Source: a virus. Taken from it: DNA of 64,000 nt. The stretch is from positions 1 to 64,000 of IMG/VR virus record IMGVR_UViG_3300034200_001536; one strand, given 5' to 3'. Positions within the stretch are counted from its first letter, which is position 1. The number at the start of each line of letters is the position of its first letter. The translations under genes were made by a program, and so were the position numbers. The notes beneath the pieces are model-generated. The model searched no databases, was not told the DNA's origin, and was given only the letters and a program-made list of their open reading frames with translations. This document shows, piece by piece, positions 1 to 64,000 of this stretch.

Positions 1-112
1 AGAAAGAGATAAGGCTAAAGAGGCGGCTGGGACACGTGTAAAAGAGGCAATAGAAGATAATAGAAAGCTATTATTAGATAGCAAACAGGAATTATTAAAC
101 AGAAAGCTATAA
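1..112 (+). CDS. C-terminal end of an unknown gene (cut by window edge)
   Basis: An open frame runs from the left edge (codons in phase with base 2) to a TAA at 110-112, one base before the next ATG. The visible 36 residues are rich in Lys, Glu, Arg and Leu and look like the end of a charged helix or coiled coil (for example RKLLLDSKQELLNRKL). The rest lies outside the window, so no function can be given. Its end-to-start packing with the next gene suggests one operon. Confidence 0.6.
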   Translation, partial: ERDKAKEAAGTRVKEAIEDNRKLLLDSKQELLNRKL

Positions 113-113
113 A

Positions 114-482
114 ATGACTTTATTATTAAGTTTTTTGCTATTGGTATCTTTAATTGTTAACGGCGTGTTACTGTGGTATGTTAGAAAATTAATAGAGAAT
201 CTTAATTATGGCATTAAAAATGTTGATGAATTACAAAAGTTTCTCGATGAATATGTGTCTTTATTAGAACCACTAGCACAATTAGAAAATTATTATGGCG
301 AACCTGCTATTGATTCTGCTATTGCCAATACAAAACTAGCCATACAGGCTTGCAAGGGCTATAAAAATTCAATTATAGAAAGTCAAGATGAAGAAAACAA
401 AGAAAACGAAACTTCCGAAGAAGCTAAAAAGCAAGAAGTTGCCCCACAAAGAACAGCAACCATTGGCCCAATTAGCTCATAA
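114..482 (+). CDS. Small membrane-anchored phage protein, function unknown
   Basis: The 122-residue product begins with a hydrophobic stretch (about residues 2-24, ending LWYVRK) that would make one N-terminal membrane segment with the rest cytoplasmic. The middle (VDELQKFLDEY ... LAQLENYYGEPAIDSAIANTK) resembles a small protein that I recall as common in T4-type marine phages, with a helical pair around an L-E-x-Y-Y-G core. The tail (about residues 88-122) is Glu/Lys-rich and probably disordered. It starts one base after the preceding stop, and its last 95 bases overlap the start of the gp55 gene in another frame. Function is unknown. Confidence 0.7.
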   Translation: MTLLLSFLLLVSLIVNGVLLWYVRKLIENLNYGIKNVDELQKFLDEYVSLLEPLAQLENYYGEPAIDSAIANTKLAIQACKGYKNSIIESQDEENKENETSEEAKKQEVAPQRTATIGPISS

Positions 483-1278
483 GCGTCCTAAAAGGTCATA
501 TAAAAAGCTTTTACAGCCCGTAAAGCCACAAGCTGCTGTTTTTAATTCTGCGCCTGTAATGGCTTTAAAAGCCCCTGAAACAAAGAATCAGTATTTTACC
601 AAGATTCACGAAGAAGCTATTTTAGAATACGCTTCTATATTAGACAATAATCGTAAAACTCATCTTTATATTAATCTTATTCAACCTGCTTTTAATGAGA
701 TGGTTGAAAAGATAGTTTATACCTATAAATTCAATAACTTACCTAATATTGATGATTTAAAAAATGAATGCAAGATATTTTTAACTACTATATTAGATAA
801 ATATGATACTTCACGTGGTTCCAAAGCTTTTTCTTATTTCTCAGTTATAACAAAGAATTGGTTTATACACAAAGTTAAAAAAAATAACAATAAAAAAGAA
901 GTATATATAGAAGATATTAAGGATACCGCTCAAGAAGAAGAATTGGTATATGAAGATTCTTATCTACATAGTCGTGAAAAAGAAGAGTTTTGGACTAGTT
1001 TAGAAAGTGAAATGCACGGCTGGTTTGATAAACGGCTTAAAGAAAATGAAGTAAAAGTCTATAAAGCTATTATTATGCTGTTTAAAGAAAGTGAAAGTAT
1101 AGAAATTTTTAATAAAAAGGCTATTTATCTGTATATGAGGGAAATTACAGGATTAAATACAAAGCAGGTAGTAAATAATCTAAAAAAATTCCGTCATAAA
1201 TATGAAGATTTTCGTCACAGATGGTTAAACGGAGAAATATCTCATATAAAACCGAGGGTTTACAGAGATGAGTACTAA
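388..1278 (+). CDS. gp55: Late-transcription sigma factor, gp55-like
   Basis: This 296-residue protein resembles T4 gp55, the small sigma factor that redirects host RNA polymerase to phage late promoters. About residues 70-170 hold a region-2-like helical core (LINLIQPAFNEMVEKIVYTY, then DDLKNECKIFLTTILDKYDTSRGSKAFSYFSVITKNWFIHKVKK), the typical layout for -10 recognition and core binding. The C-terminal half has the helices expected for the end of this short family. The first 57 residues are strongly basic and overlap the upstream gene by 95 bases. An ATG at 559 would give a normal-length gp55 but has no Shine-Dalgarno, whereas 388 is preceded by a weak AGAAAG, so the true start is uncertain. 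It is followed directly by a possible gp33-like gene. Confidence 0.8.
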   Translation: MKKTKKTKLPKKLKSKKLPHKEQQPLAQLAHKRPKRSYKKLLQPVKPQAAVFNSAPVMALKAPETKNQYFTKIHEEAILEYASILDNNRKTHLYINLIQPAFNEMVEKIVYTYKFNNLPNIDDLKNECKIFLTTILDKYDTSRGSKAFSYFSVITKNWFIHKVKKNNNKKEVYIEDIKDTAQEEELVYEDSYLHSREKEEFWTSLESEMHGWFDKRLKENEVKVYKAIIMLFKESESIEIFNKKAIYLYMREITGLNTKQVVNNLKKFRHKYEDFRHRWLNGEISHIKPRVYRDEY

Positions 1279-1567
1279 AAAAAGCCTAGAAGAATATATT
1301 GCAGAAGCGACTCATAATATACAAAACGACAGAGCAGTAACAAGCAAGCTTTTATTAGATTTAGTAGACCACATGAATAAGCATGCCGAGGATAAATATA
1401 CTCATAAAAACTTTGGCGAAATAGCTGCGATGTATTTAGAAACTTTACAGCGCTCAAATGAACAATTAGTAAAAGTTGCTGCAATCGTTCAACGCCAAGA
1501 GGGCGATAAAGAAGGCATGTCTAAGAAAGAGAAGGATGCCATATTTGATTTAATTCGTGAGGCCTAA
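1268..1567 (+). CDS. Small helical protein, possible gp33-like late co-activator
   Basis: The 99-residue product starts inside the last codons of gp55 (11-base overlap), so the two are translationally coupled. It is all-helical (EEYIAEATHNIQNDRAVTSK, then NFGEIAAMYLETLQRSNEQL) and ends in KDAIFDLIREA. That hydrophobic C-terminal patch recalls the short sliding-clamp-binding tails of T4 late transcription proteins. I recall similar small proteins beside gp55 in T4-type marine phages annotated as gp33, but cannot verify this here. Position supports a role with the late sigma factor; otherwise it is a conserved protein of unknown function. Confidence 0.55.
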   Translation: MSTKKSLEEYIAEATHNIQNDRAVTSKLLLDLVDHMNKHAEDKYTHKNFGEIAAMYLETLQRSNEQLVKVAAIVQRQEGDKEGMSKKEKDAIFDLIREA

Positions 1568-1570
1568 AAT

Positions 1571-2740
1571 TTGAGTGACGATTATCAAAAAATTAGTGAC
1601 ATACCAGTTATTGACACTAGCACCCAAGACAAAATTGGTCCCACACTAGATTCTCAACATACAAGTCTTGATAACGTATTAAGTTTATTAATTAAAGACA
1701 AATATACAAGAGATACGTTTAAAGGCATTTCTGGTTTTCAAGGTGTGATTTTAAGAGTAATAACAGAACCAAGACTTTTTGAATATAGCCCTAGAACAGA
1801 AATATTAAATCCTAATGGTTCTAGTCAAACAACGACTAAATATAAAGTATGGGTTTTAGGACCACTATATTCTATATTTCTTCAGCCGGAAACGTTTGAT
1901 GAAACTCCAGAAGATAAACTATTAATTGATGCATTGCCAGATTTTTCTATTAGTAAAAACATAGATGCTAATTTATCAGTCGGTGAAATAGTGTGGGTTT
2001 CTTTTAGTAATACAAGCAATTTTAAAGACCCAATTATACAATATTCTTTTTTTTCAACTTTAAAAAATACTGCTTCTTCTACTGGAAATAATGGTGGAAC
2101 AGCAATTTCTGTTACAAAACCAAGTACGGTTTTTTCTAATCAAAATGGTGCAAAACAAATAAGTCTAGATAAGATACCAGATACAGTCACCGAAGAAGAA
2201 GGATATGAAAGAGGAAAAAAAATAGACGAAAAAATTAAATTAAAACAAATCTATTCCTATTCTAGTAATGAGCGCATGCGCTCTGATGCGGCAGAAAGTT
2301 TTAATAAAATGGCTAAAGACGCAGCTGACAACGGAATTAAAATTATAGCTACAAGTGGATTTAGAAGTAATCAAACGCAAATAGGACTTTATAATGCGAG
2401 ATATTTTATTAAATATCCCTATGACTCAAAAGACCCCAGCAAAAAACCCCCTAGTAATTCGTTCATAAACGGTTATTCAGCAGCGGCTGCGTATCCCGGC
2501 TATAGTAATCATCAAAATGGCACCGCAGTTGATATAGATGTTGGCGTGCCTACAAGTACACCGCCTTCACAAAGATATATTAAAGCCGATACTAATAAGT
2601 CTTATTTATGGTTAAAAGAAAATGCCTCTAAGTATAGTTTTAATAACATAGAAGGAAAAAGTGTTACAGAGCCATGGCATTGGGTATATAAAGCTGTTTC
2701 TTTAAATGAACAAAATGCCAAAGACAATCCGGACGAATAA
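1571..2740 (+). CDS. gp5: Baseplate central spike/hub protein with M15 (VanY-type) peptidase domain
   Basis: The start is TTG, with GAGG about nine bases upstream; no in-frame ATG lies nearby. Residues about 45-170 resemble the OB-like N-terminal domain of gp5-type spike proteins (GVILRVITEPRLFEYSPRT). Residues about 232-380 form a D-Ala-D-Ala carboxypeptidase/endopeptidase domain of family M15: the SNHQNGTAVD motif gives H314 and D321, and EPWHW gives H370, the three expected zinc ligands. In T4 the equivalent gp5 carries a lysozyme; here a peptide-cutting domain would open peptidoglycan during injection. It is the first gene of the baseplate block. The spike assignment rests on the OB-like start and the neighbours, and is less certain than the peptidase call. 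Confidence 0.75.
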   Translation: MSDDYQKISDIPVIDTSTQDKIGPTLDSQHTSLDNVLSLLIKDKYTRDTFKGISGFQGVILRVITEPRLFEYSPRTEILNPNGSSQTTTKYKVWVLGPLYSIFLQPETFDETPEDKLLIDALPDFSISKNIDANLSVGEIVWVSFSNTSNFKDPIIQYSFFSTLKNTASSTGNNGGTAISVTKPSTVFSNQNGAKQISLDKIPDTVTEEEGYERGKKIDEKIKLKQIYSYSSNERMRSDAAESFNKMAKDAADNGIKIIATSGFRSNQTQIGLYNARYFIKYPYDSKDPSKKPPSNSFINGYSAAAAYPGYSNHQNGTAVDIDVGVPTSTPPSQRYIKADTNKSYLWLKENASKYSFNNIEGKSVTEPWHWVYKAVSLNEQNAKDNPDE

Positions 2741-2746
2741 ACGCTT

Positions 2747-3631
2747 ATGAATGAAATAACTAATAAAAAATATGTAAATACTGGAAGCCTTAATGCTGAA
2801 ATCGGTATTAAAAGCTCTCCTCTTTATGAACCATCAAATGACCCTGTTTTTAATCAAACTAGTGCTGAAAAGGTTATACAAGGTAAAAACAATACTTTTA
2901 TAGTTTTGGGAAGAGATAGACCCGGTGGTATGGAAAGTGGTTATGGCGGTCTAGGACATGTAAAAGCAGGGGCTATTGATATAGTAGTTGGTAGAGTGTC
3001 TAATATAGATACTACAACTTTAGCTGGGCCAGTTAATTCTAACACTGGTGCAGACGCTGCAAGAGTATACTTAAGTCAAAAAGCAGATATAGATAAGTAT
3101 TATAATTTAGTTGATGGGAAAACCGGTCAATCAGAAGCGCTATCCGCTGTTGCTATTAAGGCCGATGCTGTTAGAATTATCGCTAGAGATTCTTTAAAGT
3201 TAGTAACAAATACAGATGCAAAATTATCTAACGGTGAAGATAGTTATTCTGGTACCGGCGTACAATTAATAGCTAATAACGACGATAGCGATATGCAGCC
3301 CATTCCAAAGGGTGAAAATCTAGTAGATGCTCTAGATGGTCTTATAGAAAGTATTGAACAATTAAATGGTCTTGTATTTGGATTTATGGAAATACAAAAA
3401 AAATACAATGACGCCATATCAGAACATACCCATTATTCTCCTTTTTATGGTCTAGAAGATTCACCAAGCCCCGCAACTTTAATTTCTGGTAAAGAAACTG
3501 CTCTACAAACGTTTTTAAAAGTTGAACAAGGATTAAAATCGCACATTAATAACTTAAAAAGTTGGAAAACGAGATATATATATAGTACTGGTACAAAATA
3601 CATTAACAGCTCTTATCATTTCTTAAATTAA
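2747..3631 (+). CDS. Spike-associated virion structural protein
   Basis: The 294-residue product has a Gly-rich N-terminal half with beta-strand spacing (GGLGHVKAGAIDIVVGRVSN), a central stretch of repeated short strands (AVAIKADAVRIIARDSLKLV) typical of beta-helix or spike shafts, and then a helical linker. A His-x-His motif (EHTHYSPF, about residues 226-229) recalls the metal-binding tips of P2 gpV-type spikes, although it is followed here by about 65 residues rather than lying at the very end. The gene lies six bases after the M15 spike gene and four bases before a giant baseplate gene. A role as spike or spike-tip partner is inferred from context. Confidence 0.55.
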   Translation: MNEITNKKYVNTGSLNAEIGIKSSPLYEPSNDPVFNQTSAEKVIQGKNNTFIVLGRDRPGGMESGYGGLGHVKAGAIDIVVGRVSNIDTTTLAGPVNSNTGADAARVYLSQKADIDKYYNLVDGKTGQSEALSAVAIKADAVRIIARDSLKLVTNTDAKLSNGEDSYSGTGVQLIANNDDSDMQPIPKGENLVDALDGLIESIEQLNGLVFGFMEIQKKYNDAISEHTHYSPFYGLEDSPSPATLISGKETALQTFLKVEQGLKSHINNLKSWKTRYIYSTGTKYINSSYHFLN

Positions 3632-3634
3632 CAC

Positions 3635-6600
3635 ATGTTTAATCCCGATTCATTAAAAATACCGGCTACTCCTAATTTTCCTACCCATAAGGCAAAAGAT
3701 AAAATCTTTTTTCTTATGACTGAAGATAGAATGCCGCCAAAAAAATCTTTTTCTTTTTCTAAAAGAACTCCAACAATTCAAGCTGATACGGAATTAATTG
3801 TCTTAGAACATGGTATTGGCGATGACGCAAAGTGGGCTAAAATAAAATATAATGATAATAAAATAGGTTATGTTTTTATTAGCGGAATTGAACCATTAGA
3901 AAAAACAAAGCCGTTTTTTCCACTAAATACTCAACCAGAAAATCAACCTAATCCCTCTGCAAAAGAAATTGATTGGACTACTCAACAACCAATGACCGTT
4001 TATGAAGATGAAAAAAACGGTGCTTATGTGGTACATTATGAATTAGTTGACGTTACAGGCTATAAAGATGATACCGAATTGCTTGGGTATATGTATCAAG
4101 CGAGAACAGAAGGTACAAAATTAATATTAGAGCATTATGGAAAGAGCGCGGATTATTCAATTCTTAATAATTTATTAGATAAATATTATTCTTTTTCTAG
4201 TGCTGAAGAATATACAATAAATCTAAGGCCTTGTTCTTCCTTAAGAGTATTAGTGGCAATACCAAAAAGATATTTAAATGCTAATTCGCCAGATTTAGTT
4301 TCTAATTCTCAACAATCACAGCCAGAGCCAAGTAGTGTAAAGGGGCCAGAAAAATTACCAGAAGATTCTTATTTTACTAGAACTTTTAAAGATTATGCAG
4401 AATATGAAGACTATTTTAATAAATTAATTGAAATATTAAATCATTATGATATTACGATGAAAACCAGATTATGGTCTATCGAACCAGACACCGTATCTGT
4501 TAATTTGAGCGATGAAGCAAATAAGATAAAAATGCTTCACGATTCAATAAATGAATTGATAAAGAAAAATTATCCACAAAACATAATAGAAGATAGGCCA
4601 GATATTTTTAGTAAACCAAGAGAAAGATGGCAGTATTCTCTTGATTTAGTTATAGATAAGAAAAACATTAGTTTAGCAACCATAAAATATTATAATCAAA
4701 ACATAAGATTAAATTTAACAAATGGTATAACTAATTTTCTAAATTCAGAAGAAGTTAAAAACAAAACTTCTATAAATTATCTTATCACTTTTGATTCTAA
4801 AACTGACTCTAGAGATGCCCTAAAAGAAGCATTAAAAAATGCTGCCACAGCAGCACAGGCAGGAGTAATTGCAGGCGCAACCGGTGTTGCTACTACCGCT
4901 TTAGCTGGTTTTGGAATTGGTTTATTAGGCGGAAATCCAGAGGAAGAAATAAAGAAGTTTTTAATTTCTAAACATTATCCTTTTATAACTAATATAAGCC
5001 CGCAACCAGTAGATTTATACAATTGTACCGTTGATACACTTACAAGAATAAAAGATTTAGCTTCTGTTAAGGTACCAAACGAAATTAAAAAATATGAACT
5101 ATTAAACAAAAAGTACGAAGCTGCACAAAAGAAAAAAGAAGCAGATTTATTTATTCGTTCTTTAACTGACTTAACTCAAGTTAAAGATAAAAATTTCCGT
5201 ATTTTATTTGGAATCGATAAACCAAAAGGTGATGCAAAACAGCAATTAAATGCTTATATAGCCGTAGCAAAATCTTTAGATTGGGCAAGATTTATAGGGC
5301 TTGCAACACAATGTCTATCTAAATCATTACCACCAGAAATTATAGCTGAACTTCTAAAAAAATATCAAGAAGCAAGAAAATATTTAGAACAAATGTTTTT
5401 AGCTACTGTCTGTAATCCGTATCTGAAAAATGGGTTAAAAATAATTAACGGCTTTGAATTACCTACTTTGCCAACGTATAATCCTAATCAATCCTTAGCA
5501 GACGAAATTGAGAGAGCAGTAATAAAACTACTTAACGATTTAATAGCAGAGGGAATTAAGAAAGCCTTAGAAGCAGCATCAAAGGCGTGCTTAAATGACC
5601 CAACTGCCAATTTTAATAATAATTTACCTTTTACTAACCCAATTGACCAAGCAGCTAATATAAATGACCCTGCTTTAAATGATTTATTGGATGACTTTTA
5701 TGGAAGTTTAAAGAATGGCACTGGCCCATTGAGTGAAACGGATAAGAATGCTGCTAAAGAAAAATTAAATAGTCTTATTGCTGATATAACTTCTTGCTTA
5801 ACGCTAGCAGAAATTTGCAAATTATATAAGGGCGAAAGTTTAAATGATGAAGTTTATCAAATTATTATCTCTTTAGTAAAAAGAAAGTATGGCTCTCCAT
5901 TCACTGAAAAATTTAATAATAGAGAATATATTAATTATTTCTTTAGAACCCTAGGAAGTAGATTAGACTTATCGGTATGCCCTGATGTAATCGCTGGTGA
6001 AGGACCAATTGGAACTGCTAATATTCTTTGTGACGATGGACGAGTACAAAATTTAAGAAAAGATATACTTTCCAATAAAGGTTTGTCTCCAGAGATGATA
6101 GACTCCTTATTAGAGGACATTAGGAAAAAAGAAACAAAAAATCTTGAAGATGTATTGAAAATTTTGAATTCTGACAATCCTTTTGATTTTTCTTCTGCTC
6201 CCGATTTAGGCTGTAAGGTATTTCCCAACGGCGAAACAATTGGACCTTCAGCAGACAGCTTTAACCAGATGCTAAACACTATGTTTGGTAGTGTATATAA
6301 TACGTTTGATAGAGAGGCAGAAGAATGGTATAAAACAACTTATTCTATTAAAAATGGCTCAAAACCAAACTTTTTAGAATTTGTTAACGGCGAGATAAGG
6401 CCAAAAGAAAATATTATTATCCCATCAGAACAAGGGGATGCCGTTAGGGCAAATTCTGGAAAAGACACACCAGAAAAACAAGAAGAAAATTCAAATAAAT
6501 CAACTGGCGCTGGTTCTGATGAAGTAAAGTTACCTTCTTATATGTTTAAAGATGCTTTGAGCGTAAGAAGAGAGGCGGTACTTAATTATTTAGTAATCGA

Positions 6601-9600
6601 TAATAGTAAATATTTAAGATACTATCAAACATTAGATGGCAACAAACAGCAAAAATTAGATATTGATGTTATTCAAGATAATCTAAGGGATGAAATACAA
6701 AAGGGTGAAGCGTTATTATCTACTTTCGTACACCAGTTTTTAAATGTACTAAATAGTAAATTAGGTGTCGAACGAATATCAGCTTTAGCAAATGTTGCTG
6801 ATAATACTTTTATAAATAATATTAATTCTATTATTTCTGTCTTAAGAGCGTTTGATATCTATGCTAGAAGTAACATAGCTGATTCACAAGACACCACTCT
6901 AAGATTAAATAATCTATACAAACAGCTGAATTTAGGAAGTGCTCAAGAAGCAAATGCTCTTTTTGCCGCAGAAGAGGGAGCGGCCGTATATTTAAGCGTT
7001 TGCGCACAAATAGAGGCCAATAGACAAAAATTAGAAGAAGTTATACCACTAACAACAAATATTAATTCAGCAGATAGCGCTTATTTATCTTCTAATATTG
7101 CACTTTATAATAATTTTAACGATTTATTAGAAGCCACCTTAACACAATATAGAACTGTACAAAGATACTATAAAACAGTTTTAAAGTCCAAAGTAGCATA
7201 TCCAGATTTTAGCTTGGAATATTTAACTGCATTACAAAAAATTAATTTAAGAAATGGTTTGCAAATACCGACCTATTATAGTGGCTCACTGTACGATTTA
7301 CAACAAATAAATATTACAAAAAATAGCAAAAATTATATTAAAATTACACAAGCAAATCAAGTAGATACAGATATTGTAAATTATATTACTAATAGTATTT
7401 CTTCTGGTGGTTTAGGTATTAATGATTTAGAAAACAAAACTAAAGAAGATATATTTAACTCTTTTATAGCTAAATCAATTGCAAATTACGGCTTATCAAA
7501 TCCTAATTCTGGCATATTTTTAAGTATTGACACTCCCTACGAACAATTTAAGTTTTTAAATGAAAAAATATTTGATAATTTTAAACAAAGAATTAATAGA
7601 AAAGAAAATAAATTTCTATATCTTAAAGATTCTAACGGTATAATTTCTTCTGCCATAGCAGAATCTGGCAGCGGTCAACCGTTTACTCAATATTTAAAAC
7701 TAGTTGTTAAACAAACTCCACAACAAAAAGCATGTGGTATTCGACCACATTATCTAGATATCGATTCTATTAAAAAAGATATTTCTGACGAAAAGGCAAA
7801 AAATGTTTGTGTAGAAAAAATAATAGACGAAAAAATTAAAAATAACGAACCCGTTAATTCTAGAGAAATAGAAAATATGCAAACAACAGGCACGCAAAAG
7901 ACTATGCTTGCTGGCGCCTATAGATTAACGCTACGTACGTTCTTACATGATATTATTTTAAGGTCTATTGGCATTTTTGGAAATTATGACCCGCAATCTC
8001 TAAGAGATGAACCAGCATTTATACAATTTATGACTGACATTGTTGAATCAGAAATGCGCGGGATGGATAACATATTTTTTAATATGATGACTAGTTTCTT
8101 ATTACAAAAATATAAAGAGGAAAATCCAGATGAAGAAATTTTAAATGAAACATTAAAGAAAAGACAATTGTTATTTAGCTTAGTAAAAACAGAATTATCA
8201 GATTATGTTTTACCAAAATTAGCAAAACGCATTGATGTTGATACAAATATTTCTTTAGCTATCAATACGCCGCCAGATAATCCAATTAAATTAATTAATG
8301 TTCATGAAGACGCTTTTAATTTAGGTATTTTAACTGTAAAAAATAAAGCAATATATATAAAAATTAAAATTAAAGTATTAAATAACAACAGCACTAATTT
8401 TAATGTCTTAACAAATCAAAATTCTATTGAAATAGAGCAAAAGATATATGAGAATTTAAATGCTAGTAATGATACTGCTGTTAAATTAGAATTTATAAGT
8501 AAGATAGAATATGATTTCTTATTTAAATATATTTTTCCTCTAACACAAGTTTTAAATTATTTCTTTATTCTTAATTGCCTATCAACTACCACTAGACGAC
8601 AAATAGTACAAGCTTTTAAAGATACAAAAAAAGATATTATTCTTACTACTAAATTGATTCAAACCAATGGCCAGCGAATTATACCAGACCCTAATAATGC
8701 TCAAGCTGTAGGAGATTTTAATATAGCGGAAATAATGGCTAAATTTGTTATTAAAGCACTCATTAAGACACCTATTTCAATTATTAAAGGTATGGCAGAA
8801 GGTTCAGAGCCAAATATCGCCTTAATATCTACTGCTTATAAAGCAGCTAAGGTTTTTAAGCCCGATTTAACTTCGTTTATGATACCAGCCGCCTCTATAC
8901 CACTTGGCACTATCCCAACTCCAATTACTTGCCCGTTGCCATATATTAATCCAATATTGGCTGCTACATATTTTGGAACATTGGCGTGGTACGATGATGG
9001 TTTCCCAGATGGCAGTAAAAATATTCTTGATGCTTTAGATAATTTAGAAAAAAATATTGGTAAAGAAGAAATTGTATGTAATTCGGATACAAGAAATGAG
9101 GATATATATTATTTATCTAACGGACAGGCCATAGGAGTTGGAAACTATAATCTTCAAGCAAATCAAATATTTACAAATATATATGGTGAAACAACGCCAG
9201 AACAAGCAGTAGAACAAATTAAACAAGGGTTGATTGAAAATGTAATCATTACTATATTTAATGAATTAAAAGAACAATATTCTTTAGATGAACAAACAAT
9301 AAAATCTGTTGTTAGGAAACAGGTTAATAATTTTAATATTACAACAACATTAGACAAAAATTATAACAAAGCAAAAGATGAGGCAAAGAAAGAATTACAA
9401 GCTATTTTAGATTCTAGAACACCATTACTAACTAAACTAAATGCTAGTTTAGACTTTGTTACTGGCTTTACAACTGAAGATGAAAATCAAGCTAGTATAA
9501 AGGGCGGCGTTTACTTAGATGCTTGGATATTTGTTAAAAAACCAACAACATATTTAGCATTTGAACAGATAGTTAAAGAAGAATACGATAAGTTTATTAA

Positions 9601-9742
9601 TGAAAAAATTACTGCTTCAGGAGCTACTGTTAATTCAATAACGTTACCAATACTATACGCCACTGAAGCCTCAAAAGAAGGACAAACAATTAAAGATTGG
9701 TTAAGAACTCAATTAGTAGGAATTAAGTTTTACGGAGAATAA
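3635..9742 (+). CDS. Giant baseplate-region structural protein (2035 aa) with N-terminal SH3-like domain
   Basis: Residues about 22-86 look like a bacterial SH3 fold (tandem strands ending AKWAKIKYNDNKIGYVFISG), suggesting binding to cell-wall peptide or a virion partner. Residues about 403-433 are an Ala/Gly-rich hydrophobic stretch (GVIAGATGVATTALAGFGIG) that could span or perturb a membrane. Most of the rest is helical with long charged segments, plus a second apolar Pro-rich region near the C-terminal third (PLGTIPTPITCPLPYINPIL). No enzymatic motif was recognised. It lies between the spike genes and gp25, so it is most likely a hub or wedge component, or possibly an ejected protein. No clear Shine-Dalgarno precedes the ATG. 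Confidence 0.65.
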   Translation: MFNPDSLKIPATPNFPTHKAKDKIFFLMTEDRMPPKKSFSFSKRTPTIQADTELIVLEHGIGDDAKWAKIKYNDNKIGYVFISGIEPLEKTKPFFPLNTQPENQPNPSAKEIDWTTQQPMTVYEDEKNGAYVVHYELVDVTGYKDDTELLGYMYQARTEGTKLILEHYGKSADYSILNNLLDKYYSFSSAEEYTINLRPCSSLRVLVAIPKRYLNANSPDLVSNSQQSQPEPSSVKGPEKLPEDSYFTRTFKDYAEYEDYFNKLIEILNHYDITMKTRLWSIEPDTVSVNLSDEANKIKMLHDSINELIKKNYPQNIIEDRPDIFSKPRERWQYSLDLVIDKKNISLATIKYYNQNIRLNLTNGITNFLNSEEVKNKTSINYLITFDSKTDSRDALKEALKNAATAAQAGVIAGATGVATTALAGFGIGLLGGNPEEEIKKFLISKHYPFITNISPQPVDLYNCTVDTLTRIKDLASVKVPNEIKKYELLNKKYEAAQKKKEADLFIRSLTDLTQVKDKNFRILFGIDKPKGDAKQQLNAYIAVAKSLDWARFIGLATQCLSKSLPPEIIAELLKKYQEARKYLEQMFLATVCNPYLKNGLKIINGFELPTLPTYNPNQSLADEIERAVIKLLNDLIAEGIKKALEAASKACLNDPTANFNNNLPFTNPIDQAANINDPALNDLLDDFYGSLKNGTGPLSETDKNAAKEKLNSLIADITSCLTLAEICKLYKGESLNDEVYQIIISLVKRKYGSPFTEKFNNREYINYFFRTLGSRLDLSVCPDVIAGEGPIGTANILCDDGRVQNLRKDILSNKGLSPEMIDSLLEDIRKKETKNLEDVLKILNSDNPFDFSSAPDLGCKVFPNGETIGPSADSFNQMLNTMFGSVYNTFDREAEEWYKTTYSIKNGSKPNFLEFVNGEIRPKENIIIPSEQGDAVRANSGKDTPEKQEENSNKSTGAGSDEVKLPSYMFKDALSVRREAVLNYLVIDNSKYLRYYQTLDGNKQQKLDIDVIQDNLRDEIQKGEALLSTFVHQFLNVLNSKLGVERISALANVADNTFINNINSIISVLRAFDIYARSNIADSQDTTLRLNNLYKQLNLGSAQEANALFAAEEGAAVYLSVCAQIEANRQKLEEVIPLTTNINSADSAYLSSNIALYNNFNDLLEATLTQYRTVQRYYKTVLKSKVAYPDFSLEYLTALQKINLRNGLQIPTYYSGSLYDLQQINITKNSKNYIKITQANQVDTDIVNYITNSISSGGLGINDLENKTKEDIFNSFIAKSIANYGLSNPNSGIFLSIDTPYEQFKFLNEKIFDNFKQRINRKENKFLYLKDSNGIISSAIAESGSGQPFTQYLKLVVKQTPQQKACGIRPHYLDIDSIKKDISDEKAKNVCVEKIIDEKIKNNEPVNSREIENMQTTGTQKTMLAGAYRLTLRTFLHDIILRSIGIFGNYDPQSLRDEPAFIQFMTDIVESEMRGMDNIFFNMMTSFLLQKYKEENPDEEILNETLKKRQLLFSLVKTELSDYVLPKLAKRIDVDTNISLAINTPPDNPIKLINVHEDAFNLGILTVKNKAIYIKIKIKVLNNNSTNFNVLTNQNSIEIEQKIYENLNASNDTAVKLEFISKIEYDFLFKYIFPLTQVLNYFFILNCLSTTTRRQIVQAFKDTKKDIILTTKLIQTNGQRIIPDPNNAQAVGDFNIAEIMAKFVIKALIKTPISIIKGMAEGSEPNIALISTAYKAAKVFKPDLTSFMIPAASIPLGTIPTPITCPLPYINPILAATYFGTLAWYDDGFPDGSKNILDALDNLEKNIGKEEIVCNSDTRNEDIYYLSNGQAIGVGNYNLQANQIFTNIYGETTPEQAVEQIKQGLIENVIITIFNELKEQYSLDEQTIKSVVRKQVNNFNITTTLDKNYNKAKDEAKKELQAILDSRTPLLTKLNASLDFVTGFTTEDENQASIKGGVYLDAWIFVKKPTTYLAFEQIVKEEYDKFINEKITASGATVNSITLPILYATEASKEGQTIKDWLRTQLVGIKFYGE

Positions 9743-9746
9743 TTAA

Positions 9747-10124
9747 ATGCAAGGATATTCACCAAAATTACCATTAATATATGACAAAACAAATGACGGA
9801 GTTTATGCACTAAATAAAACCATCCTAGACACAATAAGACAAAATTTAAAAATGCTTATTTTAACAAGTCCCGGTGAAAGAGTGATGGATTCTAATTTTG
9901 GTGTTGGAGTAAGAAACTTTTTATTTGAACAAGATATTCAGGCGGTACGTGACCAATTGCAGAGAAAAATTACTAATCAAGTATCAATATATTTAAATTA
10001 TATAACCATAACTGAAATAAACATTTCACCGCCCGGCAGTAATGACCAAAATATCATGTTCTTAAATATACGTTATGTAGTTCCAAGTTTGAACGTAAAT
10101 GATGAACTAAATATTGAATCATAG
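9747..10124 (+). CDS. gp25: Baseplate wedge subunit gp25 (GPW/gp25 family)
   Basis: The 125-residue product has the family length and hallmark pattern: DTIRQNLKMLILTSPGERVMDSNFGVGVRNFLFEQ, in which the L-x-T-x-x-G-E-R-x-x-x-x-x-F-G loop is diagnostic. gp25 sits at the inner baseplate where the wedge meets the sheath and takes part in triggering sheath contraction. It is preceded by a good Shine-Dalgarno (GGAG) and followed by a late-promoter-like box and then gp6, the usual wedge pairing. Confidence 0.93.
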   Translation: MQGYSPKLPLIYDKTNDGVYALNKTILDTIRQNLKMLILTSPGERVMDSNFGVGVRNFLFEQDIQAVRDQLQRKITNQVSIYLNYITITEINISPPGSNDQNIMFLNIRYVVPSLNVNDELNIES

Positions 10125-10125
10125 T

Positions 10126-10134
10126 CTATTTATA
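10126..10134 (+). promoter_or_regulatory. Late-promoter-like box CTATTTATA before gp6
   Basis: CTATTTATA lies between gp25 and gp6, 19 bases before the gp6 ATG. TATTTATA differs from the T4 late box TATAAATA only at the two central positions, and the same box recurs upstream of six other genes in the window. Transcription would start just before the gp6 ribosome site (GAGGAA). Confidence 0.6.
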
Positions 10135-10152
10135 TTATCGAGGAACAAATAA

Positions 10153-11958
10153 ATGGCTAAAAAAATAGTACCAATAAACTATACGAGTAGAGATTTTCAA
10201 AGTATTAAAGATGATTTAATACAACATGCGAAAAGGTACTATTCTGACGTATATAAAGATTTTAATCAAGCATCTTTTGGCTCTTTAATGCTTGATACTA
10301 CCGCTTATGTTGGTGATATTTTATCTTTTTATCTTGATTATCAAGCAAACGAAAGCTTTTTGGATACTGCTGCAGAATTTGAAAACATTATTAAACTTGG
10401 CAGACAAGTAGGATATAAATTCGCCAATACTAACTCATCTACTGGAATTGTTACCTTTTTCATCTCTGTTCCAGCAAGTACAAGTGGTTTAGGACCAAAT
10501 ATGGATTATGCGCCAGTGTTAAAAAAGGGAAGTTCTTTTTCTACTAAATCTGGCACAAGATTCATCTTAAATGAAGATGTTAGATTTGATGACCCAAGAA
10601 ATGAAATAAGAGTAAGTTTAGCTGACCCAGATAATGGGTTTCCATTATATTATGCAATTAAAGCACAAGGAACGGTAGTTTCTGGAATTATATCTTCAGA
10701 AAGAGTTTCTGTTGGAGATTATAAAAGATATCAAAAATTTACCCTTTCTCAATTAGATATTATTGAAATTTTATCTATCTATGATTTAGAGGGTAATCAA
10801 TATTTTGAAGTAGATAATTTATCACAAAATATAATTTATAGGTCTGTAACAAATAGAGATTTAAATGACGCTGCTTTAGCAAGAGAAGTATTAAAGCCAA
10901 TCATGGTGCCAAGAAGATTCGTTGTCGATAGAAACCTAAGAACCACCAGTATTCAATTTGGTGCCAGTTCTGATGTTATATTAAACGATAGTGATAGTAT
11001 GGTTGCAGAACCAACAAACGTAGTATTAAATATGTTTGGTAAAGATTATATTTCAAGTGATTATTTTGACCCAACTAAACTTTTAAACAGCGATAAAATG
11101 GGTGTTGCGCCTTCTAATACAGAATTAATTGTTACATATCGCTATAATAACACTAATCAAACAGTTAATTTTGCCACTAATACTCTTGTTAAGGTTGTAG
11201 CTCCAATATTTGAATTTCCTACAGAAGTTGGCTTAAGCAATACGGCGTTAAGTTTAGTAAAATCTAGTTTAGAAATCACCAATGAAGTACCTTTATTGGG
11301 AGATACTACAGTTATTGATTCTGAAGAATTAAAAAAGAGAATAGAAAATTCTTTCTCTACTCAAGGTCGTGCTGTAACAGAACAAGATTATAAATCTTTA
11401 ATTTATTCCATGCCAAACAAATATGGCTCTGTTAAGCGTGTTGCTATAATGCGTGACAGTAATTCGTTAAAAAGAAATTTAAATCTTTATATTTTGTGTG
11501 AAGGGGCAGACGGCTTCTTAACGACGGGTAATCAAACAGTAAAAAGTAATATTAAAAATTGGCTTTTAAGAAATAAAATGATTAATGATTCTATCGATAT
11601 TTTAGATGGCAAAGTGGTAAATTATGGAATTACGTTTACCGCTATTGGTTCAAACGATAAATCTAAATACGATACACTAAGTGATGCTATTAACCAATTA
11701 AAAGCTGATTTTTCGATGTTATCTGATTTTGGTGAAACATTAAATATTACAGATGTCTATAATTCTTTAAAAAAAGTAAGTGGAATTATCGACGTTGTAT
11801 CTGTTTCAATAGACGAAAAAATTGGCGGCGTTTATTCCGATTCTCAGTTTAGTTTTAAAGCCAATACCTCTAGCGATGGAAGATATATTAACGTTCCTGC
11901 AAACGTAGTAATGGAATTAAAATATCCAAATAGTGACATAAAAGGAACCATTCTCTAA
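10153..11958 (+). CDS. gp6: Baseplate wedge protein gp6 (gpJ-like)
   Basis: The 601-residue product is close to T4 gp6 in length (about 660). Its start is typical: INYTSRDFQSIKDDLIQHAK followed by the F-G-S-L-M-L-D-T-x-A-Y-V-G-D-x-L-S-F-Y motif shared by gp6/gpJ wedge proteins. The C-terminal third (TEQDYKSLIYSMPNKYGSVK ...) matches the conserved wedge core. gp6 dimers form the inner ring that clamps the baseplate wedges. It has its own upstream late box, and its stop overlaps the next start (TAATG). Confidence 0.93.
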   Translation: MAKKIVPINYTSRDFQSIKDDLIQHAKRYYSDVYKDFNQASFGSLMLDTTAYVGDILSFYLDYQANESFLDTAAEFENIIKLGRQVGYKFANTNSSTGIVTFFISVPASTSGLGPNMDYAPVLKKGSSFSTKSGTRFILNEDVRFDDPRNEIRVSLADPDNGFPLYYAIKAQGTVVSGIISSERVSVGDYKRYQKFTLSQLDIIEILSIYDLEGNQYFEVDNLSQNIIYRSVTNRDLNDAALAREVLKPIMVPRRFVVDRNLRTTSIQFGASSDVILNDSDSMVAEPTNVVLNMFGKDYISSDYFDPTKLLNSDKMGVAPSNTELIVTYRYNNTNQTVNFATNTLVKVVAPIFEFPTEVGLSNTALSLVKSSLEITNEVPLLGDTTVIDSEELKKRIENSFSTQGRAVTEQDYKSLIYSMPNKYGSVKRVAIMRDSNSLKRNLNLYILCEGADGFLTTGNQTVKSNIKNWLLRNKMINDSIDILDGKVVNYGITFTAIGSNDKSKYDTLSDAINQLKADFSMLSDFGETLNITDVYNSLKKVSGIIDVVSVSIDEKIGGVYSDSQFSFKANTSSDGRYINVPANVVMELKYPNSDIKGTIL

Positions 11959-13388
11959 TGTCTATTAAAAGATTTATAGCCGAAAAAGATACTACCATTA
12001 CAGATGCCTATAAGGAAAATTTAGTAAGTCGTGGTATTAATGCAAATATGGGCGCAGCTGATTCTTTAGAAGTTTTTTCTATTTATGCACAAGCTAGTAC
12101 GTCATCTTTAGAAAAGAGCAGAATTCTAGTTCAATTCCCAATAAATGATATATCTGCCAGTAGAGCCACTGGAAAAATACCTACCAGCGGAAATGTAGAT
12201 TTTTATTTAAGACTTTATAACGTTGTGCATCCTTTTAGTGTACCAAGGAATTTTTCTATGACCATTAATCCTTTATCTAGGTCTTGGGATGAGGGCTATG
12301 GCTTAGACATGGAAGGCTATACAGATAATGGCTTTATATCCGGTACTGGCGGTATCGGTGTTACTTGGGTTTCTCCAACTAGTGGCGTTTATTGGGATTC
12401 ACAAGGAGGGGATTATTATACCGGCTCTGGCTATGATTTAACAGCTAGTTTTATATCTGGATTAGAAAACATAGAATTAAACATTACCTCTTTAGCCGAA
12501 CAGTGGATAACTGGTGCAATACCAAATTATGGCTTATTAATTAAACTTTCTTCTTCTTATGAAAACGGCAGCAACTTACAGAGCTTTTATACTAAAAAGT
12601 TTTCTGCAAGAGGTTCACAATATTATTTTAGTAGACCTTGTATTGAAGCACGTTGGAATCCATCGGTTACAGATGATAGAAACAATTTTTATGCATCAAG
12701 TAACCTTTTAAATACTGCCGATAACACAATGAATCTTTATTTTTATAATAAAGTCGGAGGGGCTTTAAAAAATATATTTGGTAATCCTATTCCAAATGTT
12801 TTGTTTTATTCTGATTCTAACTTTTCAAGTTCTGTATCGGCTTCTTATGTTTCTGTTTCTAATCCTATTCCCGGCGTTTATAAGGCGCAAGTTATTTTAG
12901 ATACAACTGCTAGTGTTTTATATGATAAATGGGTGAATGCTCTTACATCTTCAACAAAATATTTTTCTAGTTCCTTTGATGTATATCAAAGGGAAAACGA
13001 TACGGTAAGTAATTTACCAGAATACGTTATAAATATAACGAATATGAAGCCTTCATATAATCAAAACGAACAAGCTAGATTTAACATTTTTGTTCGTGAA
13101 AGAGATTGGCAGCCAAATATTTATACAGTTGCCTATAATAATGTAGAAAATACAGCAATTCCTAATTTATATTACAAAATATTTAGATTTAATGATAATT
13201 ATACTGTAGTAGATTACTCCACAGGTTCTTTAGCTTATACTAAAACATCATACGATTCAAATGGAAATTATTTTGAATTAGACATGAATATTCTTGAAAA
13301 AGATTATGGATATGGTATAAAATTAGCGTTGTGGGATGGTAACTTATTACAAGAATTTAAAGATGTATATAAATTTAGGATTAACTAA
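11958..13388 (+). CDS. Baseplate/tail structural protein, beta-rich
   Basis: The 476-residue product has an N-terminal section (about residues 1-245) with alternating strands and the sequence TSLAEQWITGAIPNYGLLIKL, which looks like the jelly-roll DNRLRE-type domain seen in some phage and cell-surface proteins. Later sections are beta-rich with aromatic repeats typical of tail appendages. It overlaps the gp6 stop by one base and ends two bases before the giant LamG-like protein, so it is translated with the wedge genes. A specific baseplate role is inferred from position only. Confidence 0.6.
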   Translation: MSIKRFIAEKDTTITDAYKENLVSRGINANMGAADSLEVFSIYAQASTSSLEKSRILVQFPINDISASRATGKIPTSGNVDFYLRLYNVVHPFSVPRNFSMTINPLSRSWDEGYGLDMEGYTDNGFISGTGGIGVTWVSPTSGVYWDSQGGDYYTGSGYDLTASFISGLENIELNITSLAEQWITGAIPNYGLLIKLSSSYENGSNLQSFYTKKFSARGSQYYFSRPCIEARWNPSVTDDRNNFYASSNLLNTADNTMNLYFYNKVGGALKNIFGNPIPNVLFYSDSNFSSSVSASYVSVSNPIPGVYKAQVILDTTASVLYDKWVNALTSSTKYFSSSFDVYQRENDTVSNLPEYVINITNMKPSYNQNEQARFNIFVRERDWQPNIYTVAYNNVENTAIPNLYYKIFRFNDNYTVVDYSTGSLAYTKTSYDSNGNYFELDMNILEKDYGYGIKLALWDGNLLQEFKDVYKFRIN

Positions 13389-13390
13389 AT

Positions 13391-16300
13391 ATGGCATTGA
13401 AAGACTTATTTGGTAAAACAACTGAAAAGGTTGTTACCAAGCAGCAATTGCAGGATTTATATAATCAGGCTGAATCACAAGAATATGTTGAACAAGTTTT
13501 AGAAGATAAAGAAAGATATTTACCTGTTGTTGATTTTTCTTCTGCTTCAAACTTTGCTCACTATGGTTCTGCTGAAAAGTATTATGTTGATGCCATTAAA
13601 AACATATACCAAAATTATCCTTACGACGGCTCTAAAAAAGAAAAACAAGAATGGAGAAATGGTTCTTCTCAATTAGACTTATATATTTTTGATGAAATTT
13701 ATCCAAAAACAACAGGTTATGTTTCTTTAAGTTCCAGTGCTACATTAAGTAATGTAAACGGTTATCGTTCTTCTTCTGCTCCACAATATATAAAAATTAA
13801 AGGCGGTCCAAATCCTTCTTCTACTGGTAATTTTGAAACTGCTAATCTATATGATTTAGATGCTAACAGAGAATCAAACTTAGGCATTACCTCATATGGC
13901 AATACGGTAGAATTCTGGTTTAAAGATGATTTAACCTCCTCTAATGCAAATTATAATTATTCATATGCCTTATTTGATTTATGGAACGGCATAACAGCTA
14001 GCTCAAGTGATTATACAAGATTGGCATTAACAAAAATAAGTGGTTCTAATAAATTTGCCGCCACTTATCGCTCTGGTTCAGCGGGTATAACAGAAGAAAC
14101 TTTAGATTATACTTTTGATTCTTCTACGTGGCATCATTATGCCTTTTCTTTTACAAACTATAATACAAATGATTTAGAGGTTTGCTTATATGTAGATGGA
14201 AATCAAGTTCTACGCTCGGTATACACTGGCGACGGGGGCATAAATTTAGCTAATAATGCATATCTTGTTGCCAATATCGGCGCTCTAAGAGCAGATTTAA
14301 CATCTGCAAATACTACTTCAGCTAATTTAGGTCCATCATATGGTTCGTATGATGAATTCCGTTTCTGGAAGACATCTAGAACATCACAACAAATTTATAG
14401 AAACTGGAATACACAAATCGGCGGTGGTGCTAACACAGACGATGCAAATAAAGATTTAGGTGTATATTTTAAATTTAATGAAGGCGTAGTAGATAACACA
14501 GATATTAATGACCTAGATAAGATTTGTTTAGATTACTCAGGACGTGTTTCTAATGGAACAATAATTAATTATGTTGTTTCTTCTAAAAATACTGGTTCAG
14601 CAATTGATACATATTTTGGTGTAACACAAGAAAATAAAGACCCAATTGTATTTTCAGGTAACCCATTAGTACAAAGCATATTAGAAACATATACAGATTT
14701 AGGCTTTCAACACGACCAAAATAACACTTCAAACATATATAAAACATTTCCAGCTTGGATTACCGAAGAAGCTGAAAAAAAGGGCTATCAAGATTTATCG
14801 CAATTAATTCAAATCATATCAAGTTATTTTGATACATTGTATTTGCAAATTGAAAGCTTGCCAACAATTAAAAATTTAGATTACGATACACAATCTGGAA
14901 AACCAAAGCCATTCGCTAAATCTCTTTTAAGTTCCAACGGATTCCAGAATTTAGAATTATTTAATGATACAACATTTTTAGAAGATGTATTGTCAAGAAA
15001 CGACTCAGCAGAATTTCAAGAAAAATTACATAGCGTAAAAAATTCAATATATCAAAACATTTATAATAACTTATCTTATATTTACAAGAGCAAGGGAACT
15101 GAAAAATCTCTTCGTAATTTAATTCGTTGTTTTGGCGTAGACGATGATTTGGTAAAAATTAATTTATATGCCGATAACGCTCAATATAATTTAGAAAATA
15201 AATACACTTATACAACAACGACCAAAAAATTTGTTGATTTTAACAATCCTGATAGAAATACAGGATATATTTATCAAAAAGCAAAAACAGGTGATTCTAA
15301 CACTTATGCCTTTATTCCGGGTAGTGCGGCTGATTATCTCGACCATGTTCCTTTAACAATTCAAGCAGAAGCTATATTTCCAAAAAATCCAATTATTGAT
15401 AGCGATAACTACAATGTCAATAACTTTGAAACCTCATCGTTGTACGGTGTGCATACTGCTCTAGGTGACCCAAATGATTTTTCTTGGGGTGGCGATGAGT
15501 TTAATTTTCAAGTATATTCTGTAAGAAAATCTATTGGCAGCGAAGAAGCGTACTTCTTAGTAACCGGCTCTTTTGCTGGATATCCAATACAACTATCGTC
15601 TAGAATCTTCAAAGATGTATATGATAACCAAAAATGGAATTTTGCAGTACGTATAAAACCAGAAAATTATCCGCATAATAATTTGGCTTCTGGTAGCGGC
15701 GAAAGTGACTATATATTTGAATTTGTAGGTATTAATTCAATAGCAGACAGTATTGATAACAGCTTTTCTTTAACAGCCAGTGTTCCAAATTTCAACATGA
15801 CAACCGCTTTGGCTAAAAATAAGCGTGTATATGCTGGAGCACATTATACCGATTTTGATAATACAAGATTAGAGCACAGAACAGATGTAAAAATTAGTTC
15901 AATTCGTTTTTGGTTTGATTATTTATCCGATACAGAATTGGAGACTCATTCTTACAACGCTGCTAACGTTGGTAGACAATATCCTAATTGGCCTGCAACC
16001 TTTATTGCTAGTTTATCTGGCTCATTGGCTTCTAATGCACCAATAACAAAACTTGACACCTTGGCGCTTCATTGGAATTTCTTTAATGTATCTTCATCGG
16101 ATACTAATGGACAATTCATAGTTGAAGATGTATCTTCTGGTTCTCTAGATTCTGTGTCACAATATGGGCTTGATTGGTTTGGTGGTATAGCTAAATACCA
16201 ATTCCCCGGCTTTGCGGATGAATTCTTAGCTAACGATTCTCAAGTAGTAAATAAAGAATATGTTTTTTCTGCTAAGCAACAAAATCCAGAAACATTAAAC

Positions 16301-19300
16301 GGTAACGATTTAGTACAAATACTTGATACCGATGACGTAACCAGAACAAAAGACAGTAAACCAATACAATATTATATTTCTATTGAAAAGAGCATGGCGC
16401 AAGTTCTTAACGATGAAATAATGAATTGGTTTGCGACTATCAAAAGTTATAATAATTTAATTGGCGACCCATTACAACGTTATAAACAGGAATATACAGG
16501 CTTACAACACTTAAGAGAATTATTTTTTAGCAAAGTAGATAACACTATTAGTTTTGAAAAATTCTTTGAATTCTACAAATGGATTGATAGCTCATTATCA
16601 ATGATGATTAATCAATTGGTTCCTGCTTCCGCTAACTCAAGTGACAAAGTACGTAATATGGTAGAAAGCCATATGTTGGAGCGTAGTAAATATGTCAATA
16701 AACTTCCAACAATTGAATTTAAGGGTAATCCAAAATCTACTCCCGCTATTTCACATTTAAATTATAGTTACAAAGAACAAGCGGCGTATCCTAATAATTT
16801 AACCGATGACGTAACAGTTAGTCGTTATTATAATTTCAAACCACAGTGGCTTAAGCAAAGAGCAATAAGAAACGAAACCCCTGTAGACACCGTTTTACAA
16901 CCTACAAACGACATAGATAGAGAAATTTTACGTCAAGTCATCAACGAAAAAAACTTGGATTCAGTTCCAAGACTTTATTCAGTTGATACAAATAGCAATT
17001 ACGATGGTAAAAGAGATGAAACAAGAATTTTTACTCAAACTTATCGTTTATTAACTGATAAATTGTTAGTAATTGAAGATACCATTGAACCAGTAAATAT
17101 TGCTAATAATCTTTTTACATCGCAATTTATATTTGCTTCTGCAAGTGTTACCGCCTCTGGTCAAATTATACAACCAATTAAGAAAAAGGGCAATTATTAT
17201 AATGCCTATGAATATGTATTTATTCCCGGTAGAACTAATAATAATAAATCATTTATAGATTTAGAAGGAAACGTTTCTGGTTCTTCTAGCGTTTCTCCAT
17301 TAGGCTTTACTGATAGAACTTTACCAGTTAGAAGCGTTAATAAGCAAATTATCGTTGAAAGATTTAGCGCTCCCGGTGGTCCAGAAGTCAACAGCAGAGG
17401 AGCAATGGATACTGCAGCCGAAGAATATTCAGTATATAATTCTTTAAATTATAGAAACTTTAGAGTACGTAAAGTATTAAATGCTTGGCTAGCAGAAAGT
17501 TCTAGTATTGATGAAAATTACCCCTCATATCACAAAGTAAATAAAAATACTGCTCGTTATCCCGGCGACGATAATAACACTTATACTAATACACAAAACG
17601 ATAACGAATTTGTAGTACACGCAATCCCACGTAGCGATTCTCAATACGCATGGATTACTGCTTCTTTGTCTGGCGGTGCTAATTTTACAAGCTATATTAG
17701 TGAATTCGATAATATTAGTGCAAGTTATCAATTTATAAGCTCTTCTAACTGGACTTTTACCAATTTACCTTTTGTTAATTTTAGGTATTTTGGTAACTCT
17801 AATGATGATATATTAACAGATAAAATATACGATATTACAACAAATACAATATCGGGCGGTGAATTATTTGGAGCATTTACGTTTATTGGTACGCATTTCT
17901 ATTTGACTTCTTTAAATGGCCCATATCAATATCCTTCATGGAAACAAATTAGAAATGCAGAAAACCCATTAAGCATAATTTCAAGAAAAAATAATAATAT
18001 TCTTATTCAAGACGCTCCAAAGCAAAAAACCAAATATGTAAATGGTAAAGCAGAATCATATCTAAATACAAGAGAACAAACGTTTACAACCTTTAAGGAA
18101 CCACCAGTATCTTATAACAAGCCAATGATGCAAAAAATTGTCATTTCTGGCTCTAGCGACCCAATAGAATTAGTAACAACCTATGACAACAATAAAGAAC
18201 GCTTTGTTAATATTGATTTAGCAAAACGCACTGGTGTTGGTTTAAGAGATGAATTACAAACTCACGATATATTAGTAAGCCTAGAACGTGATAAAGTATA
18301 TGAACCAAGTCCTGAAATTATTGAAGCCGAATATACAGCGCAAATTTATCCAGCGAAAGAAAATACTGGTCTTAAAGAAACACGCTCTAGACCAAATTAT
18401 GCAGAAGTAGCGGGAACTGGTAGTAACGGCTATGATAGAAATTCAGGAGAAATTAGAAGCTTCTGGAAGGATTCTATTATTGATAGAAGAAGAACAAATG
18501 CTTTCTATTCCTCTACAAAAACTGGTTCTTTAAATAATTTAAATATTGCACAATTAAGTGGAACTTACATTTCTTCCAGCTACAGCGGTACTATAAGACA
18601 TAAATCTGGTTCTTTGTATCGTGTGCCGTCTGTCGCCGATTTTAATGTAACCACATCAGTAAATAAAAACTATGATAGTTATTATGATTCTGTTTTTTCC
18701 CTAGACAACAGCAGCAGTTATTCTTATCAGTCACAAATTACTTTTTATAATCCTAGTAGTAGTTTTAATACCATTTATAACATTTTTTCTTCTTCTTACG
18801 GAGATTTAGCCGGTTTTGATGAATTGGAAGCAAGACAATTATTAACTTATCAAGATGGAGAATATTACGACCAAGCTATCACCCGTTCTTCAGACCAAAC
18901 AGAGGTTGTACAATATTTTAAATATAACGTAAGCGGCAACATCGTAAGACCTAGAGCAGCTTATGTCAATAAAATACATTATCCCAGTTCTTTTAGTAGA
19001 ATTTTATTTGTAACTGGAGCGTTTTCTATTCTTCCTACTAATTCATCTACCTCTATAAATTATACTAGAACTTTTATCAATGAAGGAATGCTTCATAAAA
19101 CTAATCAATTAGCAGGTAAAAATCCTTGGTATAATTCATATGAAGATTTTTTTGCCGATTTAAAACCATTATCTCAAGATAAAACTTTATTACCTGAATA
19201 TACTTTTTCTGAACATGCAGATTATTTTATAAAAGATAATAATGGAGATTTTAAAATTGCTCCACCAAATAATTATATTTCTTTTATTGGTTCTGATGTA

Positions 19301-21988
19301 TCAGTTAACGATTATGATGGTGCTTATAATATTACTGATACGTTAAATAATTTTATATTTAATGATATTAACAATAGCGATAAAACATTAAAATTATCTA
19401 TTAATGGCGTTAAGAAATTATTGCCGTATAAAGGTTTTTATCCACAAGAAAGAACTGCTCAAATAGTAGATTTATTTCAAAAATCATTTTTTAATATTTC
19501 AATGAATGATATAACGGGCGGCTATCCGACTTATAGATATTATTCTGGTGTTTATGGAAAAAATTATGTTGACGCCGGCGGATGTCCAATAACACAGCAA
19601 ATGCAAACTTTGCTACAGCCATATTTTGCTCCCGGTATTTTATTTAATACTATTAAATCAGGAATTGCTGTAGATTGGCCGACTTATATTAGCGCTTCAG
19701 CGTATTCGTTTCTATTTGCTGCGCCATCCGAAGTTAAGTTTTTGCCTGCACCCGGTCACGGGACCTCATCTTTTGCAGTAACTTCTTTGACAGATAAAGT
19801 ACCAGTTTTAAATAAAAATTTTGATTTGAGAATACCTTTTGAATCTTTAATTGATTTAAGAGGATTTGAAGAGTCAGAAGAAACTATTTTATCTTATCTT
19901 GACCCAACTAGATATAATACAGAAACATTTTTAGATATGACTGCTTCTGGACTTTCATCAAATACGTATTCTGGTCATAGTATAAGAGCAAATCCTATAT
20001 TTTCTTTTAATAACAAATATTCTAAAAATAATCAATCTAGAAAATTTTTAGACAATAGATATACTTTAGCAATTAATAACTTTTTAGCTGAAACACCAAG
20101 ATTTTTCCTTCAAGACCAATCATTAACAAGTTTTACTAGTAATAATGATGTAGCCAATATTAGTTTTGAAGTTGGTAAACAGTATGAAATGTATGTTCAA
20201 ATAGAAAAAGAGCAAAATGTTAAGATGATACTAGATTCTCTAGATGATACAGCATACATTTATTCTTCTTCTACAACTCCATATATAACTTCTGGAAGTG
20301 GCGGATTTATAACTGGTACGCTTATTACTTCCTCAGCTAAATTTCCAGCTGCGTCATTGTTTGGTCCACCATCACAATATTTCGCTTCTTCTAGCGGTGA
20401 TGAATCCTTATTAGGTCATAAAGCTTATGACTCTCCAGCTTATGCCCCTTATGTTCCTCCGTATTATTATGGAGCACAAAGAGCTAAATTAACATTTATC
20501 CCAACAAGCGAAGTATATACGTCATATCAGGAAATTATTAATATGTTAACTGTTTCTTGTGAACAGGCAACAACTGAAATGACTGATTTCTTTTCTTCTT
20601 CTATAAATGAAATAAGTGGCGTTACAGCTTATTTAACTGGTTCTACAGCTTATGTCAATAGAATGCCGCTAACTTCTAGCATTAGATATGATATTTTGGT
20701 TGGAAAAAACCAAGTTAAATATGGTTTAGATGGTCAAGTAATAGATATTACTGATACTAATGATGTCGCTGCCAAATTGTGGCGTATACAAACCAAATTT
20801 GAAACACCGATATTAAACTTTAATACTGATTTAAATAAATCTGTTGATACTACAAGTACAACACTAAGCAGCACCAATAATAATATAACTTATGGAGGAA
20901 ATTATTATTTTGATATTCTCAATAATCAAACAACAAAATTTGGTTTTATGGGCATGTGGGGCGGTTATGCACAAACTGGCTCTAATAGTGGTATATCATT
21001 AAATATTATTAAGGGCAGAAACAAAGGACAATATAGAGATTTAGCAGAAACCTGTGGATTTAATGCGGAAACAAAATATGTTGGTCAAATAGCTGCTAAA
21101 AAAGAAATTAGTGAAGCAATCGTTATGATTCCTTTTACCAGAATTAAGAATCATAGAGAGGGAAAAGATGACACTAATTTTGATTTCACTAGGGCAAGAA
21201 CTATAAAAGAAATTATTGGCGAAAATGGAAAAACAAGCGATGTAGGCACAAATGGACCATATTATTTTGCAGTTGACCGTTTAGCTATAAACACAGTTTT
21301 AAGACAAAATGGCATTAATATTGATTTTAACAGCAACGTATCATATAGAGATTTAAAAAATATATTGTCTAATATTCAAACCGACAATTCTATTATAAAA
21401 ACAATGAAAGCTATGTCTAACTACGTATTACCTCCGCATTTAGATTGGCTCTATAACAGAAACATAAGTCCATTTGTTATGTATATGTTTGAGTTTAAAC
21501 ATGAATTGATGGGTGATGAATTGGCAGATATCTGGCAAGGAGTTATGCCTAAATCAGCCATGCAGGCAAGTTTAGATACAGTTGATATTGAACACGCTTT
21601 AAACGACCTTGAGTTCTTCCATGGCAAAAAATTACCAGATGATATTCAATGGAAAGTGTTTAAGGTAAAAAGACGTGCTAACTATTCATATGATAGTTTA
21701 GTAACTGGCGTGGAAGAAAGATTCAACTTCAAGAGTAAAGAATCAGAAGAATTAGTATATTCTTATAACTGGCCTTATGATTATTTCTCGTTGGTTGAAC
21801 TAGTTAATATTGAAGCAAGTCTCAATGTAAAACCAACTACGGTAATAGTAGAAACTACTGATGGGCAGCAAGTGGAGTTATCAAAAGATTCTAGGCAACA
21901 AACATTAACCGTACAAGAAGCTAAAAGGCAAACAGAAGCTACTAAAGAAGAATCAAGTATAAGTACCTTAAAAAACACTAAAGTATAA
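13391..21988 (+). CDS. Giant tail/baseplate protein (2865 aa) with LamG-like domains
   Basis: This is the longest gene in the window. Residues about 160-335 form a laminin-G/concanavalin-like domain (NTVEFWFKDDL ... WHHYAFSF ... YDEFRFWKTSRTSQQIYRNW). A second similar beta-sandwich appears at about 650-860 (LTIQAEAIFPKNP ... ISSIRFWFDYLSDTELETHS). Such folds usually bind carbohydrate. The centre is rich in Ser, Tyr and Asn; the C-terminal part (FKHELMGDELADIWQGVMP) recalls a conserved segment in very large structural proteins of T4-type marine phages, a memory I cannot check. Its location after gp6 suggests an outer wedge role comparable to T4 gp7 or gp10, possibly contacting the cell surface. 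Confidence 0.65.
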   Translation: MALKDLFGKTTEKVVTKQQLQDLYNQAESQEYVEQVLEDKERYLPVVDFSSASNFAHYGSAEKYYVDAIKNIYQNYPYDGSKKEKQEWRNGSSQLDLYIFDEIYPKTTGYVSLSSSATLSNVNGYRSSSAPQYIKIKGGPNPSSTGNFETANLYDLDANRESNLGITSYGNTVEFWFKDDLTSSNANYNYSYALFDLWNGITASSSDYTRLALTKISGSNKFAATYRSGSAGITEETLDYTFDSSTWHHYAFSFTNYNTNDLEVCLYVDGNQVLRSVYTGDGGINLANNAYLVANIGALRADLTSANTTSANLGPSYGSYDEFRFWKTSRTSQQIYRNWNTQIGGGANTDDANKDLGVYFKFNEGVVDNTDINDLDKICLDYSGRVSNGTIINYVVSSKNTGSAIDTYFGVTQENKDPIVFSGNPLVQSILETYTDLGFQHDQNNTSNIYKTFPAWITEEAEKKGYQDLSQLIQIISSYFDTLYLQIESLPTIKNLDYDTQSGKPKPFAKSLLSSNGFQNLELFNDTTFLEDVLSRNDSAEFQEKLHSVKNSIYQNIYNNLSYIYKSKGTEKSLRNLIRCFGVDDDLVKINLYADNAQYNLENKYTYTTTTKKFVDFNNPDRNTGYIYQKAKTGDSNTYAFIPGSAADYLDHVPLTIQAEAIFPKNPIIDSDNYNVNNFETSSLYGVHTALGDPNDFSWGGDEFNFQVYSVRKSIGSEEAYFLVTGSFAGYPIQLSSRIFKDVYDNQKWNFAVRIKPENYPHNNLASGSGESDYIFEFVGINSIADSIDNSFSLTASVPNFNMTTALAKNKRVYAGAHYTDFDNTRLEHRTDVKISSIRFWFDYLSDTELETHSYNAANVGRQYPNWPATFIASLSGSLASNAPITKLDTLALHWNFFNVSSSDTNGQFIVEDVSSGSLDSVSQYGLDWFGGIAKYQFPGFADEFLANDSQVVNKEYVFSAKQQNPETLNGNDLVQILDTDDVTRTKDSKPIQYYISIEKSMAQVLNDEIMNWFATIKSYNNLIGDPLQRYKQEYTGLQHLRELFFSKVDNTISFEKFFEFYKWIDSSLSMMINQLVPASANSSDKVRNMVESHMLERSKYVNKLPTIEFKGNPKSTPAISHLNYSYKEQAAYPNNLTDDVTVSRYYNFKPQWLKQRAIRNETPVDTVLQPTNDIDREILRQVINEKNLDSVPRLYSVDTNSNYDGKRDETRIFTQTYRLLTDKLLVIEDTIEPVNIANNLFTSQFIFASASVTASGQIIQPIKKKGNYYNAYEYVFIPGRTNNNKSFIDLEGNVSGSSSVSPLGFTDRTLPVRSVNKQIIVERFSAPGGPEVNSRGAMDTAAEEYSVYNSLNYRNFRVRKVLNAWLAESSSIDENYPSYHKVNKNTARYPGDDNNTYTNTQNDNEFVVHAIPRSDSQYAWITASLSGGANFTSYISEFDNISASYQFISSSNWTFTNLPFVNFRYFGNSNDDILTDKIYDITTNTISGGELFGAFTFIGTHFYLTSLNGPYQYPSWKQIRNAENPLSIISRKNNNILIQDAPKQKTKYVNGKAESYLNTREQTFTTFKEPPVSYNKPMMQKIVISGSSDPIELVTTYDNNKERFVNIDLAKRTGVGLRDELQTHDILVSLERDKVYEPSPEIIEAEYTAQIYPAKENTGLKETRSRPNYAEVAGTGSNGYDRNSGEIRSFWKDSIIDRRRTNAFYSSTKTGSLNNLNIAQLSGTYISSSYSGTIRHKSGSLYRVPSVADFNVTTSVNKNYDSYYDSVFSLDNSSSYSYQSQITFYNPSSSFNTIYNIFSSSYGDLAGFDELEARQLLTYQDGEYYDQAITRSSDQTEVVQYFKYNVSGNIVRPRAAYVNKIHYPSSFSRILFVTGAFSILPTNSSTSINYTRTFINEGMLHKTNQLAGKNPWYNSYEDFFADLKPLSQDKTLLPEYTFSEHADYFIKDNNGDFKIAPPNNYISFIGSDVSVNDYDGAYNITDTLNNFIFNDINNSDKTLKLSINGVKKLLPYKGFYPQERTAQIVDLFQKSFFNISMNDITGGYPTYRYYSGVYGKNYVDAGGCPITQQMQTLLQPYFAPGILFNTIKSGIAVDWPTYISASAYSFLFAAPSEVKFLPAPGHGTSSFAVTSLTDKVPVLNKNFDLRIPFESLIDLRGFEESEETILSYLDPTRYNTETFLDMTASGLSSNTYSGHSIRANPIFSFNNKYSKNNQSRKFLDNRYTLAINNFLAETPRFFLQDQSLTSFTSNNDVANISFEVGKQYEMYVQIEKEQNVKMILDSLDDTAYIYSSSTTPYITSGSGGFITGTLITSSAKFPAASLFGPPSQYFASSSGDESLLGHKAYDSPAYAPYVPPYYYGAQRAKLTFIPTSEVYTSYQEIINMLTVSCEQATTEMTDFFSSSINEISGVTAYLTGSTAYVNRMPLTSSIRYDILVGKNQVKYGLDGQVIDITDTNDVAAKLWRIQTKFETPILNFNTDLNKSVDTTSTTLSSTNNNITYGGNYYFDILNNQTTKFGFMGMWGGYAQTGSNSGISLNIIKGRNKGQYRDLAETCGFNAETKYVGQIAAKKEISEAIVMIPFTRIKNHREGKDDTNFDFTRARTIKEIIGENGKTSDVGTNGPYYFAVDRLAINTVLRQNGINIDFNSNVSYRDLKNILSNIQTDNSIIKTMKAMSNYVLPPHLDWLYNRNISPFVMYMFEFKHELMGDELADIWQGVMPKSAMQASLDTVDIEHALNDLEFFHGKKLPDDIQWKVFKVKRRANYSYDSLVTGVEERFNFKSKESEELVYSYNWPYDYFSLVELVNIEASLNVKPTTVIVETTDGQQVELSKDSRQQTLTVQEAKRQTEATKEESSISTLKNTKV

Positions 21989-21990
21989 CA

Positions 21991-22932
21991 ATGTCTTTTT
22001 TTGATGATAAACAGGAAATTATTAAATTAGAATTAACCACTTATGGTAGATTTCTTCTATCAAGAGGTAAATTCAAGCCTGTTTATTATGCTTTTTATGA
22101 TGATGATGTTATATATGACTCTTTATACGGTAGTCTTTCTGAATCGCAAAATAGCATTCAAGATAGAGTATTTGATGAAACGCCTTCTTTAAAGCCACAA
22201 ACGACATATACAAGTATTGAAGATAGTGTAAAATTAAATAAATTAGTTTTAAGAGAGATAGATAAATTAAAAGAAGAAGAGTCACAAATTAGTGCAGATA
22301 AGAATTATGCTCTTTCTTTACCATTAGCTAATTCTTCATTAAGTTCTGATTACAGTCCCGCTTGGTCATTGTCCCTTATAAGCGGCTCTATTTCTTCTTC
22401 ACAGCCTTATATAGACAATAGCGATGGTTTATCAGGAAGTTTACAGCCTTACTTAAAAGTACCACAAATAAATCTTATTGATAATGTATATGACATAAAG
22501 ACTAAAAAAAATGAGTTTTCTTTAGATAATGGTTATGAATTTGTTACTGTTGAAGTATCTGGAAATGACCAATATGTATATTCAATGAAAAATAGTAATA
22601 TAATACTAAGTCTTTTAGAGGCAAATGTTGATAATCTAACTAAGAATTTTGATATAGAAGTTTTTGTTGAAGAAGAAGAAAAAATATTAGGTCGTGATGA
22701 AACAAAAAAAACCTTAAAACAGTTGAATTTTAAAAAAGATTCCGTATCTATCGTCAACAATATTTTATTAGACACTCCTATTACATTTGAAATACAAGAA
22801 GACGAAAATTATGTTGAATATTATTTTGAATTAACAATTGACGATGAAATAGAATTGCCACCACAACAAAATATTTCTACAAACACCTATCAATCAAATG
22901 TTAAGGGTGGTCCATTTGGAGTAGATTGCTAA
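21991..22932 (+). CDS. Tail/baseplate structural protein (paralogous N-terminus to the 28047 gene)
   Basis: The 313-residue product starts IKLELTTYGRFLLSRGKFKP, followed by an Asp-rich turn (FYDDDVIYDSLYG). The same arrangement appears at the start of the gene at 28047 (LTDTGRMRLAKGDGSFRIAK ... GDDEIDYSLY), so the two share an N-terminal domain. The rest is beta-rich with an acidic C-terminal half. Its stop overlaps the next gene's ATG (TAATG), implying coupled translation. Function beyond virion structure is unknown. Confidence 0.6.
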   Translation: MSFFDDKQEIIKLELTTYGRFLLSRGKFKPVYYAFYDDDVIYDSLYGSLSESQNSIQDRVFDETPSLKPQTTYTSIEDSVKLNKLVLREIDKLKEEESQISADKNYALSLPLANSSLSSDYSPAWSLSLISGSISSSQPYIDNSDGLSGSLQPYLKVPQINLIDNVYDIKTKKNEFSLDNGYEFVTVEVSGNDQYVYSMKNSNIILSLLEANVDNLTKNFDIEVFVEEEEKILGRDETKKTLKQLNFKKDSVSIVNNILLDTPITFEIQEDENYVEYYFELTIDDEIELPPQQNISTNTYQSNVKGGPFGVDC

Positions 22933-25900
22933 TGTTTTATAATTTAACAGATGCCCAAGTGGCAAAAATAAAATCTAATTTTTATCCTCAAGAAGAATTC
23001 AAAGGACAATTTTTAAGAAGAGTTATTGTAAATGATTATGGAACTGATAACGCTGATAATTCTGTAAGAATTGTCTATAATTTTAAAGATGGTCTTCAAA
23101 AAGACGAATCTGGCAATCAAATATATAAAGTTTTTAATAATCTTCAAGCTAAAAAATATATGAAACTTAAGATATTCGAAATCTTAAGCCAAAATATGTT
23201 AGATGAATTAAAATCTACAGACGAAATAGATATATTTAACGATATAGCAACATTAGAAAATGTAATTAATAAGTATGGCGCTTTAAGTAGAGATTTATCA
23301 CCTTCTTATGATTTTATAGGCGATAAAGTAGACCCTAATTTACACATAAAAGAAAAAGATGGTTCTATTAATTTAGTCTATGAAGTAACTTTTCTTTTAG
23401 CAAGAGCAAAAATAAATTTTCTTTCTATTGGAGCAGTATTTTATTTTGATAAAGAAGCTTATTTAAGCGACCAAAGCGTAGACGAAAGATTTATAGATAA
23501 AAGAATTTTATTAGATACATTAAACGTTTACAATTTATATTCTGACAATATATTAATAAAGGACGCTCCAGTTCAAGATTTACGTATTATTAAATCGGTT
23601 TTTAAGGCTAGTAACGATTTTAATAATCTTTTAAATATTATTAATTCTGATACAGTATATAACAAGCTTTTAGCCGTTAAACAACATAAAAATAAAGATT
23701 TTACAAAATCGAACACTTCTTTAGAGAACGACGAAGAGGCTAAAAGTGATATAGCAAAATATAATACCGCTATAGCAAAAAAGAAATATTTCTCAAACGT
23801 TTATTTTTCCAGAAATTCGAATAAGTTTCTTGGTTTTATTTTTAATTTAGATTATGAATCTTTAATTAAAGATAATTCTGCGTATGCAGCATTAATTAAT
23901 AGAACATCTTTAACAAAAGATTTTACTGATAAATGTAAAATTTCTTCTATAAAAATACTACGTAGAAAAATAGAAAAAAAATCTTTAGATAAAATATTAA
24001 TAAAAAAAGACACTACAATTAGTTTAGTGGATTCTGGAGAGCCAAAAACAAATAAAATTATTACTGAAATAGACACAAATTCAGCAGCTATTAAAGAAAT
24101 TAATTTAAAAACTGGCGCTAAGGCATATAGAACCTTTGCTGTTACTGATAAAACGGTCTTTTTTGAAAATAAGGCTTTATATCAATACGGCGTTGAGGTA
24201 CAGATAGCTGATTCTATAAACCAATATTTAATTTCCTTGGCAGATGATTTATCGGCCCAGTTACCAAATTTAAAAAATTATCTTGAAGAGACTAATAAAG
24301 TAGTTCGTATATCATACAGCGATGATGATGGTTATTCTATAGAAAACTCTTATGACCCATTAAAAAATACATTTACATCCAAATTTATTAATAGTTTTAA
24401 TGAAAAAAGAGTTGTTAAAGATTCAAATAATGTTGTTATAAAAGAATTACCCTCTTATAAAGATATAGTATCTAATGCTGGGGAGATTTTTGTTAATACT
24501 CTGTTAACAATTGGCTTATTAAAAGAAACAAATAAAGATAATTTTATAGATGTAATTGTTAATACATTAAATCCTATTAATTCAAATGCAAGTATAATAC
24601 AAAACTTTATTAATTCTTATCAAAGATTAATTAATGAAATTAATAGGCTTGCTAGAAACAATAAAAATAATACCTTTACTATTCAAAATTGGTTTATTAA
24701 TGACTACATAGATTCTACACAGGTAATTAATATCGGTTATAAATTTATAAGCCCAGAAAATTATCAAGGCTTAGGTCTTATTACATCTTTTAATTTAGCG
24801 TCTAGAGTTAATGAAGAATTAAACAAGTATGCGTTAAACCCCCAATCCGATTCAGCAGATTACGAAAATAAAAAATATTGTTTTCTATCTCCAAATATAA
24901 TTTATTCTAAAAGCAAAATAGTTAATATGCAAAATTTTGCAGAAAATGCTGAAGCTGTTACAAATTTAGACTTTATTGATTTAGAATTAGATATTAAAAA
25001 TAATAATTATTTTGGTCCAAATGTTATAGATAATACAAATATTAATAGCGAAAAAAGCAATAATACTGCTGATGTAAAAACAAACAAGTTATCTGTAGCG
25101 GGTAGTGTATTGGCGAATGCGTTTTCTATACACACAAAAAATCTTTTTGTTAAAACTACTGATAATCAAACTGTAAAAGAGCAAGAAAAAAATATTAAAA
25201 ATAAAAATGTAGATTTGTCATACTTGATGTTAGGTTTGTCTAAACAATATGATTTAACAAAAAATACTTATTTTAAAACAGTTAACAATAATAACAATGT
25301 TTTAAATAAAAATGATATTTTTTATAACTTAAACACTTCTCTAATTAATGATTTAAAAAATAAAGATATATTAAATAATCCTACTCCCACTAATGAAATA
25401 GCTTCTTTTGAACAAAATAAATTAAATTTACTGTCACCAGAAGTGCCAATACATATTAATTTATTGCTTGATGATAATGATAGATGTAAATTATTAAATA
25501 AAAGCCAAAATTATAAAAAATCTTTAGAATTGAATTCAAAATTTCAATTTTTATTTAACACCCTACACTCATTAGAAATAATGGAATATTCTGATAAAAG
25601 CACCTATAACGAAAACTGGTCTTTATTAACAAAAGAAAAATTATCTTCTTTAGAAATAAATTCTACATATCTTTGTAGATTGAGAAATTATCGTAATAAC
25701 ACTTTTGGTATTGAAGGTTATGAGCGTATAAAACTACCAGTATACGAACAATATTTTCTATTATTTAACTTAAACATTTCAAATGTTCTTAATAATTTAA
25801 GAACTCCCGAAATTACTAAAGATATCGTTAAACGTGATATAATCAATAAATTAACATTAAAAAATAACGTCGCTGTACAAATTAGTCCACCTGTCCCTAA

Positions 25901-25985
25901 TCAGAATTCACAAATAGATACAAAAAAGGTAATAAAAGCGTTTGGTCGTGAAAAAATAAACGTCCGCTTAGCTCCTAAAAAATAA
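22932..25985 (+). CDS. Large tail structural protein (1017 aa), function unknown
   Basis: I place the start at the ATG at 22932, which overlaps the previous stop (TAATG), with GGAG about ten bases upstream. A TTG two codons earlier is open but less likely. The protein is rich in Lys, Asn and Asp, with alternating helical and strand segments and many DNN-like loops. No known domain or catalytic motif was recognised. It sits between two other tail genes and ends 14 bases before the next, which has its own Shine-Dalgarno (AAAGGAG). Confidence 0.6.
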   Translation: MFYNLTDAQVAKIKSNFYPQEEFKGQFLRRVIVNDYGTDNADNSVRIVYNFKDGLQKDESGNQIYKVFNNLQAKKYMKLKIFEILSQNMLDELKSTDEIDIFNDIATLENVINKYGALSRDLSPSYDFIGDKVDPNLHIKEKDGSINLVYEVTFLLARAKINFLSIGAVFYFDKEAYLSDQSVDERFIDKRILLDTLNVYNLYSDNILIKDAPVQDLRIIKSVFKASNDFNNLLNIINSDTVYNKLLAVKQHKNKDFTKSNTSLENDEEAKSDIAKYNTAIAKKKYFSNVYFSRNSNKFLGFIFNLDYESLIKDNSAYAALINRTSLTKDFTDKCKISSIKILRRKIEKKSLDKILIKKDTTISLVDSGEPKTNKIITEIDTNSAAIKEINLKTGAKAYRTFAVTDKTVFFENKALYQYGVEVQIADSINQYLISLADDLSAQLPNLKNYLEETNKVVRISYSDDDGYSIENSYDPLKNTFTSKFINSFNEKRVVKDSNNVVIKELPSYKDIVSNAGEIFVNTLLTIGLLKETNKDNFIDVIVNTLNPINSNASIIQNFINSYQRLINEINRLARNNKNNTFTIQNWFINDYIDSTQVINIGYKFISPENYQGLGLITSFNLASRVNEELNKYALNPQSDSADYENKKYCFLSPNIIYSKSKIVNMQNFAENAEAVTNLDFIDLELDIKNNNYFGPNVIDNTNINSEKSNNTADVKTNKLSVAGSVLANAFSIHTKNLFVKTTDNQTVKEQEKNIKNKNVDLSYLMLGLSKQYDLTKNTYFKTVNNNNNVLNKNDIFYNLNTSLINDLKNKDILNNPTPTNEIASFEQNKLNLLSPEVPIHINLLLDDNDRCKLLNKSQNYKKSLELNSKFQFLFNTLHSLEIMEYSDKSTYNENWSLLTKEKLSSLEINSTYLCRLRNYRNNTFGIEGYERIKLPVYEQYFLLFNLNISNVLNNLRTPEITKDIVKRDIINKLTLKNNVAVQISPPVPNQNSQIDTKKVIKAFGREKINVRLAPKK

Positions 25986-25999
25986 AGGAGAGTAAATAA

Positions 26000-27985
26000 A
26001 TGTCTAAAATAGGCAAAAAATATAATTTTTTTTCTGATGATGCTTTGAAAATACAAAATTTTTATTCTTATCTCTTGAATTTAAGAAGAGAAAATATCAA
26101 TTTAACAGTTGATGAAAAATACGATGAAAATAGCAAATCTTATACTGGCAGTATAAATTTATCAGGTCCGAGAGAAACTTTAGAAAAAATATTAAATTTA
26201 ACAGAGTTTTTAGACTTTATTAGTCCTAGAAGATTAAGAAAAAGTACAGTTTTTTCTACCAATACGCATTATGAAGAGTTATTAGAACTAACTAATGTTA
26301 AATTATCTTCTTCTTTTGATGGATTAAATTTGTATAAATTTCAATCACCTTTGGAATATAACTTCTTAGTCAAAAATTATGAATCTTATTTAAATCAAAA
26401 CAATAATATTTCTGAAACAGCATTACCTTATTATTACGACGTTTTAGCTGAATTTGTACAAAATGATAATTTTCAAGGATTTGAAGGAACTTCATTTTAT
26501 GAAAATCCTAAAAATATTATTACAACAAATAATAGACCTGAATTAATAACAAATATAATTCCGTCATACGTAAATGTTGACAATGAGTTAATACAAATAG
26601 ACAATTATTTAACAAAATTTGATATTTACAAAGAACAATTTCCATTTTATACCGATATAAAATTTAGTACGCACGAAAAAGATGAAAACAATATATCAGA
26701 CGCTCTTCAGCAAAAAAATTTATATACTGATTTATTAGAAATTGCTTCTAAAGGAACAAATAGTCAATTATTTTTTAAAAACTCTATCGCAAATACGTCT
26801 TCTATTATAAAAGTTAAAGAGGCAGATTTAAATGAATTTTTAACACAAACATTAGATACATTTGCAAACAATGATTTTACATTTATATTTGATATAAATT
26901 CAAGAGTTGATAATAAAGCAAGGTCTTTTTTAGAAGTTTTACAAAATAAAGAAGAATATTCTGAAATTGTCGGCTATCATCTTAAAAAATTTGATGGTAC
27001 CACGAATACATTAATTCAAGAATGGTACTTACCTAATGTATCAGAGAAAGATTATAAATGGATAGATACTCAAATAAAATATAATAAAACTTATACATAT
27101 AAACTTGATTTAATTGTTTTATCTTTTTCAACAGAATTTATTTTTAGCGACCCAGAATTAATAAGAAAAAATTTAATTATTAATTTTACCAATAAGCCTT
27201 TAATAAAAGTATATGTATTAGATGCGTTAACAAATTCGTCTAATATTACTTTAGGAGCTTCTTATACAAATAAGTTATTAGATTATCCACCATTGGACCC
27301 TGAAATTGAAATTGTTCCTTTTATAAACGTGGCAAATCAAATAAAAATTAATCTTAATACCTCTACTGGTAAAAAAACTATACCAGCAATTGTTTTTTCT
27401 GCTACTGAACAAATCGATAAAAATGATTTAAAATTAGCACAAAATAAAAATCCAACTGATACACTAGTGACTTTTCAAGCGGACGAACCTAATACGTCTT
27501 TTGAGATTTATAGATTAGATTTCAAACCATCAAGTTATGAAGATTTTTTTGGTAATCGCTTAGCGTTAATTTCAACTGAAAATTCATCTGCTGGCTCTTA
27601 TTTAGATACTATACAACAAAATAAAAAATATTATTATATTGCGAGAGGGGTGGATTTTCATAATCACGTATCTAATCCAACTCCTTTATATGAAGTGGAA
27701 TTAATAAATGATAATGGACTTATTATTCCTATAATAAATGTAGTCGATTTTGATAAAAAACAAAATTTCAAACAATCAAATAAAAGTTTTAAACGTTATC
27801 TTAAAATACAACCAGCCTTAAGACATAGACTAATAAATACTGAAATTTTATCTTCTGGTAAAATAGAATTAGGTAGTGATGAAATAACCCCTTGGAACAA
27901 AAACTTTAAAATACGTGTTACTTCTAAGTCTACAGGTAAAAAAATAGACATAAACTTAACATTTAAATACAATAAACTATCATAA
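26000..27985 (+). CDS. Tail structural protein with a fibronectin-III-like domain
   Basis: The 661-residue product has an N-terminal alpha/beta region and, at about residues 440-575, a stretch with fibronectin-type-III spacing: SFEIYRLDFKPSSYEDFFGN ... LDTIQQNKKYYYIARGVDFH ... SNPTPLYEVEL. In phage tails such domains usually mediate protein contacts or surface binding. The upstream site is AAAGGAGAG. The gene belongs to the run of outer-baseplate proteins; after it comes a 61-base gap with a late box. Confidence 0.6.
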   Translation: MSKIGKKYNFFSDDALKIQNFYSYLLNLRRENINLTVDEKYDENSKSYTGSINLSGPRETLEKILNLTEFLDFISPRRLRKSTVFSTNTHYEELLELTNVKLSSSFDGLNLYKFQSPLEYNFLVKNYESYLNQNNNISETALPYYYDVLAEFVQNDNFQGFEGTSFYENPKNIITTNNRPELITNIIPSYVNVDNELIQIDNYLTKFDIYKEQFPFYTDIKFSTHEKDENNISDALQQKNLYTDLLEIASKGTNSQLFFKNSIANTSSIIKVKEADLNEFLTQTLDTFANNDFTFIFDINSRVDNKARSFLEVLQNKEEYSEIVGYHLKKFDGTTNTLIQEWYLPNVSEKDYKWIDTQIKYNKTYTYKLDLIVLSFSTEFIFSDPELIRKNLIINFTNKPLIKVYVLDALTNSSNITLGASYTNKLLDYPPLDPEIEIVPFINVANQIKINLNTSTGKKTIPAIVFSATEQIDKNDLKLAQNKNPTDTLVTFQADEPNTSFEIYRLDFKPSSYEDFFGNRLALISTENSSAGSYLDTIQQNKKYYYIARGVDFHNHVSNPTPLYEVELINDNGLIIPIINVVDFDKKQNFKQSNKSFKRYLKIQPALRHRLINTEILSSGKIELGSDEITPWNKNFKIRVTSKSTGKKIDINLTFKYNKLS

Positions 27986-28006
27986 AGAAATAACAAATAA
28001 ATATTT

Positions 28007-28029
28007 GATACTATTTATAGAAAAGTATC
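28007..28029 (+). promoter_or_regulatory. Late-promoter-like box inside a GATACT/AGTATC inverted repeat
   Basis: CTATTTATA (28011-28019) lies 27 bases before the ATG at 28047. It is embedded in an inverted repeat, GATACT (28007-28012) and AGTATC (28024-28029), with an 11-base spacer. The box is the common late motif of this window. The surrounding repeat is seen only here and might be a regulator site or chance. Confidence 0.5.
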
Positions 28030-28046
28030 AAAAAGGATAAAAAAAC

Positions 28047-29006
28047 ATGGCATTTTTAGATAATAGTGGCGACATCATCCTCGATGCTGTATTAACAGAT
28101 ACAGGTCGTATGCGTTTAGCAAAAGGCGACGGTTCTTTTAGAATAGCCAAATTTGCCCTAGGAGATGATGAAATCGATTATTCTTTATATAATTCTAATC
28201 ATACTAGTGGCTCTGCTTATTTTGATTTAGAGATTCTACAAACGCCAGTTTTAGAGGCATTTACTAATAATGCTTCAAGTATGAAAAGTAAACTATTATC
28301 GATTTCGAAAAACAATCTTTTGTATTTGCCAGTAATAAAAATTAATGATTTAATTGCTAAAACTACCCCAGCAACCGCTTTAGTTAATAATGGTTACATC
28401 TTAGCGGTAGATACTGATACAGAAACATATCTAAAACAAGATACTTTAGCTTATAATACAGTAGGTTTAGATAATACTGGTATCTTATTTGGCAAAGATT
28501 ATATTAATGGCGGTTTTATAAGAACCGACCAAGGCCAAGATACAACACAAATTCCTGTTGGTGCATTGGACACTGATTTGGTTGAAACTCAATATTTAGT
28601 AGAAATAGATAATCGTTTTGCTTCTTTGGCTGCTGGTGACCAAAGCGGCTTAAAGGCTGAGCCATCGTATATTGATGATGATAATATAGCTACTTATTAT
28701 TTTTCTAGAGGCGTGGATGTGTCTTTTATAGGTGATTTACCAAACTCTACTGATGCTCAAAATCAAGTTATTGCTGGTCCAAGAGGAACATATTTAAATT
28801 TTAAACTTATTTCCCAAAATGAAGTGGCTTCAAGCGATTACCTTTTTAATCAATTAGGCAAAGAAATATATAGTGGTTTTTCTGGCGGCTCTTTAGCCGC
28901 AGCAACTAGCGTAAGAAGTATTCTTACAAATATTAGAGTCACTGGTGTTACCACGGGAAATACAGTGGACATTCCATTGTTGATTGTTAAAAAAATAGCA
29001 CCATAA
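28047..29006 (+). CDS. Virion structural protein of T4-type phages (baseplate/tail)
   Basis: The 319-residue product begins MAFLDNSGDIILDAVLTDTG and continues RMRLAKGDGSFRIAKFALGDDEIDYSLYN, a pattern that I recall from many uncharacterised virion proteins of T4-type marine phages. It shares this N-terminal fold with the gene at 21991. The C-terminal half is beta-rich and ends in strands (TGNTVDIPLLIVKK). It has its own late box and the Shine-Dalgarno AAGGAT, suggesting high independent expression. Confidence 0.65.
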   Translation: MAFLDNSGDIILDAVLTDTGRMRLAKGDGSFRIAKFALGDDEIDYSLYNSNHTSGSAYFDLEILQTPVLEAFTNNASSMKSKLLSISKNNLLYLPVIKINDLIAKTTPATALVNNGYILAVDTDTETYLKQDTLAYNTVGLDNTGILFGKDYINGGFIRTDQGQDTTQIPVGALDTDLVETQYLVEIDNRFASLAAGDQSGLKAEPSYIDDDNIATYYFSRGVDVSFIGDLPNSTDAQNQVIAGPRGTYLNFKLISQNEVASSDYLFNQLGKEIYSGFSGGSLAAATSVRSILTNIRVTGVTTGNTVDIPLLIVKKIAP

Positions 29007-29021
29007 TAAAGGAAGAATTAA

Positions 29022-30137
29022 ATGGCTACAACTTTTAAAACGTTTTTAGATGATGACATTGTTTCCACAAGAACACTTTTGCATGAAAATATTCCTTTAA
29101 CTGGTACTGTGGTATCTAGTTCAGCTTATGGAACTTCAAGTATCAAAACATATTCTCATGGTATGTTTCAAAGTGTTTATGATTATCCATATTTAAGCTC
29201 TTCCGCAAACCAATTATTTGATTTAACTGCTGGACAAGCGGTTGGTTCTCCCGGTAGCAGCAGCTTAGCGTTAGATGCTTTTGCAAAAAAGAAAATTAAT
29301 ATTTATAATCAAATGGCGCAAGTATTAGTAGGATACGATACAACAGGCTCAATAGTTCAATTTGACCGTGATGGCGACCCTGCTACAACTGGTGACAAAT
29401 ACAGTTCTATGTTCTATTTTAATTTTTCTCGTTTGTTAGTTAAGGATGAAATTAAAAAAGGTAGCTTCCAAATGACTTTGATGAATGGTTCTTCTGCCAC
29501 ATCAGTTTCATCCTCTACTTGTTTAGTAAGCGATGCTAGCGGAACAGCAAATTATAAGATTAATTCGCCTGCTGGAGAATATGGTATTCTATACGCTAGC
29601 AATTTTACTGGTAATAATGGTTCTAATCCAACAGCATCTGTAGGTTTTGTATTTTATCAAGCGGGTGTTGTTGCATTATCAACAGCAATTTTTGCTGCTT
29701 CTGGTACAAATAGTCCTTCTACTTCAATGTCTAGTAGCCAGTTTGGTCAATTAGCTACTGCTGCGCAAATGCGCGGAACAAGTACCACATATACAAACGT
29801 TGAAACATTATTTGAAAGTGGAAGTATAAATGATATTGGCGCTGCTTTAAGACAAAGAATTAATAACATCACTTTTAATAATACAACTGAGTTAAATTCC
29901 TCTATACACTTCTGCCGTGTTAATCACAATGAGTTTAATTATAGCGCAAATCCAACTTATTTGAGCAGCAGCCAAATTCGTGTTAAAAATAAATCTAGTG
30001 ATGCACCAGTGTCATACATTACAACAGTTGGTTTGTATTCACCAGATAATGAATTGTTGGCAGTTGCTAAGCTTTCCGAGCCACTAAAGAAAGACCCAAC
30101 ACAAGAAATGATTTTAAGAGTTAGATTAGACTACTAA
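29022..30137 (+). CDS. Virion structural protein (paralogue of the 30915 gene)
   Basis: The 371-residue product ends with a module shared with the gene at 30915: HNEFNYSANPTYL ... ITTVGLYSPDNELLAVAKLS ... LRVRLDY here, versus KGELNHSNNPTYV ... ISKIGIYDENKNLIAIAKLA ... LKLKLDI there. The rest is Ser/Thr-rich and beta-stranded, as in tail appendage proteins. The Shine-Dalgarno is AAAGGAAG. Codons are rather more C-ending than in the surrounding large genes, which may reflect higher expression. The exact position in the virion is unknown. Confidence 0.65.
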   Translation: MATTFKTFLDDDIVSTRTLLHENIPLTGTVVSSSAYGTSSIKTYSHGMFQSVYDYPYLSSSANQLFDLTAGQAVGSPGSSSLALDAFAKKKINIYNQMAQVLVGYDTTGSIVQFDRDGDPATTGDKYSSMFYFNFSRLLVKDEIKKGSFQMTLMNGSSATSVSSSTCLVSDASGTANYKINSPAGEYGILYASNFTGNNGSNPTASVGFVFYQAGVVALSTAIFAASGTNSPSTSMSSSQFGQLATAAQMRGTSTTYTNVETLFESGSINDIGAALRQRINNITFNNTTELNSSIHFCRVNHNEFNYSANPTYLSSSQIRVKNKSSDAPVSYITTVGLYSPDNELLAVAKLSEPLKKDPTQEMILRVRLDY

Positions 30138-30138
30138 T

Positions 30139-30378
30139 ATGTCTTACAAAAAGTTTGAACAAGGAGATTTAATATATAATACAATAAAAGCAAAACCACG
30201 TTTTGAATTCAAAATATTTAAAGGAAATGTTTTTTTAAATGATTCATCAAATAGTTTTGCATTATTAAATTCTCTAGGCGGTCCTGCATTTGCTTCCGGT
30301 TCTGCGCCATCACTTTGTATAGAAAACGCATACGATTTTAGTTGCCTAGAAAACTCACAATATTTACCAACGATTTAA
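30139..30378 (+). CDS. Small protein (79 aa), function unknown
   Basis: It starts one base after the previous stop, within the same transcription unit. The protein has a beta-rich centre (ARPRFEFKIFKGNVFLNDSS-like spacing) and two Cys near the C-terminus (SLCIENAYDFSCLENS). Placement between two structural genes suggests a minor virion or chaperone role. I do not recognise a family. Confidence 0.55.
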   Translation: MSYKKFEQGDLIYNTIKAKPRFEFKIFKGNVFLNDSSNSFALLNSLGGPAFASGSAPSLCIENAYDFSCLENSQYLPTI

Positions 30379-30396
30379 AGATTAAAGGAAATGTAA

Positions 30397-30870
30397 ATGG
30401 CTATTCAAAGCATGATTATAAAAGATGGAGCAGGCAACACTAAATCCTTAACGGTAGAAAGTTCCAGTTATGGCTTTATACCATTTCATCAAATAACCTC
30501 TTCTGTTGCTGCGCCGGTTTATGTAACAGAAACGCCAGTAACCACTGTAGCACAAAGCGCCGTTACTACTTTTAACTATGGAACATCCGCTAGCGGAACA
30601 TTTTCAATAGCCAATAATAGCACCACAAGAAAAGGTTTAACTGTTTTCAATCCCGGTCCAAGTAATTTGTATCTAGCTTTGTCAACTGCCGGTGGAACAA
30701 CTAACGGCTTTACACTTACTAATACTGCCAGTGCTCCTACACTATATTCTTTTATTATTTATCCTTCTGGCACGTATACAGCCGATTCTACAACTGCTGG
30801 TGTTTATCACGGTGGTTATTTTATTAGCGGTTCAACGTCTGCAGGCGTCTTTATTTCTGCTATAAGCTAG
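30397..30870 (+). CDS. Small beta-rich structural protein (157 aa)
   Basis: The sequence has the pattern of small virion beta-sandwich proteins: FSIANNSTTRKGLTVFNPGP followed by SNLYLALST, a hydrophobic middle, and a Gly-rich end (GGYFISGSTSAGVFISAIS). I recall similar R-x-G-L-x-V-x-N-x-x-P-x-N-L-Y-L segments from phage tail or decoration proteins. AAAGGAAATG provides the ribosome site. It ends the cluster, and a short promoter-bearing gap follows. Confidence 0.6.
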   Translation: MAIQSMIIKDGAGNTKSLTVESSSYGFIPFHQITSSVAAPVYVTETPVTTVAQSAVTTFNYGTSASGTFSIANNSTTRKGLTVFNPGPSNLYLALSTAGGTTNGFTLTNTASAPTLYSFIIYPSGTYTADSTTAGVYHGGYFISGSTSAGVFISAIS

Positions 30871-30896
30871 TAATAAATGCACTGTTTTTCTTAACG

Positions 30897-30914
30897 TGAT
30901 ATAATTACTATATC
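30897..30914 (+). promoter_or_regulatory. Extended -10 promoter TGATATAAT abutting the start of the next gene
   Basis: TG (30897-30898), one base, then TATAAT (30900-30905) forms a sigma70-type extended -10 element. Only nine bases separate it from the ATG at 30915, so transcription would begin at or next to the start codon and the message would have almost no leader. There is no Shine-Dalgarno in the gap. GATATA/TATATC also forms a small inverted repeat (30898-30914). No convincing -35 is visible. Confidence 0.45.
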
Positions 30915-31895
30915 ATGGCAGATAATACAAAATACTATCCTTTTTTGCCAAAAGGTAGTTCTTTAGACGGCTTTAAGACAGTTAGTAATACCGATTTTGC
31001 TCCCACGCAATACGGTGAAATAATTTCTGGCTCTTATGCATATTCTTCTTCTATAAGTACAGAATATTTTTATCAAGTAAGTGGTTTTGTTAGTGAAAGA
31101 AGGCGAATTTATGCCCTTAAAAACACTTTAAATAGTTATCTGCATTATAGTCAGCATTACGCATATAGTTCTAGTTTAGGTAACAAAGCAGACCAAGCAT
31201 TAAATCTAATCAATATTCCGTCTATTTTTTATGGTTCTTCAATAGATAAAGGTAGCATAGAATTATCATACTATATATCTGGTACTCTTGTAGGAAAATT
31301 ACAAGATATTAATAAAAACGGTGAACTAATACAAACGACAGGAGCTTTAGGATTAGGACAAGTGGCAGGTGTAGTATTATATAACGAAGGCTTTATAGTT
31401 CTAACTGGTTCTTGGAAATTAGATAATAATTTTCAGGAAACGCTAATTTATAACCCTTCAGCAGCAACCGATTATGCTCGATGGATAAATTGGGGAGCTG
31501 GTTTATATCGTGATGATAATAATACTATTTCAGCTAGCTTTGATTTAAATTTTGAAGGCGTTAATTATATTAATACCGTTACCATGTTTGCGCATGCTGA
31601 TAAAGGAGAATTAAACCACTCTAATAATCCAACATATGTTAAATACTTAAATACTGGTTTTTCGCAGCCAACAATAACAAATAATTCTTATAGTGAATAT
31701 GCTTATAGTGAAATAAAAAATGTTGTAAAATACTCTTATGAAAATTTTACAGGTAGCTTAGAAAAACAAACTTTTATTTCTAAAATAGGCATATATGATG
31801 AGAATAAAAATCTTATTGCAATTGCAAAATTAGCAAAACCAATTAAAAAAACAGAAAATCGTGATTTTACCTTTAAGCTTAAATTAGATATATAA
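30915..31895 (+). CDS. Virion structural protein (paralogue of the 29022 gene)
   Basis: The 326-residue product shares its C-terminal module with the gene at 29022 (ELNHSNNPTYVKYL ... IGIYDENKNLIAIAKLAKPI ... FKLKLDI). The N-terminal half is rich in Ser and Tyr, with strands typical of appendages. There is no ribosome-binding sequence before the ATG; an extended -10 box lies immediately upstream instead, suggesting a leaderless message. The stop is one base from the next ATG. Confidence 0.65.
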   Translation: MADNTKYYPFLPKGSSLDGFKTVSNTDFAPTQYGEIISGSYAYSSSISTEYFYQVSGFVSERRRIYALKNTLNSYLHYSQHYAYSSSLGNKADQALNLINIPSIFYGSSIDKGSIELSYYISGTLVGKLQDINKNGELIQTTGALGLGQVAGVVLYNEGFIVLTGSWKLDNNFQETLIYNPSAATDYARWINWGAGLYRDDNNTISASFDLNFEGVNYINTVTMFAHADKGELNHSNNPTYVKYLNTGFSQPTITNNSYSEYAYSEIKNVVKYSYENFTGSLEKQTFISKIGIYDENKNLIAIAKLAKPIKKTENRDFTFKLKLDI

Positions 31896-31896
31896 A

Positions 31897-33906
31897 ATGA
31901 GTACAGATATTGAGACAGATTTAAATAAAAATATAGTTTTTGTGCCAAGTTCCATAGAAACAATGGATTCGGCATTATTTGATTATATAGAAAATCTTAA
32001 TATCTTTTGCAATACTATTAATGGCTGGGATAAAATCCCAATAATCTGGGCTTCCGCAGAGCGTTCATACCAAATAAAAAATAATAAAGCTTTAAGAGAT
32101 AAAAACGGTAGTCTTATTCCTCCGATTATCTCTATTGAAAGAACTTCTATTTTAAAAGACCCTAATAAAAAAGGCACTTTTCAATCGAACGTATCCCCAA
32201 AAGACGACCGTTATTATATAACTAAGGTTTTAAATCAAGATAAAACTTCTAATTTTGCCAACGCTGATGCTTTAAAAAACAATAAGCAATTAAATTTCGT
32301 TACTTCCAAAAAAAATAAAAAAATAGTTTATCAACATATAGCGGTTCCAAAACCAATTTATGTGTTTGTAGAATATAAAATTAATATTTTAACAAACTAT
32401 CAAGGCCAAATGAACGAAGCCATACAGCCATTTATGGCTCGTACGGCGCAAAACTATTTTACTATTAAAAAAGATGATTATAGATTTGAATGTTTTATGG
32501 ACCCGACTTTTTCGCAAGAAAGCGTTGCTGATTTAGGCGAAGAAGAAAGAAAATTTAAAAGCTCTATTATTATAAAAGTACTTGGTCAATTAGTTGGTGA
32601 AGGTCCAAATCAAGAAAAGCCACAACTTGATATAATTGAAAATGCCGTAGAGGTAAAATTACCAAAAGAAAAAGTTGTTATCGATACTCCGTTACGTTCT
32701 ACAAGAAAAATAAAAGAAAAACAAGCTGCTTTATCAACAGTCATTAATAATCAGCCGGAACCTATATCTAGAAATAATTTACAAGACAGTATTAATAAAC
32801 AAATAAAGGCTGAAGTATCTAATGATGGCGAAGCGGCAACAACAGAAAAAACAAAAAAGAATAATTTATCTGCTAGCAACATAGAAACTATAGATGGTGC
32901 TTTTTTTGATTATATAGAAAATCTTAATGTTTTTTGTAACACAAATGCTGGTTGGAATAAAGTGCCCGTGATTTGGGCTTCCGCAGAACGTTCTTACCAG
33001 ATAAAAAATAATAAAGCCCTAAGAGATAAAAACGGTACTTTAATATCGCCAATTATATCCTTAGAGAGAGGCAATATTACTAAAGACCCCAATAAAAAAG
33101 GCAATTTTCAATCAAATGTGTCACCAAAGAACGATAGATATTACATAACAAAAGTTTTAAATCAAGATAAAACTTCTAATTTTGCCAACGCTGATAGTTT
33201 AAAGAATAATAAACAGTTAAATTTCGTTACTTCCAAGAAAAACGAAAAAATTGTTTATCAACATTATGCTGTTAGGATTCCAGTTTACATAACTATTGAA
33301 TATAAGATAAACATAATGACAAACTATTTGATGCAAATGAACGAAATAGTACAGCCGTTTATGGCTCGTACCGCACAAAGTTATTTTGTTATTAATAAAG
33401 ACGGCCATAAATATGAAGCGTTCATGGAACCAGAATTTTCTCAAGAAACTATTTCTGATTTGGGAGAGGAAGAAAGAAAATATAAAAATACAATAACTGT
33501 AAAAGTATTAGGCTATCTTGTTGGAGAAGGTGAAAATAATTTAGATAGAAATATTAATATTGACGAAAACGCAGTTGAAATAAAGTTTCCTAAAGAAAAA
33601 ATAATAATCGATGGACCTAAAAAAAGATTAAAAAAAGAAATCAGTTCACAAGGCGTATTTGAGCTACCTAATACTGGAGTAGGTGGTACTAACAAAAAAT
33701 CTTTTGTTATAGGAAATGGAATTGATTCCATCTACACCATATCACATGGCTTAAATACAAGAGATGCATTCGTGACCGTTCGTGAAGATTTTAATGACCA
33801 TAATCAAGTTATAGCGTTTATTACGTTTGATACATTAAACGCCATAACGGTGGATATGGGTGAAATCATTGAAGAAAATAGCTATGTAGTAACAATTATT
33901 GGCTAA
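31897..33906 (+). CDS. Virion structural protein with an internal tandem duplication
   Basis: The 669-residue product contains two long, very similar copies: the first begins near residue 17 (FDYIENLNIFCNTINGWDKI) and the second near residue 328 (FDYIENLNVFCNTNAGWNKV). Each runs about 240 residues through WASAERSYQIKNNKALRDKNG and KVLNQDKTSNFANAD to an acidic DLGEEERK segment. The copies are joined by a Lys/Gln-rich linker. The last 80 residues (SIYTISHGLNTRDAFVTV ...) form a separate small domain common in phage tail proteins. A duplicated domain inside one chain could replace a dimer in the baseplate. Neighbours indicate a tail location. Confidence 0.65.
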   Translation: MSTDIETDLNKNIVFVPSSIETMDSALFDYIENLNIFCNTINGWDKIPIIWASAERSYQIKNNKALRDKNGSLIPPIISIERTSILKDPNKKGTFQSNVSPKDDRYYITKVLNQDKTSNFANADALKNNKQLNFVTSKKNKKIVYQHIAVPKPIYVFVEYKINILTNYQGQMNEAIQPFMARTAQNYFTIKKDDYRFECFMDPTFSQESVADLGEEERKFKSSIIIKVLGQLVGEGPNQEKPQLDIIENAVEVKLPKEKVVIDTPLRSTRKIKEKQAALSTVINNQPEPISRNNLQDSINKQIKAEVSNDGEAATTEKTKKNNLSASNIETIDGAFFDYIENLNVFCNTNAGWNKVPVIWASAERSYQIKNNKALRDKNGTLISPIISLERGNITKDPNKKGNFQSNVSPKNDRYYITKVLNQDKTSNFANADSLKNNKQLNFVTSKKNEKIVYQHYAVRIPVYITIEYKINIMTNYLMQMNEIVQPFMARTAQSYFVINKDGHKYEAFMEPEFSQETISDLGEEERKYKNTITVKVLGYLVGEGENNLDRNINIDENAVEIKFPKEKIIIDGPKKRLKKEISSQGVFELPNTGVGGTNKKSFVIGNGIDSIYTISHGLNTRDAFVTVREDFNDHNQVIAFITFDTLNAITVDMGEIIEENSYVVTIIG

Positions 33907-33942
33907 GTAAAAACCGAAATAATTCTTTTTCTAAATTTAAAA

Positions 33943-34028
33943 CTATTTATTATACAGCGATTTTAATCGGTTGTTTAGATTAAGGCGCTATTTTTTTATC
34001 CGCCCTATGGGCAAGGAAAAGTATTACA
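33943..34028 (+). promoter_or_regulatory. Promoter and structured 5' leader of the first tail-fibre gene
   Basis: A late box CTATTTATT (33943-33951) is followed by an 80-base leader. The leader holds a hairpin (TTAATC 33963-33968 with GATTAA 33978-33983), a run of seven T (33991-33997), a second short hairpin (GCCC 34002-34005, loop TAT, GGGC 34009-34012) and then AAGGA before the ATG at 34029. The same T-run, short hairpin and ribosome site recur before the fibre gene at 35910, with a compensated base pair, so the structure is probably functional. Confidence 0.6.
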
Positions 34029-35759
34029 ATGGCTAATCCATTAAAGATTTTAACAGTTTTGACAGCATCACAAGCTGCAAAATTTGAACAAGGTTTAAGT
34101 GTTAACTCACAAAAAATCACTAACGTTGCTGATGCAACAGTTGCAACCGATGCAGTAGCATACGGTCAATTAACTGCAGTATCAGGCGCAATGAAGAGCT
34201 ATGTAGACGCTCAAGATACAGCACTCTCTGGTGCATTTGACGCCCGCATGGTAGCATTAAGTGGCGCCGCCGCAACAGCATTAGTAGCAGAAGCAGCAGC
34301 ACGTGTTGCAGGCGATGCAGCAGTATCAGGTGCATTAAAAACCTACGTTGATGGCAAAGACACTGCACAAACATTAGCACGCGATGCACTTTCTGGTGCA
34401 TTAAAATCTTATGTAGACGCTGCAGATGGCGTATTACAAGGTAACTTGAACACTGTTTCAGGTGCAATCAAGTCTTACGTTGACGCAGCTGACACAGTAT
34501 TAGACGGCAGAATCACCAGCGTTTCTGGTGCAATTGTTGCTTATGTCGATGCAGAAAATGCTGCACAAGACGCTGCAGTAGCAGCAATGTCTGGTGCTAT
34601 GAAGTCATACATTGATGCACAAAACTCTGCACAAGATACAGCAGTAGGCAATCTTTCAGGTGCTTTGAAATCATATGTAGACGCAGCAGATTTAGTATTA
34701 GATGGTAGAATCACAAGTGTTTCTGGCGCAATTAAGACATATGTTGACGCACAAGACTTAGTATTATCTGGCGCATTCGATACACGCTTAACCCGCAATG
34801 AAACAGCATTTGGTACATTGGTAAGCAGCTCATTACCAGCAATGTCTGCTTCTATCTCAGGCACTATCTTAGCAGAAAAGACCCGTGCACTAGCAGCAGA
34901 AGCAGTATTATCTGGTAACTTGGCAGCAGAAGTTAGCCGTGCAACTGCAGCAGAAGGTGTTCTACAAACCAACATTGACGCAGAAGCAACAGTACGCGCA
35001 GCAGCAGATGCCACATTGCAAAGCAACATCACCGCAGAAGCAAACACACGTTCTGCAGCAGATGCAGCATTAAGCAGCAGCCTTGCAGGTGAAATCAGCC
35101 GTGCATTAGCAGCAGAAGCAGTATTGTCTGGTAACTTAGCAGCAGAAATTAGCCGTGCAACCGCTGCAGAAGGCACACTCCAAAGCAACATTGACGTAGA
35201 AAAGGGTCGCATTGACGCTATCCTCTCTGCTTCAAACGCTAATTACGATACCTTCAAGGAAGTAGTTGATTTAATCAACAGCGTTGATACAACAAACGAC
35301 AGCGCATTCGCAGGTTACGTAATAAGCAACGATGCTGCTATTGCCACTCTTTCAGGCGCATTAAACACAAAGATTGACAATGAAGTAACACGTGCAACTG
35401 CTGCAGAAGCAGTATTGTCTGGTGGTTTAGCACAAGAAGTCAGTGACCGTGCAGCAGCAGTAGCAGCAATGAAGACAGCATACAGTGCAGCACGTTTCGT
35501 ACAAACTGGCTCATTAGTATCTGGCGCAGTAGTTGTTTCCTTCGCAGCTGAAGGTGCAATGTTCGCTGTAGCAGAAATGGGCAACATCGCATTAGACGTA
35601 ATGGTTGATGCAGATGGCTCAGGCTATACCAACGACTTGGTAGCAGTTAAGATGTTCTCTGATGGCGGCGTATTGAAAGTACAAATCGACGCTCCAGCAA
35701 CACCAAGCGCAGGCTATCGCTTAATCGCTGTAAATGAAAAGAAGGGCGGTTTGAACTAA
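34029..35759 (+). CDS. Long tail-fibre shaft protein with coiled-coil repeats
   Basis: The N-terminus (LKILTVLTASQAAKF) matches the start of the other fibre genes. Residues about 48-245 contain eight copies of an S-G-A-(I/L/M)-K-S-Y-V-D-A-type repeat, followed by AEAVLSGNLAAEVSRATAAE-type helical repeats, all expected to form a trimeric coiled-coil shaft. The last 90 residues (ARFVQTGSLVSG ... YTNDLVAVKMFSDGG ... YRLIAVNEKKG) are the C-terminal module shared by the five fibre paralogues. Codon choice (GCA, GAC, AAC) differs from the neighbours and resembles the capsid gene, pointing to high expression. A structured leader precedes it and a strong terminator follows. Confidence 0.75.
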   Translation: MANPLKILTVLTASQAAKFEQGLSVNSQKITNVADATVATDAVAYGQLTAVSGAMKSYVDAQDTALSGAFDARMVALSGAAATALVAEAAARVAGDAAVSGALKTYVDGKDTAQTLARDALSGALKSYVDAADGVLQGNLNTVSGAIKSYVDAADTVLDGRITSVSGAIVAYVDAENAAQDAAVAAMSGAMKSYIDAQNSAQDTAVGNLSGALKSYVDAADLVLDGRITSVSGAIKTYVDAQDLVLSGAFDTRLTRNETAFGTLVSSSLPAMSASISGTILAEKTRALAAEAVLSGNLAAEVSRATAAEGVLQTNIDAEATVRAAADATLQSNITAEANTRSAADAALSSSLAGEISRALAAEAVLSGNLAAEISRATAAEGTLQSNIDVEKGRIDAILSASNANYDTFKEVVDLINSVDTTNDSAFAGYVISNDAAIATLSGALNTKIDNEVTRATAAEAVLSGGLAQEVSDRAAAVAAMKTAYSAARFVQTGSLVSGAVVVSFAAEGAMFAVAEMGNIALDVMVDADGSGYTNDLVAVKMFSDGGVLKVQIDAPATPSAGYRLIAVNEKKGGLN

Positions 35760-35787
35760 TATAATCTAGTTGAAAAATTAGATTAGG

Positions 35788-35819
35788 GAAGGGAGGCAGA
35801 AATGCCTCCCTTCTTTTTT
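35788..35819 (+). terminator. Rho-independent terminator after the fibre shaft gene
   Basis: GAAGGGAGGCA (35788-35798) pairs perfectly with TGCCTCCCTTC (35803-35813) across a GAAA tetraloop and is followed by six T. The 11-bp stem with a GNRA loop is the strongest terminator in the window. Confidence 0.9.
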
Positions 35820-35831
35820 AACGTTAAAAAA

Positions 35832-35909
35832 CTAATTATTAAAGAGGTCTAGTTTGTATTTTAGACTTCTATTTTTTTATCTGCTCTGACGAGCAAGGAA
35901 AGTATTACA
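35832..35909 (+). promoter_or_regulatory. Second copy of the structured fibre-gene leader
   Basis: CTAATTATT (from 35832) is a variant of the late box. The leader then holds a hairpin (GTCTA 35847-35851 with TAGAC 35862-35866), a run of seven T, a short hairpin (GCTC 35883-35886, loop TGAC, GAGC 35891-35894), AAGGA and the sequence AAGTATTACAATG. Compared with the leader at 33943, the short hairpin has one C-G pair replaced by T-A while the flanks are unchanged, which is evidence of selection for pairing. Confidence 0.6.
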
Positions 35910-36428
35910 ATGGCTAATGAAAGACCATTAAAAATTTTAACAGATTTAGTAGTTGAACAAGATATTACAGTTAGCGGTTCTACTGTAGTTTCAGGCTCAG
36001 AATATTTACATACAACTGCTTCTTTTACAAATGTAAATGTAAATAAAAGCGCTGATGGCATGTACGATGTTGATACAGCTATTCATGCTTTAGACACAGC
36101 TATTGGCACACTAGAAAATAGCGTTAAAAATGCTTATGAAAACTTAAGATTGGTAGTTACAGGTACTTTAGATGGTAATGGCAATAAGAAAATTAACTTA
36201 ACTTCTACTGCCGTTTCAGGTTCAACTTATTTTAATACTAGTTCTTTAAAGCTAGTTGACGTATCGGTTTTGTTAGCCGGTGAAGATTTAGTATATAAAA
36301 ATGATTTAGTTTCAGTTCAATTATATAATTCTGCTAGTGCTTTATGGGTTGAAGTTGATGCTCCAGCTTCACCAAATGCAAACTATCGTTTAATTGTCTC
36401 TAATAACGATTTATTACCGTTGGTATAG
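35910..36428 (+). CDS. Short tail-fibre paralogue (172 aa)
   Basis: This is almost a minimal version of the fibre family. It has an N-terminal LKILTDLVVEQDITVSGS segment, a linker with the shared motif DGMYDVDTAIHALDTAIGTL, and the C-terminal module LRLVVTGTLDGNGNKKINL ... YKNDLVSVQLYNSASALW ... ANYRLIVSN. It lacks a shaft. It may cap, connect or compete with the longer fibres. The leader is a near-copy of that before the shaft gene. The next gene begins 14 bases downstream with a purine-rich GGGGG site. Confidence 0.65.
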   Translation: MANERPLKILTDLVVEQDITVSGSTVVSGSEYLHTTASFTNVNVNKSADGMYDVDTAIHALDTAIGTLENSVKNAYENLRLVVTGTLDGNGNKKINLTSTAVSGSTYFNTSSLKLVDVSVLLAGEDLVYKNDLVSVQLYNSASALWVEVDAPASPNANYRLIVSNNDLLPLV

Positions 36429-36442
36429 GGGGTATTTAAATC

Positions 36443-38068
36443 ATGGCTAATAAAATAAAAGTTTTATCTAACTTAACAGCAAGTCAAGATATTATTGTAA
36501 AAGGAAATACAGTAACATCTGGTTCAAAACAATTATCAACCGATACAGCATTTAATAATGCTGTTGTGGCTACTTCTTCAGATGGCATGTATAATGTAGA
36601 TGAAGCTATTCATGCAATTGATACAGGTTTAACAACATTAAAAAATGATATAAAAAATGCTTATAATCTTGTAAGAGCGGTATTAACAGGAACACTAGAG
36701 TCTAACGGTAATAAAAAAATTAATTTAACTACCACTATTGTTTCTGGTTCGTTATATTTTAATACTTCTTCTTTAACTCGCATCGAAGCATCACTATTTA
36801 TTGATGAAAATGGTGATTCGACATATAAAAATGATTTAGCGTCATTACAGCTATATAATTCTGCAAGTTATCTTTGGGTAGAAATAGACGCTCCAGCTGC
36901 CACTAATGATGCGTATAGTTTGATTTTAAAAAATCAATTTTTATTACCATTAGCTGGTAGCGATGGCATTGGAAATGGAAATAATAATGGCGGCGGCGGT
37001 GGAGGTGGTGGAAACCAATATATGCTCACCCCATATAACACAAATCCAACTGGTAGTATAAGTGGCTCTATATCTGGCACTAGAGAAGGATATTATGTAT
37101 TCCCAGATGTTTATGGTAATGTAAAATTTACATTTAATGATTTTTCTTCTTCCGCTGATAATTCAGGAATTACATTCTATGTAATGCCAAATAATTATTC
37201 TGGTAGTTTAACTTACAGCCCAACTACTAATTTAATTAATACTACTGGCGTTGGAAAAATAGTTACTTTACAAGGTCCAAATTTAGCAAATCTCAGTTTA
37301 TCCGGTAATGGTATAAGTGGCGTTAGTGCTGGCTATCCAAGCGATTATACAAGAGATATATATAACAATAATCTCAACACTAACATGCATGTACACGATG
37401 GAGTTGTAGATTTTACTATTCCGGTGGGCACTGGTTCGGCTGTTTATGTTGATATAGTAGGCCCTGTAGCTTACGATATAAACTGGACAGGCGGTGCGTA
37501 TTATAATCCTTCAGCGGAACAAATAACTTTTGTACCAACAAATATAGGTGGCTATTATGTACCGCCTATAAATGATTTTAATACAAACTATAAAGATACT
37601 TATATTTCCGCTTCTGGTACTCCAACTAGAATATATATTCCACTAATAAATTCTGATGGTACCTATAAGCCTACTTTAACACCAGTAAGCGTAGAAACAC
37701 CAACTGGCTTATATGTAAGAATTAATAGTTATATTCATAGTTTGAGATTCTTCTCAGCTTATAATCCAACAGCAAATATTAATGATTTTGCTCCCGGTGT
37801 TAATGCTCTAGGAGAACCGACTGTTCCCGGTGTCGGCTTTAATGAATATGGTAATTTTGATTCTATGAGTTTTATTAATTACATGAGTGTATATTCTTTT
37901 GACGACTCAATGTTTTATACTCCACAATCTCCATATCCAATAGTAATTTTTGTACCTTCTCGTAACGGAGTTGCTAAATTATGGATTGTAAGTTATCCAC
38001 AAACAAATCCGCCACCACAATCGGGTTATACTAACGGAATAGGTAATATAGAGGTCTGGACGGCATAA
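36443..38068 (+). CDS. Tail-fibre paralogue with a unique C-terminal receptor-binding-like region
   Basis: Residues 1-170 match the short fibre paralogue at 35910 (IKVLSNLTASQDIIVKG ... DGMYNVDEAIHAIDTGLTTL ... YKNDLASLQLYNSASYLW). A run of eight Gly (residues 183-190) then leads into about 350 unrelated residues, rich in Tyr, Asn and Pro and beta-stranded, with several short sub-domains. This layout suggests an adapter plus a variable tip that touches the host receptor. It is followed by a terminator. The function of the tip is inferred from position in the chain. Confidence 0.65.
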   Translation: MANKIKVLSNLTASQDIIVKGNTVTSGSKQLSTDTAFNNAVVATSSDGMYNVDEAIHAIDTGLTTLKNDIKNAYNLVRAVLTGTLESNGNKKINLTTTIVSGSLYFNTSSLTRIEASLFIDENGDSTYKNDLASLQLYNSASYLWVEIDAPAATNDAYSLILKNQFLLPLAGSDGIGNGNNNGGGGGGGGNQYMLTPYNTNPTGSISGSISGTREGYYVFPDVYGNVKFTFNDFSSSADNSGITFYVMPNNYSGSLTYSPTTNLINTTGVGKIVTLQGPNLANLSLSGNGISGVSAGYPSDYTRDIYNNNLNTNMHVHDGVVDFTIPVGTGSAVYVDIVGPVAYDINWTGGAYYNPSAEQITFVPTNIGGYYVPPINDFNTNYKDTYISASGTPTRIYIPLINSDGTYKPTLTPVSVETPTGLYVRINSYIHSLRFFSAYNPTANINDFAPGVNALGEPTVPGVGFNEYGNFDSMSFINYMSVYSFDDSMFYTPQSPYPIVIFVPSRNGVAKLWIVSYPQTNPPPQSGYTNGIGNIEVWTA

Positions 38069-38090
38069 AGTTTAATTTAAACTTTGGTTT

Positions 38091-38122
38091 GGGTGGCAGA
38101 AGTTTTGCCACCCTTTCTTTTT
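38091..38122 (+). terminator. Rho-independent terminator after the fibre tip gene
   Basis: GGGTGGCA (38091-38098) pairs with TGCCACCC (38106-38113) across a seven-base loop and is followed by TTTCTTTTT. The stem is 8 bp, GC-rich and perfect. Confidence 0.88.
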
Positions 38123-38129
38123 AAAAAAA

Positions 38130-38138
38130 CTATTTATT
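38130..38138 (+). promoter_or_regulatory. Late-promoter-like box CTATTTATT directly before a small gene
   Basis: The box comes straight after a terminator, as expected for a new transcription unit. It ends only six bases before the ATG at 38145, so either that message is leaderless or the promoter mainly serves the genes at 38338 and 38605. Confidence 0.55.
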
Positions 38139-38144
38139 ATTACT

Positions 38145-38348
38145 ATGAAACGTAAAATAACTTATCTTATTAAGGACTTTGACAAAATAATGCGTGAAAT
38201 ATTACCACATACTGGCGATTTTCGCAAAGAAGTTATGTTGCTAAAACGTAAAGAAGAATTTGAAGAAATAATAGATAAAATGGCAGAAAAATACGATAAA
38301 ATAATAGAATTAATAGAACAAGAAAAGGAACTACCAGATGAAGTATAA
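38145..38348 (+). CDS. Small charged helical protein (67 aa)
   Basis: The product is highly charged and predicted all-helical (KRKEEFEEIIDKMAEKYDKI ... EQEKELPDEV). There is no Shine-Dalgarno, because the late-type box abuts the ATG. An internal ATG at 38190 is a possible alternative start. It overlaps the next gene by 11 bases. Placed within the fibre cassette, it could be a chaperone for fibre assembly, a role played by small helical proteins in T4, but there is no direct evidence. Confidence 0.5.
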   Translation: MKRKITYLIKDFDKIMREILPHTGDFRKEVMLLKRKEEFEEIIDKMAEKYDKIIELIEQEKELPDEV

Positions 38349-38592
38349 GTTTTCTTTTATACAAGTAACTAACTGGCTAATGATTTGTCGTGAAAATTTG
38401 ATGAAAATACGCGAAGAAGCAAACGAAGGTTTTGAAGATAAGCAAATTGTTATAGAAAAATTAAAAAAACAAAAACGAGATTTATTGTTAGTAAAAGATA
38501 TTCTAAACAGAAAAATTAGATTACATGGAATAAGCCCAGATTTTTTAAAGAATTTTAAACAAATTAAGAAAGAATATGGAATAAGCGATTAG
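38338..38592 (+). CDS. Small helical protein (84 aa)
   Basis: The 84-residue product is Lys/Glu-rich and helical (MKIREEANEGFEDKQIVIEK ... KDILNRKIRLHGISPDFLKN). It starts within the last codons of the preceding small gene and ends 12 bases before the next fibre paralogue. The paired small genes inside a fibre cluster are suggestive of assembly chaperones. No family was recognised. Confidence 0.5.
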   Translation: MKYKFSFIQVTNWLMICRENLMKIREEANEGFEDKQIVIEKLKKQKRDLLLVKDILNRKIRLHGISPDFLKNFKQIKKEYGISD

Positions 38593-38604
38593 GGATAAAA
38601 CAAA

Positions 38605-39717
38605 ATGGCAGTTAAGCCAGCAAAAGCGATTGCGGATTTATTAGCAAGAAAGCAGATATTAAAAGTAGATAAAGATAATAATATACTTTTTAAAGTATCT
38701 GGCTCTTTAGAATCAGGTGCTGTTAGTTCCTCATTGCCAATTACTGCTTCTAGTTATTTTTCTGCTTTTGATTCAATTATTTCTGGCACTTTAACAACAA
38801 AAAATCTATTAATCACCGATGACAAAAGTTATGTAAATATTAATCAATTAAGTAATGTATCGGCTTCTAATGCACAAGAAGGCGAGTATTTAGTATTTAG
38901 TGGTTCTAATTGGGTTCCTTCTAGCGTTCGTGGCGTTGGTATTACAAAAGAAACCTATAATCGTCTTCGCTATACCGTTTCTGGTACATTCAATGGAACT
39001 GATACCGTTGAAATACCGCTACCGCTTTCTTCCTCTATAAGAGGACCGGCATTTACAATTGATTCTGTTAATCAAATAAATTTTACTTTATTAATTCAAG
39101 AATCTACAGCATCTAATTGGAAAAATGACTTAGCTTCAGTAGAATTCAAAGTATCGGGTTCAGAGCCGCAAATATTTGCTGTTATATCCGCACCTTCTAA
39201 TCCATACGCTTATAGTTTTAACGCAGTTAATATGAACCCAGCTGCTGTTAATGCTTCAATTATGATGGGAGAATATACAACTCTTGTCGTAGAAAATGAT
39301 GCGTACATATCCGGTAACACGTATATAAGTGCTTCATCCCAATTATCTAATATTGGCAATGTCAATTTATTATCTGGTAGCTTTTATAATGTTGATAACG
39401 TTTTTACTTCAATAGATTCAAGATTTGCACAGATGGTAACAAATTATAATTCTTTAAGAGAAGTACAGATAGGAAATTTTGAATCCGATGGAAGCAAAAC
39501 TATACAATTAACTAATTTTGTTAGTGCAGATATAGATTATTTGAGTTTAGATGTGATGATTAAATACAGCGGCAGTACACAGTATTTAAATGATTTAATA
39601 AGTGTAAGAATGTCTGGGGCTTTAAATAATAAAATCAACGTTGAAATCAGTGCTCCTAGTGTAAGTAGTGGAGATTTTTACAGAATTATTGCTGTAAAAG
39701 AGTCGGGAAGTTTATAA
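38605..39717 (+). CDS. Tail-fibre paralogue with two copies of the shared module
   Basis: The N-terminus (AKAIADLLARKQILKVDKDN) matches the family. The characteristic module occurs twice: about residues 115-205 (YNRLRYTVSGTFNGTDTVEI ... NWKNDLASVEFKVSG) and about 275-370 (YNSLREVQIGNFESDGSKTI ... YLNDLISVRMSG ... FYRIIAVKESG). The internal duplication indicates that the module is an independent folding unit, perhaps a fibre knob. Small genes lie upstream and a late box downstream. Confidence 0.65.
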   Translation: MAVKPAKAIADLLARKQILKVDKDNNILFKVSGSLESGAVSSSLPITASSYFSAFDSIISGTLTTKNLLITDDKSYVNINQLSNVSASNAQEGEYLVFSGSNWVPSSVRGVGITKETYNRLRYTVSGTFNGTDTVEIPLPLSSSIRGPAFTIDSVNQINFTLLIQESTASNWKNDLASVEFKVSGSEPQIFAVISAPSNPYAYSFNAVNMNPAAVNASIMMGEYTTLVVENDAYISGNTYISASSQLSNIGNVNLLSGSFYNVDNVFTSIDSRFAQMVTNYNSLREVQIGNFESDGSKTIQLTNFVSADIDYLSLDVMIKYSGSTQYLNDLISVRMSGALNNKINVEISAPSVSSGDFYRIIAVKESGSL

Positions 39718-39722
39718 AGACA

Positions 39723-39731
39723 CTATTTATT
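39723..39731 (+). promoter_or_regulatory. Late-promoter-like box CTATTTATT
   Basis: This copy of the common late box lies 23 bases before the ATG at 39755, with an AAGGAG ribosome site in between. Confidence 0.6.
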
Positions 39732-39754
39732 AAAAACTATAAGGAGAAATTTCA

Positions 39755-40852
39755 ATGGCAGTTAAACCGTTTAAGATTTTAGCAGATTTGCAATCTAATA
39801 AGCAAATCATAAAATTAGATTCAGCAGCAAATAATGCAGTATTATTTAATGTTTCTGGAACATTAGCTGGTGGTGGTCACGTTAGTTCTTCATTGCCATA
39901 TACTGGTTCTGGATTGTATATTGATGGTAATGCAGTAATAGCTGGAAAATTAACCGCTAGAGAATATCATGCTGAAGTAGTTTCCTCTTCGATTATTTAT
40001 CAAAGTGGTTCAACTAAATTTGGTGATAGTGCAGATGATTTGCACCAATTTACTGGCAGTGTACAAATTAGTGGCGGCTTTGGCGCACATTACTTAACTG
40101 CTTCATTAGGTTTATTGTCTAACGGCCCAAGCACATTAGTCGGTACTGTAAACGCACAAAATGGACTAACAATAACCAACGCTCCTTTAGACGCTAGTAC
40201 GGTAGCAGTAAGCGCTAGTGGCTTAAACGTAACAAATGCTGCAGTTGTTGGTTCTACATTAGCTGCATTAGGAGGTTTAACTTCTTCCGCTGGCTTAAGC
40301 GTTGCTGGTACTGCTAGCGTAGTTGGTCCTATTATTTCTAACACATCAGTTCTTACACCTTTATTGGGAGCTACTAATGCTGGTTTAGTAACAGCTTCTG
40401 TAGCAACAACTGCTAGCTTTAATGCAATTGCAATTGTAACAGCTTCTCAAACTGTTAATGGTGTTTCATATGACATGTATAATGTTGACCAAGCATTCCA
40501 TGCAATTGATTCTGCCATGGCAGATAAAACAGCTACACAAAATGCTTACAAACGTTTACGTTATCAAACAAGCGGCTCATTTGACCCAAGTGGCGTACAG
40601 CTAGTTGCACTCCCTACATCTTCACTAGGAGGTGATTCCTTCCCAGTTAGCTCTATCGGTTACATTACCGTAGACGTTTTAACAAAATTTGATATAAATG
40701 ATAATTGGATGAACGATGTTATGGCTATTGAAGTATATGTAACTGGTTCTCCCGGTTCAGAATATATCGAGGTAGCCATCAATGCCGCTGATGTACCACA
40801 TGAATATCGTTTAATAGCAGTTAATGAAGACCCAACTAAATATGTGGTATAA
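39755..40852 (+). CDS. Tail-fibre paralogue (365 aa)
   Basis: The N-terminus FKILADLQSNKQIIKLDS closely matches the previous paralogue (both then carry VSGxL and VSSSLP segments). The middle has Ala/Thr/Ser-rich beta repeats (GLTSSAGLSVAGTASVVGP) likely to form a beta-helical shaft. The end carries the shared YNVDQAFHAIDSAM linker and C-terminal module (YKRLRYQTSGSFDPSG ... NWMNDVMAIEVYVTG ... EYRLIAVNEDP). It has its own late box and a good Shine-Dalgarno. It is the last fibre gene before the replication block. Confidence 0.7.
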   Translation: MAVKPFKILADLQSNKQIIKLDSAANNAVLFNVSGTLAGGGHVSSSLPYTGSGLYIDGNAVIAGKLTAREYHAEVVSSSIIYQSGSTKFGDSADDLHQFTGSVQISGGFGAHYLTASLGLLSNGPSTLVGTVNAQNGLTITNAPLDASTVAVSASGLNVTNAAVVGSTLAALGGLTSSAGLSVAGTASVVGPIISNTSVLTPLLGATNAGLVTASVATTASFNAIAIVTASQTVNGVSYDMYNVDQAFHAIDSAMADKTATQNAYKRLRYQTSGSFDPSGVQLVALPTSSLGGDSFPVSSIGYITVDVLTKFDINDNWMNDVMAIEVYVTGSPGSEYIEVAINAADVPHEYRLIAVNEDPTKYVV

Positions 40853-40861
40853 TAACCGCAT
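40845..40861 (+). promoter_or_regulatory. Extended -10 promoter TGGTATAAT before the RuvC-like gene
   Basis: TGG (40845-40847) followed by TATAAT (40848-40853) is a consensus extended -10 element overlapping the stop of the last fibre gene. The ATG at 40862 is eight bases further on, and no Shine-Dalgarno lies between. The element differs from the late box and fits a host-sigma (early) promoter for the replication genes, with an almost leaderless message. Confidence 0.55.
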
Positions 40862-41392
40862 ATGATTCTTGGTTTAGACATTTCAACTTCAATTACAGGA
40901 ATAACCGTCCTTGATGATACAGGGGCGGTTGTTCTTTTTGATATGATTGATACTCATTCCAAGAAATTTACTAGCTTTTTTATGAAAGCAGACGCAGTTG
41001 AACGGCGGCTGGTACAGCTAAAAAGTGAGTATAAAATCGATAAAATCTTCATAGAACAAAGTTTACAAGCGTTTAGACCGGGATTATCCTCTGCAAAAGT
41101 CATTTTGACACTAGGAAAATTTAATGGTATAGTTAGTTGGATTTGTTACAAGATTTTTGGGATTCAACCAGATTATATTGGCGCTTCTACCGCTAGAAAA
41201 GCACTTGGGATTAAGGTAGAGCGTGGTGAAAACGCAAAAGAAATCGTCTTAAAGCGTGTTTTAGAGCTTGAAAAAGGCTTTGTAGTAAAGTATACTCCTA
41301 AAGGTAATCCAGTAGCCGGCACTTATGATAGAGCCGATAGCTATGTTATTGCCAAAGCGGGGTATTTGTCTTGTCAGACACCAAAAAAGTAG
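40862..41392 (+). CDS. RuvC-like crossover junction endonuclease (RNase H fold)
   Basis: The 176-residue product opens with MILGLDISTSITGITVLDDT, the first strand of the RuvC fold with catalytic D6. It continues with an acidic second motif (IDKIFIEQSL, E65) and ends with DRADSYVIA (D156/D159), the C-terminal metal-binding acids. This arrangement is that of RuvC-family Holliday-junction resolvases. In the phage it would resolve branched DNA during recombination-dependent replication or before packaging, a role filled in T4 by the unrelated gp49. It overlaps the primase gene by 22 bases. Confidence 0.8.
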   Translation: MILGLDISTSITGITVLDDTGAVVLFDMIDTHSKKFTSFFMKADAVERRLVQLKSEYKIDKIFIEQSLQAFRPGLSSAKVILTLGKFNGIVSWICYKIFGIQPDYIGASTARKALGIKVERGENAKEIVLKRVLELEKGFVVKYTPKGNPVAGTYDRADSYVIAKAGYLSCQTPKK

Positions 41393-42312
41393 AAATTCTT
41401 AAGCAAATTCTTGGTGATTATTACACTTCTGGTCATGAAAAGCTGTTTTTCTGTCCAAAATGTAAGCATCACAAGAAGAAATTGTCTGTTAACTTAGATA
41501 AAGATGCCTTTAAGTGTTGGATTTGTGATTTTTCTGGTAAATCTGTTCGTCGCTTGGTGCTAAGGTATGGTAATTATGTCCAACAAAAGACGTGGAATGA
41601 GCTTTCTGGTATTGTTGAAATTACGGAATACGAAAAAATCTTCCTTGCAGAAGATAATGTTGAAGAAAAGATTGAACCAATCAATCTTCCGCCAGAATTC
41701 CAGACGCTTTGCAACAGGGATTTAGGACTTTCTTCTCTTCCTGCACGTAGATATCTTAAAGACCGTGGTGTAAGCAAAGAAGATATTCTATTTTGGAAGA
41801 TTGGCTATGCTGTTTCGGGCGAATATAAGGGTAGAATTATCGTTCCATCATTCAATCTTGACGGTAAAGTAGACTATTTTATTGGTAGAACATATGAAAA
41901 TGATTGGAAGCGTTATCTTAATCCTCCAACGCCAAAAGATATCATTTTTAATGAGCTATATATTGATTGGAGCAGTGATATAACTATCGTTGAAGGTGTT
42001 TTTGACGCCATCAAGGCAAAAAACGCTATACCTATTCTTGGTTCTACTTTAAGGGAAGGTTCAAGAATATTTCGTGAATTAATTCGTAATGACCCACGCA
42101 TTTATATAGCTCTAGACCCTGATGCGGAGAAAAAAGCTGATAAATTAATCAATTCGCTATTGACATATGACGCAGAGGTTTACAAAATTGAGATTCCAGA
42201 AGGAAAAGATGTTGGTGATATGTCACATGAAGAATTTTTAGAGCGTAAGAAAGAGGCTAAACTAATTAAAGATAGCGATTACATGCTAATTAAAAAAATA
42301 ATGAGTCTTTAA
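41371..42312 (+). CDS. gp61: DNA primase, gp61-like (zinc ribbon plus TOPRIM)
   Basis: The start is a TTG inside the end of the RuvC-like gene; the encoded N-terminus is needed for the zinc ribbon, so a later ATG is unlikely. C28 and C31 (CPKC) with C49 and C52 (CWIC) form the zinc ribbon. The TOPRIM domain shows E208 (ITIVEGVFDAIKAK) and the D-x-D motif (IALDPDAEKKADK, D249/D251). At 313 residues it matches phage gp61-type primases, which lay down lagging-strand primers with the replicative helicase. The helicase is not in this window. Confidence 0.85.
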   Translation: MSDTKKVEILKQILGDYYTSGHEKLFFCPKCKHHKKKLSVNLDKDAFKCWICDFSGKSVRRLVLRYGNYVQQKTWNELSGIVEITEYEKIFLAEDNVEEKIEPINLPPEFQTLCNRDLGLSSLPARRYLKDRGVSKEDILFWKIGYAVSGEYKGRIIVPSFNLDGKVDYFIGRTYENDWKRYLNPPTPKDIIFNELYIDWSSDITIVEGVFDAIKAKNAIPILGSTLREGSRIFRELIRNDPRIYIALDPDAEKKADKLINSLLTYDAEVYKIEIPEGKDVGDMSHEEFLERKKEAKLIKDSDYMLIKKIMSL

Positions 42313-42313
42313 T

Positions 42314-42511
42314 ATGTCTGATAGTCAAAAATATGACGAAAAAACATTAATCTCGCTACTAAAAATAATGTTAGCTGTTCGTTCGGATTTATCAAAAGAA
42401 GAAAAAGAATCTGTTTTGAGATTAGCAGAACAAATAATTAAAAAAGGCAAAAAAGAAGATTATGAAGATAAACAAATCTTTCCTAACACGGATTATAAAA
42501 GAAGAAATTAA
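42314..42511 (+). CDS. Small charged protein (65 aa), function unknown
   Basis: The product is short, helical and Lys/Glu-rich (KTLISLLKIMLAVRSDLSKE). It starts one base after the primase stop and overlaps the next gene by 50 bases in another frame. No family was recognised. The coupling to primase suggests co-expression only. Confidence 0.5.
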   Translation: MSDSQKYDEKTLISLLKIMLAVRSDLSKEEKESVLRLAEQIIKKGKKEDYEDKQIFPNTDYKRRN

Positions 42512-42935
42512 GAAAGTAATATATGAAGAAGATATTGGTCCCGAAAAGGAACTAATAGATTTGTTTGTACAATATCGTAATTATTTTTCTAAAAATCCAA
42601 CTAAAAATAAAGATGAATTGCCAGACTTTGAAGCAATGATAAAACAAATTGCTCCAAATTATTCTCCTGAAGAAATTATTCATATGCTTCAAGGTAAAAT
42701 TGACCGTCAACTATTTTCATTTATTAAAGATATACTTTTACGTGATAAAAACATGAAAACACAAAGTGATAAACTTGATAATTACGAAATGTCTATAACT
42801 CCCGACGAGCAAAACGTTTATCAAGTCTATAATAAGCAAGACCCAGACCCCGGCTTTATGCGTGTACCAAAAGACGACGAAGCATATGACCAAGAAGATG
42901 TTCGTAAGGACCGTAAAACTTTAACTCAATCATAG
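42462..42935 (+). CDS. Protein with MK...IIKEE leader, function unknown (157 aa)
   Basis: The N-terminus MKINKSFLTRIIKEEIKKV contains an I12-K13-E14 triplet in the same register as several other small genes in this window (43210, 54046, 54473). I/L-x-Glu is the cleavage rule of T4-type prohead proteases, so the leader may target the protein to the capsid (inference). The rest is helical and acidic with a conserved-looking middle (LPDFEAMIKQIAPNYSPEEI). The start lies within the preceding small gene. Confidence 0.55.
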   Translation: MKINKSFLTRIIKEEIKKVIYEEDIGPEKELIDLFVQYRNYFSKNPTKNKDELPDFEAMIKQIAPNYSPEEIIHMLQGKIDRQLFSFIKDILLRDKNMKTQSDKLDNYEMSITPDEQNVYQVYNKQDPDPGFMRVPKDDEAYDQEDVRKDRKTLTQS

Positions 42936-42947
42936 GAAAATATTTTA

Positions 42948-43142
42948 ATGTCAGAACGTCCAGAAAGCGGTGGAAAAAGTGAAGGCAAAAGATGTGGCGG
43001 TGCTTGTAAGCATAGCAGCACATATCACCAAGTAAAATGGTTTGATAAATTTACAAGCATGTATTATTATGGTTGTGCATATGTAGATTGTAAATGCATG
43101 AATTATGTAGCAACTGATATTAAAAATACCGATATACGCTAA
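42948..43142 (+). CDS. Small Cys-rich, probably zinc-binding protein (64 aa)
   Basis: The product has six Cys and two His in 64 residues: KRCGGACKHSSTYHQVKWF, then YYYGCAYVDCKCMNYV. The spacing C-x3-C-x...-H and C-x4-C-x-C suggests a small zinc-binding fold. The first 12 residues are Gly/Ser/Lys-rich. A weak AGGA site precedes it. The role is unknown; its place among replication genes would fit a nucleic-acid-binding accessory protein. Confidence 0.5.
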   Translation: MSERPESGGKSEGKRCGGACKHSSTYHQVKWFDKFTSMYYYGCAYVDCKCMNYVATDIKNTDIR

Positions 43143-43169
43143 TTTTTTTTGTCTTACTGGCAAAAAAAA

Positions 43170-43178
43170 CTATTTACT
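43170..43178 (+). promoter_or_regulatory. Late-promoter-like box CTATTTACT
   Basis: A one-base variant of the late box lies 31 bases before the ATG at 43210, where AAGGAG gives a strong ribosome site. It separates a single small late-type gene from the surrounding replication genes. Confidence 0.5.
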
Positions 43179-43209
43179 GTAATTTTGCAGTATCAACAAG
43201 GAGAAAAAT

Positions 43210-43464
43210 ATGAAGATTACAAAAGATGATTTAAAGAAGCTTATTAAAGAAGAATTGACAAAAGAAATGTCTGCTCCAACACCTGTGCAAGAAGCACCTA
43301 TGCCAGAAGAATTAAGCGAAGCAAGCTTAAAAAGAGCTGCTGGTGTTATTTCTAAAGTTTTAAAATATCATAAAACAACAATACAAAAATACTATGGTCC
43401 AGATGCTGTGCAGGGGCTTGAAGAGGCATTAGAAGTTTTGCCAAAAATATGGGCAACTATTTAA
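43210..43464 (+). CDS. Small protein with MK...LIKEE leader (84 aa), possible capsid-targeted protein
   Basis: The N-terminus MKITKDDLKKLIKEELTK places I12-K13-E14 exactly where three other window proteins have I-x-Glu, and resembles in style the ten-residue T4 capsid-targeting leader that ends in I-A-E. A Pro/Glu-rich linker follows, then a helical, basic core (LKRAAGVISKVLKYHKTTIQ). It has its own late box and terminator, so it is a stand-alone late gene placed among early genes, as expected for an internal head protein. Function is inferred. Confidence 0.55.
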   Translation: MKITKDDLKKLIKEELTKEMSAPTPVQEAPMPEELSEASLKRAAGVISKVLKYHKTTIQKYYGPDAVQGLEEALEVLPKIWATI

Positions 43465-43502
43465 TAAACAAACTTGTAATAGAACAAAACTTGTAGTAAC
43501 AT

Positions 43503-43534
43503 GACCGTTAAGAATACCACTTAACGGTCTTTTT
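43503..43534 (+). terminator. Rho-independent terminator before the gp47-gp46 gene
   Basis: GACCGTTAAG (43503-43512) pairs with CTTAACGGTC (43520-43529) across AATACCA and is followed by five T. The ten-base stem is perfect. Confidence 0.88.
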
Positions 43535-43567
43535 GTATCGTGATAGTGTAAAGCATCTGGAGGTAGA

Positions 43568-46500
43568 ATGAAGATAGCGCACGTAGCGGACACACATATA
43601 AAAAACTTGAAGTACCACGATGAATATCGTGAAATTTTTAATAAGATGTATGAGATTATGCGTGAACAAAAAGTTGACGCTATTGTTCACTGCGGCGATA
43701 TTGCTCACACAAAAACACAAATCAGTCCTGAATTTGTTGATATGACAAGCGAGTTCTTTAAGAATCTTGCTTCTATCGCACCAACTTATATTATTCTAGG
43801 CAACCACGATGGAAACCTACGTAATGATTCACGTCAAGATGCAATTACGCCAATTGTTTCTGCACTAAATCTTCCTAATCTATTTCTCCTAAAAGACAGC
43901 GGAGAAATGGCGATTAGCGACGATGTGACATTAAATGTCATGAGTGTGTTTGACCAAGAAAATTGGGTTAAACCAGTTAATCCAGATAAGATTAATATTG
44001 CTCTCTTACACGGTTCTGTGTCTGGTGTTCAAACCGACACAAATTATGTAATGGAGCATGGTGAATTTACTGTAGATATTTTTGAAGGCCATGATTATGC
44101 TTTCCTTGGCGATATTCACAAGACAAATCAGATTCTTGATTTGGAAGGTCGTGTCCGATATCCCGGCTCTACCGTTCAACAAAACTTTGGCGAAACAGAC
44201 GATAAGGGTTTCTTAATTTGGGATATCCAAAGTAAGGAAAGCTTCAGCTGCAAACACTATGCCATTCCTAATCCTCGTCCATTCGTTACATTAGTATTGG
44301 ACGAAAACGGCGTATTGCCCGAGATTGACGTTAAGAAAGGTGCAAGAGTTCGTATCGTTGCTGACAAGAACGTTACGCTAGAAAAGGTTAAAAAGGCTAC
44401 AGAGGTCGTTAAAAGCCGTTTCCAGCCTGAGAGTGTAACCTTCGTTAACAAAGCGGTTATCTCTAAGGCATCACAAGATGAAATTAATTCTATTGGTCAT
44501 GCAGATAATTTACGCGACCTTGGTGTACAAGAACGTCTTATCCGCGATTATCTAAAAGATTTCAAGGCAGAAGAAGAAGTGGTAAACAAAGTTGTTGACC
44601 TAAACAAGAAGCTTTCTTCTGCTATTGAAGAAGGTGAAGAAATTAATCGTAATGTTCGCTGGTCCCTTAAAGAATTAGAGTGGGATAACCTATTTAATTA
44701 TGGCGAGGGCAATCGTGTTAATTTCCAAGACCTATCAGGAATCGTTGGTATTTTCGGCAAGAATTATTCTGGCAAATCTTCTATTGTTGACAGCATGCTT
44801 TATACTTTGTTTAATACCACTGCCAAAAACAACAGAAAAAACCTAAACGTCATCAACCAAAACAAAGAAAAAGGTCGTGGCAAAGTCAAGATTGAAATTG
44901 ACGATGGTGAATACGTCGTTGAACGCAAGTCTGAAAAGTATATCAAAAAGCTAAAAGGCGTTGAAACAATCGAAGCTAAAACAGATGTAGAATTTACTTC
45001 ATCCAATGAATCATTGAATGGTCTTGCTCGTAACGATACGGACAAGAATATTCGTCGTTTCCTTGGAACAGTTGATGACTTTTTCTTGACAAGCATGGCT
45101 AGTCAGTTTGGTTATCTTTCATTTATTTCTGAAGGCTCAACTAAGCGTAAAGAAATTCTTGCCAAGTTCCTTGATTTGGAAAACTTTGACAAGAAATTCA
45201 AGCTTGCAAAAGATGAAAGCGCAGAATTAAAAGGCTTGCTCAAAAAGCTTGAAGGCGTAGATTATAAGCGTGATATTGCCAATGCAGAAACACAACTTTC
45301 TGTTCTTGATAGCACGCTAGCTGAACAAAAAAGCCTTGTAGAGCAGCTACGTGGAAAAGTTATGGATGCAAATGAAACACTTTGTCAGTTACAAAAGAGT
45401 ATTGCTAATGTTCCAAACCTTGTTCTTAATTGGGACGATATCAACAGTCAATTAAATTCATATCGTGCGGATAGAAAGAGAATCGGTGAAGAAAATGTTT
45501 CTCTAGAAAGCGAAATTGCAAAGCTAGAAACTCTTTCACTAAAGATTGATGAATTCCTTTCTAATCTTGATGAAAAGGAATTGATGTTAAAGGACCAACA
45601 GCTTAAGTTTATTAACGACCAAGTAAGAATTTTGGAGCGAGATTACGGTCTTGCTACAAACGAAATTGCTGCGTCTGATAAAAAGATTAAGCTACTTGAC
45701 CAAGTTCCATGCGGCGATAAATTCCCAACATGTAAATTCATCAAAGATGCGTTTGCTGCAAAAGAATCCTATGATGATTTGGTAAAAAACCAATCATTAA
45801 TGGATGGTACTTTGCGTGAAACAAAAGAAAAGTTTAATGTTCTTGATGCCGAAGTATCTGATGGTTTGAAAAAGCTTTCTGATATCAAGAAGAAGCGTCT
45901 AGAAACAACCACAAAACTATCTTCTTGCCAGCTTAAATTGGAGAAGAATAAAAATACAGTTATCAATCTTGATAAAAAGATTGAAGAGGCAGAAGAAAAG
46001 CTAAAACTTTACAATGATAATCGTGAAGCTATTGAGAATTATGAAAAGCTTTTAGCTAATCGTGAAGATGCAAAGCGTAATGTTGTATTTTATACAAAGA
46101 AACTAACTGATATAGAGCATGAAATTGTAGAACTCTACAAAAATCACGGTTCTGTATCCGCTAAAATAGATATATTCCGTAAACAGGAAGCAGAATTACA
46201 AGATTTGCGTAAACAATATAGTGCTTATGATTTGTTTTTAACATGTATGCATCCAAGTGGTATATCTTATGAAATCATCAAGAGCAAACTACCGGAGATT
46301 AACCAAGAAATTGCCAAGATTTTGGCAAATGTCGTTGAATTCTCTATTTACCTTGAGAACGACGATGATAAATTGGATATTATGATTAAACATCCTAAGT
46401 ATGACGCTCGCCCACTTGAAATGGGCAGTGGTGCAGAAAAGACTTTAGCCTCTACAGCTATTCGTCTTGCCTTATTAAACGTTACAACCCTACCAAAAGG

Positions 46501-46696
46501 CGACATATTTATTATGGACGAACCCGGAACTGCTCTAGATGCAGAGAACCTAGATGGTTTTGTACGCATCTTAGAACTAATTAAGGGATATTTCAAAACT
46601 GTAATCTTGATTTCACATCTAGATAGCTTAAAAGATTGTGTAGATATGCAAATCGTAATCGACCGTAAGGATGGTTTTGCATCCGTTAATCAATAG
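43568..46696 (+). CDS. gp47-gp46: Fused recombination nuclease: Mre11-like gp47 plus Rad50-like gp46
   Basis: The 1042-residue product joins two proteins that are separate in T4. Residues 1-340 form an Mre11/SbcD metallophosphoesterase: D8/H10 (ADTH), D44 (HCGDIAH) and N79-H80-D81 (GNHD), followed by the LLHGS and FLGDIH motifs. Residues about 366-1042 form a Rad50/SbcC ATPase: Walker A G397-S404 (GKNYSGKS), long coiled coils, signature G953-S-G, and Walker B D984/E985 (FIMDEPGTALD). The hook region has C715 and C722 (CGDKFPTC) instead of the usual C-x-x-C. The complex makes 3' single-stranded ends for recombination-dependent replication. One uninterrupted frame runs through the junction. It has a strong GGAGG site. 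Confidence 0.92.
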   Translation: MKIAHVADTHIKNLKYHDEYREIFNKMYEIMREQKVDAIVHCGDIAHTKTQISPEFVDMTSEFFKNLASIAPTYIILGNHDGNLRNDSRQDAITPIVSALNLPNLFLLKDSGEMAISDDVTLNVMSVFDQENWVKPVNPDKINIALLHGSVSGVQTDTNYVMEHGEFTVDIFEGHDYAFLGDIHKTNQILDLEGRVRYPGSTVQQNFGETDDKGFLIWDIQSKESFSCKHYAIPNPRPFVTLVLDENGVLPEIDVKKGARVRIVADKNVTLEKVKKATEVVKSRFQPESVTFVNKAVISKASQDEINSIGHADNLRDLGVQERLIRDYLKDFKAEEEVVNKVVDLNKKLSSAIEEGEEINRNVRWSLKELEWDNLFNYGEGNRVNFQDLSGIVGIFGKNYSGKSSIVDSMLYTLFNTTAKNNRKNLNVINQNKEKGRGKVKIEIDDGEYVVERKSEKYIKKLKGVETIEAKTDVEFTSSNESLNGLARNDTDKNIRRFLGTVDDFFLTSMASQFGYLSFISEGSTKRKEILAKFLDLENFDKKFKLAKDESAELKGLLKKLEGVDYKRDIANAETQLSVLDSTLAEQKSLVEQLRGKVMDANETLCQLQKSIANVPNLVLNWDDINSQLNSYRADRKRIGEENVSLESEIAKLETLSLKIDEFLSNLDEKELMLKDQQLKFINDQVRILERDYGLATNEIAASDKKIKLLDQVPCGDKFPTCKFIKDAFAAKESYDDLVKNQSLMDGTLRETKEKFNVLDAEVSDGLKKLSDIKKKRLETTTKLSSCQLKLEKNKNTVINLDKKIEEAEEKLKLYNDNREAIENYEKLLANREDAKRNVVFYTKKLTDIEHEIVELYKNHGSVSAKIDIFRKQEAELQDLRKQYSAYDLFLTCMHPSGISYEIIKSKLPEINQEIAKILANVVEFSIYLENDDDKLDIMIKHPKYDARPLEMGSGAEKTLASTAIRLALLNVTTLPKGDIFIMDEPGTALDAENLDGFVRILELIKGYFKTVILISHLDSLKDCVDMQIVIDRKDGFASVNQ

Positions 46697-46706
46697 GAGA
46701 AACGTT

Positions 46707-46994
46707 ATGGCTAATATGGGATTAAAAGATGAAGTAAAGGAAGAATTAACAGACTTAGATAAACGTATGGAAGCAGAAAGAAAAAAGTTAGACGGTTCAC
46801 GCTTAGGATTGGTTGATTTAGTAACTGAAAAGTTTATTTCCCGTAAATTATTGGTATGGGCTATAGCTACCGGTCTTTTATGGACAGCAAAAATTACTCC
46901 TGACGAGTGGACAGCTATTACGTTAGGTTACGTAGGTATTGAAGGTATGGCAGATTTAGCAGTAAAATGGCGTTCATCGGGAAAAAAGGAATAA
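46707..46994 (+). CDS. Small membrane protein, holin candidate (95 aa)
   Basis: I choose the ATG at 46707 (AGGAG seven bases upstream) over an open start at 46671 inside the previous gene. The product has a charged helical N-terminus and two apolar segments (LLVWAIATGLLWTAKI, then WTAITLGYVGIEGMADLAVK). Size, two-segment topology and charged ends fit small phage holins, which time lysis by perforating the inner membrane. The next two genes also encode membrane proteins, making a plausible lysis cassette. No endolysin gene is adjacent. Confidence 0.5.
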   Translation: MANMGLKDEVKEELTDLDKRMEAERKKLDGSRLGLVDLVTEKFISRKLLVWAIATGLLWTAKITPDEWTAITLGYVGIEGMADLAVKWRSSGKKE

Positions 46995-46998
46995 TAAA

Positions 46999-47397
46999 AT
47001 GACTAAATTAAAACAATTATGGAATAAAATTAAGCTTTGGGTTGGTTTGTTTGTTGCAGGGCTTGTAGTAAGTTTTTTAGTATTCAGAAAAACTGTTGGA
47101 GATGGTTTAGAAGAGCAAAAAGAGCAATTAAAACAAGAAGAAGAGGCGAAATTAGCAGCACAAAAGAAACTAGAAGAAGAAAAAGTAAAACTAGAAGAGG
47201 AAAAACAGAAAGAAATAGCAAAAGCAGAAGAAGAAAAGAAACAAAAGCTAAAGGAAGCAGTAGAAAAGGCAAAACAAGAAAGAGATAGACTTAAAACTCT
47301 TGAAAAGCGTGACGCACAAGGTTTTATAATGGAAATGGAGCGTGAGTTAAGAGTAAAACCAAAGAAAAAGAAAGGTAAAAATAAGAGAAATGAATAA
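46999..47397 (+). CDS. Membrane-anchored coiled-coil protein, inner-spanin-like (132 aa)
   Basis: A single N-terminal membrane segment (LWVGLFVAGLVVSFLVF) is followed by an uninterrupted Lys/Glu helix (residues about 36-115) with heptad spacing and a very basic tail (KPKKKKGKNKR). An N-terminal anchor plus a long periplasmic coiled coil is the layout of inner-membrane spanin subunits such as Rz. The low-complexity sequence makes homology calls unreliable. It starts four bases after the holin candidate and overlaps the next gene by eight bases. Confidence 0.45.
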   Translation: MTKLKQLWNKIKLWVGLFVAGLVVSFLVFRKTVGDGLEEQKEQLKQEEEAKLAAQKKLEEEKVKLEEEKQKEIAKAEEEKKQKLKEAVEKAKQERDRLKTLEKRDAQGFIMEMERELRVKPKKKKGKNKRNE

Positions 47398-47881
47398 ATT
47401 CAAATCTTTAATCAGTATCTTTATGTTGCTAGTGTTTCTAGCGACACGGACTTCTATTGCCTATGCTTTGCCTCCCTCTTCTAGTCCAGATGCTGGATAT
47501 ATAGAAGGGGAAGACGAAGACGGTGACTATTCTATTGTTAAAGCCGGAGAAGAAGTTCCATATGATGGATTTCTTTTTGATTCTGAAGCCTTAATCAAGG
47601 TAATGGCCAATAAATCATTTGAACTGGATAAATTAAGAATAGAAAAAGACTTTGAAATACAAAAACTCAATATAGAGATTCTTACTTTAAAGAAACAACA
47701 TGAATTAGAACTTAAAATTAATAGTGATTTAACAGATAATATAATAAAGATAAAAGATAACAGAATAATACAGTTAGAAGATAGTAAAAAATATGATGAT
47801 TTAAAACTGTTTGGTTCAATGTTACTAGGAATGGCTTTATCAGTTACTATATTTTATGCTGCAGTTAAAATAACTAAATAA
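47390..47881 (+). CDS. Exported protein with C-terminal membrane anchor, possible lysis/spanin protein (163 aa)
   Basis: The N-terminus looks like a signal peptide (FKSLISIFMLLVFLATRTSI, likely cleaved after AYA). Next comes an acidic segment and AGEEVPYDGFLFDSEAL, a motif I recall in many phage membrane proteins. A helical coiled coil (about residues 80-135) leads to a C-terminal membrane segment (FGSMLLGMALSVTIFYAAV). Signal plus C-terminal anchor resembles single-chain spanins, but there is no lipobox Cys. Context (two membrane genes upstream) supports a lysis-related role. Confidence 0.5.
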   Translation: MNKFKSLISIFMLLVFLATRTSIAYALPPSSSPDAGYIEGEDEDGDYSIVKAGEEVPYDGFLFDSEALIKVMANKSFELDKLRIEKDFEIQKLNIEILTLKKQHELELKINSDLTDNIIKIKDNRIIQLEDSKKYDDLKLFGSMLLGMALSVTIFYAAVKITK

Positions 47882-47884
47882 ATT

Positions 47885-48271
47885 ATGAACAAAAAAGACC
47901 CTAATTACATAGCCGCATTAGAAAAAGCAGTAAAAGAAAAGTATGGAGAACAAGCAACAATGCATCCTAAATATTTCTGGAATCAAGAGAAGGAAAGAGA
48001 ATACGTAGCCGACACTAAAGAAACCGTTAAAAAAGAGCTAAGTAATGAACAATCCAGAGAAAAAATCGATTTAGGCGGGATTTTAATACCCAAGAAACTA
48101 ATTAATAAAAATGAACAGAAGTCTTGTTCTGTCTGTAAACAGTATAGTTTTGATAAAAAAGATGATGTTTTTTTAAATAAATTCTCTACCTGCCAACGTT
48201 GCTATGTTAAGCATATAGAAGATAGAGAAGAAAGATGGAATTCAGGTTGGCGTCCTAATGGAGATAAATAA
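47885..48271 (+). CDS. Zinc-finger-containing small protein upstream of terminase (128 aa)
   Basis: The C-terminal third has two Cys pairs (SCSVCKQYSF and STCQRCYVKH) that would bind one zinc. The N-terminal part is charged and helical. The last residues (EERWNSGWRPNG) are Trp-rich. It lies just before the packaging genes. A role in packaging or as a small DNA-binding protein is possible, but it does not look like the T4 small terminase gp16 and I do not name it. Confidence 0.5.
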   Translation: MNKKDPNYIAALEKAVKEKYGEQATMHPKYFWNQEKEREYVADTKETVKKELSNEQSREKIDLGGILIPKKLINKNEQKSCSVCKQYSFDKKDDVFLNKFSTCQRCYVKHIEDREERWNSGWRPNGDK

Positions 48272-48781
48272 ATGGCTAGCATTCTAGAAGTTGTAAATGG
48301 AATTTCACAAGCAATACACGCTAAGCATCATGGTGGTGCTGAAGTAGGCTTAAAGCGTGAATCAGAAGACCTTGTACAAGGAGTTTCTATTTACGACCCC
48401 AGAATGATTGACGGTTTTGGTATTCAATATCAAGGAAACATGTTGATATTAAAATATCACAGTGAAATGCCTTTAACCAAAGTGCATGATAAGAATTTCG
48501 AAACTGATATTCGTCGTACTATGAAAGACATTATTGCTTTTATCAAATCTGAATACAAAAAAGTAACTAAAAAGTCTTTAGATTTAACTGAACATGGCGA
48601 TGTTAACGTTTTAGTACAAAGCGCTAATCGTAGAACTGCTTACGTTAACGCAACCCAATCATATCAAATTGGAAACGTAGAAGGTTATAACAAACAAGAC
48701 AGTAAACCAGAACAATCTTATGCTGATATTGCTAAGCGCTGGTTAATGAATGTTAAACAACCAAAGACATATCTTAAATAG
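48272..48781 (+). CDS. Conserved protein between the zinc-finger gene and terminase (169 aa)
   Basis: The 169-residue product has a mixed alpha/beta N-terminal two-thirds (GFGIQYQGNMLILKYHSEMP; DFETDIRRTM-type helix) and a C-terminal tail. It starts immediately after the preceding stop and ends 16 bases before the large terminase gene. Small terminase subunits often occupy this slot, yet the sequence does not show the expected coiled coil. The function is unknown. Confidence 0.5.
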   Translation: MASILEVVNGISQAIHAKHHGGAEVGLKRESEDLVQGVSIYDPRMIDGFGIQYQGNMLILKYHSEMPLTKVHDKNFETDIRRTMKDIIAFIKSEYKKVTKKSLDLTEHGDVNVLVQSANRRTAYVNATQSYQIGNVEGYNKQDSKPEQSYADIAKRWLMNVKQPKTYLK

Positions 48782-48797
48782 GTAATAAGGTAATGGC

Positions 48798-50375
48798 ATG
48801 GCGTATAAACTATCTAAAGAGGAAATTACTAAAGAAATCCTAAAGTGCGGCAAAGACCCAGCCTACTTCTTAGATAATTACGCCAAGATTGTTCATCAAA
48901 GTAAAGGTTTAATACCATTTAGAACTTTTAAGTTCCAAAAAGAGTTATTAAACGATTTCCATGACCATCGATATAACGTAATTTTGAAATCCCGTCAAAT
49001 GGGTATTTCAACAATTGTATCTGGTTATATTGCTTGGATGCTTTTGTTCCACAAAGAACGCAACGTTCTTGTAATGGCAACTAAATTAAATACTGCTATT
49101 GAAATAGTAGAAAAAGTAAAAGATATTATTGATTCAGTTCCAAGCTATGTCAAAATAGCTGACATAACAATTAATAATAAAACTAAACTTGAATTAAGTA
49201 ACGGTTCTAAAATTCAAGGTGTACCAACTTCAAAAGATGCAGGTCGTTCTCAAGCTCTATCATTGTTAGTAATTGACGAAGCTGCACACGTCGAAGATAT
49301 GGATGATTTATGGACCGGTTTATTACCAACAATTTCTACTGGTGGTCGTTGTATCGCACTATCAACTCCTAATGGTGTAGGAAATTGGTTTCATAAAACA
49401 TATGTTGATTCTGAAAGTGGTTTAAACAATTTTAAACCTTCTAAATTGCCATGGCATATGCATCCTGAATATACTCAGGAATGGTTTGACAATATGACAC
49501 GCAATATGAGCAAGCGTCAAGTAGCTCAAGAATTCGAATGTAATTTCAATGCATCTGGCGAAACGGTAATGCATGCTGACGACATTACTAAATTAAAGAA
49601 ATTTATTTGCGAACCAAAACATAGAACTTGGATTGATAGAAATTATCATATTTGGAAAGAATACGATTCTAACGGCTCTTATTTATTAACTGCCGACGTT
49701 GCAAGAGGTGATGGAAAAGATTATTCTGTTTTTCACGTTTTAGATGTTAAAAACATGGAACAAGTAGCAGAATACCAAGGAAAAGTAGATTTAGATAATT
49801 TTGCTAAATTGCTTTTTGACGCTGGAAAAGAATACGGTAATTGTATGATAGTTGTAGAAAATAATAACGTTGGATTTGCTGTATTAACAAAATTAATTGA
49901 CATGCGTTATCCAAATGTTTATTATTCGCAAAAAGGTTCACAAGATTTTATTGATAGTACTAGTGCTCAATATAGTTCGAATTCAGTTCCCGGTTTTACA
50001 ACTACGATGAAAACTCGTCCATTGATTGTAGCCAAATTAGAAGAATTTATTCGTAATAAAAGTATTAAAATTAATTCTCAACGTGTTATAAATGAATTAG
50101 ATACTTTCGTTTGGGTAAATGGTAGGCCAGAAGCACAAAAAGGCTATAACGACGATTTGGTAATGTCTTTAGCAATTGGTTGTTGGGTAAGAGATACAGC
50201 TATTATTAACAACGAAAGAAATTTAGAGTATTCTAAGGCATTCTTAAATTCAATCATTAAAAACGGTAATTATTTAGATACATCAGTGCGTAGTTTTCAA
50301 AGTGAAGATAAAGCTCGTAAAATTCAACAAGCTCAACAACAATATAAAGATTTCTTGTGGCTTATTAAAGGTTAA
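48798..50375 (+). CDS. gp17: Large terminase subunit gp17 (packaging ATPase/nuclease)
   Basis: The 525-residue product has the two-domain design of gp17. The ATPase domain shows the divergent Walker A (S65-RQMGIST-72) and Walker B (VIDEAAH, D160/E161). The RNase H-like nuclease domain shows D300 (LTADVARGDGKD), the VVENNNVG strand and the D452/D453 pair (YNDDLVMSLA). It cuts concatemeric DNA and drives it into the prohead through the portal. It is slightly shorter than T4 gp17 (about 610). The portal gene follows five bases downstream. Confidence 0.95.
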   Translation: MAYKLSKEEITKEILKCGKDPAYFLDNYAKIVHQSKGLIPFRTFKFQKELLNDFHDHRYNVILKSRQMGISTIVSGYIAWMLLFHKERNVLVMATKLNTAIEIVEKVKDIIDSVPSYVKIADITINNKTKLELSNGSKIQGVPTSKDAGRSQALSLLVIDEAAHVEDMDDLWTGLLPTISTGGRCIALSTPNGVGNWFHKTYVDSESGLNNFKPSKLPWHMHPEYTQEWFDNMTRNMSKRQVAQEFECNFNASGETVMHADDITKLKKFICEPKHRTWIDRNYHIWKEYDSNGSYLLTADVARGDGKDYSVFHVLDVKNMEQVAEYQGKVDLDNFAKLLFDAGKEYGNCMIVVENNNVGFAVLTKLIDMRYPNVYYSQKGSQDFIDSTSAQYSSNSVPGFTTTMKTRPLIVAKLEEFIRNKSIKINSQRVINELDTFVWVNGRPEAQKGYNDDLVMSLAIGCWVRDTAIINNERNLEYSKAFLNSIIKNGNYLDTSVRSFQSEDKARKIQQAQQQYKDFLWLIKG

Positions 50376-50380
50376 ATAAA

Positions 50381-52336
50381 ATGGCAGATAATAAAAATAA
50401 ATATAATAGTTTGTCTAAGAAGAATCCGCGGAATAACCAATCTCCTTTATATACAGGATTAACTAAACTGTTTTCTGGCCCTCTAGCCAGCTTCCGTTCA
50501 CAAGCACAAATTCGTTATAAGCGTCGTGATTTAGACCGTTATAAGTTTACTTCCGCCAGTGGTCAAGCCTTTAAGAAAAAGTCCTACAATCCTTTTGAAG
50601 CCATTCAAAGTAACATCATGGCTAATCAAAGCCGTGCTGAACGTTATAGTGATTTTGACCAAATGGAATTCATGCCCGAAATCGCATCAGCGTTAGATAT
50701 TTATGCCGATGAAATGACTACGTGTAATGCTTTTAGACAAGTATTAATAATAGACAGTAAAAATGAAGAAATAAAAAATATTCTTTATAATCTCTATTAT
50801 AATATTCTAAATTTAGAAACAAATTTATTTTCATGGTGTAGAACCATGTGTAAATTTGGCGACTTCTTCCTTTATTTAGACATCGATGAAAAATTAGGAG
50901 TTAAATCTTGTTTAGGTTTACCTTCACCAGAAGTAGAACGTTTAGAAGGAGAAGACGAAAGTAATCCTAATTATGTCCAATTTCAATGGAACAGCGCAGG
51001 ATTAACTTTCGAAAATTGGCAAATTGCACACTTTAGAGTATTAGGACAGGATAAATATGGTCCATATGGTACCTCTATTCTAGAACCAGCTAGACGTATA
51101 TGGCGTCAACTACAATTGATGGAAGATGCAATGATGGCTTATCGTATCGTACGTGCCCCAGACCGTCGTGTATTTTATATTGATGTTGGTAACGTAGCAC
51201 CTGCTGAAGTTGAACAATTCATGCAAAAAATCATTACTCAGATGAAACGTAATCAAATAGTAGACCCTAATACTGGTCGTGTTGATTTACGTTATAATCC
51301 AATGAGTATTGATGAAGATTATTTCTTGCCAGTAAGAGGTACACAAGGCGGAACAAAGATTGACACACTTCCCGGTGGTCAATTCCAAGGTGATATTGAT
51401 GACGTACAATACCTTCGTGATAAATTATTTTCCGCTATTAAAGTTCCTCAAGCATATCTATCCAGTGCTAAGGACAAAGCTCCAGAAGACAAAAGTACAT
51501 TAGCGCAAAAAGATATTCGTTTTGCTCGTACAGTGCAAAGATTGCAAAGAATTATAACTAGTGAACTAGAAAAGATAGGTATCATCCATCTTTATACTCT
51601 TGGTTATCGTAATGAAGATTTATTAAAGTTTAAGGTTAAGCTTAACAATCCATCAAAAATAAGTGAACTACAAGAGATTGAACATTTTAAGGCTCAACTA
51701 GAAGTTGCTGCTGCAGCTAAAGAAAATGGATTCAGCAAACGTTGGATATACGAAAATGTATTCCGTATGAATGATACAGACTTTTTACGTATTCAACGTG
51801 ACTTATACTATGATAAACAAACAGAGAAAGCTATTGAAGCAGGCGAAGTTAGTGATACCGGTACAGTTGGCGGTGGAACTATAACAGCAGACACAGCTGC
51901 AGCAGGCCTAGAAACTTCTGAAGAAGGAGGTGTCACAACTCCAGAAGGAGAAGGTCTAGAAGGCACTGAAGCAGCCCCAGAAGCAACAGAGGGCCCAGAA
52001 AGTAATCTTTTATCAGCCCCAGCAAGAAGAGATGATACATCATATACTACAGTAGGAGCAAAAGGCAAAACATATACACCAGTAAAATACGATAGTCGTC
52101 CAAGCGGTGCACGCTCAAGGCATTTAGAAAAAACTCACACGCCAGAATCTACAACTAGTAAATACAGAAATTTGTTTGCTGGTAGCAAATCATTATCACA
52201 AGCTAGTAAGGGTATATTTAATGAATCATCTGAAGAATTTGAAAGCGATGAAAAAATGTTGATGGACGTAGAAAATAAGCTCCAAATGCTTTCAAAAACA
52301 CTACTTAAAGAAGATAAAGAATCGGAGAATGAATAA
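50381..52336 (+). CDS. gp20: Portal vertex protein gp20
   Basis: The 651-residue product has the portal signature block: DQMEFMPEIASALDIYADEM, NLFSWCRTMCKFGDFFLYLD, then RAPDRRVFYIDVGN and the QAYLSSAKDKAPEDKSTLAQ loop. Portal dodecamers form the packaging channel at one capsid vertex and start head assembly. The C-terminal 150 residues are acidic and Gly/Thr-rich, then basic, and differ from T4. Arg is mostly CGT here, unlike the AGA-rich tail genes. Confidence 0.95.
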   Translation: MADNKNKYNSLSKKNPRNNQSPLYTGLTKLFSGPLASFRSQAQIRYKRRDLDRYKFTSASGQAFKKKSYNPFEAIQSNIMANQSRAERYSDFDQMEFMPEIASALDIYADEMTTCNAFRQVLIIDSKNEEIKNILYNLYYNILNLETNLFSWCRTMCKFGDFFLYLDIDEKLGVKSCLGLPSPEVERLEGEDESNPNYVQFQWNSAGLTFENWQIAHFRVLGQDKYGPYGTSILEPARRIWRQLQLMEDAMMAYRIVRAPDRRVFYIDVGNVAPAEVEQFMQKIITQMKRNQIVDPNTGRVDLRYNPMSIDEDYFLPVRGTQGGTKIDTLPGGQFQGDIDDVQYLRDKLFSAIKVPQAYLSSAKDKAPEDKSTLAQKDIRFARTVQRLQRIITSELEKIGIIHLYTLGYRNEDLLKFKVKLNNPSKISELQEIEHFKAQLEVAAAAKENGFSKRWIYENVFRMNDTDFLRIQRDLYYDKQTEKAIEAGEVSDTGTVGGGTITADTAAAGLETSEEGGVTTPEGEGLEGTEAAPEATEGPESNLLSAPARRDDTSYTTVGAKGKTYTPVKYDSRPSGARSRHLEKTHTPESTTSKYRNLFAGSKSLSQASKGIFNESSEEFESDEKMLMDVENKLQMLSKTLLKEDKESENE

Positions 52337-52337
52337 A

Positions 52338-53150
52338 ATGAAACATAATAAGAAAAGAAATACCGCTTTTCTTTACGAAATTCTTTTACGTGAAGGCACA
52401 AAGGCATCTTTAGAAAAAGATATTGACCGTTTAAAAACAATTAAAACTTTAATAGTTGAATACTTTCATCCACAAGCAGTATTAGGCTATGAGCTATCTC
52501 TTTATAAAGCTCTTCGTTCTTCAGAAATAGATAAGTCTATTGGTGAAAAGTATTTAACCGAAGTTAAAAACCGTCATAATAATATTGATAAACGCCTATT
52601 ATTTAATGAACAAACAAAATTAATTAACAAGATTAATAAATCTTTAGGTGCAGAAGTATATAACAATTTTGTTCCTTATTATAAAGACTTAGCAACAATA
52701 GCGCAAATCTTTAATGACACGACTTCAATAAAAGAAAAAATTCTTCTTGAGCAAGCATTATTGAAAGATTTGCAAACTTTAAATGAAAACGGCAAACAAG
52801 AATTAAAACCTATAGATGCTATTGTATATAAAACATTCGTTAAGAAATTTAATGATAAGTATTCTAGTTTGTTATCAGAACAAAAAGATTTACTAACAAA
52901 ATATGTTAGTTCTTTTGCTGATAATAATTTAGAACTTAAATTATATTTAAATGAAGAAATAGACAGATTAAAAGCAAGAATTAATTCTGCATTACAACTA
53001 GAAGAAATTAAAGTTGATAATAGAATGCAAGAAAAAACTAAAAAATTGTTATCCGTTCTTCAAGAATTTAAATCTAAAAAAGATTTAACACCTGATATGC
53101 TAGAAAATGTATTAAAAATACAACAATTTGTTCATGAGGTAGAAAGTTAA
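52338..53150 (+). CDS. Helical protein between portal and protease (prohead core candidate)
   Basis: I place the start at the ATG at 52338 (GGAG at 52324-52327, ten bases upstream); an ATG at 52329 overlaps the portal stop and lies too close to that site. The product (270 aa) is almost entirely helical and Lys/Glu-rich (KRNTAFLYEILLREGTKASL ... LLSVLQEFKSKKDLTPDMLE). Its place between gp20 and gp21 corresponds to the T4 core proteins gp67 and gp68, so an internal scaffold role is plausible, without recognisable sequence identity. Its last base is the first of the next ATG. Confidence 0.55.
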   Translation: MKHNKKRNTAFLYEILLREGTKASLEKDIDRLKTIKTLIVEYFHPQAVLGYELSLYKALRSSEIDKSIGEKYLTEVKNRHNNIDKRLLFNEQTKLINKINKSLGAEVYNNFVPYYKDLATIAQIFNDTTSIKEKILLEQALLKDLQTLNENGKQELKPIDAIVYKTFVKKFNDKYSSLLSEQKDLLTKYVSSFADNNLELKLYLNEEIDRLKARINSALQLEEIKVDNRMQEKTKKLLSVLQEFKSKKDLTPDMLENVLKIQQFVHEVES

Positions 53151-53671
53151 TGCTTAAAATTATTGTTAAAGGTACAACTGGCGAACAAAAAGAAGTAAAT
53201 ATTCGCAAAACACTTTCTGGAGATTTAATGTTGAGAGAACATCCAGAAATTGATATTATTGTTATACCTGAAAAACAAAAAGTATTAGTTTTACCAAAAG
53301 ATGAACAAAATGACCACGTATATAAATTACAAGAACTTTTATTTAAATATATGATTCAAAAAGGAGTAATATTACCAGAAAGCGTATTTGCTGGTAACGT
53401 TTATGGTTCTTTGCAAGGTAACTATCCTCAACAAACCCCAGATGGCGTAGACTCTTTACAAGTTGTTATATACAATCTTGCTAATTTTATTGAAGAAGAG
53501 CGTCCTAAGTACGAATATGAAAAAGCTTACGAAGAACAAATGGAACAAGAACTTCTTGTTCCTGATACAGAAGATTCTACAGAACTAGGCGAAGTACCAC
53601 AAGAACCATTCAAGGGTTCTATACCAAAATATGGCTTCCCAACCCGTGGTATTTATCGTTACAATTATTAG
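53150..53671 (+). CDS. Conserved head-cluster protein (173 aa), function unknown
   Basis: The N-terminal 80 residues are a small alpha/beta domain (LKIIVKGTTGEQKEVNIRKT; DIIVIPEKQKVLVLPKD). The second half is acidic, then ends in an aromatic tail (KYGFPTRGIYRYNY). It overlaps the preceding stop by one base. I recall proteins of this kind between portal and protease genes in T4-type marine phages, but not with a known role. A core or head-completion function is inferred from position. Confidence 0.55.
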   Translation: MLKIIVKGTTGEQKEVNIRKTLSGDLMLREHPEIDIIVIPEKQKVLVLPKDEQNDHVYKLQELLFKYMIQKGVILPESVFAGNVYGSLQGNYPQQTPDGVDSLQVVIYNLANFIEEERPKYEYEKAYEEQMEQELLVPDTEDSTELGEVPQEPFKGSIPKYGFPTRGIYRYNY

Positions 53672-53682
53672 GATACTTTATA

Positions 53683-54486
53683 ATGAAATTAATAAAAGAA
53701 AACTCTCAATTAATATTGGAATATTCTTCCTTACAAGAAGCGTGGTATCACTATTTATCTGGAGTTGGCGGTGCAGTTTCACAAGAAATTAAAGATTTAA
53801 TTGATAAATCAAAATTATTACCTAAAGATGAGCAAGACAAAGTTTTAAATTTTTTAAATAAAGCACATGCCGCAAAAAAAGCAGGTAATAAAGAAGAATA
53901 TCTTAAATATATAGGTATGGCCGTGCAGGCAACAAGACAAGAAATGGCTTTGGGAATACAACAACGTCAATCTAAAAAAATCGTTCCCCCGTCCCCACCC
54001 CCTGAAGCATACGATGATGTTTTAGAATTAAACGAGGAAATAAAAATGAAAATTACACAACAACAATTGAAGCAAATTATCAACGAAGAAATTAACAAAA
54101 TGTCTGAAGAAGGTGAATTAGACGAATTTTTAAATTATTTTAAAGGTGCTGGTGGAGCAGCTGTAGGTGACGTTGGCGGTGCAATAAAAAGAGGAGCAGA
54201 AAAAGTAGCTGCTAAAGCTGGCGAGTATCACAAAGCAGGTCAAACCGCCAGCGTTAAAGCAGATGTAGCTAAATCTTTAAGTCGCCTACAAATAAGTATG
54301 ACTAAAATGAAAACAGACATTGATAATTTACAACAACGTGCTGTAAAACTAGGTCTAAATCTAGGATTAGATAAGATTGCTAACCAAATTAAAAACCAAA
54401 TTGAACCAGCGGTCGTTGCTGCAGCAAAAAGATTAGGCTCCGCACAATCATCACCAGTTACCGAAAAAATAGATGAAAGCAAATAG
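53683..54486 (+). CDS. Prohead-associated protein with internal start (267 aa)
   Basis: The N-terminus MKLIKENSQLILEYSSLQEA has an L-I-L-E site at residues 10-13. The first half is helical with a Pro-rich hinge (IVPPSPPPEA). At residue 122 an ATG (54046) follows a good GAGGA site and begins MKITQQQLKQIINEEINKMS, which is itself a typical leader with I12-N13-E14. The second half has a Gly/Ala-rich stretch (GGAAVGDVGGAIKRGAEKVA) and a coiled coil. The gene may make two products or be a fusion of two leader-bearing proteins. It overlaps the next gene by 14 bases. Confidence 0.55.
   Translation: MKLIKENSQLILEYSSLQEAWYHYLSGVGGAVSQEIKDLIDKSKLLPKDEQDKVLNFLNKAHAAKKAGNKEEYLKYIGMAVQATRQEMALGIQQRQSKKIVPPSPPPEAYDDVLELNEEIKMKITQQQLKQIINEEINKMSEEGELDEFLNYFKGAGGAAVGDVGGAIKRGAEKVAAKAGEYHKAGQTASVKADVAKSLSRLQISMTKMKTDIDNLQQRAVKLGLNLGLDKIANQIKNQIEPAVVAAAKRLGSAQSSPVTEKIDESK
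54046..54486 (+). CDS. Likely internal in-frame product of the 53683 gene (146 aa)
   Basis: The ATG at 54046 is preceded by GAGGA with a seven-base gap, a better ribosome site than that of the full-length start. The resulting protein starts MKITQQQLKQIINEEINK, in the same register as the leaders at 42462 and 43210. It would consist of the Gly/Ala-rich segment and a coiled coil. Whether both products are made cannot be told from sequence. Confidence 0.45.
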   Translation: MKITQQQLKQIINEEINKMSEEGELDEFLNYFKGAGGAAVGDVGGAIKRGAEKVAAKAGEYHKAGQTASVKADVAKSLSRLQISMTKMKTDIDNLQQRAVKLGLNLGLDKIANQIKNQIEPAVVAAAKRLGSAQSSPVTEKIDESK

Positions 54487-54988
54487 ACAAATACTTTTAC
54501 AATTAATCTTAGAAGTATTAAGTGAAGAAGATATCCGTGATAAGTACGGATATCTTATAGCTACAGATGTTCCAAAATTAAAAAAAGATAAATATCAAAT
54601 TTCTGATAAAGAAATAGTTTTTATCTTGCAGCCACTTATTTCGTTTGTTAATCAAGAATACCCTAAAATTTCTAATGAAGTTTTACGAGAAATGATAGAG
54701 GATTTAGTAAATATAAAAAAACTAAATCCAGAATTAGAAAAAGCAGTAGGAATATTTAATAAAAAATATGATTCTGCTTTTTCTGTCAAACAAATAAAAA
54801 ACATGATGCTTGTTTTTAAAGTAGCTGACAATTTAAGAGGCGTGCATAATTTGATAAATTTCTATGAACAAGTTACTAAAAGAGAAAAAATAAATTTATC
54901 TTCTTATCAACCTTCAAAAGAAATTCCTAGAGAACCAACACAAAAACTTAAAGAAAAGAAAGTTAGAGTAAGATATAAATGCAATTAA
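54473..54988 (+). CDS. Head-cluster protein with MK...LILE leader (171 aa)
   Basis: The N-terminus MKANRQILLQLILEVLSEED has I12-L13-E14 in the same register as the other leader-bearing proteins, fitting the I/L-x-Glu rule for prohead protease sites. The remainder is helical with Ile/Lys-rich segments and a very basic C-terminus (KLKEKKVRVRYK), as expected of an internal DNA-associated head protein. It overlaps both neighbours, by 14 and 10 bases. Function is inferred from leader and location. Confidence 0.55.
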   Translation: MKANRQILLQLILEVLSEEDIRDKYGYLIATDVPKLKKDKYQISDKEIVFILQPLISFVNQEYPKISNEVLREMIEDLVNIKKLNPELEKAVGIFNKKYDSAFSVKQIKNMMLVFKVADNLRGVHNLINFYEQVTKREKINLSSYQPSKEIPREPTQKLKEKKVRVRYKCN

Positions 54989-55245
54989 TAACTTTTATAT
55001 TAGCTTGTTATGGCATGACAATGATAGTTGTATATGGAAAAATATTTGAACCTATTAGACCAAATCACTACTTCTTTCGCTGCACAATGTGTATGGGATT
55101 TTGGATAGGATTATTTAATTGTTTTATGATTGAATTGCCCTTTAACGCTTTTACATCTGGCTGTATAAGTGCAGGAACATCTTATTTTTTAAGCCGCCTT
55201 GTTGATGATGATGGTATACTAATAAAATTGAAGAAAAGCAATTAA
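54979..55245 (+). CDS. Small membrane protein with Cys-x-x-Cys motif (88 aa)
   Basis: The product has an N-terminal apolar segment (LITFILACYGMTMIVVYG), a loop, and then FFRCTMCMGFWIGLFNCFMI, which combines a C-x-x-C pair with a second membrane segment. The CxxC-x-GFW-x-G arrangement resembles the DUF1360-type family of small membrane proteins found in bacteria and phages, whose role is not known. It overlaps the preceding gene by ten bases. A late box follows within six bases of its stop. Confidence 0.55.
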   Translation: MQLITFILACYGMTMIVVYGKIFEPIRPNHYFFRCTMCMGFWIGLFNCFMIELPFNAFTSGCISAGTSYFLSRLVDDDGILIKLKKSN

Positions 55246-55250
55246 AACGA

Positions 55251-55259
55251 CTATTTATA
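55251..55259 (+). promoter_or_regulatory. Late-promoter-like box CTATTTATA before a tiny transcription unit
   Basis: This perfect copy of the window's late box is followed after 10 bases by GGAGGTG and an ATG at 55280. It opens the short unit that ends in a hairpin at 55356-55379. Confidence 0.6.
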
Positions 55260-55279
55260 ATTGATTGGAGGTGTTGCTT

Positions 55280-55351
55280 ATGAGAGAACAGATTATTTAC
55301 ACAAGACGTTACTTATTGCAACCCGTTAGACGTTGCTGCAACGGTAGCTGA
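55280..55351 (+). CDS. Possible 23-residue peptide gene or structured small RNA
   Basis: An ATG with a strong GGAGGTG site opens 23 codons ending at TGA. The peptide is very basic, with six Arg and a Cys pair (starts MREQIIYTRR, ends RRCCNGS). The same DNA is rich in short inverted repeats (CGTTG/CAACG at about 55331-55343; GTTGC/GCAAC spanning the ORF), so it may instead act as an RNA. It is framed by a late box and a terminator-like hairpin, and gp21 follows. It could be a leader peptide or attenuator for gp21. Confidence 0.4.
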   Translation: MREQIIYTRRYLLQPVRRCCNGS

Positions 55352-55355
55352 ATTT

Positions 55356-55381
55356 AGCCCCGATGAAATATTCGGGGCTTT
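55356..55381 (+). terminator. Terminator-like hairpin before gp21
   Basis: AGCCCCGA (55356-55363) pairs with TCGGGGCT (55372-55379) across TGAAATAT. Only TTTAA follows, a weak T-tract, so termination may be partial. The hairpin lies 19 bases before the gp21 ATG, which has no Shine-Dalgarno. Confidence 0.6.
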
Positions 55382-55398
55382 AACCTTTATACAAAACT

Positions 55399-56010
55399 AT
55401 GTCAAAAGAATTACTTAGAGAATGGTACGAATTATGCGAAGGTGGCGTTTGTCAAGACTTATTGACAGAGGCTGAGAAACTTCATGTTAAAAACGGTGGA
55501 TTGATGCTTACGGGTGTCATGCAAAGAGCCGATAAAGAAAACGGTAATGGTCGTGTTTACGGCAAAACTATTTTAGAACGTGAAATAGAAAATTATAAAA
55601 AGCTTGTTGAAGACCGTAGGGCTTTAGGCGAATTAGACCATCCAGAAGATTCCGTAGTTAATCTTAAAAATGTTTCACATATGGTTACAGGTATTTGGTG
55701 GGATGGCGATGCAGTAATGGGAAAAGTTAAGGTTTTAGACACCCCATCAGGAAAAATTCTTCGTTCTCTAGTGGAAAGCGGCGTAAAACTTGGTATTTCT
55801 AGCCGTGGTTTAGGTAGCACACGTAAAGAAATGGGAAAAACCATTGTAGAAGATGATTTTCAGTTAATCTGCTTTGATTTCGTTCAAGAACCAAGCACTC
55901 CCGGCGCATTTATGATGAGTGAAGGCAAAAAACGCACTCTAGACCCAAAAGTTATTTGGTCAAAAGCTGACCGCTTAAACAGATTACTCAACGATATCGT
56001 AAAAGGATAA
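55399..56010 (+). CDS. gp21: Prohead protease gp21
   Basis: The 203-residue product matches T4 gp21 in length and motifs: N-terminal NGRVYGKTILEREIENY, H81 in GELDHPEDS, and the catalytic Ser in LGISSRGLGS (S134/S135). It is the serine protease that matures the prohead by cutting after I/L-x-Glu and then digests the core. Its own N-terminus has LLTEA (residues 21-25), a possible self-cleavage site. The ATG has no ribosome-binding sequence; a hairpin and a TATACA sequence lie just upstream, so expression may be unusual. Confidence 0.93.
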   Translation: MSKELLREWYELCEGGVCQDLLTEAEKLHVKNGGLMLTGVMQRADKENGNGRVYGKTILEREIENYKKLVEDRRALGELDHPEDSVVNLKNVSHMVTGIWWDGDAVMGKVKVLDTPSGKILRSLVESGVKLGISSRGLGSTRKEMGKTIVEDDFQLICFDFVQEPSTPGAFMMSEGKKRTLDPKVIWSKADRLNRLLNDIVKG

Positions 56011-56017
56011 AACTAAA

Positions 56018-56419
56018 ATGTCGGAATTTCAATATAAAGCAGGATTAAATCACGTTGGCAGCTATCAAATAAGTGGAATACCATATGTAACTGGCGGCTT
56101 AACAGCGCCAACCGGTTCTGGAACTCCTATTTCTATTGATTTTCCAAGTGTTACACAATTTATAACCGTTACAAATGGTTCTACAGTTGCTAGTAACGCC
56201 TATCTTAGAATTGGATATAGCTTAAGCGGTACTCAGGGAACAAACTATACTTTAGTTCCTCCAATGTCTTCTATAACTTATGAAGTAAGAGCAACAAAAT
56301 TATTTTTGCTAGGTAACACATCGGCAATTACAGGTCTAGTAAGCGTTGCAGCAGGACTCACAGGAATTACCGGTTATGATTTAGCAACTATTTATTCTGG
56401 CAGTAACGGAATCGGATAA
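56018..56419 (+). CDS. Small beta-rich head/virion protein (133 aa)
   Basis: The product is almost entirely short strands (VGSYQISGIPYVTGG; FPSVTQFITVTNGS; YLRIGYSLSGTQGTNYTLVP) and looks like a compact virion beta-sandwich. I recall proteins with this VGSYQ-SG-PY-TG start as widespread in T4-type marine phages. Its location between the protease and an S74 fibre gene suggests a head decoration protein or a base for that fibre. It ends eight bases before the next ATG. Confidence 0.6.
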   Translation: MSEFQYKAGLNHVGSYQISGIPYVTGGLTAPTGSGTPISIDFPSVTQFITVTNGSTVASNAYLRIGYSLSGTQGTNYTLVPPMSSITYEVRATKLFLLGNTSAITGLVSVAAGLTGITGYDLATIYSGSNGIG

Positions 56420-56427
56420 CATAAATA

Positions 56428-58293
56428 ATGAGTACCCTTATAGATTGCGCTGATACTTTAAATTGTGCTACGTTATCCGGAAGCGATAACGTTAATGTTG
56501 CTTTTCAGGCAGGCGTTCCAAATAAAATTGTTGTTTCTTTATCACAATCAGTTGTTGGATTATCTAAATTAGAAGTTACCGGAAATGCGATTATATCTAA
56601 TAATAGTTCTAATGCGGCACTCCGTATAACACAAACAGGAGCCGGCGAAGCCATACGTGTTGAAGATAGTGCTAATCCCGATAGCACACCATTTGTTGTA
56701 AGTTCCGTTGGTAATGTTGGTATTGGTACATCATCTCCAAGTGAAAAACTAGAGGTTAGCAATCCAACGGACTATTGTGCAATTCGCGTATCAGCAAACC
56801 CAACTGTCAACACGGCTAATGAAGCACAAGTTCATCTTAATAGTGGCTTAAACGGTTATACAAGACTTTTTTATCGTGAATCAGATAAAGCTTTTGGTAT
56901 TTACCATAGTGGTACCGCAGGTCCAGCAACAAAGTTCCGTATTAATGACAGTGGTATGTCGCTTATGGAAGGAGGCGGAAATGTTGGTGTTGGTGTTCAA
57001 TCACCGGCACAAAAATTAGATATTCGTGGTGGGACAGAAGTAAATGCTCAAGTGTATGCTGATAGTGCTGGTGCAACAAGAGCAGATTTGCGTTTACGTG
57101 TTAATAATACCACTGGTGACAACTATATTACTTTTGGTGATTCAACTGCTTTTGATGTAGGAAGAATACAATATAATCATAATTCTGATTATATGGCCTT
57201 TTATGTTAATTCATCAGAAGATATGAGAATTACATCAAATGGGAATGTTGGTATTGGAACAGCTACTCCTCAAAGCATACTACACATAGAAGCAAATGGT
57301 TATACAAATCAAACTATAAGAAGTGCAGGTGCCTTCGCTGGTTCATATATATTAGCTCAACGGTCTAAGGGCACTTTAGAATCTAAAACCGCTTTAGGAA
57401 TCGATGATTACGCTGGTGGTTTGTTGTTTTCTGGATATGATGGAACTAATTTTATAAATCTTGCCGGTGTGTATGGAATAGTTAATGGAACTCCCGGCAC
57501 TAATGATATGCCGGGTGCTTTAGCATTTTCTACTACAGCCGATGGAAGTAGTACGATTACTGAAAGAATGAGAATTGACAATACGGGTAGTGTTGGTATT
57601 GGAACTGCAACCCCATCCACGAAGTTGCATGTTAGAGGCGATGTATCTGTTGAAGACACAAATCCAACTGTATCTTTTAAAAACACTTCTGGTAATCAAA
57701 TAGGCTCTTTGGCGCACAATGGCTCTGGTGGCCGTATGGATTTAATAAATGAAGAAGCTAATTTATTAAGACTTGGAACTAACGGAGGGCCATTAGTATA
57801 TATTGCTTCTTCTAACGTTGGTATAAATATTGATACGCCAACTCAAACATTAGATATTAATGGAACTTTAAGAATTAGAAACTTAGTAGCAGGTACCAAT
57901 ACTGCTCCCGGTAGAGCGGCCACTGGTGAAATAACAGCTTTAAGTTCCGATAAAAGATTAAAAAAAGATATTTCAATTCTTTCTGATTCTCTTAATAAAG
58001 TTAAAAATTTAAGAGGTGTTACATTTAAATGGGATAAAACAAATGAACCTGACTTCATTATCGACGATTCAGAAAAAGAAAAAGAACAAATTGGTTTAAT
58101 AGCGCAAGAAGTGGAAGCAGTATATCCACAATTAGTTTATTTAAATGGCGTTAAAGATTATAAAGGTGTAAGATACCCAGAACTTACTGCTGTATTAATT
58201 GAGGCTGTTAAAGAATTATCGTCACTTAACGATGAATTAAAACAAAAATTAGATGATGTAATGACAAGAATATCTGCTTTAGAAAATAAATAG
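56428..58293 (+). CDS. Fibre protein with C-terminal S74 self-cleaving chaperone
   Basis: The 621-residue product has repeated GNVGIGT-x-P-x-x-KL segments (five or so copies between residues 95 and 480), typical of trimeric fibre shafts. The C-terminus carries a peptidase S74 intramolecular chaperone: LSSDKRLKKDI (S507, K512), then GLIAQEVEAVYPQLV and a terminal coiled coil. S74 domains trimerise the fibre and then cut themselves off just before the Ser. The gene lies in the head cluster rather than with the tail fibres, so it may be a head fibre or decoration. Confidence 0.88.
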   Translation: MSTLIDCADTLNCATLSGSDNVNVAFQAGVPNKIVVSLSQSVVGLSKLEVTGNAIISNNSSNAALRITQTGAGEAIRVEDSANPDSTPFVVSSVGNVGIGTSSPSEKLEVSNPTDYCAIRVSANPTVNTANEAQVHLNSGLNGYTRLFYRESDKAFGIYHSGTAGPATKFRINDSGMSLMEGGGNVGVGVQSPAQKLDIRGGTEVNAQVYADSAGATRADLRLRVNNTTGDNYITFGDSTAFDVGRIQYNHNSDYMAFYVNSSEDMRITSNGNVGIGTATPQSILHIEANGYTNQTIRSAGAFAGSYILAQRSKGTLESKTALGIDDYAGGLLFSGYDGTNFINLAGVYGIVNGTPGTNDMPGALAFSTTADGSSTITERMRIDNTGSVGIGTATPSTKLHVRGDVSVEDTNPTVSFKNTSGNQIGSLAHNGSGGRMDLINEEANLLRLGTNGGPLVYIASSNVGINIDTPTQTLDINGTLRIRNLVAGTNTAPGRAATGEITALSSDKRLKKDISILSDSLNKVKNLRGVTFKWDKTNEPDFIIDDSEKEKEQIGLIAQEVEAVYPQLVYLNGVKDYKGVRYPELTAVLIEAVKELSSLNDELKQKLDDVMTRISALENK

Positions 58294-58298
58294 ATATC

Positions 58299-58427
58299 AT
58301 GAAAATTTTAACAACCGTAACAGCATCAGCGGGTTTAGACGTATCTTCGACTAATACGGATACTATAAAATTAGGTAGTTCTAATACAAATTATCAAAAT
58401 TCATTAAACAATAACATTTCTTCATAA
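58299..58427 (+). CDS. 42-residue ORF resembling the N-terminus of the tail-fibre family
   Basis: The ORF starts six bases after the S74 gene and encodes MKILTTVTASAGLDVSSTNT followed by 22 Ser/Asn-rich residues. The start closely matches fibre N-termini (LKILTVLTAS at 34029, IKVLSNLTAS at 36443). It has no Shine-Dalgarno. It could be a decayed fibre gene or a small adapter peptide. Confidence 0.4.
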   Translation: MKILTTVTASAGLDVSSTNTDTIKLGSSNTNYQNSLNNNISS

Positions 58428-58455
58428 TAGAATACTATATATATCGTGAGGATAT

Positions 58456-58845
58456 ATGAAAAAAGAACAACTAAAACAAATTATAAAACCATTAATAAAA
58501 GAATGCCTTATGGAAGTTCTTGTAGAAGAAGGTTTTACAAAAATGTTATCAGAGTCTATTAAACAGCCAACTATAGTTCAACAAACAAGAACAATAGAAA
58601 AAGATATAAATCAACAGTCTGTAACACAAAAAAAATCAATAACAGAATTACAAGAAGCAAAGAAAAAAATGTTAGATGCAATAGGTAATTCTGGCTTTGA
58701 TGTCTTTGCCGGTACTCAACCGTTAAAAGAAGACCAAGAGATTGTTAATAGCGACCCCGGTATAGATATTAGCAAATTATTAGAAAATAAACAAGTTTGG
58801 AAACAAACATTAAATGCCATGAATGGCAAGAAAGTAAAAGAGTAA
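58456..58845 (+). CDS. Small helical head-cluster protein with MK...LIKE leader (129 aa)
   Basis: The N-terminus MKKEQLKQIIKPLIKECLME is a variant of the leader seen in other head-cluster genes, with an L-I-K-E site at residues 13-16. The rest is charged and helical with a Gln/Thr-rich linker. The upstream site is GTGAGGATAT. It lies between the S74 fibre and the bS21-like gene in the prohead block. A role as an internal or core protein is inferred. Confidence 0.5.
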   Translation: MKKEQLKQIIKPLIKECLMEVLVEEGFTKMLSESIKQPTIVQQTRTIEKDINQQSVTQKKSITELQEAKKKMLDAIGNSGFDVFAGTQPLKEDQEIVNSDPGIDISKLLENKQVWKQTLNAMNGKKVKE

Positions 58846-58848
58846 CAA

Positions 58849-59154
58849 ATGAGTAAGCGTCCTGTAAATTTAGAAACAAGATTACCAAAAGGTTTACAAC
58901 CATCATTAGAAAATAATGAATTATTGATTAATAGATTTTTAAAAGCTTGCAGCAAAGAATCCCTAACACAGTATCTTTATGATTATTCTGCTTATACAAG
59001 ACGATTTGACAAGCCCAGCGTATTAGAACGTCAACGTCAATTACAATATAAGCGTAATGCTAAAAAAGCAAATCAATTATTGATGACTGACCCTGAAGTT
59101 TCCACAAAAAAGAAAAAGAAAAAGCCTGCTAAACGTGCAGAATCAGCACAATAA
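58849..59154 (+). CDS. rpsU-like: bS21-like ribosomal protein
   Basis: Residues about 22-75 follow the bS21 pattern closely. ENNELLINRFLKACSKE corresponds to the bacterial E-N-E-...-R-R-F-K-R-x-C-E-K, and TRRFDKPSVLERQRQLQYKR followed by NAKK corresponds to R-x-F-Y-E-K-P-x-x-x-R-K-R-...-K-R-x-A-K-K. Phage-encoded bS21 is known from several large and marine phages, where it can replace the host copy in the 30S subunit near the anti-Shine-Dalgarno. The C-terminus adds a poly-Lys tail (KKKKKKPAKR). Its position in the head block is unusual; a basic head protein is the alternative reading. Confidence 0.6.
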   Translation: MSKRPVNLETRLPKGLQPSLENNELLINRFLKACSKESLTQYLYDYSAYTRRFDKPSVLERQRQLQYKRNAKKANQLLMTDPEVSTKKKKKKPAKRAESAQ

Positions 59155-59170
59155 TTGTCATTTCAGTGCA

Positions 59171-59205
59171 ATTAATACTAATTAAGTAAAAGTATTAATC
59201 TTTTT
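59171..59205 (+). terminator. AT-rich terminator-like hairpin before gp22
   Basis: ATTAATACT (59171-59179) pairs with AGTATTAAT (59191-59199) over an 11-base loop, followed by C and five T. The stem is AT-only apart from one pair, so it is weak. It precedes the gp22 ribosome site AGGAGAT. Confidence 0.45.
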
Positions 59206-59225
59206 CCTGCATACAGGAGATATTC

Positions 59226-60575
59226 ATGTCAGATTTGTTACAACAAGCGATGATTGATGCTGCCGCTTTAAAAGAAGCAGCCATTAAGAATGCCGAAAAC
59301 GCATTGATTGAAAAATATTCTCAAGAATTCAATCAAACAGTACAAAAATTATTAGAACAAGAAGTAGCGACAGCCCCAGAAGCTGCAGCTGCTTCTTCTC
59401 CATCTCCAGAAACTATGCAAACAGCCGGTATGTCTGATGCAGAACCTTCTTTAGACCCATCTACATTAGACCCAATGGCTGGCGGCTTAGAAACAGCAGG
59501 AGATATTGGCAAAAAGGATGCATTTTCTAAAGTCCCCGGTGCTTTTTCCAATATTTCTGATGATGAAATGATTACAATTAACTTTGACCAAATACGTGCA
59601 ACATTAAATGAAATGTTGGGTTATCAAACAAATCAAGACCCAACATCAGACGCTTTAGCACAAGGTAAGGCGCCTATTAATGTAACCGAAGAAGAAATTT
59701 CTTCACCTTCTAAAGTAAAAGTGAAAGTTGTTGGTGAAAAAGAATCAGAAGAAGAAAAAGAAGAAGAAAAAGAAGAAGAAGAAATGGAAGAATTGGAACT
59801 TGAAGAAGCAGAATTAGCTTCTCCTGAAGTTGTATCTGCCGAAAGAGAATTAGCTGATAAACAAGCTGCTGTTGCTAGTGCACAAAAGAAAATAGGTGAC
59901 GCTAAAGTTAAAGCTGCCGAAGAAGCTGCTCGTAAAGCTAAAGAAGCTGCTACAACAGCCACCCCTTCTTCTCTAGGAGAAGATATTGAATTGACCGAAG
60001 AAGAACTTCAAGAACTAGCTGAAGAATTAAAGGTTGATTTAAAGGTTGGTAACTTAAGCGACGGTTATCTCGGTTCCACAGAAACACAAAAACGTGAACA
60101 GCGTAATGTTGAGTTAGCAGCTGCACGTGATGAAGCGGCAGCAAAAGAACGCGAAGCAGAAATGCAAAAAATGAAAGACTTGATGCAAGAAAACGTAAAG
60201 TATAAAGATTTAAATAGTGAATTATTAAATGCAGTAGAATCATTAAAAGAACAAATGGAAAAAATTAATCTTTCTAATGCAAAATTATTATACACAAACA
60301 AAGCTCTAGGAAATATCTCCTTGAATGAGCGACAAAAACAAAATATTGTCGAATCAATTTCCAAAGCAGATAGTGTATTAGCGGCGAAGACAATCTATGA
60401 AACACTTCAAAATGCGGTTGATAGTGTAGCTAAAGAAAAAGAAGCTCCACAATCACTCCGCGAAGCATTAAATAGAGCACCTTCTCCATTCGTAGTAAAG
60501 AAGTCCTCTGCTAATAATATTAATGACTTAATGGCAGAAAGAATGAAAGCCCTAGCGGGTATCAAAAAACAATAA
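59226..60575 (+). CDS. gp22: Prohead core scaffold protein gp22
   Basis: The 449-residue product has the expected place (after gp21, before gp23) and character: an N-terminal helix LLQQAMIDAAALKEAAIKNA, very acidic low-complexity middle (about residues 175-195) and long coiled coils (EKEREAEMQKMKDL-type). gp22 forms the internal core around which gp23 assembles and is later digested by gp21. Several I/L-x-Glu sites occur along it, for example DIELTEEELQELAEELKVD. It has a strong AGGAGAT ribosome site. Confidence 0.85.
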   Translation: MSDLLQQAMIDAAALKEAAIKNAENALIEKYSQEFNQTVQKLLEQEVATAPEAAAASSPSPETMQTAGMSDAEPSLDPSTLDPMAGGLETAGDIGKKDAFSKVPGAFSNISDDEMITINFDQIRATLNEMLGYQTNQDPTSDALAQGKAPINVTEEEISSPSKVKVKVVGEKESEEEKEEEKEEEEMEELELEEAELASPEVVSAERELADKQAAVASAQKKIGDAKVKAAEEAARKAKEAATTATPSSLGEDIELTEEELQELAEELKVDLKVGNLSDGYLGSTETQKREQRNVELAAARDEAAAKEREAEMQKMKDLMQENVKYKDLNSELLNAVESLKEQMEKINLSNAKLLYTNKALGNISLNERQKQNIVESISKADSVLAAKTIYETLQNAVDSVAKEKEAPQSLREALNRAPSPFVVKKSSANNINDLMAERMKALAGIKKQ

Positions 60576-60595
60576 CTATCTTAAGGAGATATAAA

Positions 60596-62365
60596 ATGAG
60601 TAACATCTTGGAACGCCTCACAGAAGGCGTAGTAGAAAAAAACATGTTAAATGAAACAAAGGCAGTAGTAGGTAAGTGGGAAAAGTCTGGTCTTTTGGAA
60701 GGTTTAAAGACAGACCGTGAACGCAGCACCATGGCAGTATTATTAGAAAACCAAGCAAAAGAACTTCTCCGCGAATCAACCACAATGGCAGGAGGTGATG
60801 TTCAAGGTTTCGCAGCTGTAGCTTTCCCAATCGTACGCAGAGTATTCGCTGGCTTAATTGCTAACGACCTCGTATCTGTACAACCAATGAGCTTACCAAG
60901 CGGTCTTGTATTCTTCATGGATTTCCGTCGTGGTACAAACATTGGTAGCACTGGTGACACCGTATTCGCAGTATCTTCTTCACTATTCGGCGACCGTCTT
61001 GGTGTACAAATCACTGGCGGCGTTCGTGTAGACGGCGTAGATAATGCTGAAAAGGGTTTCTACAATCTTGCTAACGGCTATAACACATCACGCTACAGCA
61101 GCGGTGTAGCAACTGGTAGCGTAACATTACAAGCTGGTCCAATGAACTTGCAAGACGCTGGCGCAAACGCTTCAGCCACTGACTTGTCAGCTATTCGCTA
61201 TGATGCGGATTTATTATCCGACCCAGCATACGTATCAGCTTCCGTACTTAAGATTCCACTTGCTAGCTTGGATTATGGCACTCTATTAGCAGTACAAGAC
61301 GTATTTGCTACATCACTTGTAACAAGCAGCGCAGACGTAAACGCAGCTGGTGATTATACAGGCGGCGGCGCATTAGGTGCCGGTGCAAAAGTTATTCGTC
61401 GTTTGAGCAGCATCTCTGGTTCACACTTGTTATTAGCTGTAGCTACACCAAGCACAAGTCCAACAGTAGCAAACTTGTTCTCTGGTGCTAACTTTGCAGT
61501 TGTAACATATCCAATCAAGGATAATCTCACCAACGTAGGTACCGACGCTCTTGGTGCATTAGCCGGTGCAACACCTTGGACATTTGAAGGTTCTACTGCA
61601 ATTCCAGAAATCGAATTGAAGGTAGACAGCTTCTCCATCACTGCTCGCACACGTAAGCTCAAGGCTCAATGGACCCCAGAATTAGGTCAAGACTTGAACG
61701 CTTACCACAACTTGGACGCAGAAGTAGAATTAACCTCCATGTTATCTGAACAAATCGGTCTTGAAATCGACCAAGAAATTCTTAACGACTTAGTTAAGGG
61801 TGCAACAGCAGGTACCAAATATTGGAGCCGTCGTCCCGGTAAGTTCGTAAACCGTGCAACTGGCGCAGAAATCAATGCTGGTTCTCCAACATCACCACCA
61901 GACTTCACTGGTAACGTAAGCATGTGGTACGAAACACTCGTTGAAACAATCAACGATGTATCTGCCAACATTCACCGTAAGACATTACGCGGTGGTGCAA
62001 ACTTCCTCGTATGCTCACCAGAAGTTGCAAACATTCTTGAATTCACCAGCGGTTTCCGTGCATCTGTAACAAACGATGCAGAAAAGGGCACCGTAGGCGC
62101 AGTCAAGGTTGGCGATATGAACAAGAAGTGGGACGTTATCGTTCACCCATACTTCCTCCGTAACGTAATTCTCGTTGGCCGTAAGGGTGGCAGCTTCTTA
62201 GAAAGCGGTTACGTATATGCACCATACGTACCACTACAATCCACACCAACCATCTTCTCACCAACCGACTTTACACCACGTAAGGCTGTAATGACCCGTT
62301 ATGGTAAGGCAATGGTTCGTCCAGACATGTACGGTCTTGTAGTAGTAGAAGACCTCTTGGGCTAA
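60596..62365 (+). CDS. gp23: Major capsid protein gp23
   Basis: The 589-residue product matches gp23 with a HK97-type core: GFAAVAFPIVRRVFAGLIAN, VSVQPMSLPSGLVFFMDFRR, KAQWTPELGQDLNAYHNLDA and the C-terminal RYGKAMVRPDMYGLVVVEDL. Residues 57-61 (LLRE-S) match the Leu-x-Glu protease rule, so a propeptide of about 60 residues is likely removed, close to the 65 in T4. It has an AAGGAGATAT site, C-ending codons typical of a very abundant protein, and a strong terminator after the stop. Confidence 0.96.
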   Translation: MSNILERLTEGVVEKNMLNETKAVVGKWEKSGLLEGLKTDRERSTMAVLLENQAKELLRESTTMAGGDVQGFAAVAFPIVRRVFAGLIANDLVSVQPMSLPSGLVFFMDFRRGTNIGSTGDTVFAVSSSLFGDRLGVQITGGVRVDGVDNAEKGFYNLANGYNTSRYSSGVATGSVTLQAGPMNLQDAGANASATDLSAIRYDADLLSDPAYVSASVLKIPLASLDYGTLLAVQDVFATSLVTSSADVNAAGDYTGGGALGAGAKVIRRLSSISGSHLLLAVATPSTSPTVANLFSGANFAVVTYPIKDNLTNVGTDALGALAGATPWTFEGSTAIPEIELKVDSFSITARTRKLKAQWTPELGQDLNAYHNLDAEVELTSMLSEQIGLEIDQEILNDLVKGATAGTKYWSRRPGKFVNRATGAEINAGSPTSPPDFTGNVSMWYETLVETINDVSANIHRKTLRGGANFLVCSPEVANILEFTSGFRASVTNDAEKGTVGAVKVGDMNKKWDVIVHPYFLRNVILVGRKGGSFLESGYVYAPYVPLQSTPTIFSPTDFTPRKAVMTRYGKAMVRPDMYGLVVVEDLLG

Positions 62366-62390
62366 TAATTAAAAGAGGTTAAAATCTCTG

Positions 62391-62420
62391 CCCCGCTACT
62401 GAAAGGTAGCGGGGTTTTTT
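62391..62420 (+). terminator. Rho-independent terminator after the major capsid gene
   Basis: CCCCGCTAC (62391-62399) pairs with GTAGCGGGG (62406-62414) across TGAAAG and is followed by six T. It isolates the abundant gp23 message from the neck genes. Confidence 0.92.
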
Positions 62421-62480
62421 ATTTGTGAAGAAAGAAGATAATTACAACTAATTACTATACTATTTCCCGAGGAATAAAAG

Positions 62481-63785
62481 ATGGCACTTCCTAATTTTTC
62501 GCCTGCTTCGCAAATGAGTAAGGTGATATTACCACCAACTGGCAATGTCGCTAATGTAACTGTTACTAGTTTACCATTTGGTGTTTATGTATCAACAAAT
62601 TATTGGACAAATGAACAAATATCTTCTTATAAATCAGGTTCCGTAGAAGAAGTGGCGTTTGTTTATAAAAAGTTAGGCGGTGACGTAGTAGATATTGAAT
62701 TAGTTGAAACACAAGTTCATGCTGCTTATGAAGAAGCTTGTTTAGAATATTCATATCTTATCAATTTACATCAAGCAAAGAATGCTTTGCCATTTATTCT
62801 TGGACAAGATACAGGTTCGTTTAATAACGACGGACAATTAACGGGCAGCAATAGTGGAAGTTTATTAAATGCTAATCTTGCATTTCCAAAAATGCAATTT
62901 GTATATGCTAAAAACATTGGTATGGCAGTTAATACCTTAGTAGGCTTAAATGGTAATGAACCAATCTATTCTTCTTCTTTTAATATGGTTCCCGGTCAGC
63001 AAGATTATGATTTACAAGCAGCTGCTTCTGCTTCTGCCTTATCGGGCGGATGGGATTTAAACGATAAGCGCATTAATATACAAAAAGTTTATTATAAAAC
63101 CGCTGGTGCATCATGGAATTTTTATGGCTATTTCGGCGGTCTTAACGTTGTAGGTAACTTGTCAACATACGGTCAATATGCAGATGATAGCACATTTGAA
63201 ATTATTCCTGCATGGCAAAATAAATTACAAGCAATGGCGTATGAAGATGCAATTAAAACCCGTGTAAGCGATTGGTCATTCCAGATTCGTAATAACATGT
63301 TGAGAATATTTCCAGTTCCTAACGCATCTTCACCAGAAAAGTTTTGGTTTGATTTTACTGTTAGTTCAAATGCTTGGGAACAAACACCACAAACAGTGGG
63401 TATTAGCGGCTCTACAGCCCCAGCAGAAAGTGGAATCAATGGTATTAATAATATGAACACAATACCATTTCAAAACTTACCATATGATAAAATAAATAGC
63501 ATTGGTAAACAATGGATTCGTCGTTTTGCTTTAGCTTTATGCAAAGAAATGCTTGGTCAAATTCGTAGTAAGTGGGATAAAATTCCTATTCCCGGTGATT
63601 CAGTCGTTTTAAATGGCGATAAATTAATCAGTGAAGGTAAAGAAGAACAAGATAAACTTCGTGAAGAATTGAAAACACAACTTGCAGACATGACATATGT
63701 TAAGTTGGGAGAAGATAGCGCTAAAACAATGGAAGATGCTTCAAAAACACAAGCATATGTTCCAAATCTTATCTTTGTTGGTTAG
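62481..63785 (+). CDS. gp13: Neck/head-completion protein, gp13-like
   Basis: The 434-residue product follows gp23 and precedes a gp14-like gene, the T4 gene 13 slot. It shows DIELVETQVHAAYEEACLEY near residue 75 and a C-terminal region IGKQWIRRFALALCKEMLGQ, IRSKWDKIPIPGDSVVLNG, then DKLREELKTQLADMTYVKLG, which I recall from gp13-like neck proteins of T4-type marine phages. The neck closes the packaged head and joins it to the tail. It is longer than T4 gp13 (about 309). A GAGGAA site precedes the ATG. Confidence 0.65.
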   Translation: MALPNFSPASQMSKVILPPTGNVANVTVTSLPFGVYVSTNYWTNEQISSYKSGSVEEVAFVYKKLGGDVVDIELVETQVHAAYEEACLEYSYLINLHQAKNALPFILGQDTGSFNNDGQLTGSNSGSLLNANLAFPKMQFVYAKNIGMAVNTLVGLNGNEPIYSSSFNMVPGQQDYDLQAAASASALSGGWDLNDKRINIQKVYYKTAGASWNFYGYFGGLNVVGNLSTYGQYADDSTFEIIPAWQNKLQAMAYEDAIKTRVSDWSFQIRNNMLRIFPVPNASSPEKFWFDFTVSSNAWEQTPQTVGISGSTAPAESGINGINNMNTIPFQNLPYDKINSIGKQWIRRFALALCKEMLGQIRSKWDKIPIPGDSVVLNGDKLISEGKEEQDKLREELKTQLADMTYVKLGEDSAKTMEDASKTQAYVPNLIFVG

Positions 63786-63807
63786 TTTTGTCTTTGGAAT
63801 AATTTAA

Positions 63808-64000
63808 ATGGCACGTAAAAAGAAAACAAAAGCTAGTTTAGCTGAAAACATTGCTAGACAACCAGAAGCTCCTCCCCCGCCGTTATTTCTTGGCGAGAAG
63901 GAACGTAATCTTGTTAAGCAAGTAAATGATGAAATTATTGAGCGTGTTATTGGACAAACAGTTACCTACTATCCAATGAGCCGTGAACATACAAACTATC
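63808..64000 (+). CDS. gp14: Neck protein, gp14-like (cut by window edge)
   Basis: Only the first 64 residues are visible. They have a basic start (MARKKKTKASLAENIARQPE), a Pro run, and then LGEKERNLVKQVNDEIIERV and IGQTVTYYPMSREHTNY, the pattern I associate with gp14-type neck proteins, which attach the tail to the head together with gp13. Its place directly after the gp13-like gene agrees. The rest lies outside the window, as presumably do gp15 and the sheath and tube genes. Confidence 0.65.
   Translation, partial: MARKKKTKASLAENIARQPEAPPPPLFLGEKERNLVKQVNDEIIERVIGQTVTYYPMSREHTNY

Follow-up and report, generated by a model that had tools for sequence, protein, structure and literature searches.

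Background

The internal proteins IPI, IPII and IPIII of phage T4 each block one specific host restriction enzyme (PMC12373910), and PMC9026906 proposes the T4 capsid targeting sequence as a means by which T4-like phages package varied proteins. Mutational mapping of this sequence has assigned Y4 and F7 to targeting and I8 and E10 to processing; the targeting positions were mapped in IPIII only and may not define every capsid targeting sequence. Packaging and injection have also been predicted for the polyvalent proteins, which carry ADP-ribosyltransferase, ParB-like, Nudix and GNAT domains (PMC5512222).

The window analysed here is a stretch of 64,000 nucleotides (positions 1 to 64,000 of IMG/VR virus record IMGVR_UViG_3300034200_001536) from an uncultured T4-related phage. 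As in the T4 internal-protein system, short N-terminal leaders ending in (I/L)-x-Glu are found on unrelated, fast-changing small proteins, in a phage that encodes gp21 (S77) and gp23. The leader is a tag on hundreds of small unrelated proteins in this phage and its relatives. Judged from sequence comparison, it most likely serves to load them into the head for injection, and it is probably cut off.

Results

Coordinates are those of the window, and all features are on the plus strand. The gp21-type prohead protease is encoded at 55399..56010 (Peptidase_S77, E 3e-30) and the major capsid protein gp23 at 60596..62365 (Gp23, E 5e-71), in agreement with a sequence-only reading of this DNA, which had also placed an LRE-S site in gp23. 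That site was found at residues 58-61, as part of the conserved propeptide site LLRE60-S. Across the clade, gp21 has conserved N-terminal sites at LLRE8 and LLTE24, and both gp21 and gp23 show the same L/I-L/I-x-E site shape as the leaders. Directly upstream of gp23, a gene at 59226..60575 encodes an acidic gp22-like scaffold candidate, which is the likely docking partner of the leaders, judging from its position, its composition and its homologues located before gp23 in relatives.

The six leaders listed in the sequence-only reading were all present at their positions. Two class I leader proteins, with starts read from the sequence, are encoded at 42462..42935 (157 aa, MKINKSFLTRIIKE14-EIKKVIYE22-E) and 43210..43464 (84 aa, MKITKDDLKKLIKE14-ELTKEM); the cargo of the former is without relatives, and its gene adjoins a gp46/47-like nuclease gene at 43568. 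A 267 aa ORF at 53683..54486 starts with MKLIKENSQLILE13 and has a second leader, of class I, at residue 122. This corresponds to an in-frame internal start at 54046 (54046..54486, 146 aa, MKITQQQLKQIINE14-EINKMSEEG), with GAGGA 7-8 bases upstream, so that the ORF holds two leader-cargo units in frame. A class I-like leader protein of 171 aa (MKANRQILLQLILE14-VLSE18) is encoded at 54473..54988, and the one orthologue found (L084) keeps the leader (MKFNRQKIVALILE14). Downstream of gp21, the gene at 58456..58845 encodes 129 aa with the leader-like N-terminus MKKEQLKQIIKPLIKE16. The leaders at 53683 and 58456, put forward earlier as near variants, read as described but are the weaker cases: the first fits both leader classes poorly and is left unclassified, and the second belongs to a conserved gene.

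Two leader classes were recognised. The leaders have hydrophobic residues at positions 3, 8, 11 and 12, basic residues between them, and Glu14. Class I is the class of the window; class II (MKLLLENWRKYLxE) likewise ends at Glu14. The spacing of W8, F/Y11, L12 and E14 in class II equals that of the T4 targeting residues Y4/F7 and processing residues I8/E10. At the two mapped targeting positions class II therefore has aromatics (W8, F/Y11), whereas class I has L8 and I11; the absence from class I of aromatics like those on which T4 targeting depends counts against reading it as a capsid signal. A comparison of the class II profile with solved structures gave no match.

The sequence-only reading had proposed looking for the same leader on other genes and in relatives. 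Of the 1980 complete, unique proteins encoded in 2.1 Mb from relatives, 70 matched the strict pattern MK[ILV]TxxxxLxxIIKE (a regular expression) at residue 1. At internal positions the pattern occurred 6 times in 518,933, each time preceded by Met. A pattern search of IMG/VR found the leader in at least 120 viral-contig stretches; when its residues were scrambled, the pattern occurred in 0. The expectation that otherwise unrelated proteins share the leader was borne out: 355 leader proteins fell into 291 groups by the part behind the leader, with no detectable similarity between groups. The S77 prohead protease was present in 24 of 34 leader contigs and 0 of 28 random contigs, an association that may reflect ancestry, since all genomes bearing the leader come from one clade. 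Conversely, leaders were found in 13 of 20 contigs chosen by gp21/gp23 (0 of 28 for comparison). Searches of annotated phage genomes by tblastn with short leader queries returned a single weak match, for class II, and none for class I; the class I blank is not evidence of absence, because the low-complexity filter probably masks this leader. No clear leader set was seen in the part of Rhodothermus phage RM378 that was examined (50 kb), and a literature search by motif letters found no phage paper. In Flavobacterium phage immuto, a cultured relative, gp080 starts with MKKSQLRQIIKEALD.

Similarity of this kind could arise with no functional peptide involved, through start-codon composition, through conservation of a DNA element or because genes were recently duplicated. 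Starts with MK and AAA-rich codons are frequent in AT-rich phages, and a few leaders of the same contig are near-identical in DNA. Synonymous codons nevertheless vary at conserved leader residues, and DNA identity across the leader codons (0.69-0.71 within and between contigs) falls to background in the 30 bases upstream (0.32) and in codons 23-38 (0.28). Homogenisation of leaders within genomes is slight (0.711 vs 0.686), and unrelated enzyme domains stand behind the leader. Start-codon bias and a shared DNA element were rejected by the scrambled-pattern, synonymous-codon and flank-identity controls, and the explanation as a whole is very improbable.

When residue 14 was left unconstrained, Glu was found in 333 of 353 class I leaders and Asp in just 2; Glu14 was found in 42 of 56 class II leaders, and most of the exceptions retain [ILV]xE shifted by one or two residues. 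In T4, Asp in place of the Glu of the capsid targeting sequence stops processing and leaves targeting unaffected, so the near-absence of Asp14 fits a need for processing. Conservation of class I extends to about residue 22; this would not be expected of a simple cleaved tag of 14 residues and counts against one. In 224 of 286 class I leaders there is a further [ILVMF]xE site, with its end at residues 18-28, compared with 56 of 286 for a control stretch. Class II leaders are likely to be cut after residue 14, and so is the leader of the 43210 protein, whose single [IL]xE site makes it the clearest prediction, with residue 15 as the mature N-terminus. For most class I leaders the choice between residue 14 and a site near residue 22 is ambiguous, and some may be cut near residue 22 instead.

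The cargo is hypervariable in a fixed slot beside gp21. The sole fixed gene of the otherwise variable slot preceding gp21 lies at 54979..55245 and encodes a conserved small membrane-type protein with a CTMCMGFWIG motif. Leader proteins, encoded by up to about 20 genes in a genome, are mostly of 70-250 residues, and most have zero or one family match. The domains that were recognised include SAM lyase, ADP-ribosyltransferase and Nudix, with an ART-PolyVal domain as one of the class II cargos; such enzymes are suggestive of injected or host-modifying proteins. Median net charge behind residue 22 was -3.7 per 100 residues for class I and -4.0 for class II. Cargo that is acidic on average led us to reject the earlier suggestion of basic, DNA-associated proteins as a rule. 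T4-type late promoters (TATAAATA) were not enriched upstream of leader genes, and late expression is thus unsupported by the promoter route, a point against the head-loading reading.

Prohead targeting might be real and yet serve factors for assembly or scaffolding alone, which would be degraded or expelled and never ejected into the host. The leader-like, conserved 58456 gene beside gp21 would suit this, as would the cutting up of T4 gp22, gp67 and gp68 by gp21 that PMC9026906 describes. The 58456 gene is a single-copy, fixed core gene with about 95 homologues and does not belong to the variable cargo; its product is probably a prohead core component. The structure predictions for this family (pTM 0.23) and for the 42462 protein were of too low a quality to be compared with known folds. 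The cargo of the leader proteins, by contrast, is unrelated and hypervariable, and SAM lyase, ADP-ribosyltransferase and Nudix domains have no obvious assembly role. An assembly function for these proteins is accordingly improbable.

A slightly better, though still unlikely, alternative is a leader that acts as a helix for docking to a partner inside the cell, such as host RNA polymerase, the membrane, the replisome or another phage protein, with Glu14 on the binding face and the proteins active in the infected cell and never in the virion. Amphipathic helices with Lys and hydrophobic faces are binding elements of a generic kind, and the 42462 protein was predicted, at low confidence (pLDDT 61), to be helical at residues 5-21. 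Many leader genes are distant from the head genes, a finding that also counts against a capsid role, and the conservation of class I beyond Glu14 would suit a binding surface. Speaking against this alternative are the presence of Glu specifically, and not of any polar residue, at position 14, the displaced but preserved [ILV]xE of the exceptions, the sites of the same shape in gp21 and gp23, and the resemblance of class II to the mapped T4 sequence.

Discussion

The leader, its strict N-terminal position, its (I/L)xE constraint, conservation at the protein level, hypervariable cargo and co-occurrence with gp21 were all observed. In our view the leaders most likely act as capsid targeting sequences in head loading of the T4 type, with packaging, trimming by gp21 and injection predicted from these patterns; no virion proteomics were found for phages with these leaders. 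The earlier proposal of targeting leaders trimmed by gp21 fits every comparative test, but its cut at residue 14 holds less clearly for most of class I. In such a system, a helical N-terminus of 14-22 residues would dock each cargo in the prohead core built by the gp22-like scaffold. Activated gp21 would then cut behind (I/L)-x-Glu (at residue 14, at about residue 22, or at both), in line with the cut expected in gp23 at LLRE-S. The freed cargo would remain within the head until ejected with the DNA into the host, for a presumed role in counter-defence or takeover, and cargo genes would be exchanged freely behind the conserved leader, as at T-even internal-protein loci.

More tentatively, and with somewhat less than even confidence, the head may be a modular effector vehicle throughout a single large clade of phages related to T4. 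Leader classes that are interchangeable would load as many as about 20 effectors per genome, some tandem leader-cargo fusions (e.g. 53683-54486) would be cut by gp21 into separate injected proteins, and the clade would hold hundreds of uncharacterised counter-defence or takeover proteins. One readable tag stands on hundreds of proteins that are almost without annotation. If head loading is correct, packaged and injected orphan phage proteins could be predicted from sequence alone. This would yield a long series of candidate proteins for anti-defence and host takeover, together with a new tag set by which proteins could be brought into phage heads.

Several known systems can be compared. Class II has the targeting and processing spacing of the T4 capsid targeting sequence, which in IPII and IPIII reads MKTYQEFIAE, and hypervariable cargo behind a conserved leader at fixed loci recalls the T-even internal proteins. 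Packaging is known for T4 and predicted here. The leaders here are of 14-22 residues, compared with 10-19 in the T4 internal proteins, and class I, unlike the T4 sequence, is Lys/Ile-rich, lacks aromatics and frequently has a second site. The present system also differs from T4 in its numbers of leader classes (at least two), of leader genes in a genome (up to about 20) and of cargo groups (hundreds), and its cargo is acidic on average, whereas the T4 internal proteins are described as basic. T4 Alt, a virion ADP-ribosyltransferase from which gp21 removes a short N-terminal propeptide, finds a possible parallel in the ART-PolyVal cargo of class II, but has a leader of its own (MELITELFDE), unlike the leaders common to many proteins here. 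In phages phiKZ and SPN3US, a prohead protease trims a large number of internal head proteins, which are ejected, at redundant propeptide sites (PMC9026906, PMC5694885); a single leader common to hundreds of unrelated proteins is not described in the available text of PMC9026906 and PMC5694885, and the present clade, unlike these phages, is T4-type by gp23 and S77. Effector domains overlap with those of the polyvalent proteins of phages and conjugative elements, which are large, multidomain and defined by domain syntax, whereas the leader proteins are mostly small, single and defined by their leader.

Leader-bearing proteins in the window and its relatives

Genes were called with a simple script (longest open reading frame, ATG starts, Shine-Dalgarno preference), leader classes were defined by regular expressions, and all counts ignore kinship among the genomes. 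The six leader starts put forward in the sequence-only reading (42462, 43210, 53683, 54046, 54473 and 58456) were all found in the window with the residues claimed, as were genes for the prohead protease gp21 (Peptidase_S77) and the major capsid protein gp23. The virus record containing the window is 103,214 bases long, and a strict class I expression found no further leader in its other 39 kb.

Relatives were represented by 160 loci fetched with gp23 and gp21 as queries; L-numbers below denote individual loci. The class I leader, M[KR][ILVFY][TSN]xxx[L]xx[I][I]xE, opened 70 of 1980 complete unique proteins in these loci. The same leader body occurred at 6 of 518,933 internal positions and was preceded by Met in all six, indicating internal or mis-called starts. 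When IMG/VR was scanned independently with a degenerate pattern for the leader's DNA, at least 120 stretches matched; a scrambled-order pattern of the same residues had zero matches across the whole IMG/VR collection. The original observation is thus confirmed, and its extent has grown greatly. A literature search, conducted outside most subscription journals, returned no description of these leaders.

The gene at 58456, downstream of gp21, stands apart from the rest: it has about 95 homologues and is conserved past its leader-like start, which looks like class I with Lys-Pro inserted. Its product is probably a prohead core component.

Anatomy of the class I leader

In a conservation profile using one sequence per cargo group (n = 291), residues 1–5, 8, 9 and 11–16 were highly conserved, with moderate conservation up to 22 and background from 23. 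Ile at position 12 and Glu at position 14 were each present in 98% of this set; with residue 14 unconstrained, Glu occurred in 333 of 353 leaders (Gln 5, Lys 5, Asp 2). Synonymous codons vary at the conserved residues. Identity is at background in the 30 bases upstream of the leader and in codons 23–38, which points to selection on the peptide. Among the 291 leaders, Glu14 is encoded by GAA 264 times and by GAG 22 times, but at Glu15 the split is 136 GAA to 122 GAG; this asymmetry is perhaps caused by GAGGAG avoidance.

In 224 of 286 leaders another [ILVMF]xE site follows, ending at residues 18–28 and mostly at 21 or 22, compared with 56 of 286 for a control stretch. Given the frequency of this second site, cleavage could occur at residue 14, near residue 22, or at both positions; PMC9026906 describes redundant sites in phiKZ-type propeptides.

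Association with the protease and capsid protein

In this clade gp23 carries the site LLRE60-S (Glu 99%) and gp21 carries LLRE8 (Glu 96%) and LLTE24 (Glu 98%), all matching the shape of the leader's IIKE. Of 34 leader contigs, 24 encoded an S77 protease, against none of 28 random contigs (>30 kb, chosen by an arbitrary 14-mer). Among leader contigs above 100 kb it was present in 12 of 14; one of the other two stops within gp20 (G012) and one is without the entire head region (G008), so S77 absence there is uninformative. Conversely, 13 of 20 contigs picked by gp21 or gp23 similarity, disregarding leaders, had the strict leader pattern, against 0 of the 28 random contigs; since all phages compared are kin, the co-occurrence indicates consistency rather than independent dependence.

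A second leader class

Among proteins outside class I, the frequency of [ILVMF][ILV]xE rose at residues 10–15 to 15 per 1000 positions, from a level of about 4; control motifs (Asp/Gln, Lys, reversed order, shifted Glu) were flat. This enrichment led to the recognition of class II, MKLLLENWRKYLxE, with 115 regular-expression matches, some false (e.g. terminases). In 49 dereplicated members chosen for W/F8 and E14, Trp8 was found in 91%, Phe/Tyr11 in 95% and Leu/Ile/Met/Val12 in 97%, with conservation absent from residue 15 on. With residue 14 unconstrained, 42 of 56 class II leaders had Glu there; in almost all the others [ILV]xE was retained but shifted by one or two residues.

Two further N-terminal (L/I/M)xE motifs were seen, LLxExTxRxFMxLAxI and, on about 15 proteins, IDPRYF(L/M)xE; together they occur at L231:7100, L306:11900, L344:3751, L292:17152 and L335:16191; L227:6283, L183:678 and L262:7207, among others.

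Cargo and genomic position

Comparison by blastp behind residue 24 divided 355 leader proteins into 291 groups, some of which remote homology may merge. No relatives of the cargo of 42462, 43210, 53683 or 54046 were found in the fetched loci; the neighbouring genes 52329, 53150 and 58849 had 108, 101 and 20 matches there. Between the 53150 homologue and gp21, relatives carry one conserved membrane-type gene and zero to four variable genes, the majority of which open with a leader. The only fixed gene of this slot (54979-55245 in the window) encodes a small membrane-type protein, conserved in relatives, that carries the motif C(P/T)MCMGFW(V/I)G. Leaders adjoin a gp46/47-like gene in several contigs, as do 42462 and 43210 in the window; other leader genes lie distant from head genes. 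Large contigs hold between 2 and 20 leader genes of classes I and II.

Cargo is acidic on average and mostly without a family match. Class II matches comprised S-adenosylmethionine lyase (L302:6356-8320, L328:2771-3352), ART-PolyVal (L330:7302-7832), NUDIX (L171:11293-11751), GNAT and protein kinase, with weak ParB_N and nucleotidyltransferase matches; class I cargo included pentapeptide repeats, an L,D-transpeptidase domain, GNAT and HD domains. These domains would suit proteins acting at the onset of infection, which falls short of proof of injection. Seven or more tandem class II leader genes with mostly unrelated cargo, ADP-ribosyltransferase included, lie at L290:12719-18972 and L330:4890-8982; these runs are effector islands.

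In the cultured relative Flavobacterium phage immuto (NC_055915 111675-118931; L284:1676-8932), MKKSQLRQIIKEALD forms a class I-like start, and adjoining genes carry the possible leaders QFRRMQKLAGIITE-S, FNLRSFLTENKLTKNAQLLKE and FDLKKFLVENKLTTNSKILKE. Bacterial genome assemblies yielded a single relative of gp23 (57% identity; L472, PBOB01000007.1); it lies in an Acidiferrobacteraceae genome assembled from a metagenome, and either gives a weak hint of the host or reflects a binning error.

Comparison with T4 capsid targeting

By far the best reading is that the leaders belong to a system of capsid targeting and cleavage like that of T4. By analogy with T4, the leader would dock its cargo in the prohead core. 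The conserved (I/L)xE site and its match to the gp21 and gp23 sites suggest that gp21 would then cut after it, and T4 and the cargo domains suggest that the cargo would remain in the head and be ejected along with the DNA. The double unit at 53683-54486 may give two proteins through internal initiation at 54046, or through a gp21 cut at the internal leader.

As a blind control, N-terminal [FYW]xx[FYW][ILV]xE picked ipII, ipIII and gene 61.1 among 269 called T4 genes; in this clade it was found in 39 protein groups against 1.5 expected. The sole extra T4 match, gp61.1 (NC_000866 18966-19130, L359; annotated hypothetical), starts MKTFKEFIKE-D, which nearly duplicates the capsid targeting sequence of IPII and IPIII. 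In T4 IPIII, according to PMC9026906, residues 4 and 7 (Tyr, Phe) direct targeting and residues 8 and 10 (Ile, Glu) processing; class II leaders have identical spacing of these residues, placed four residues later.
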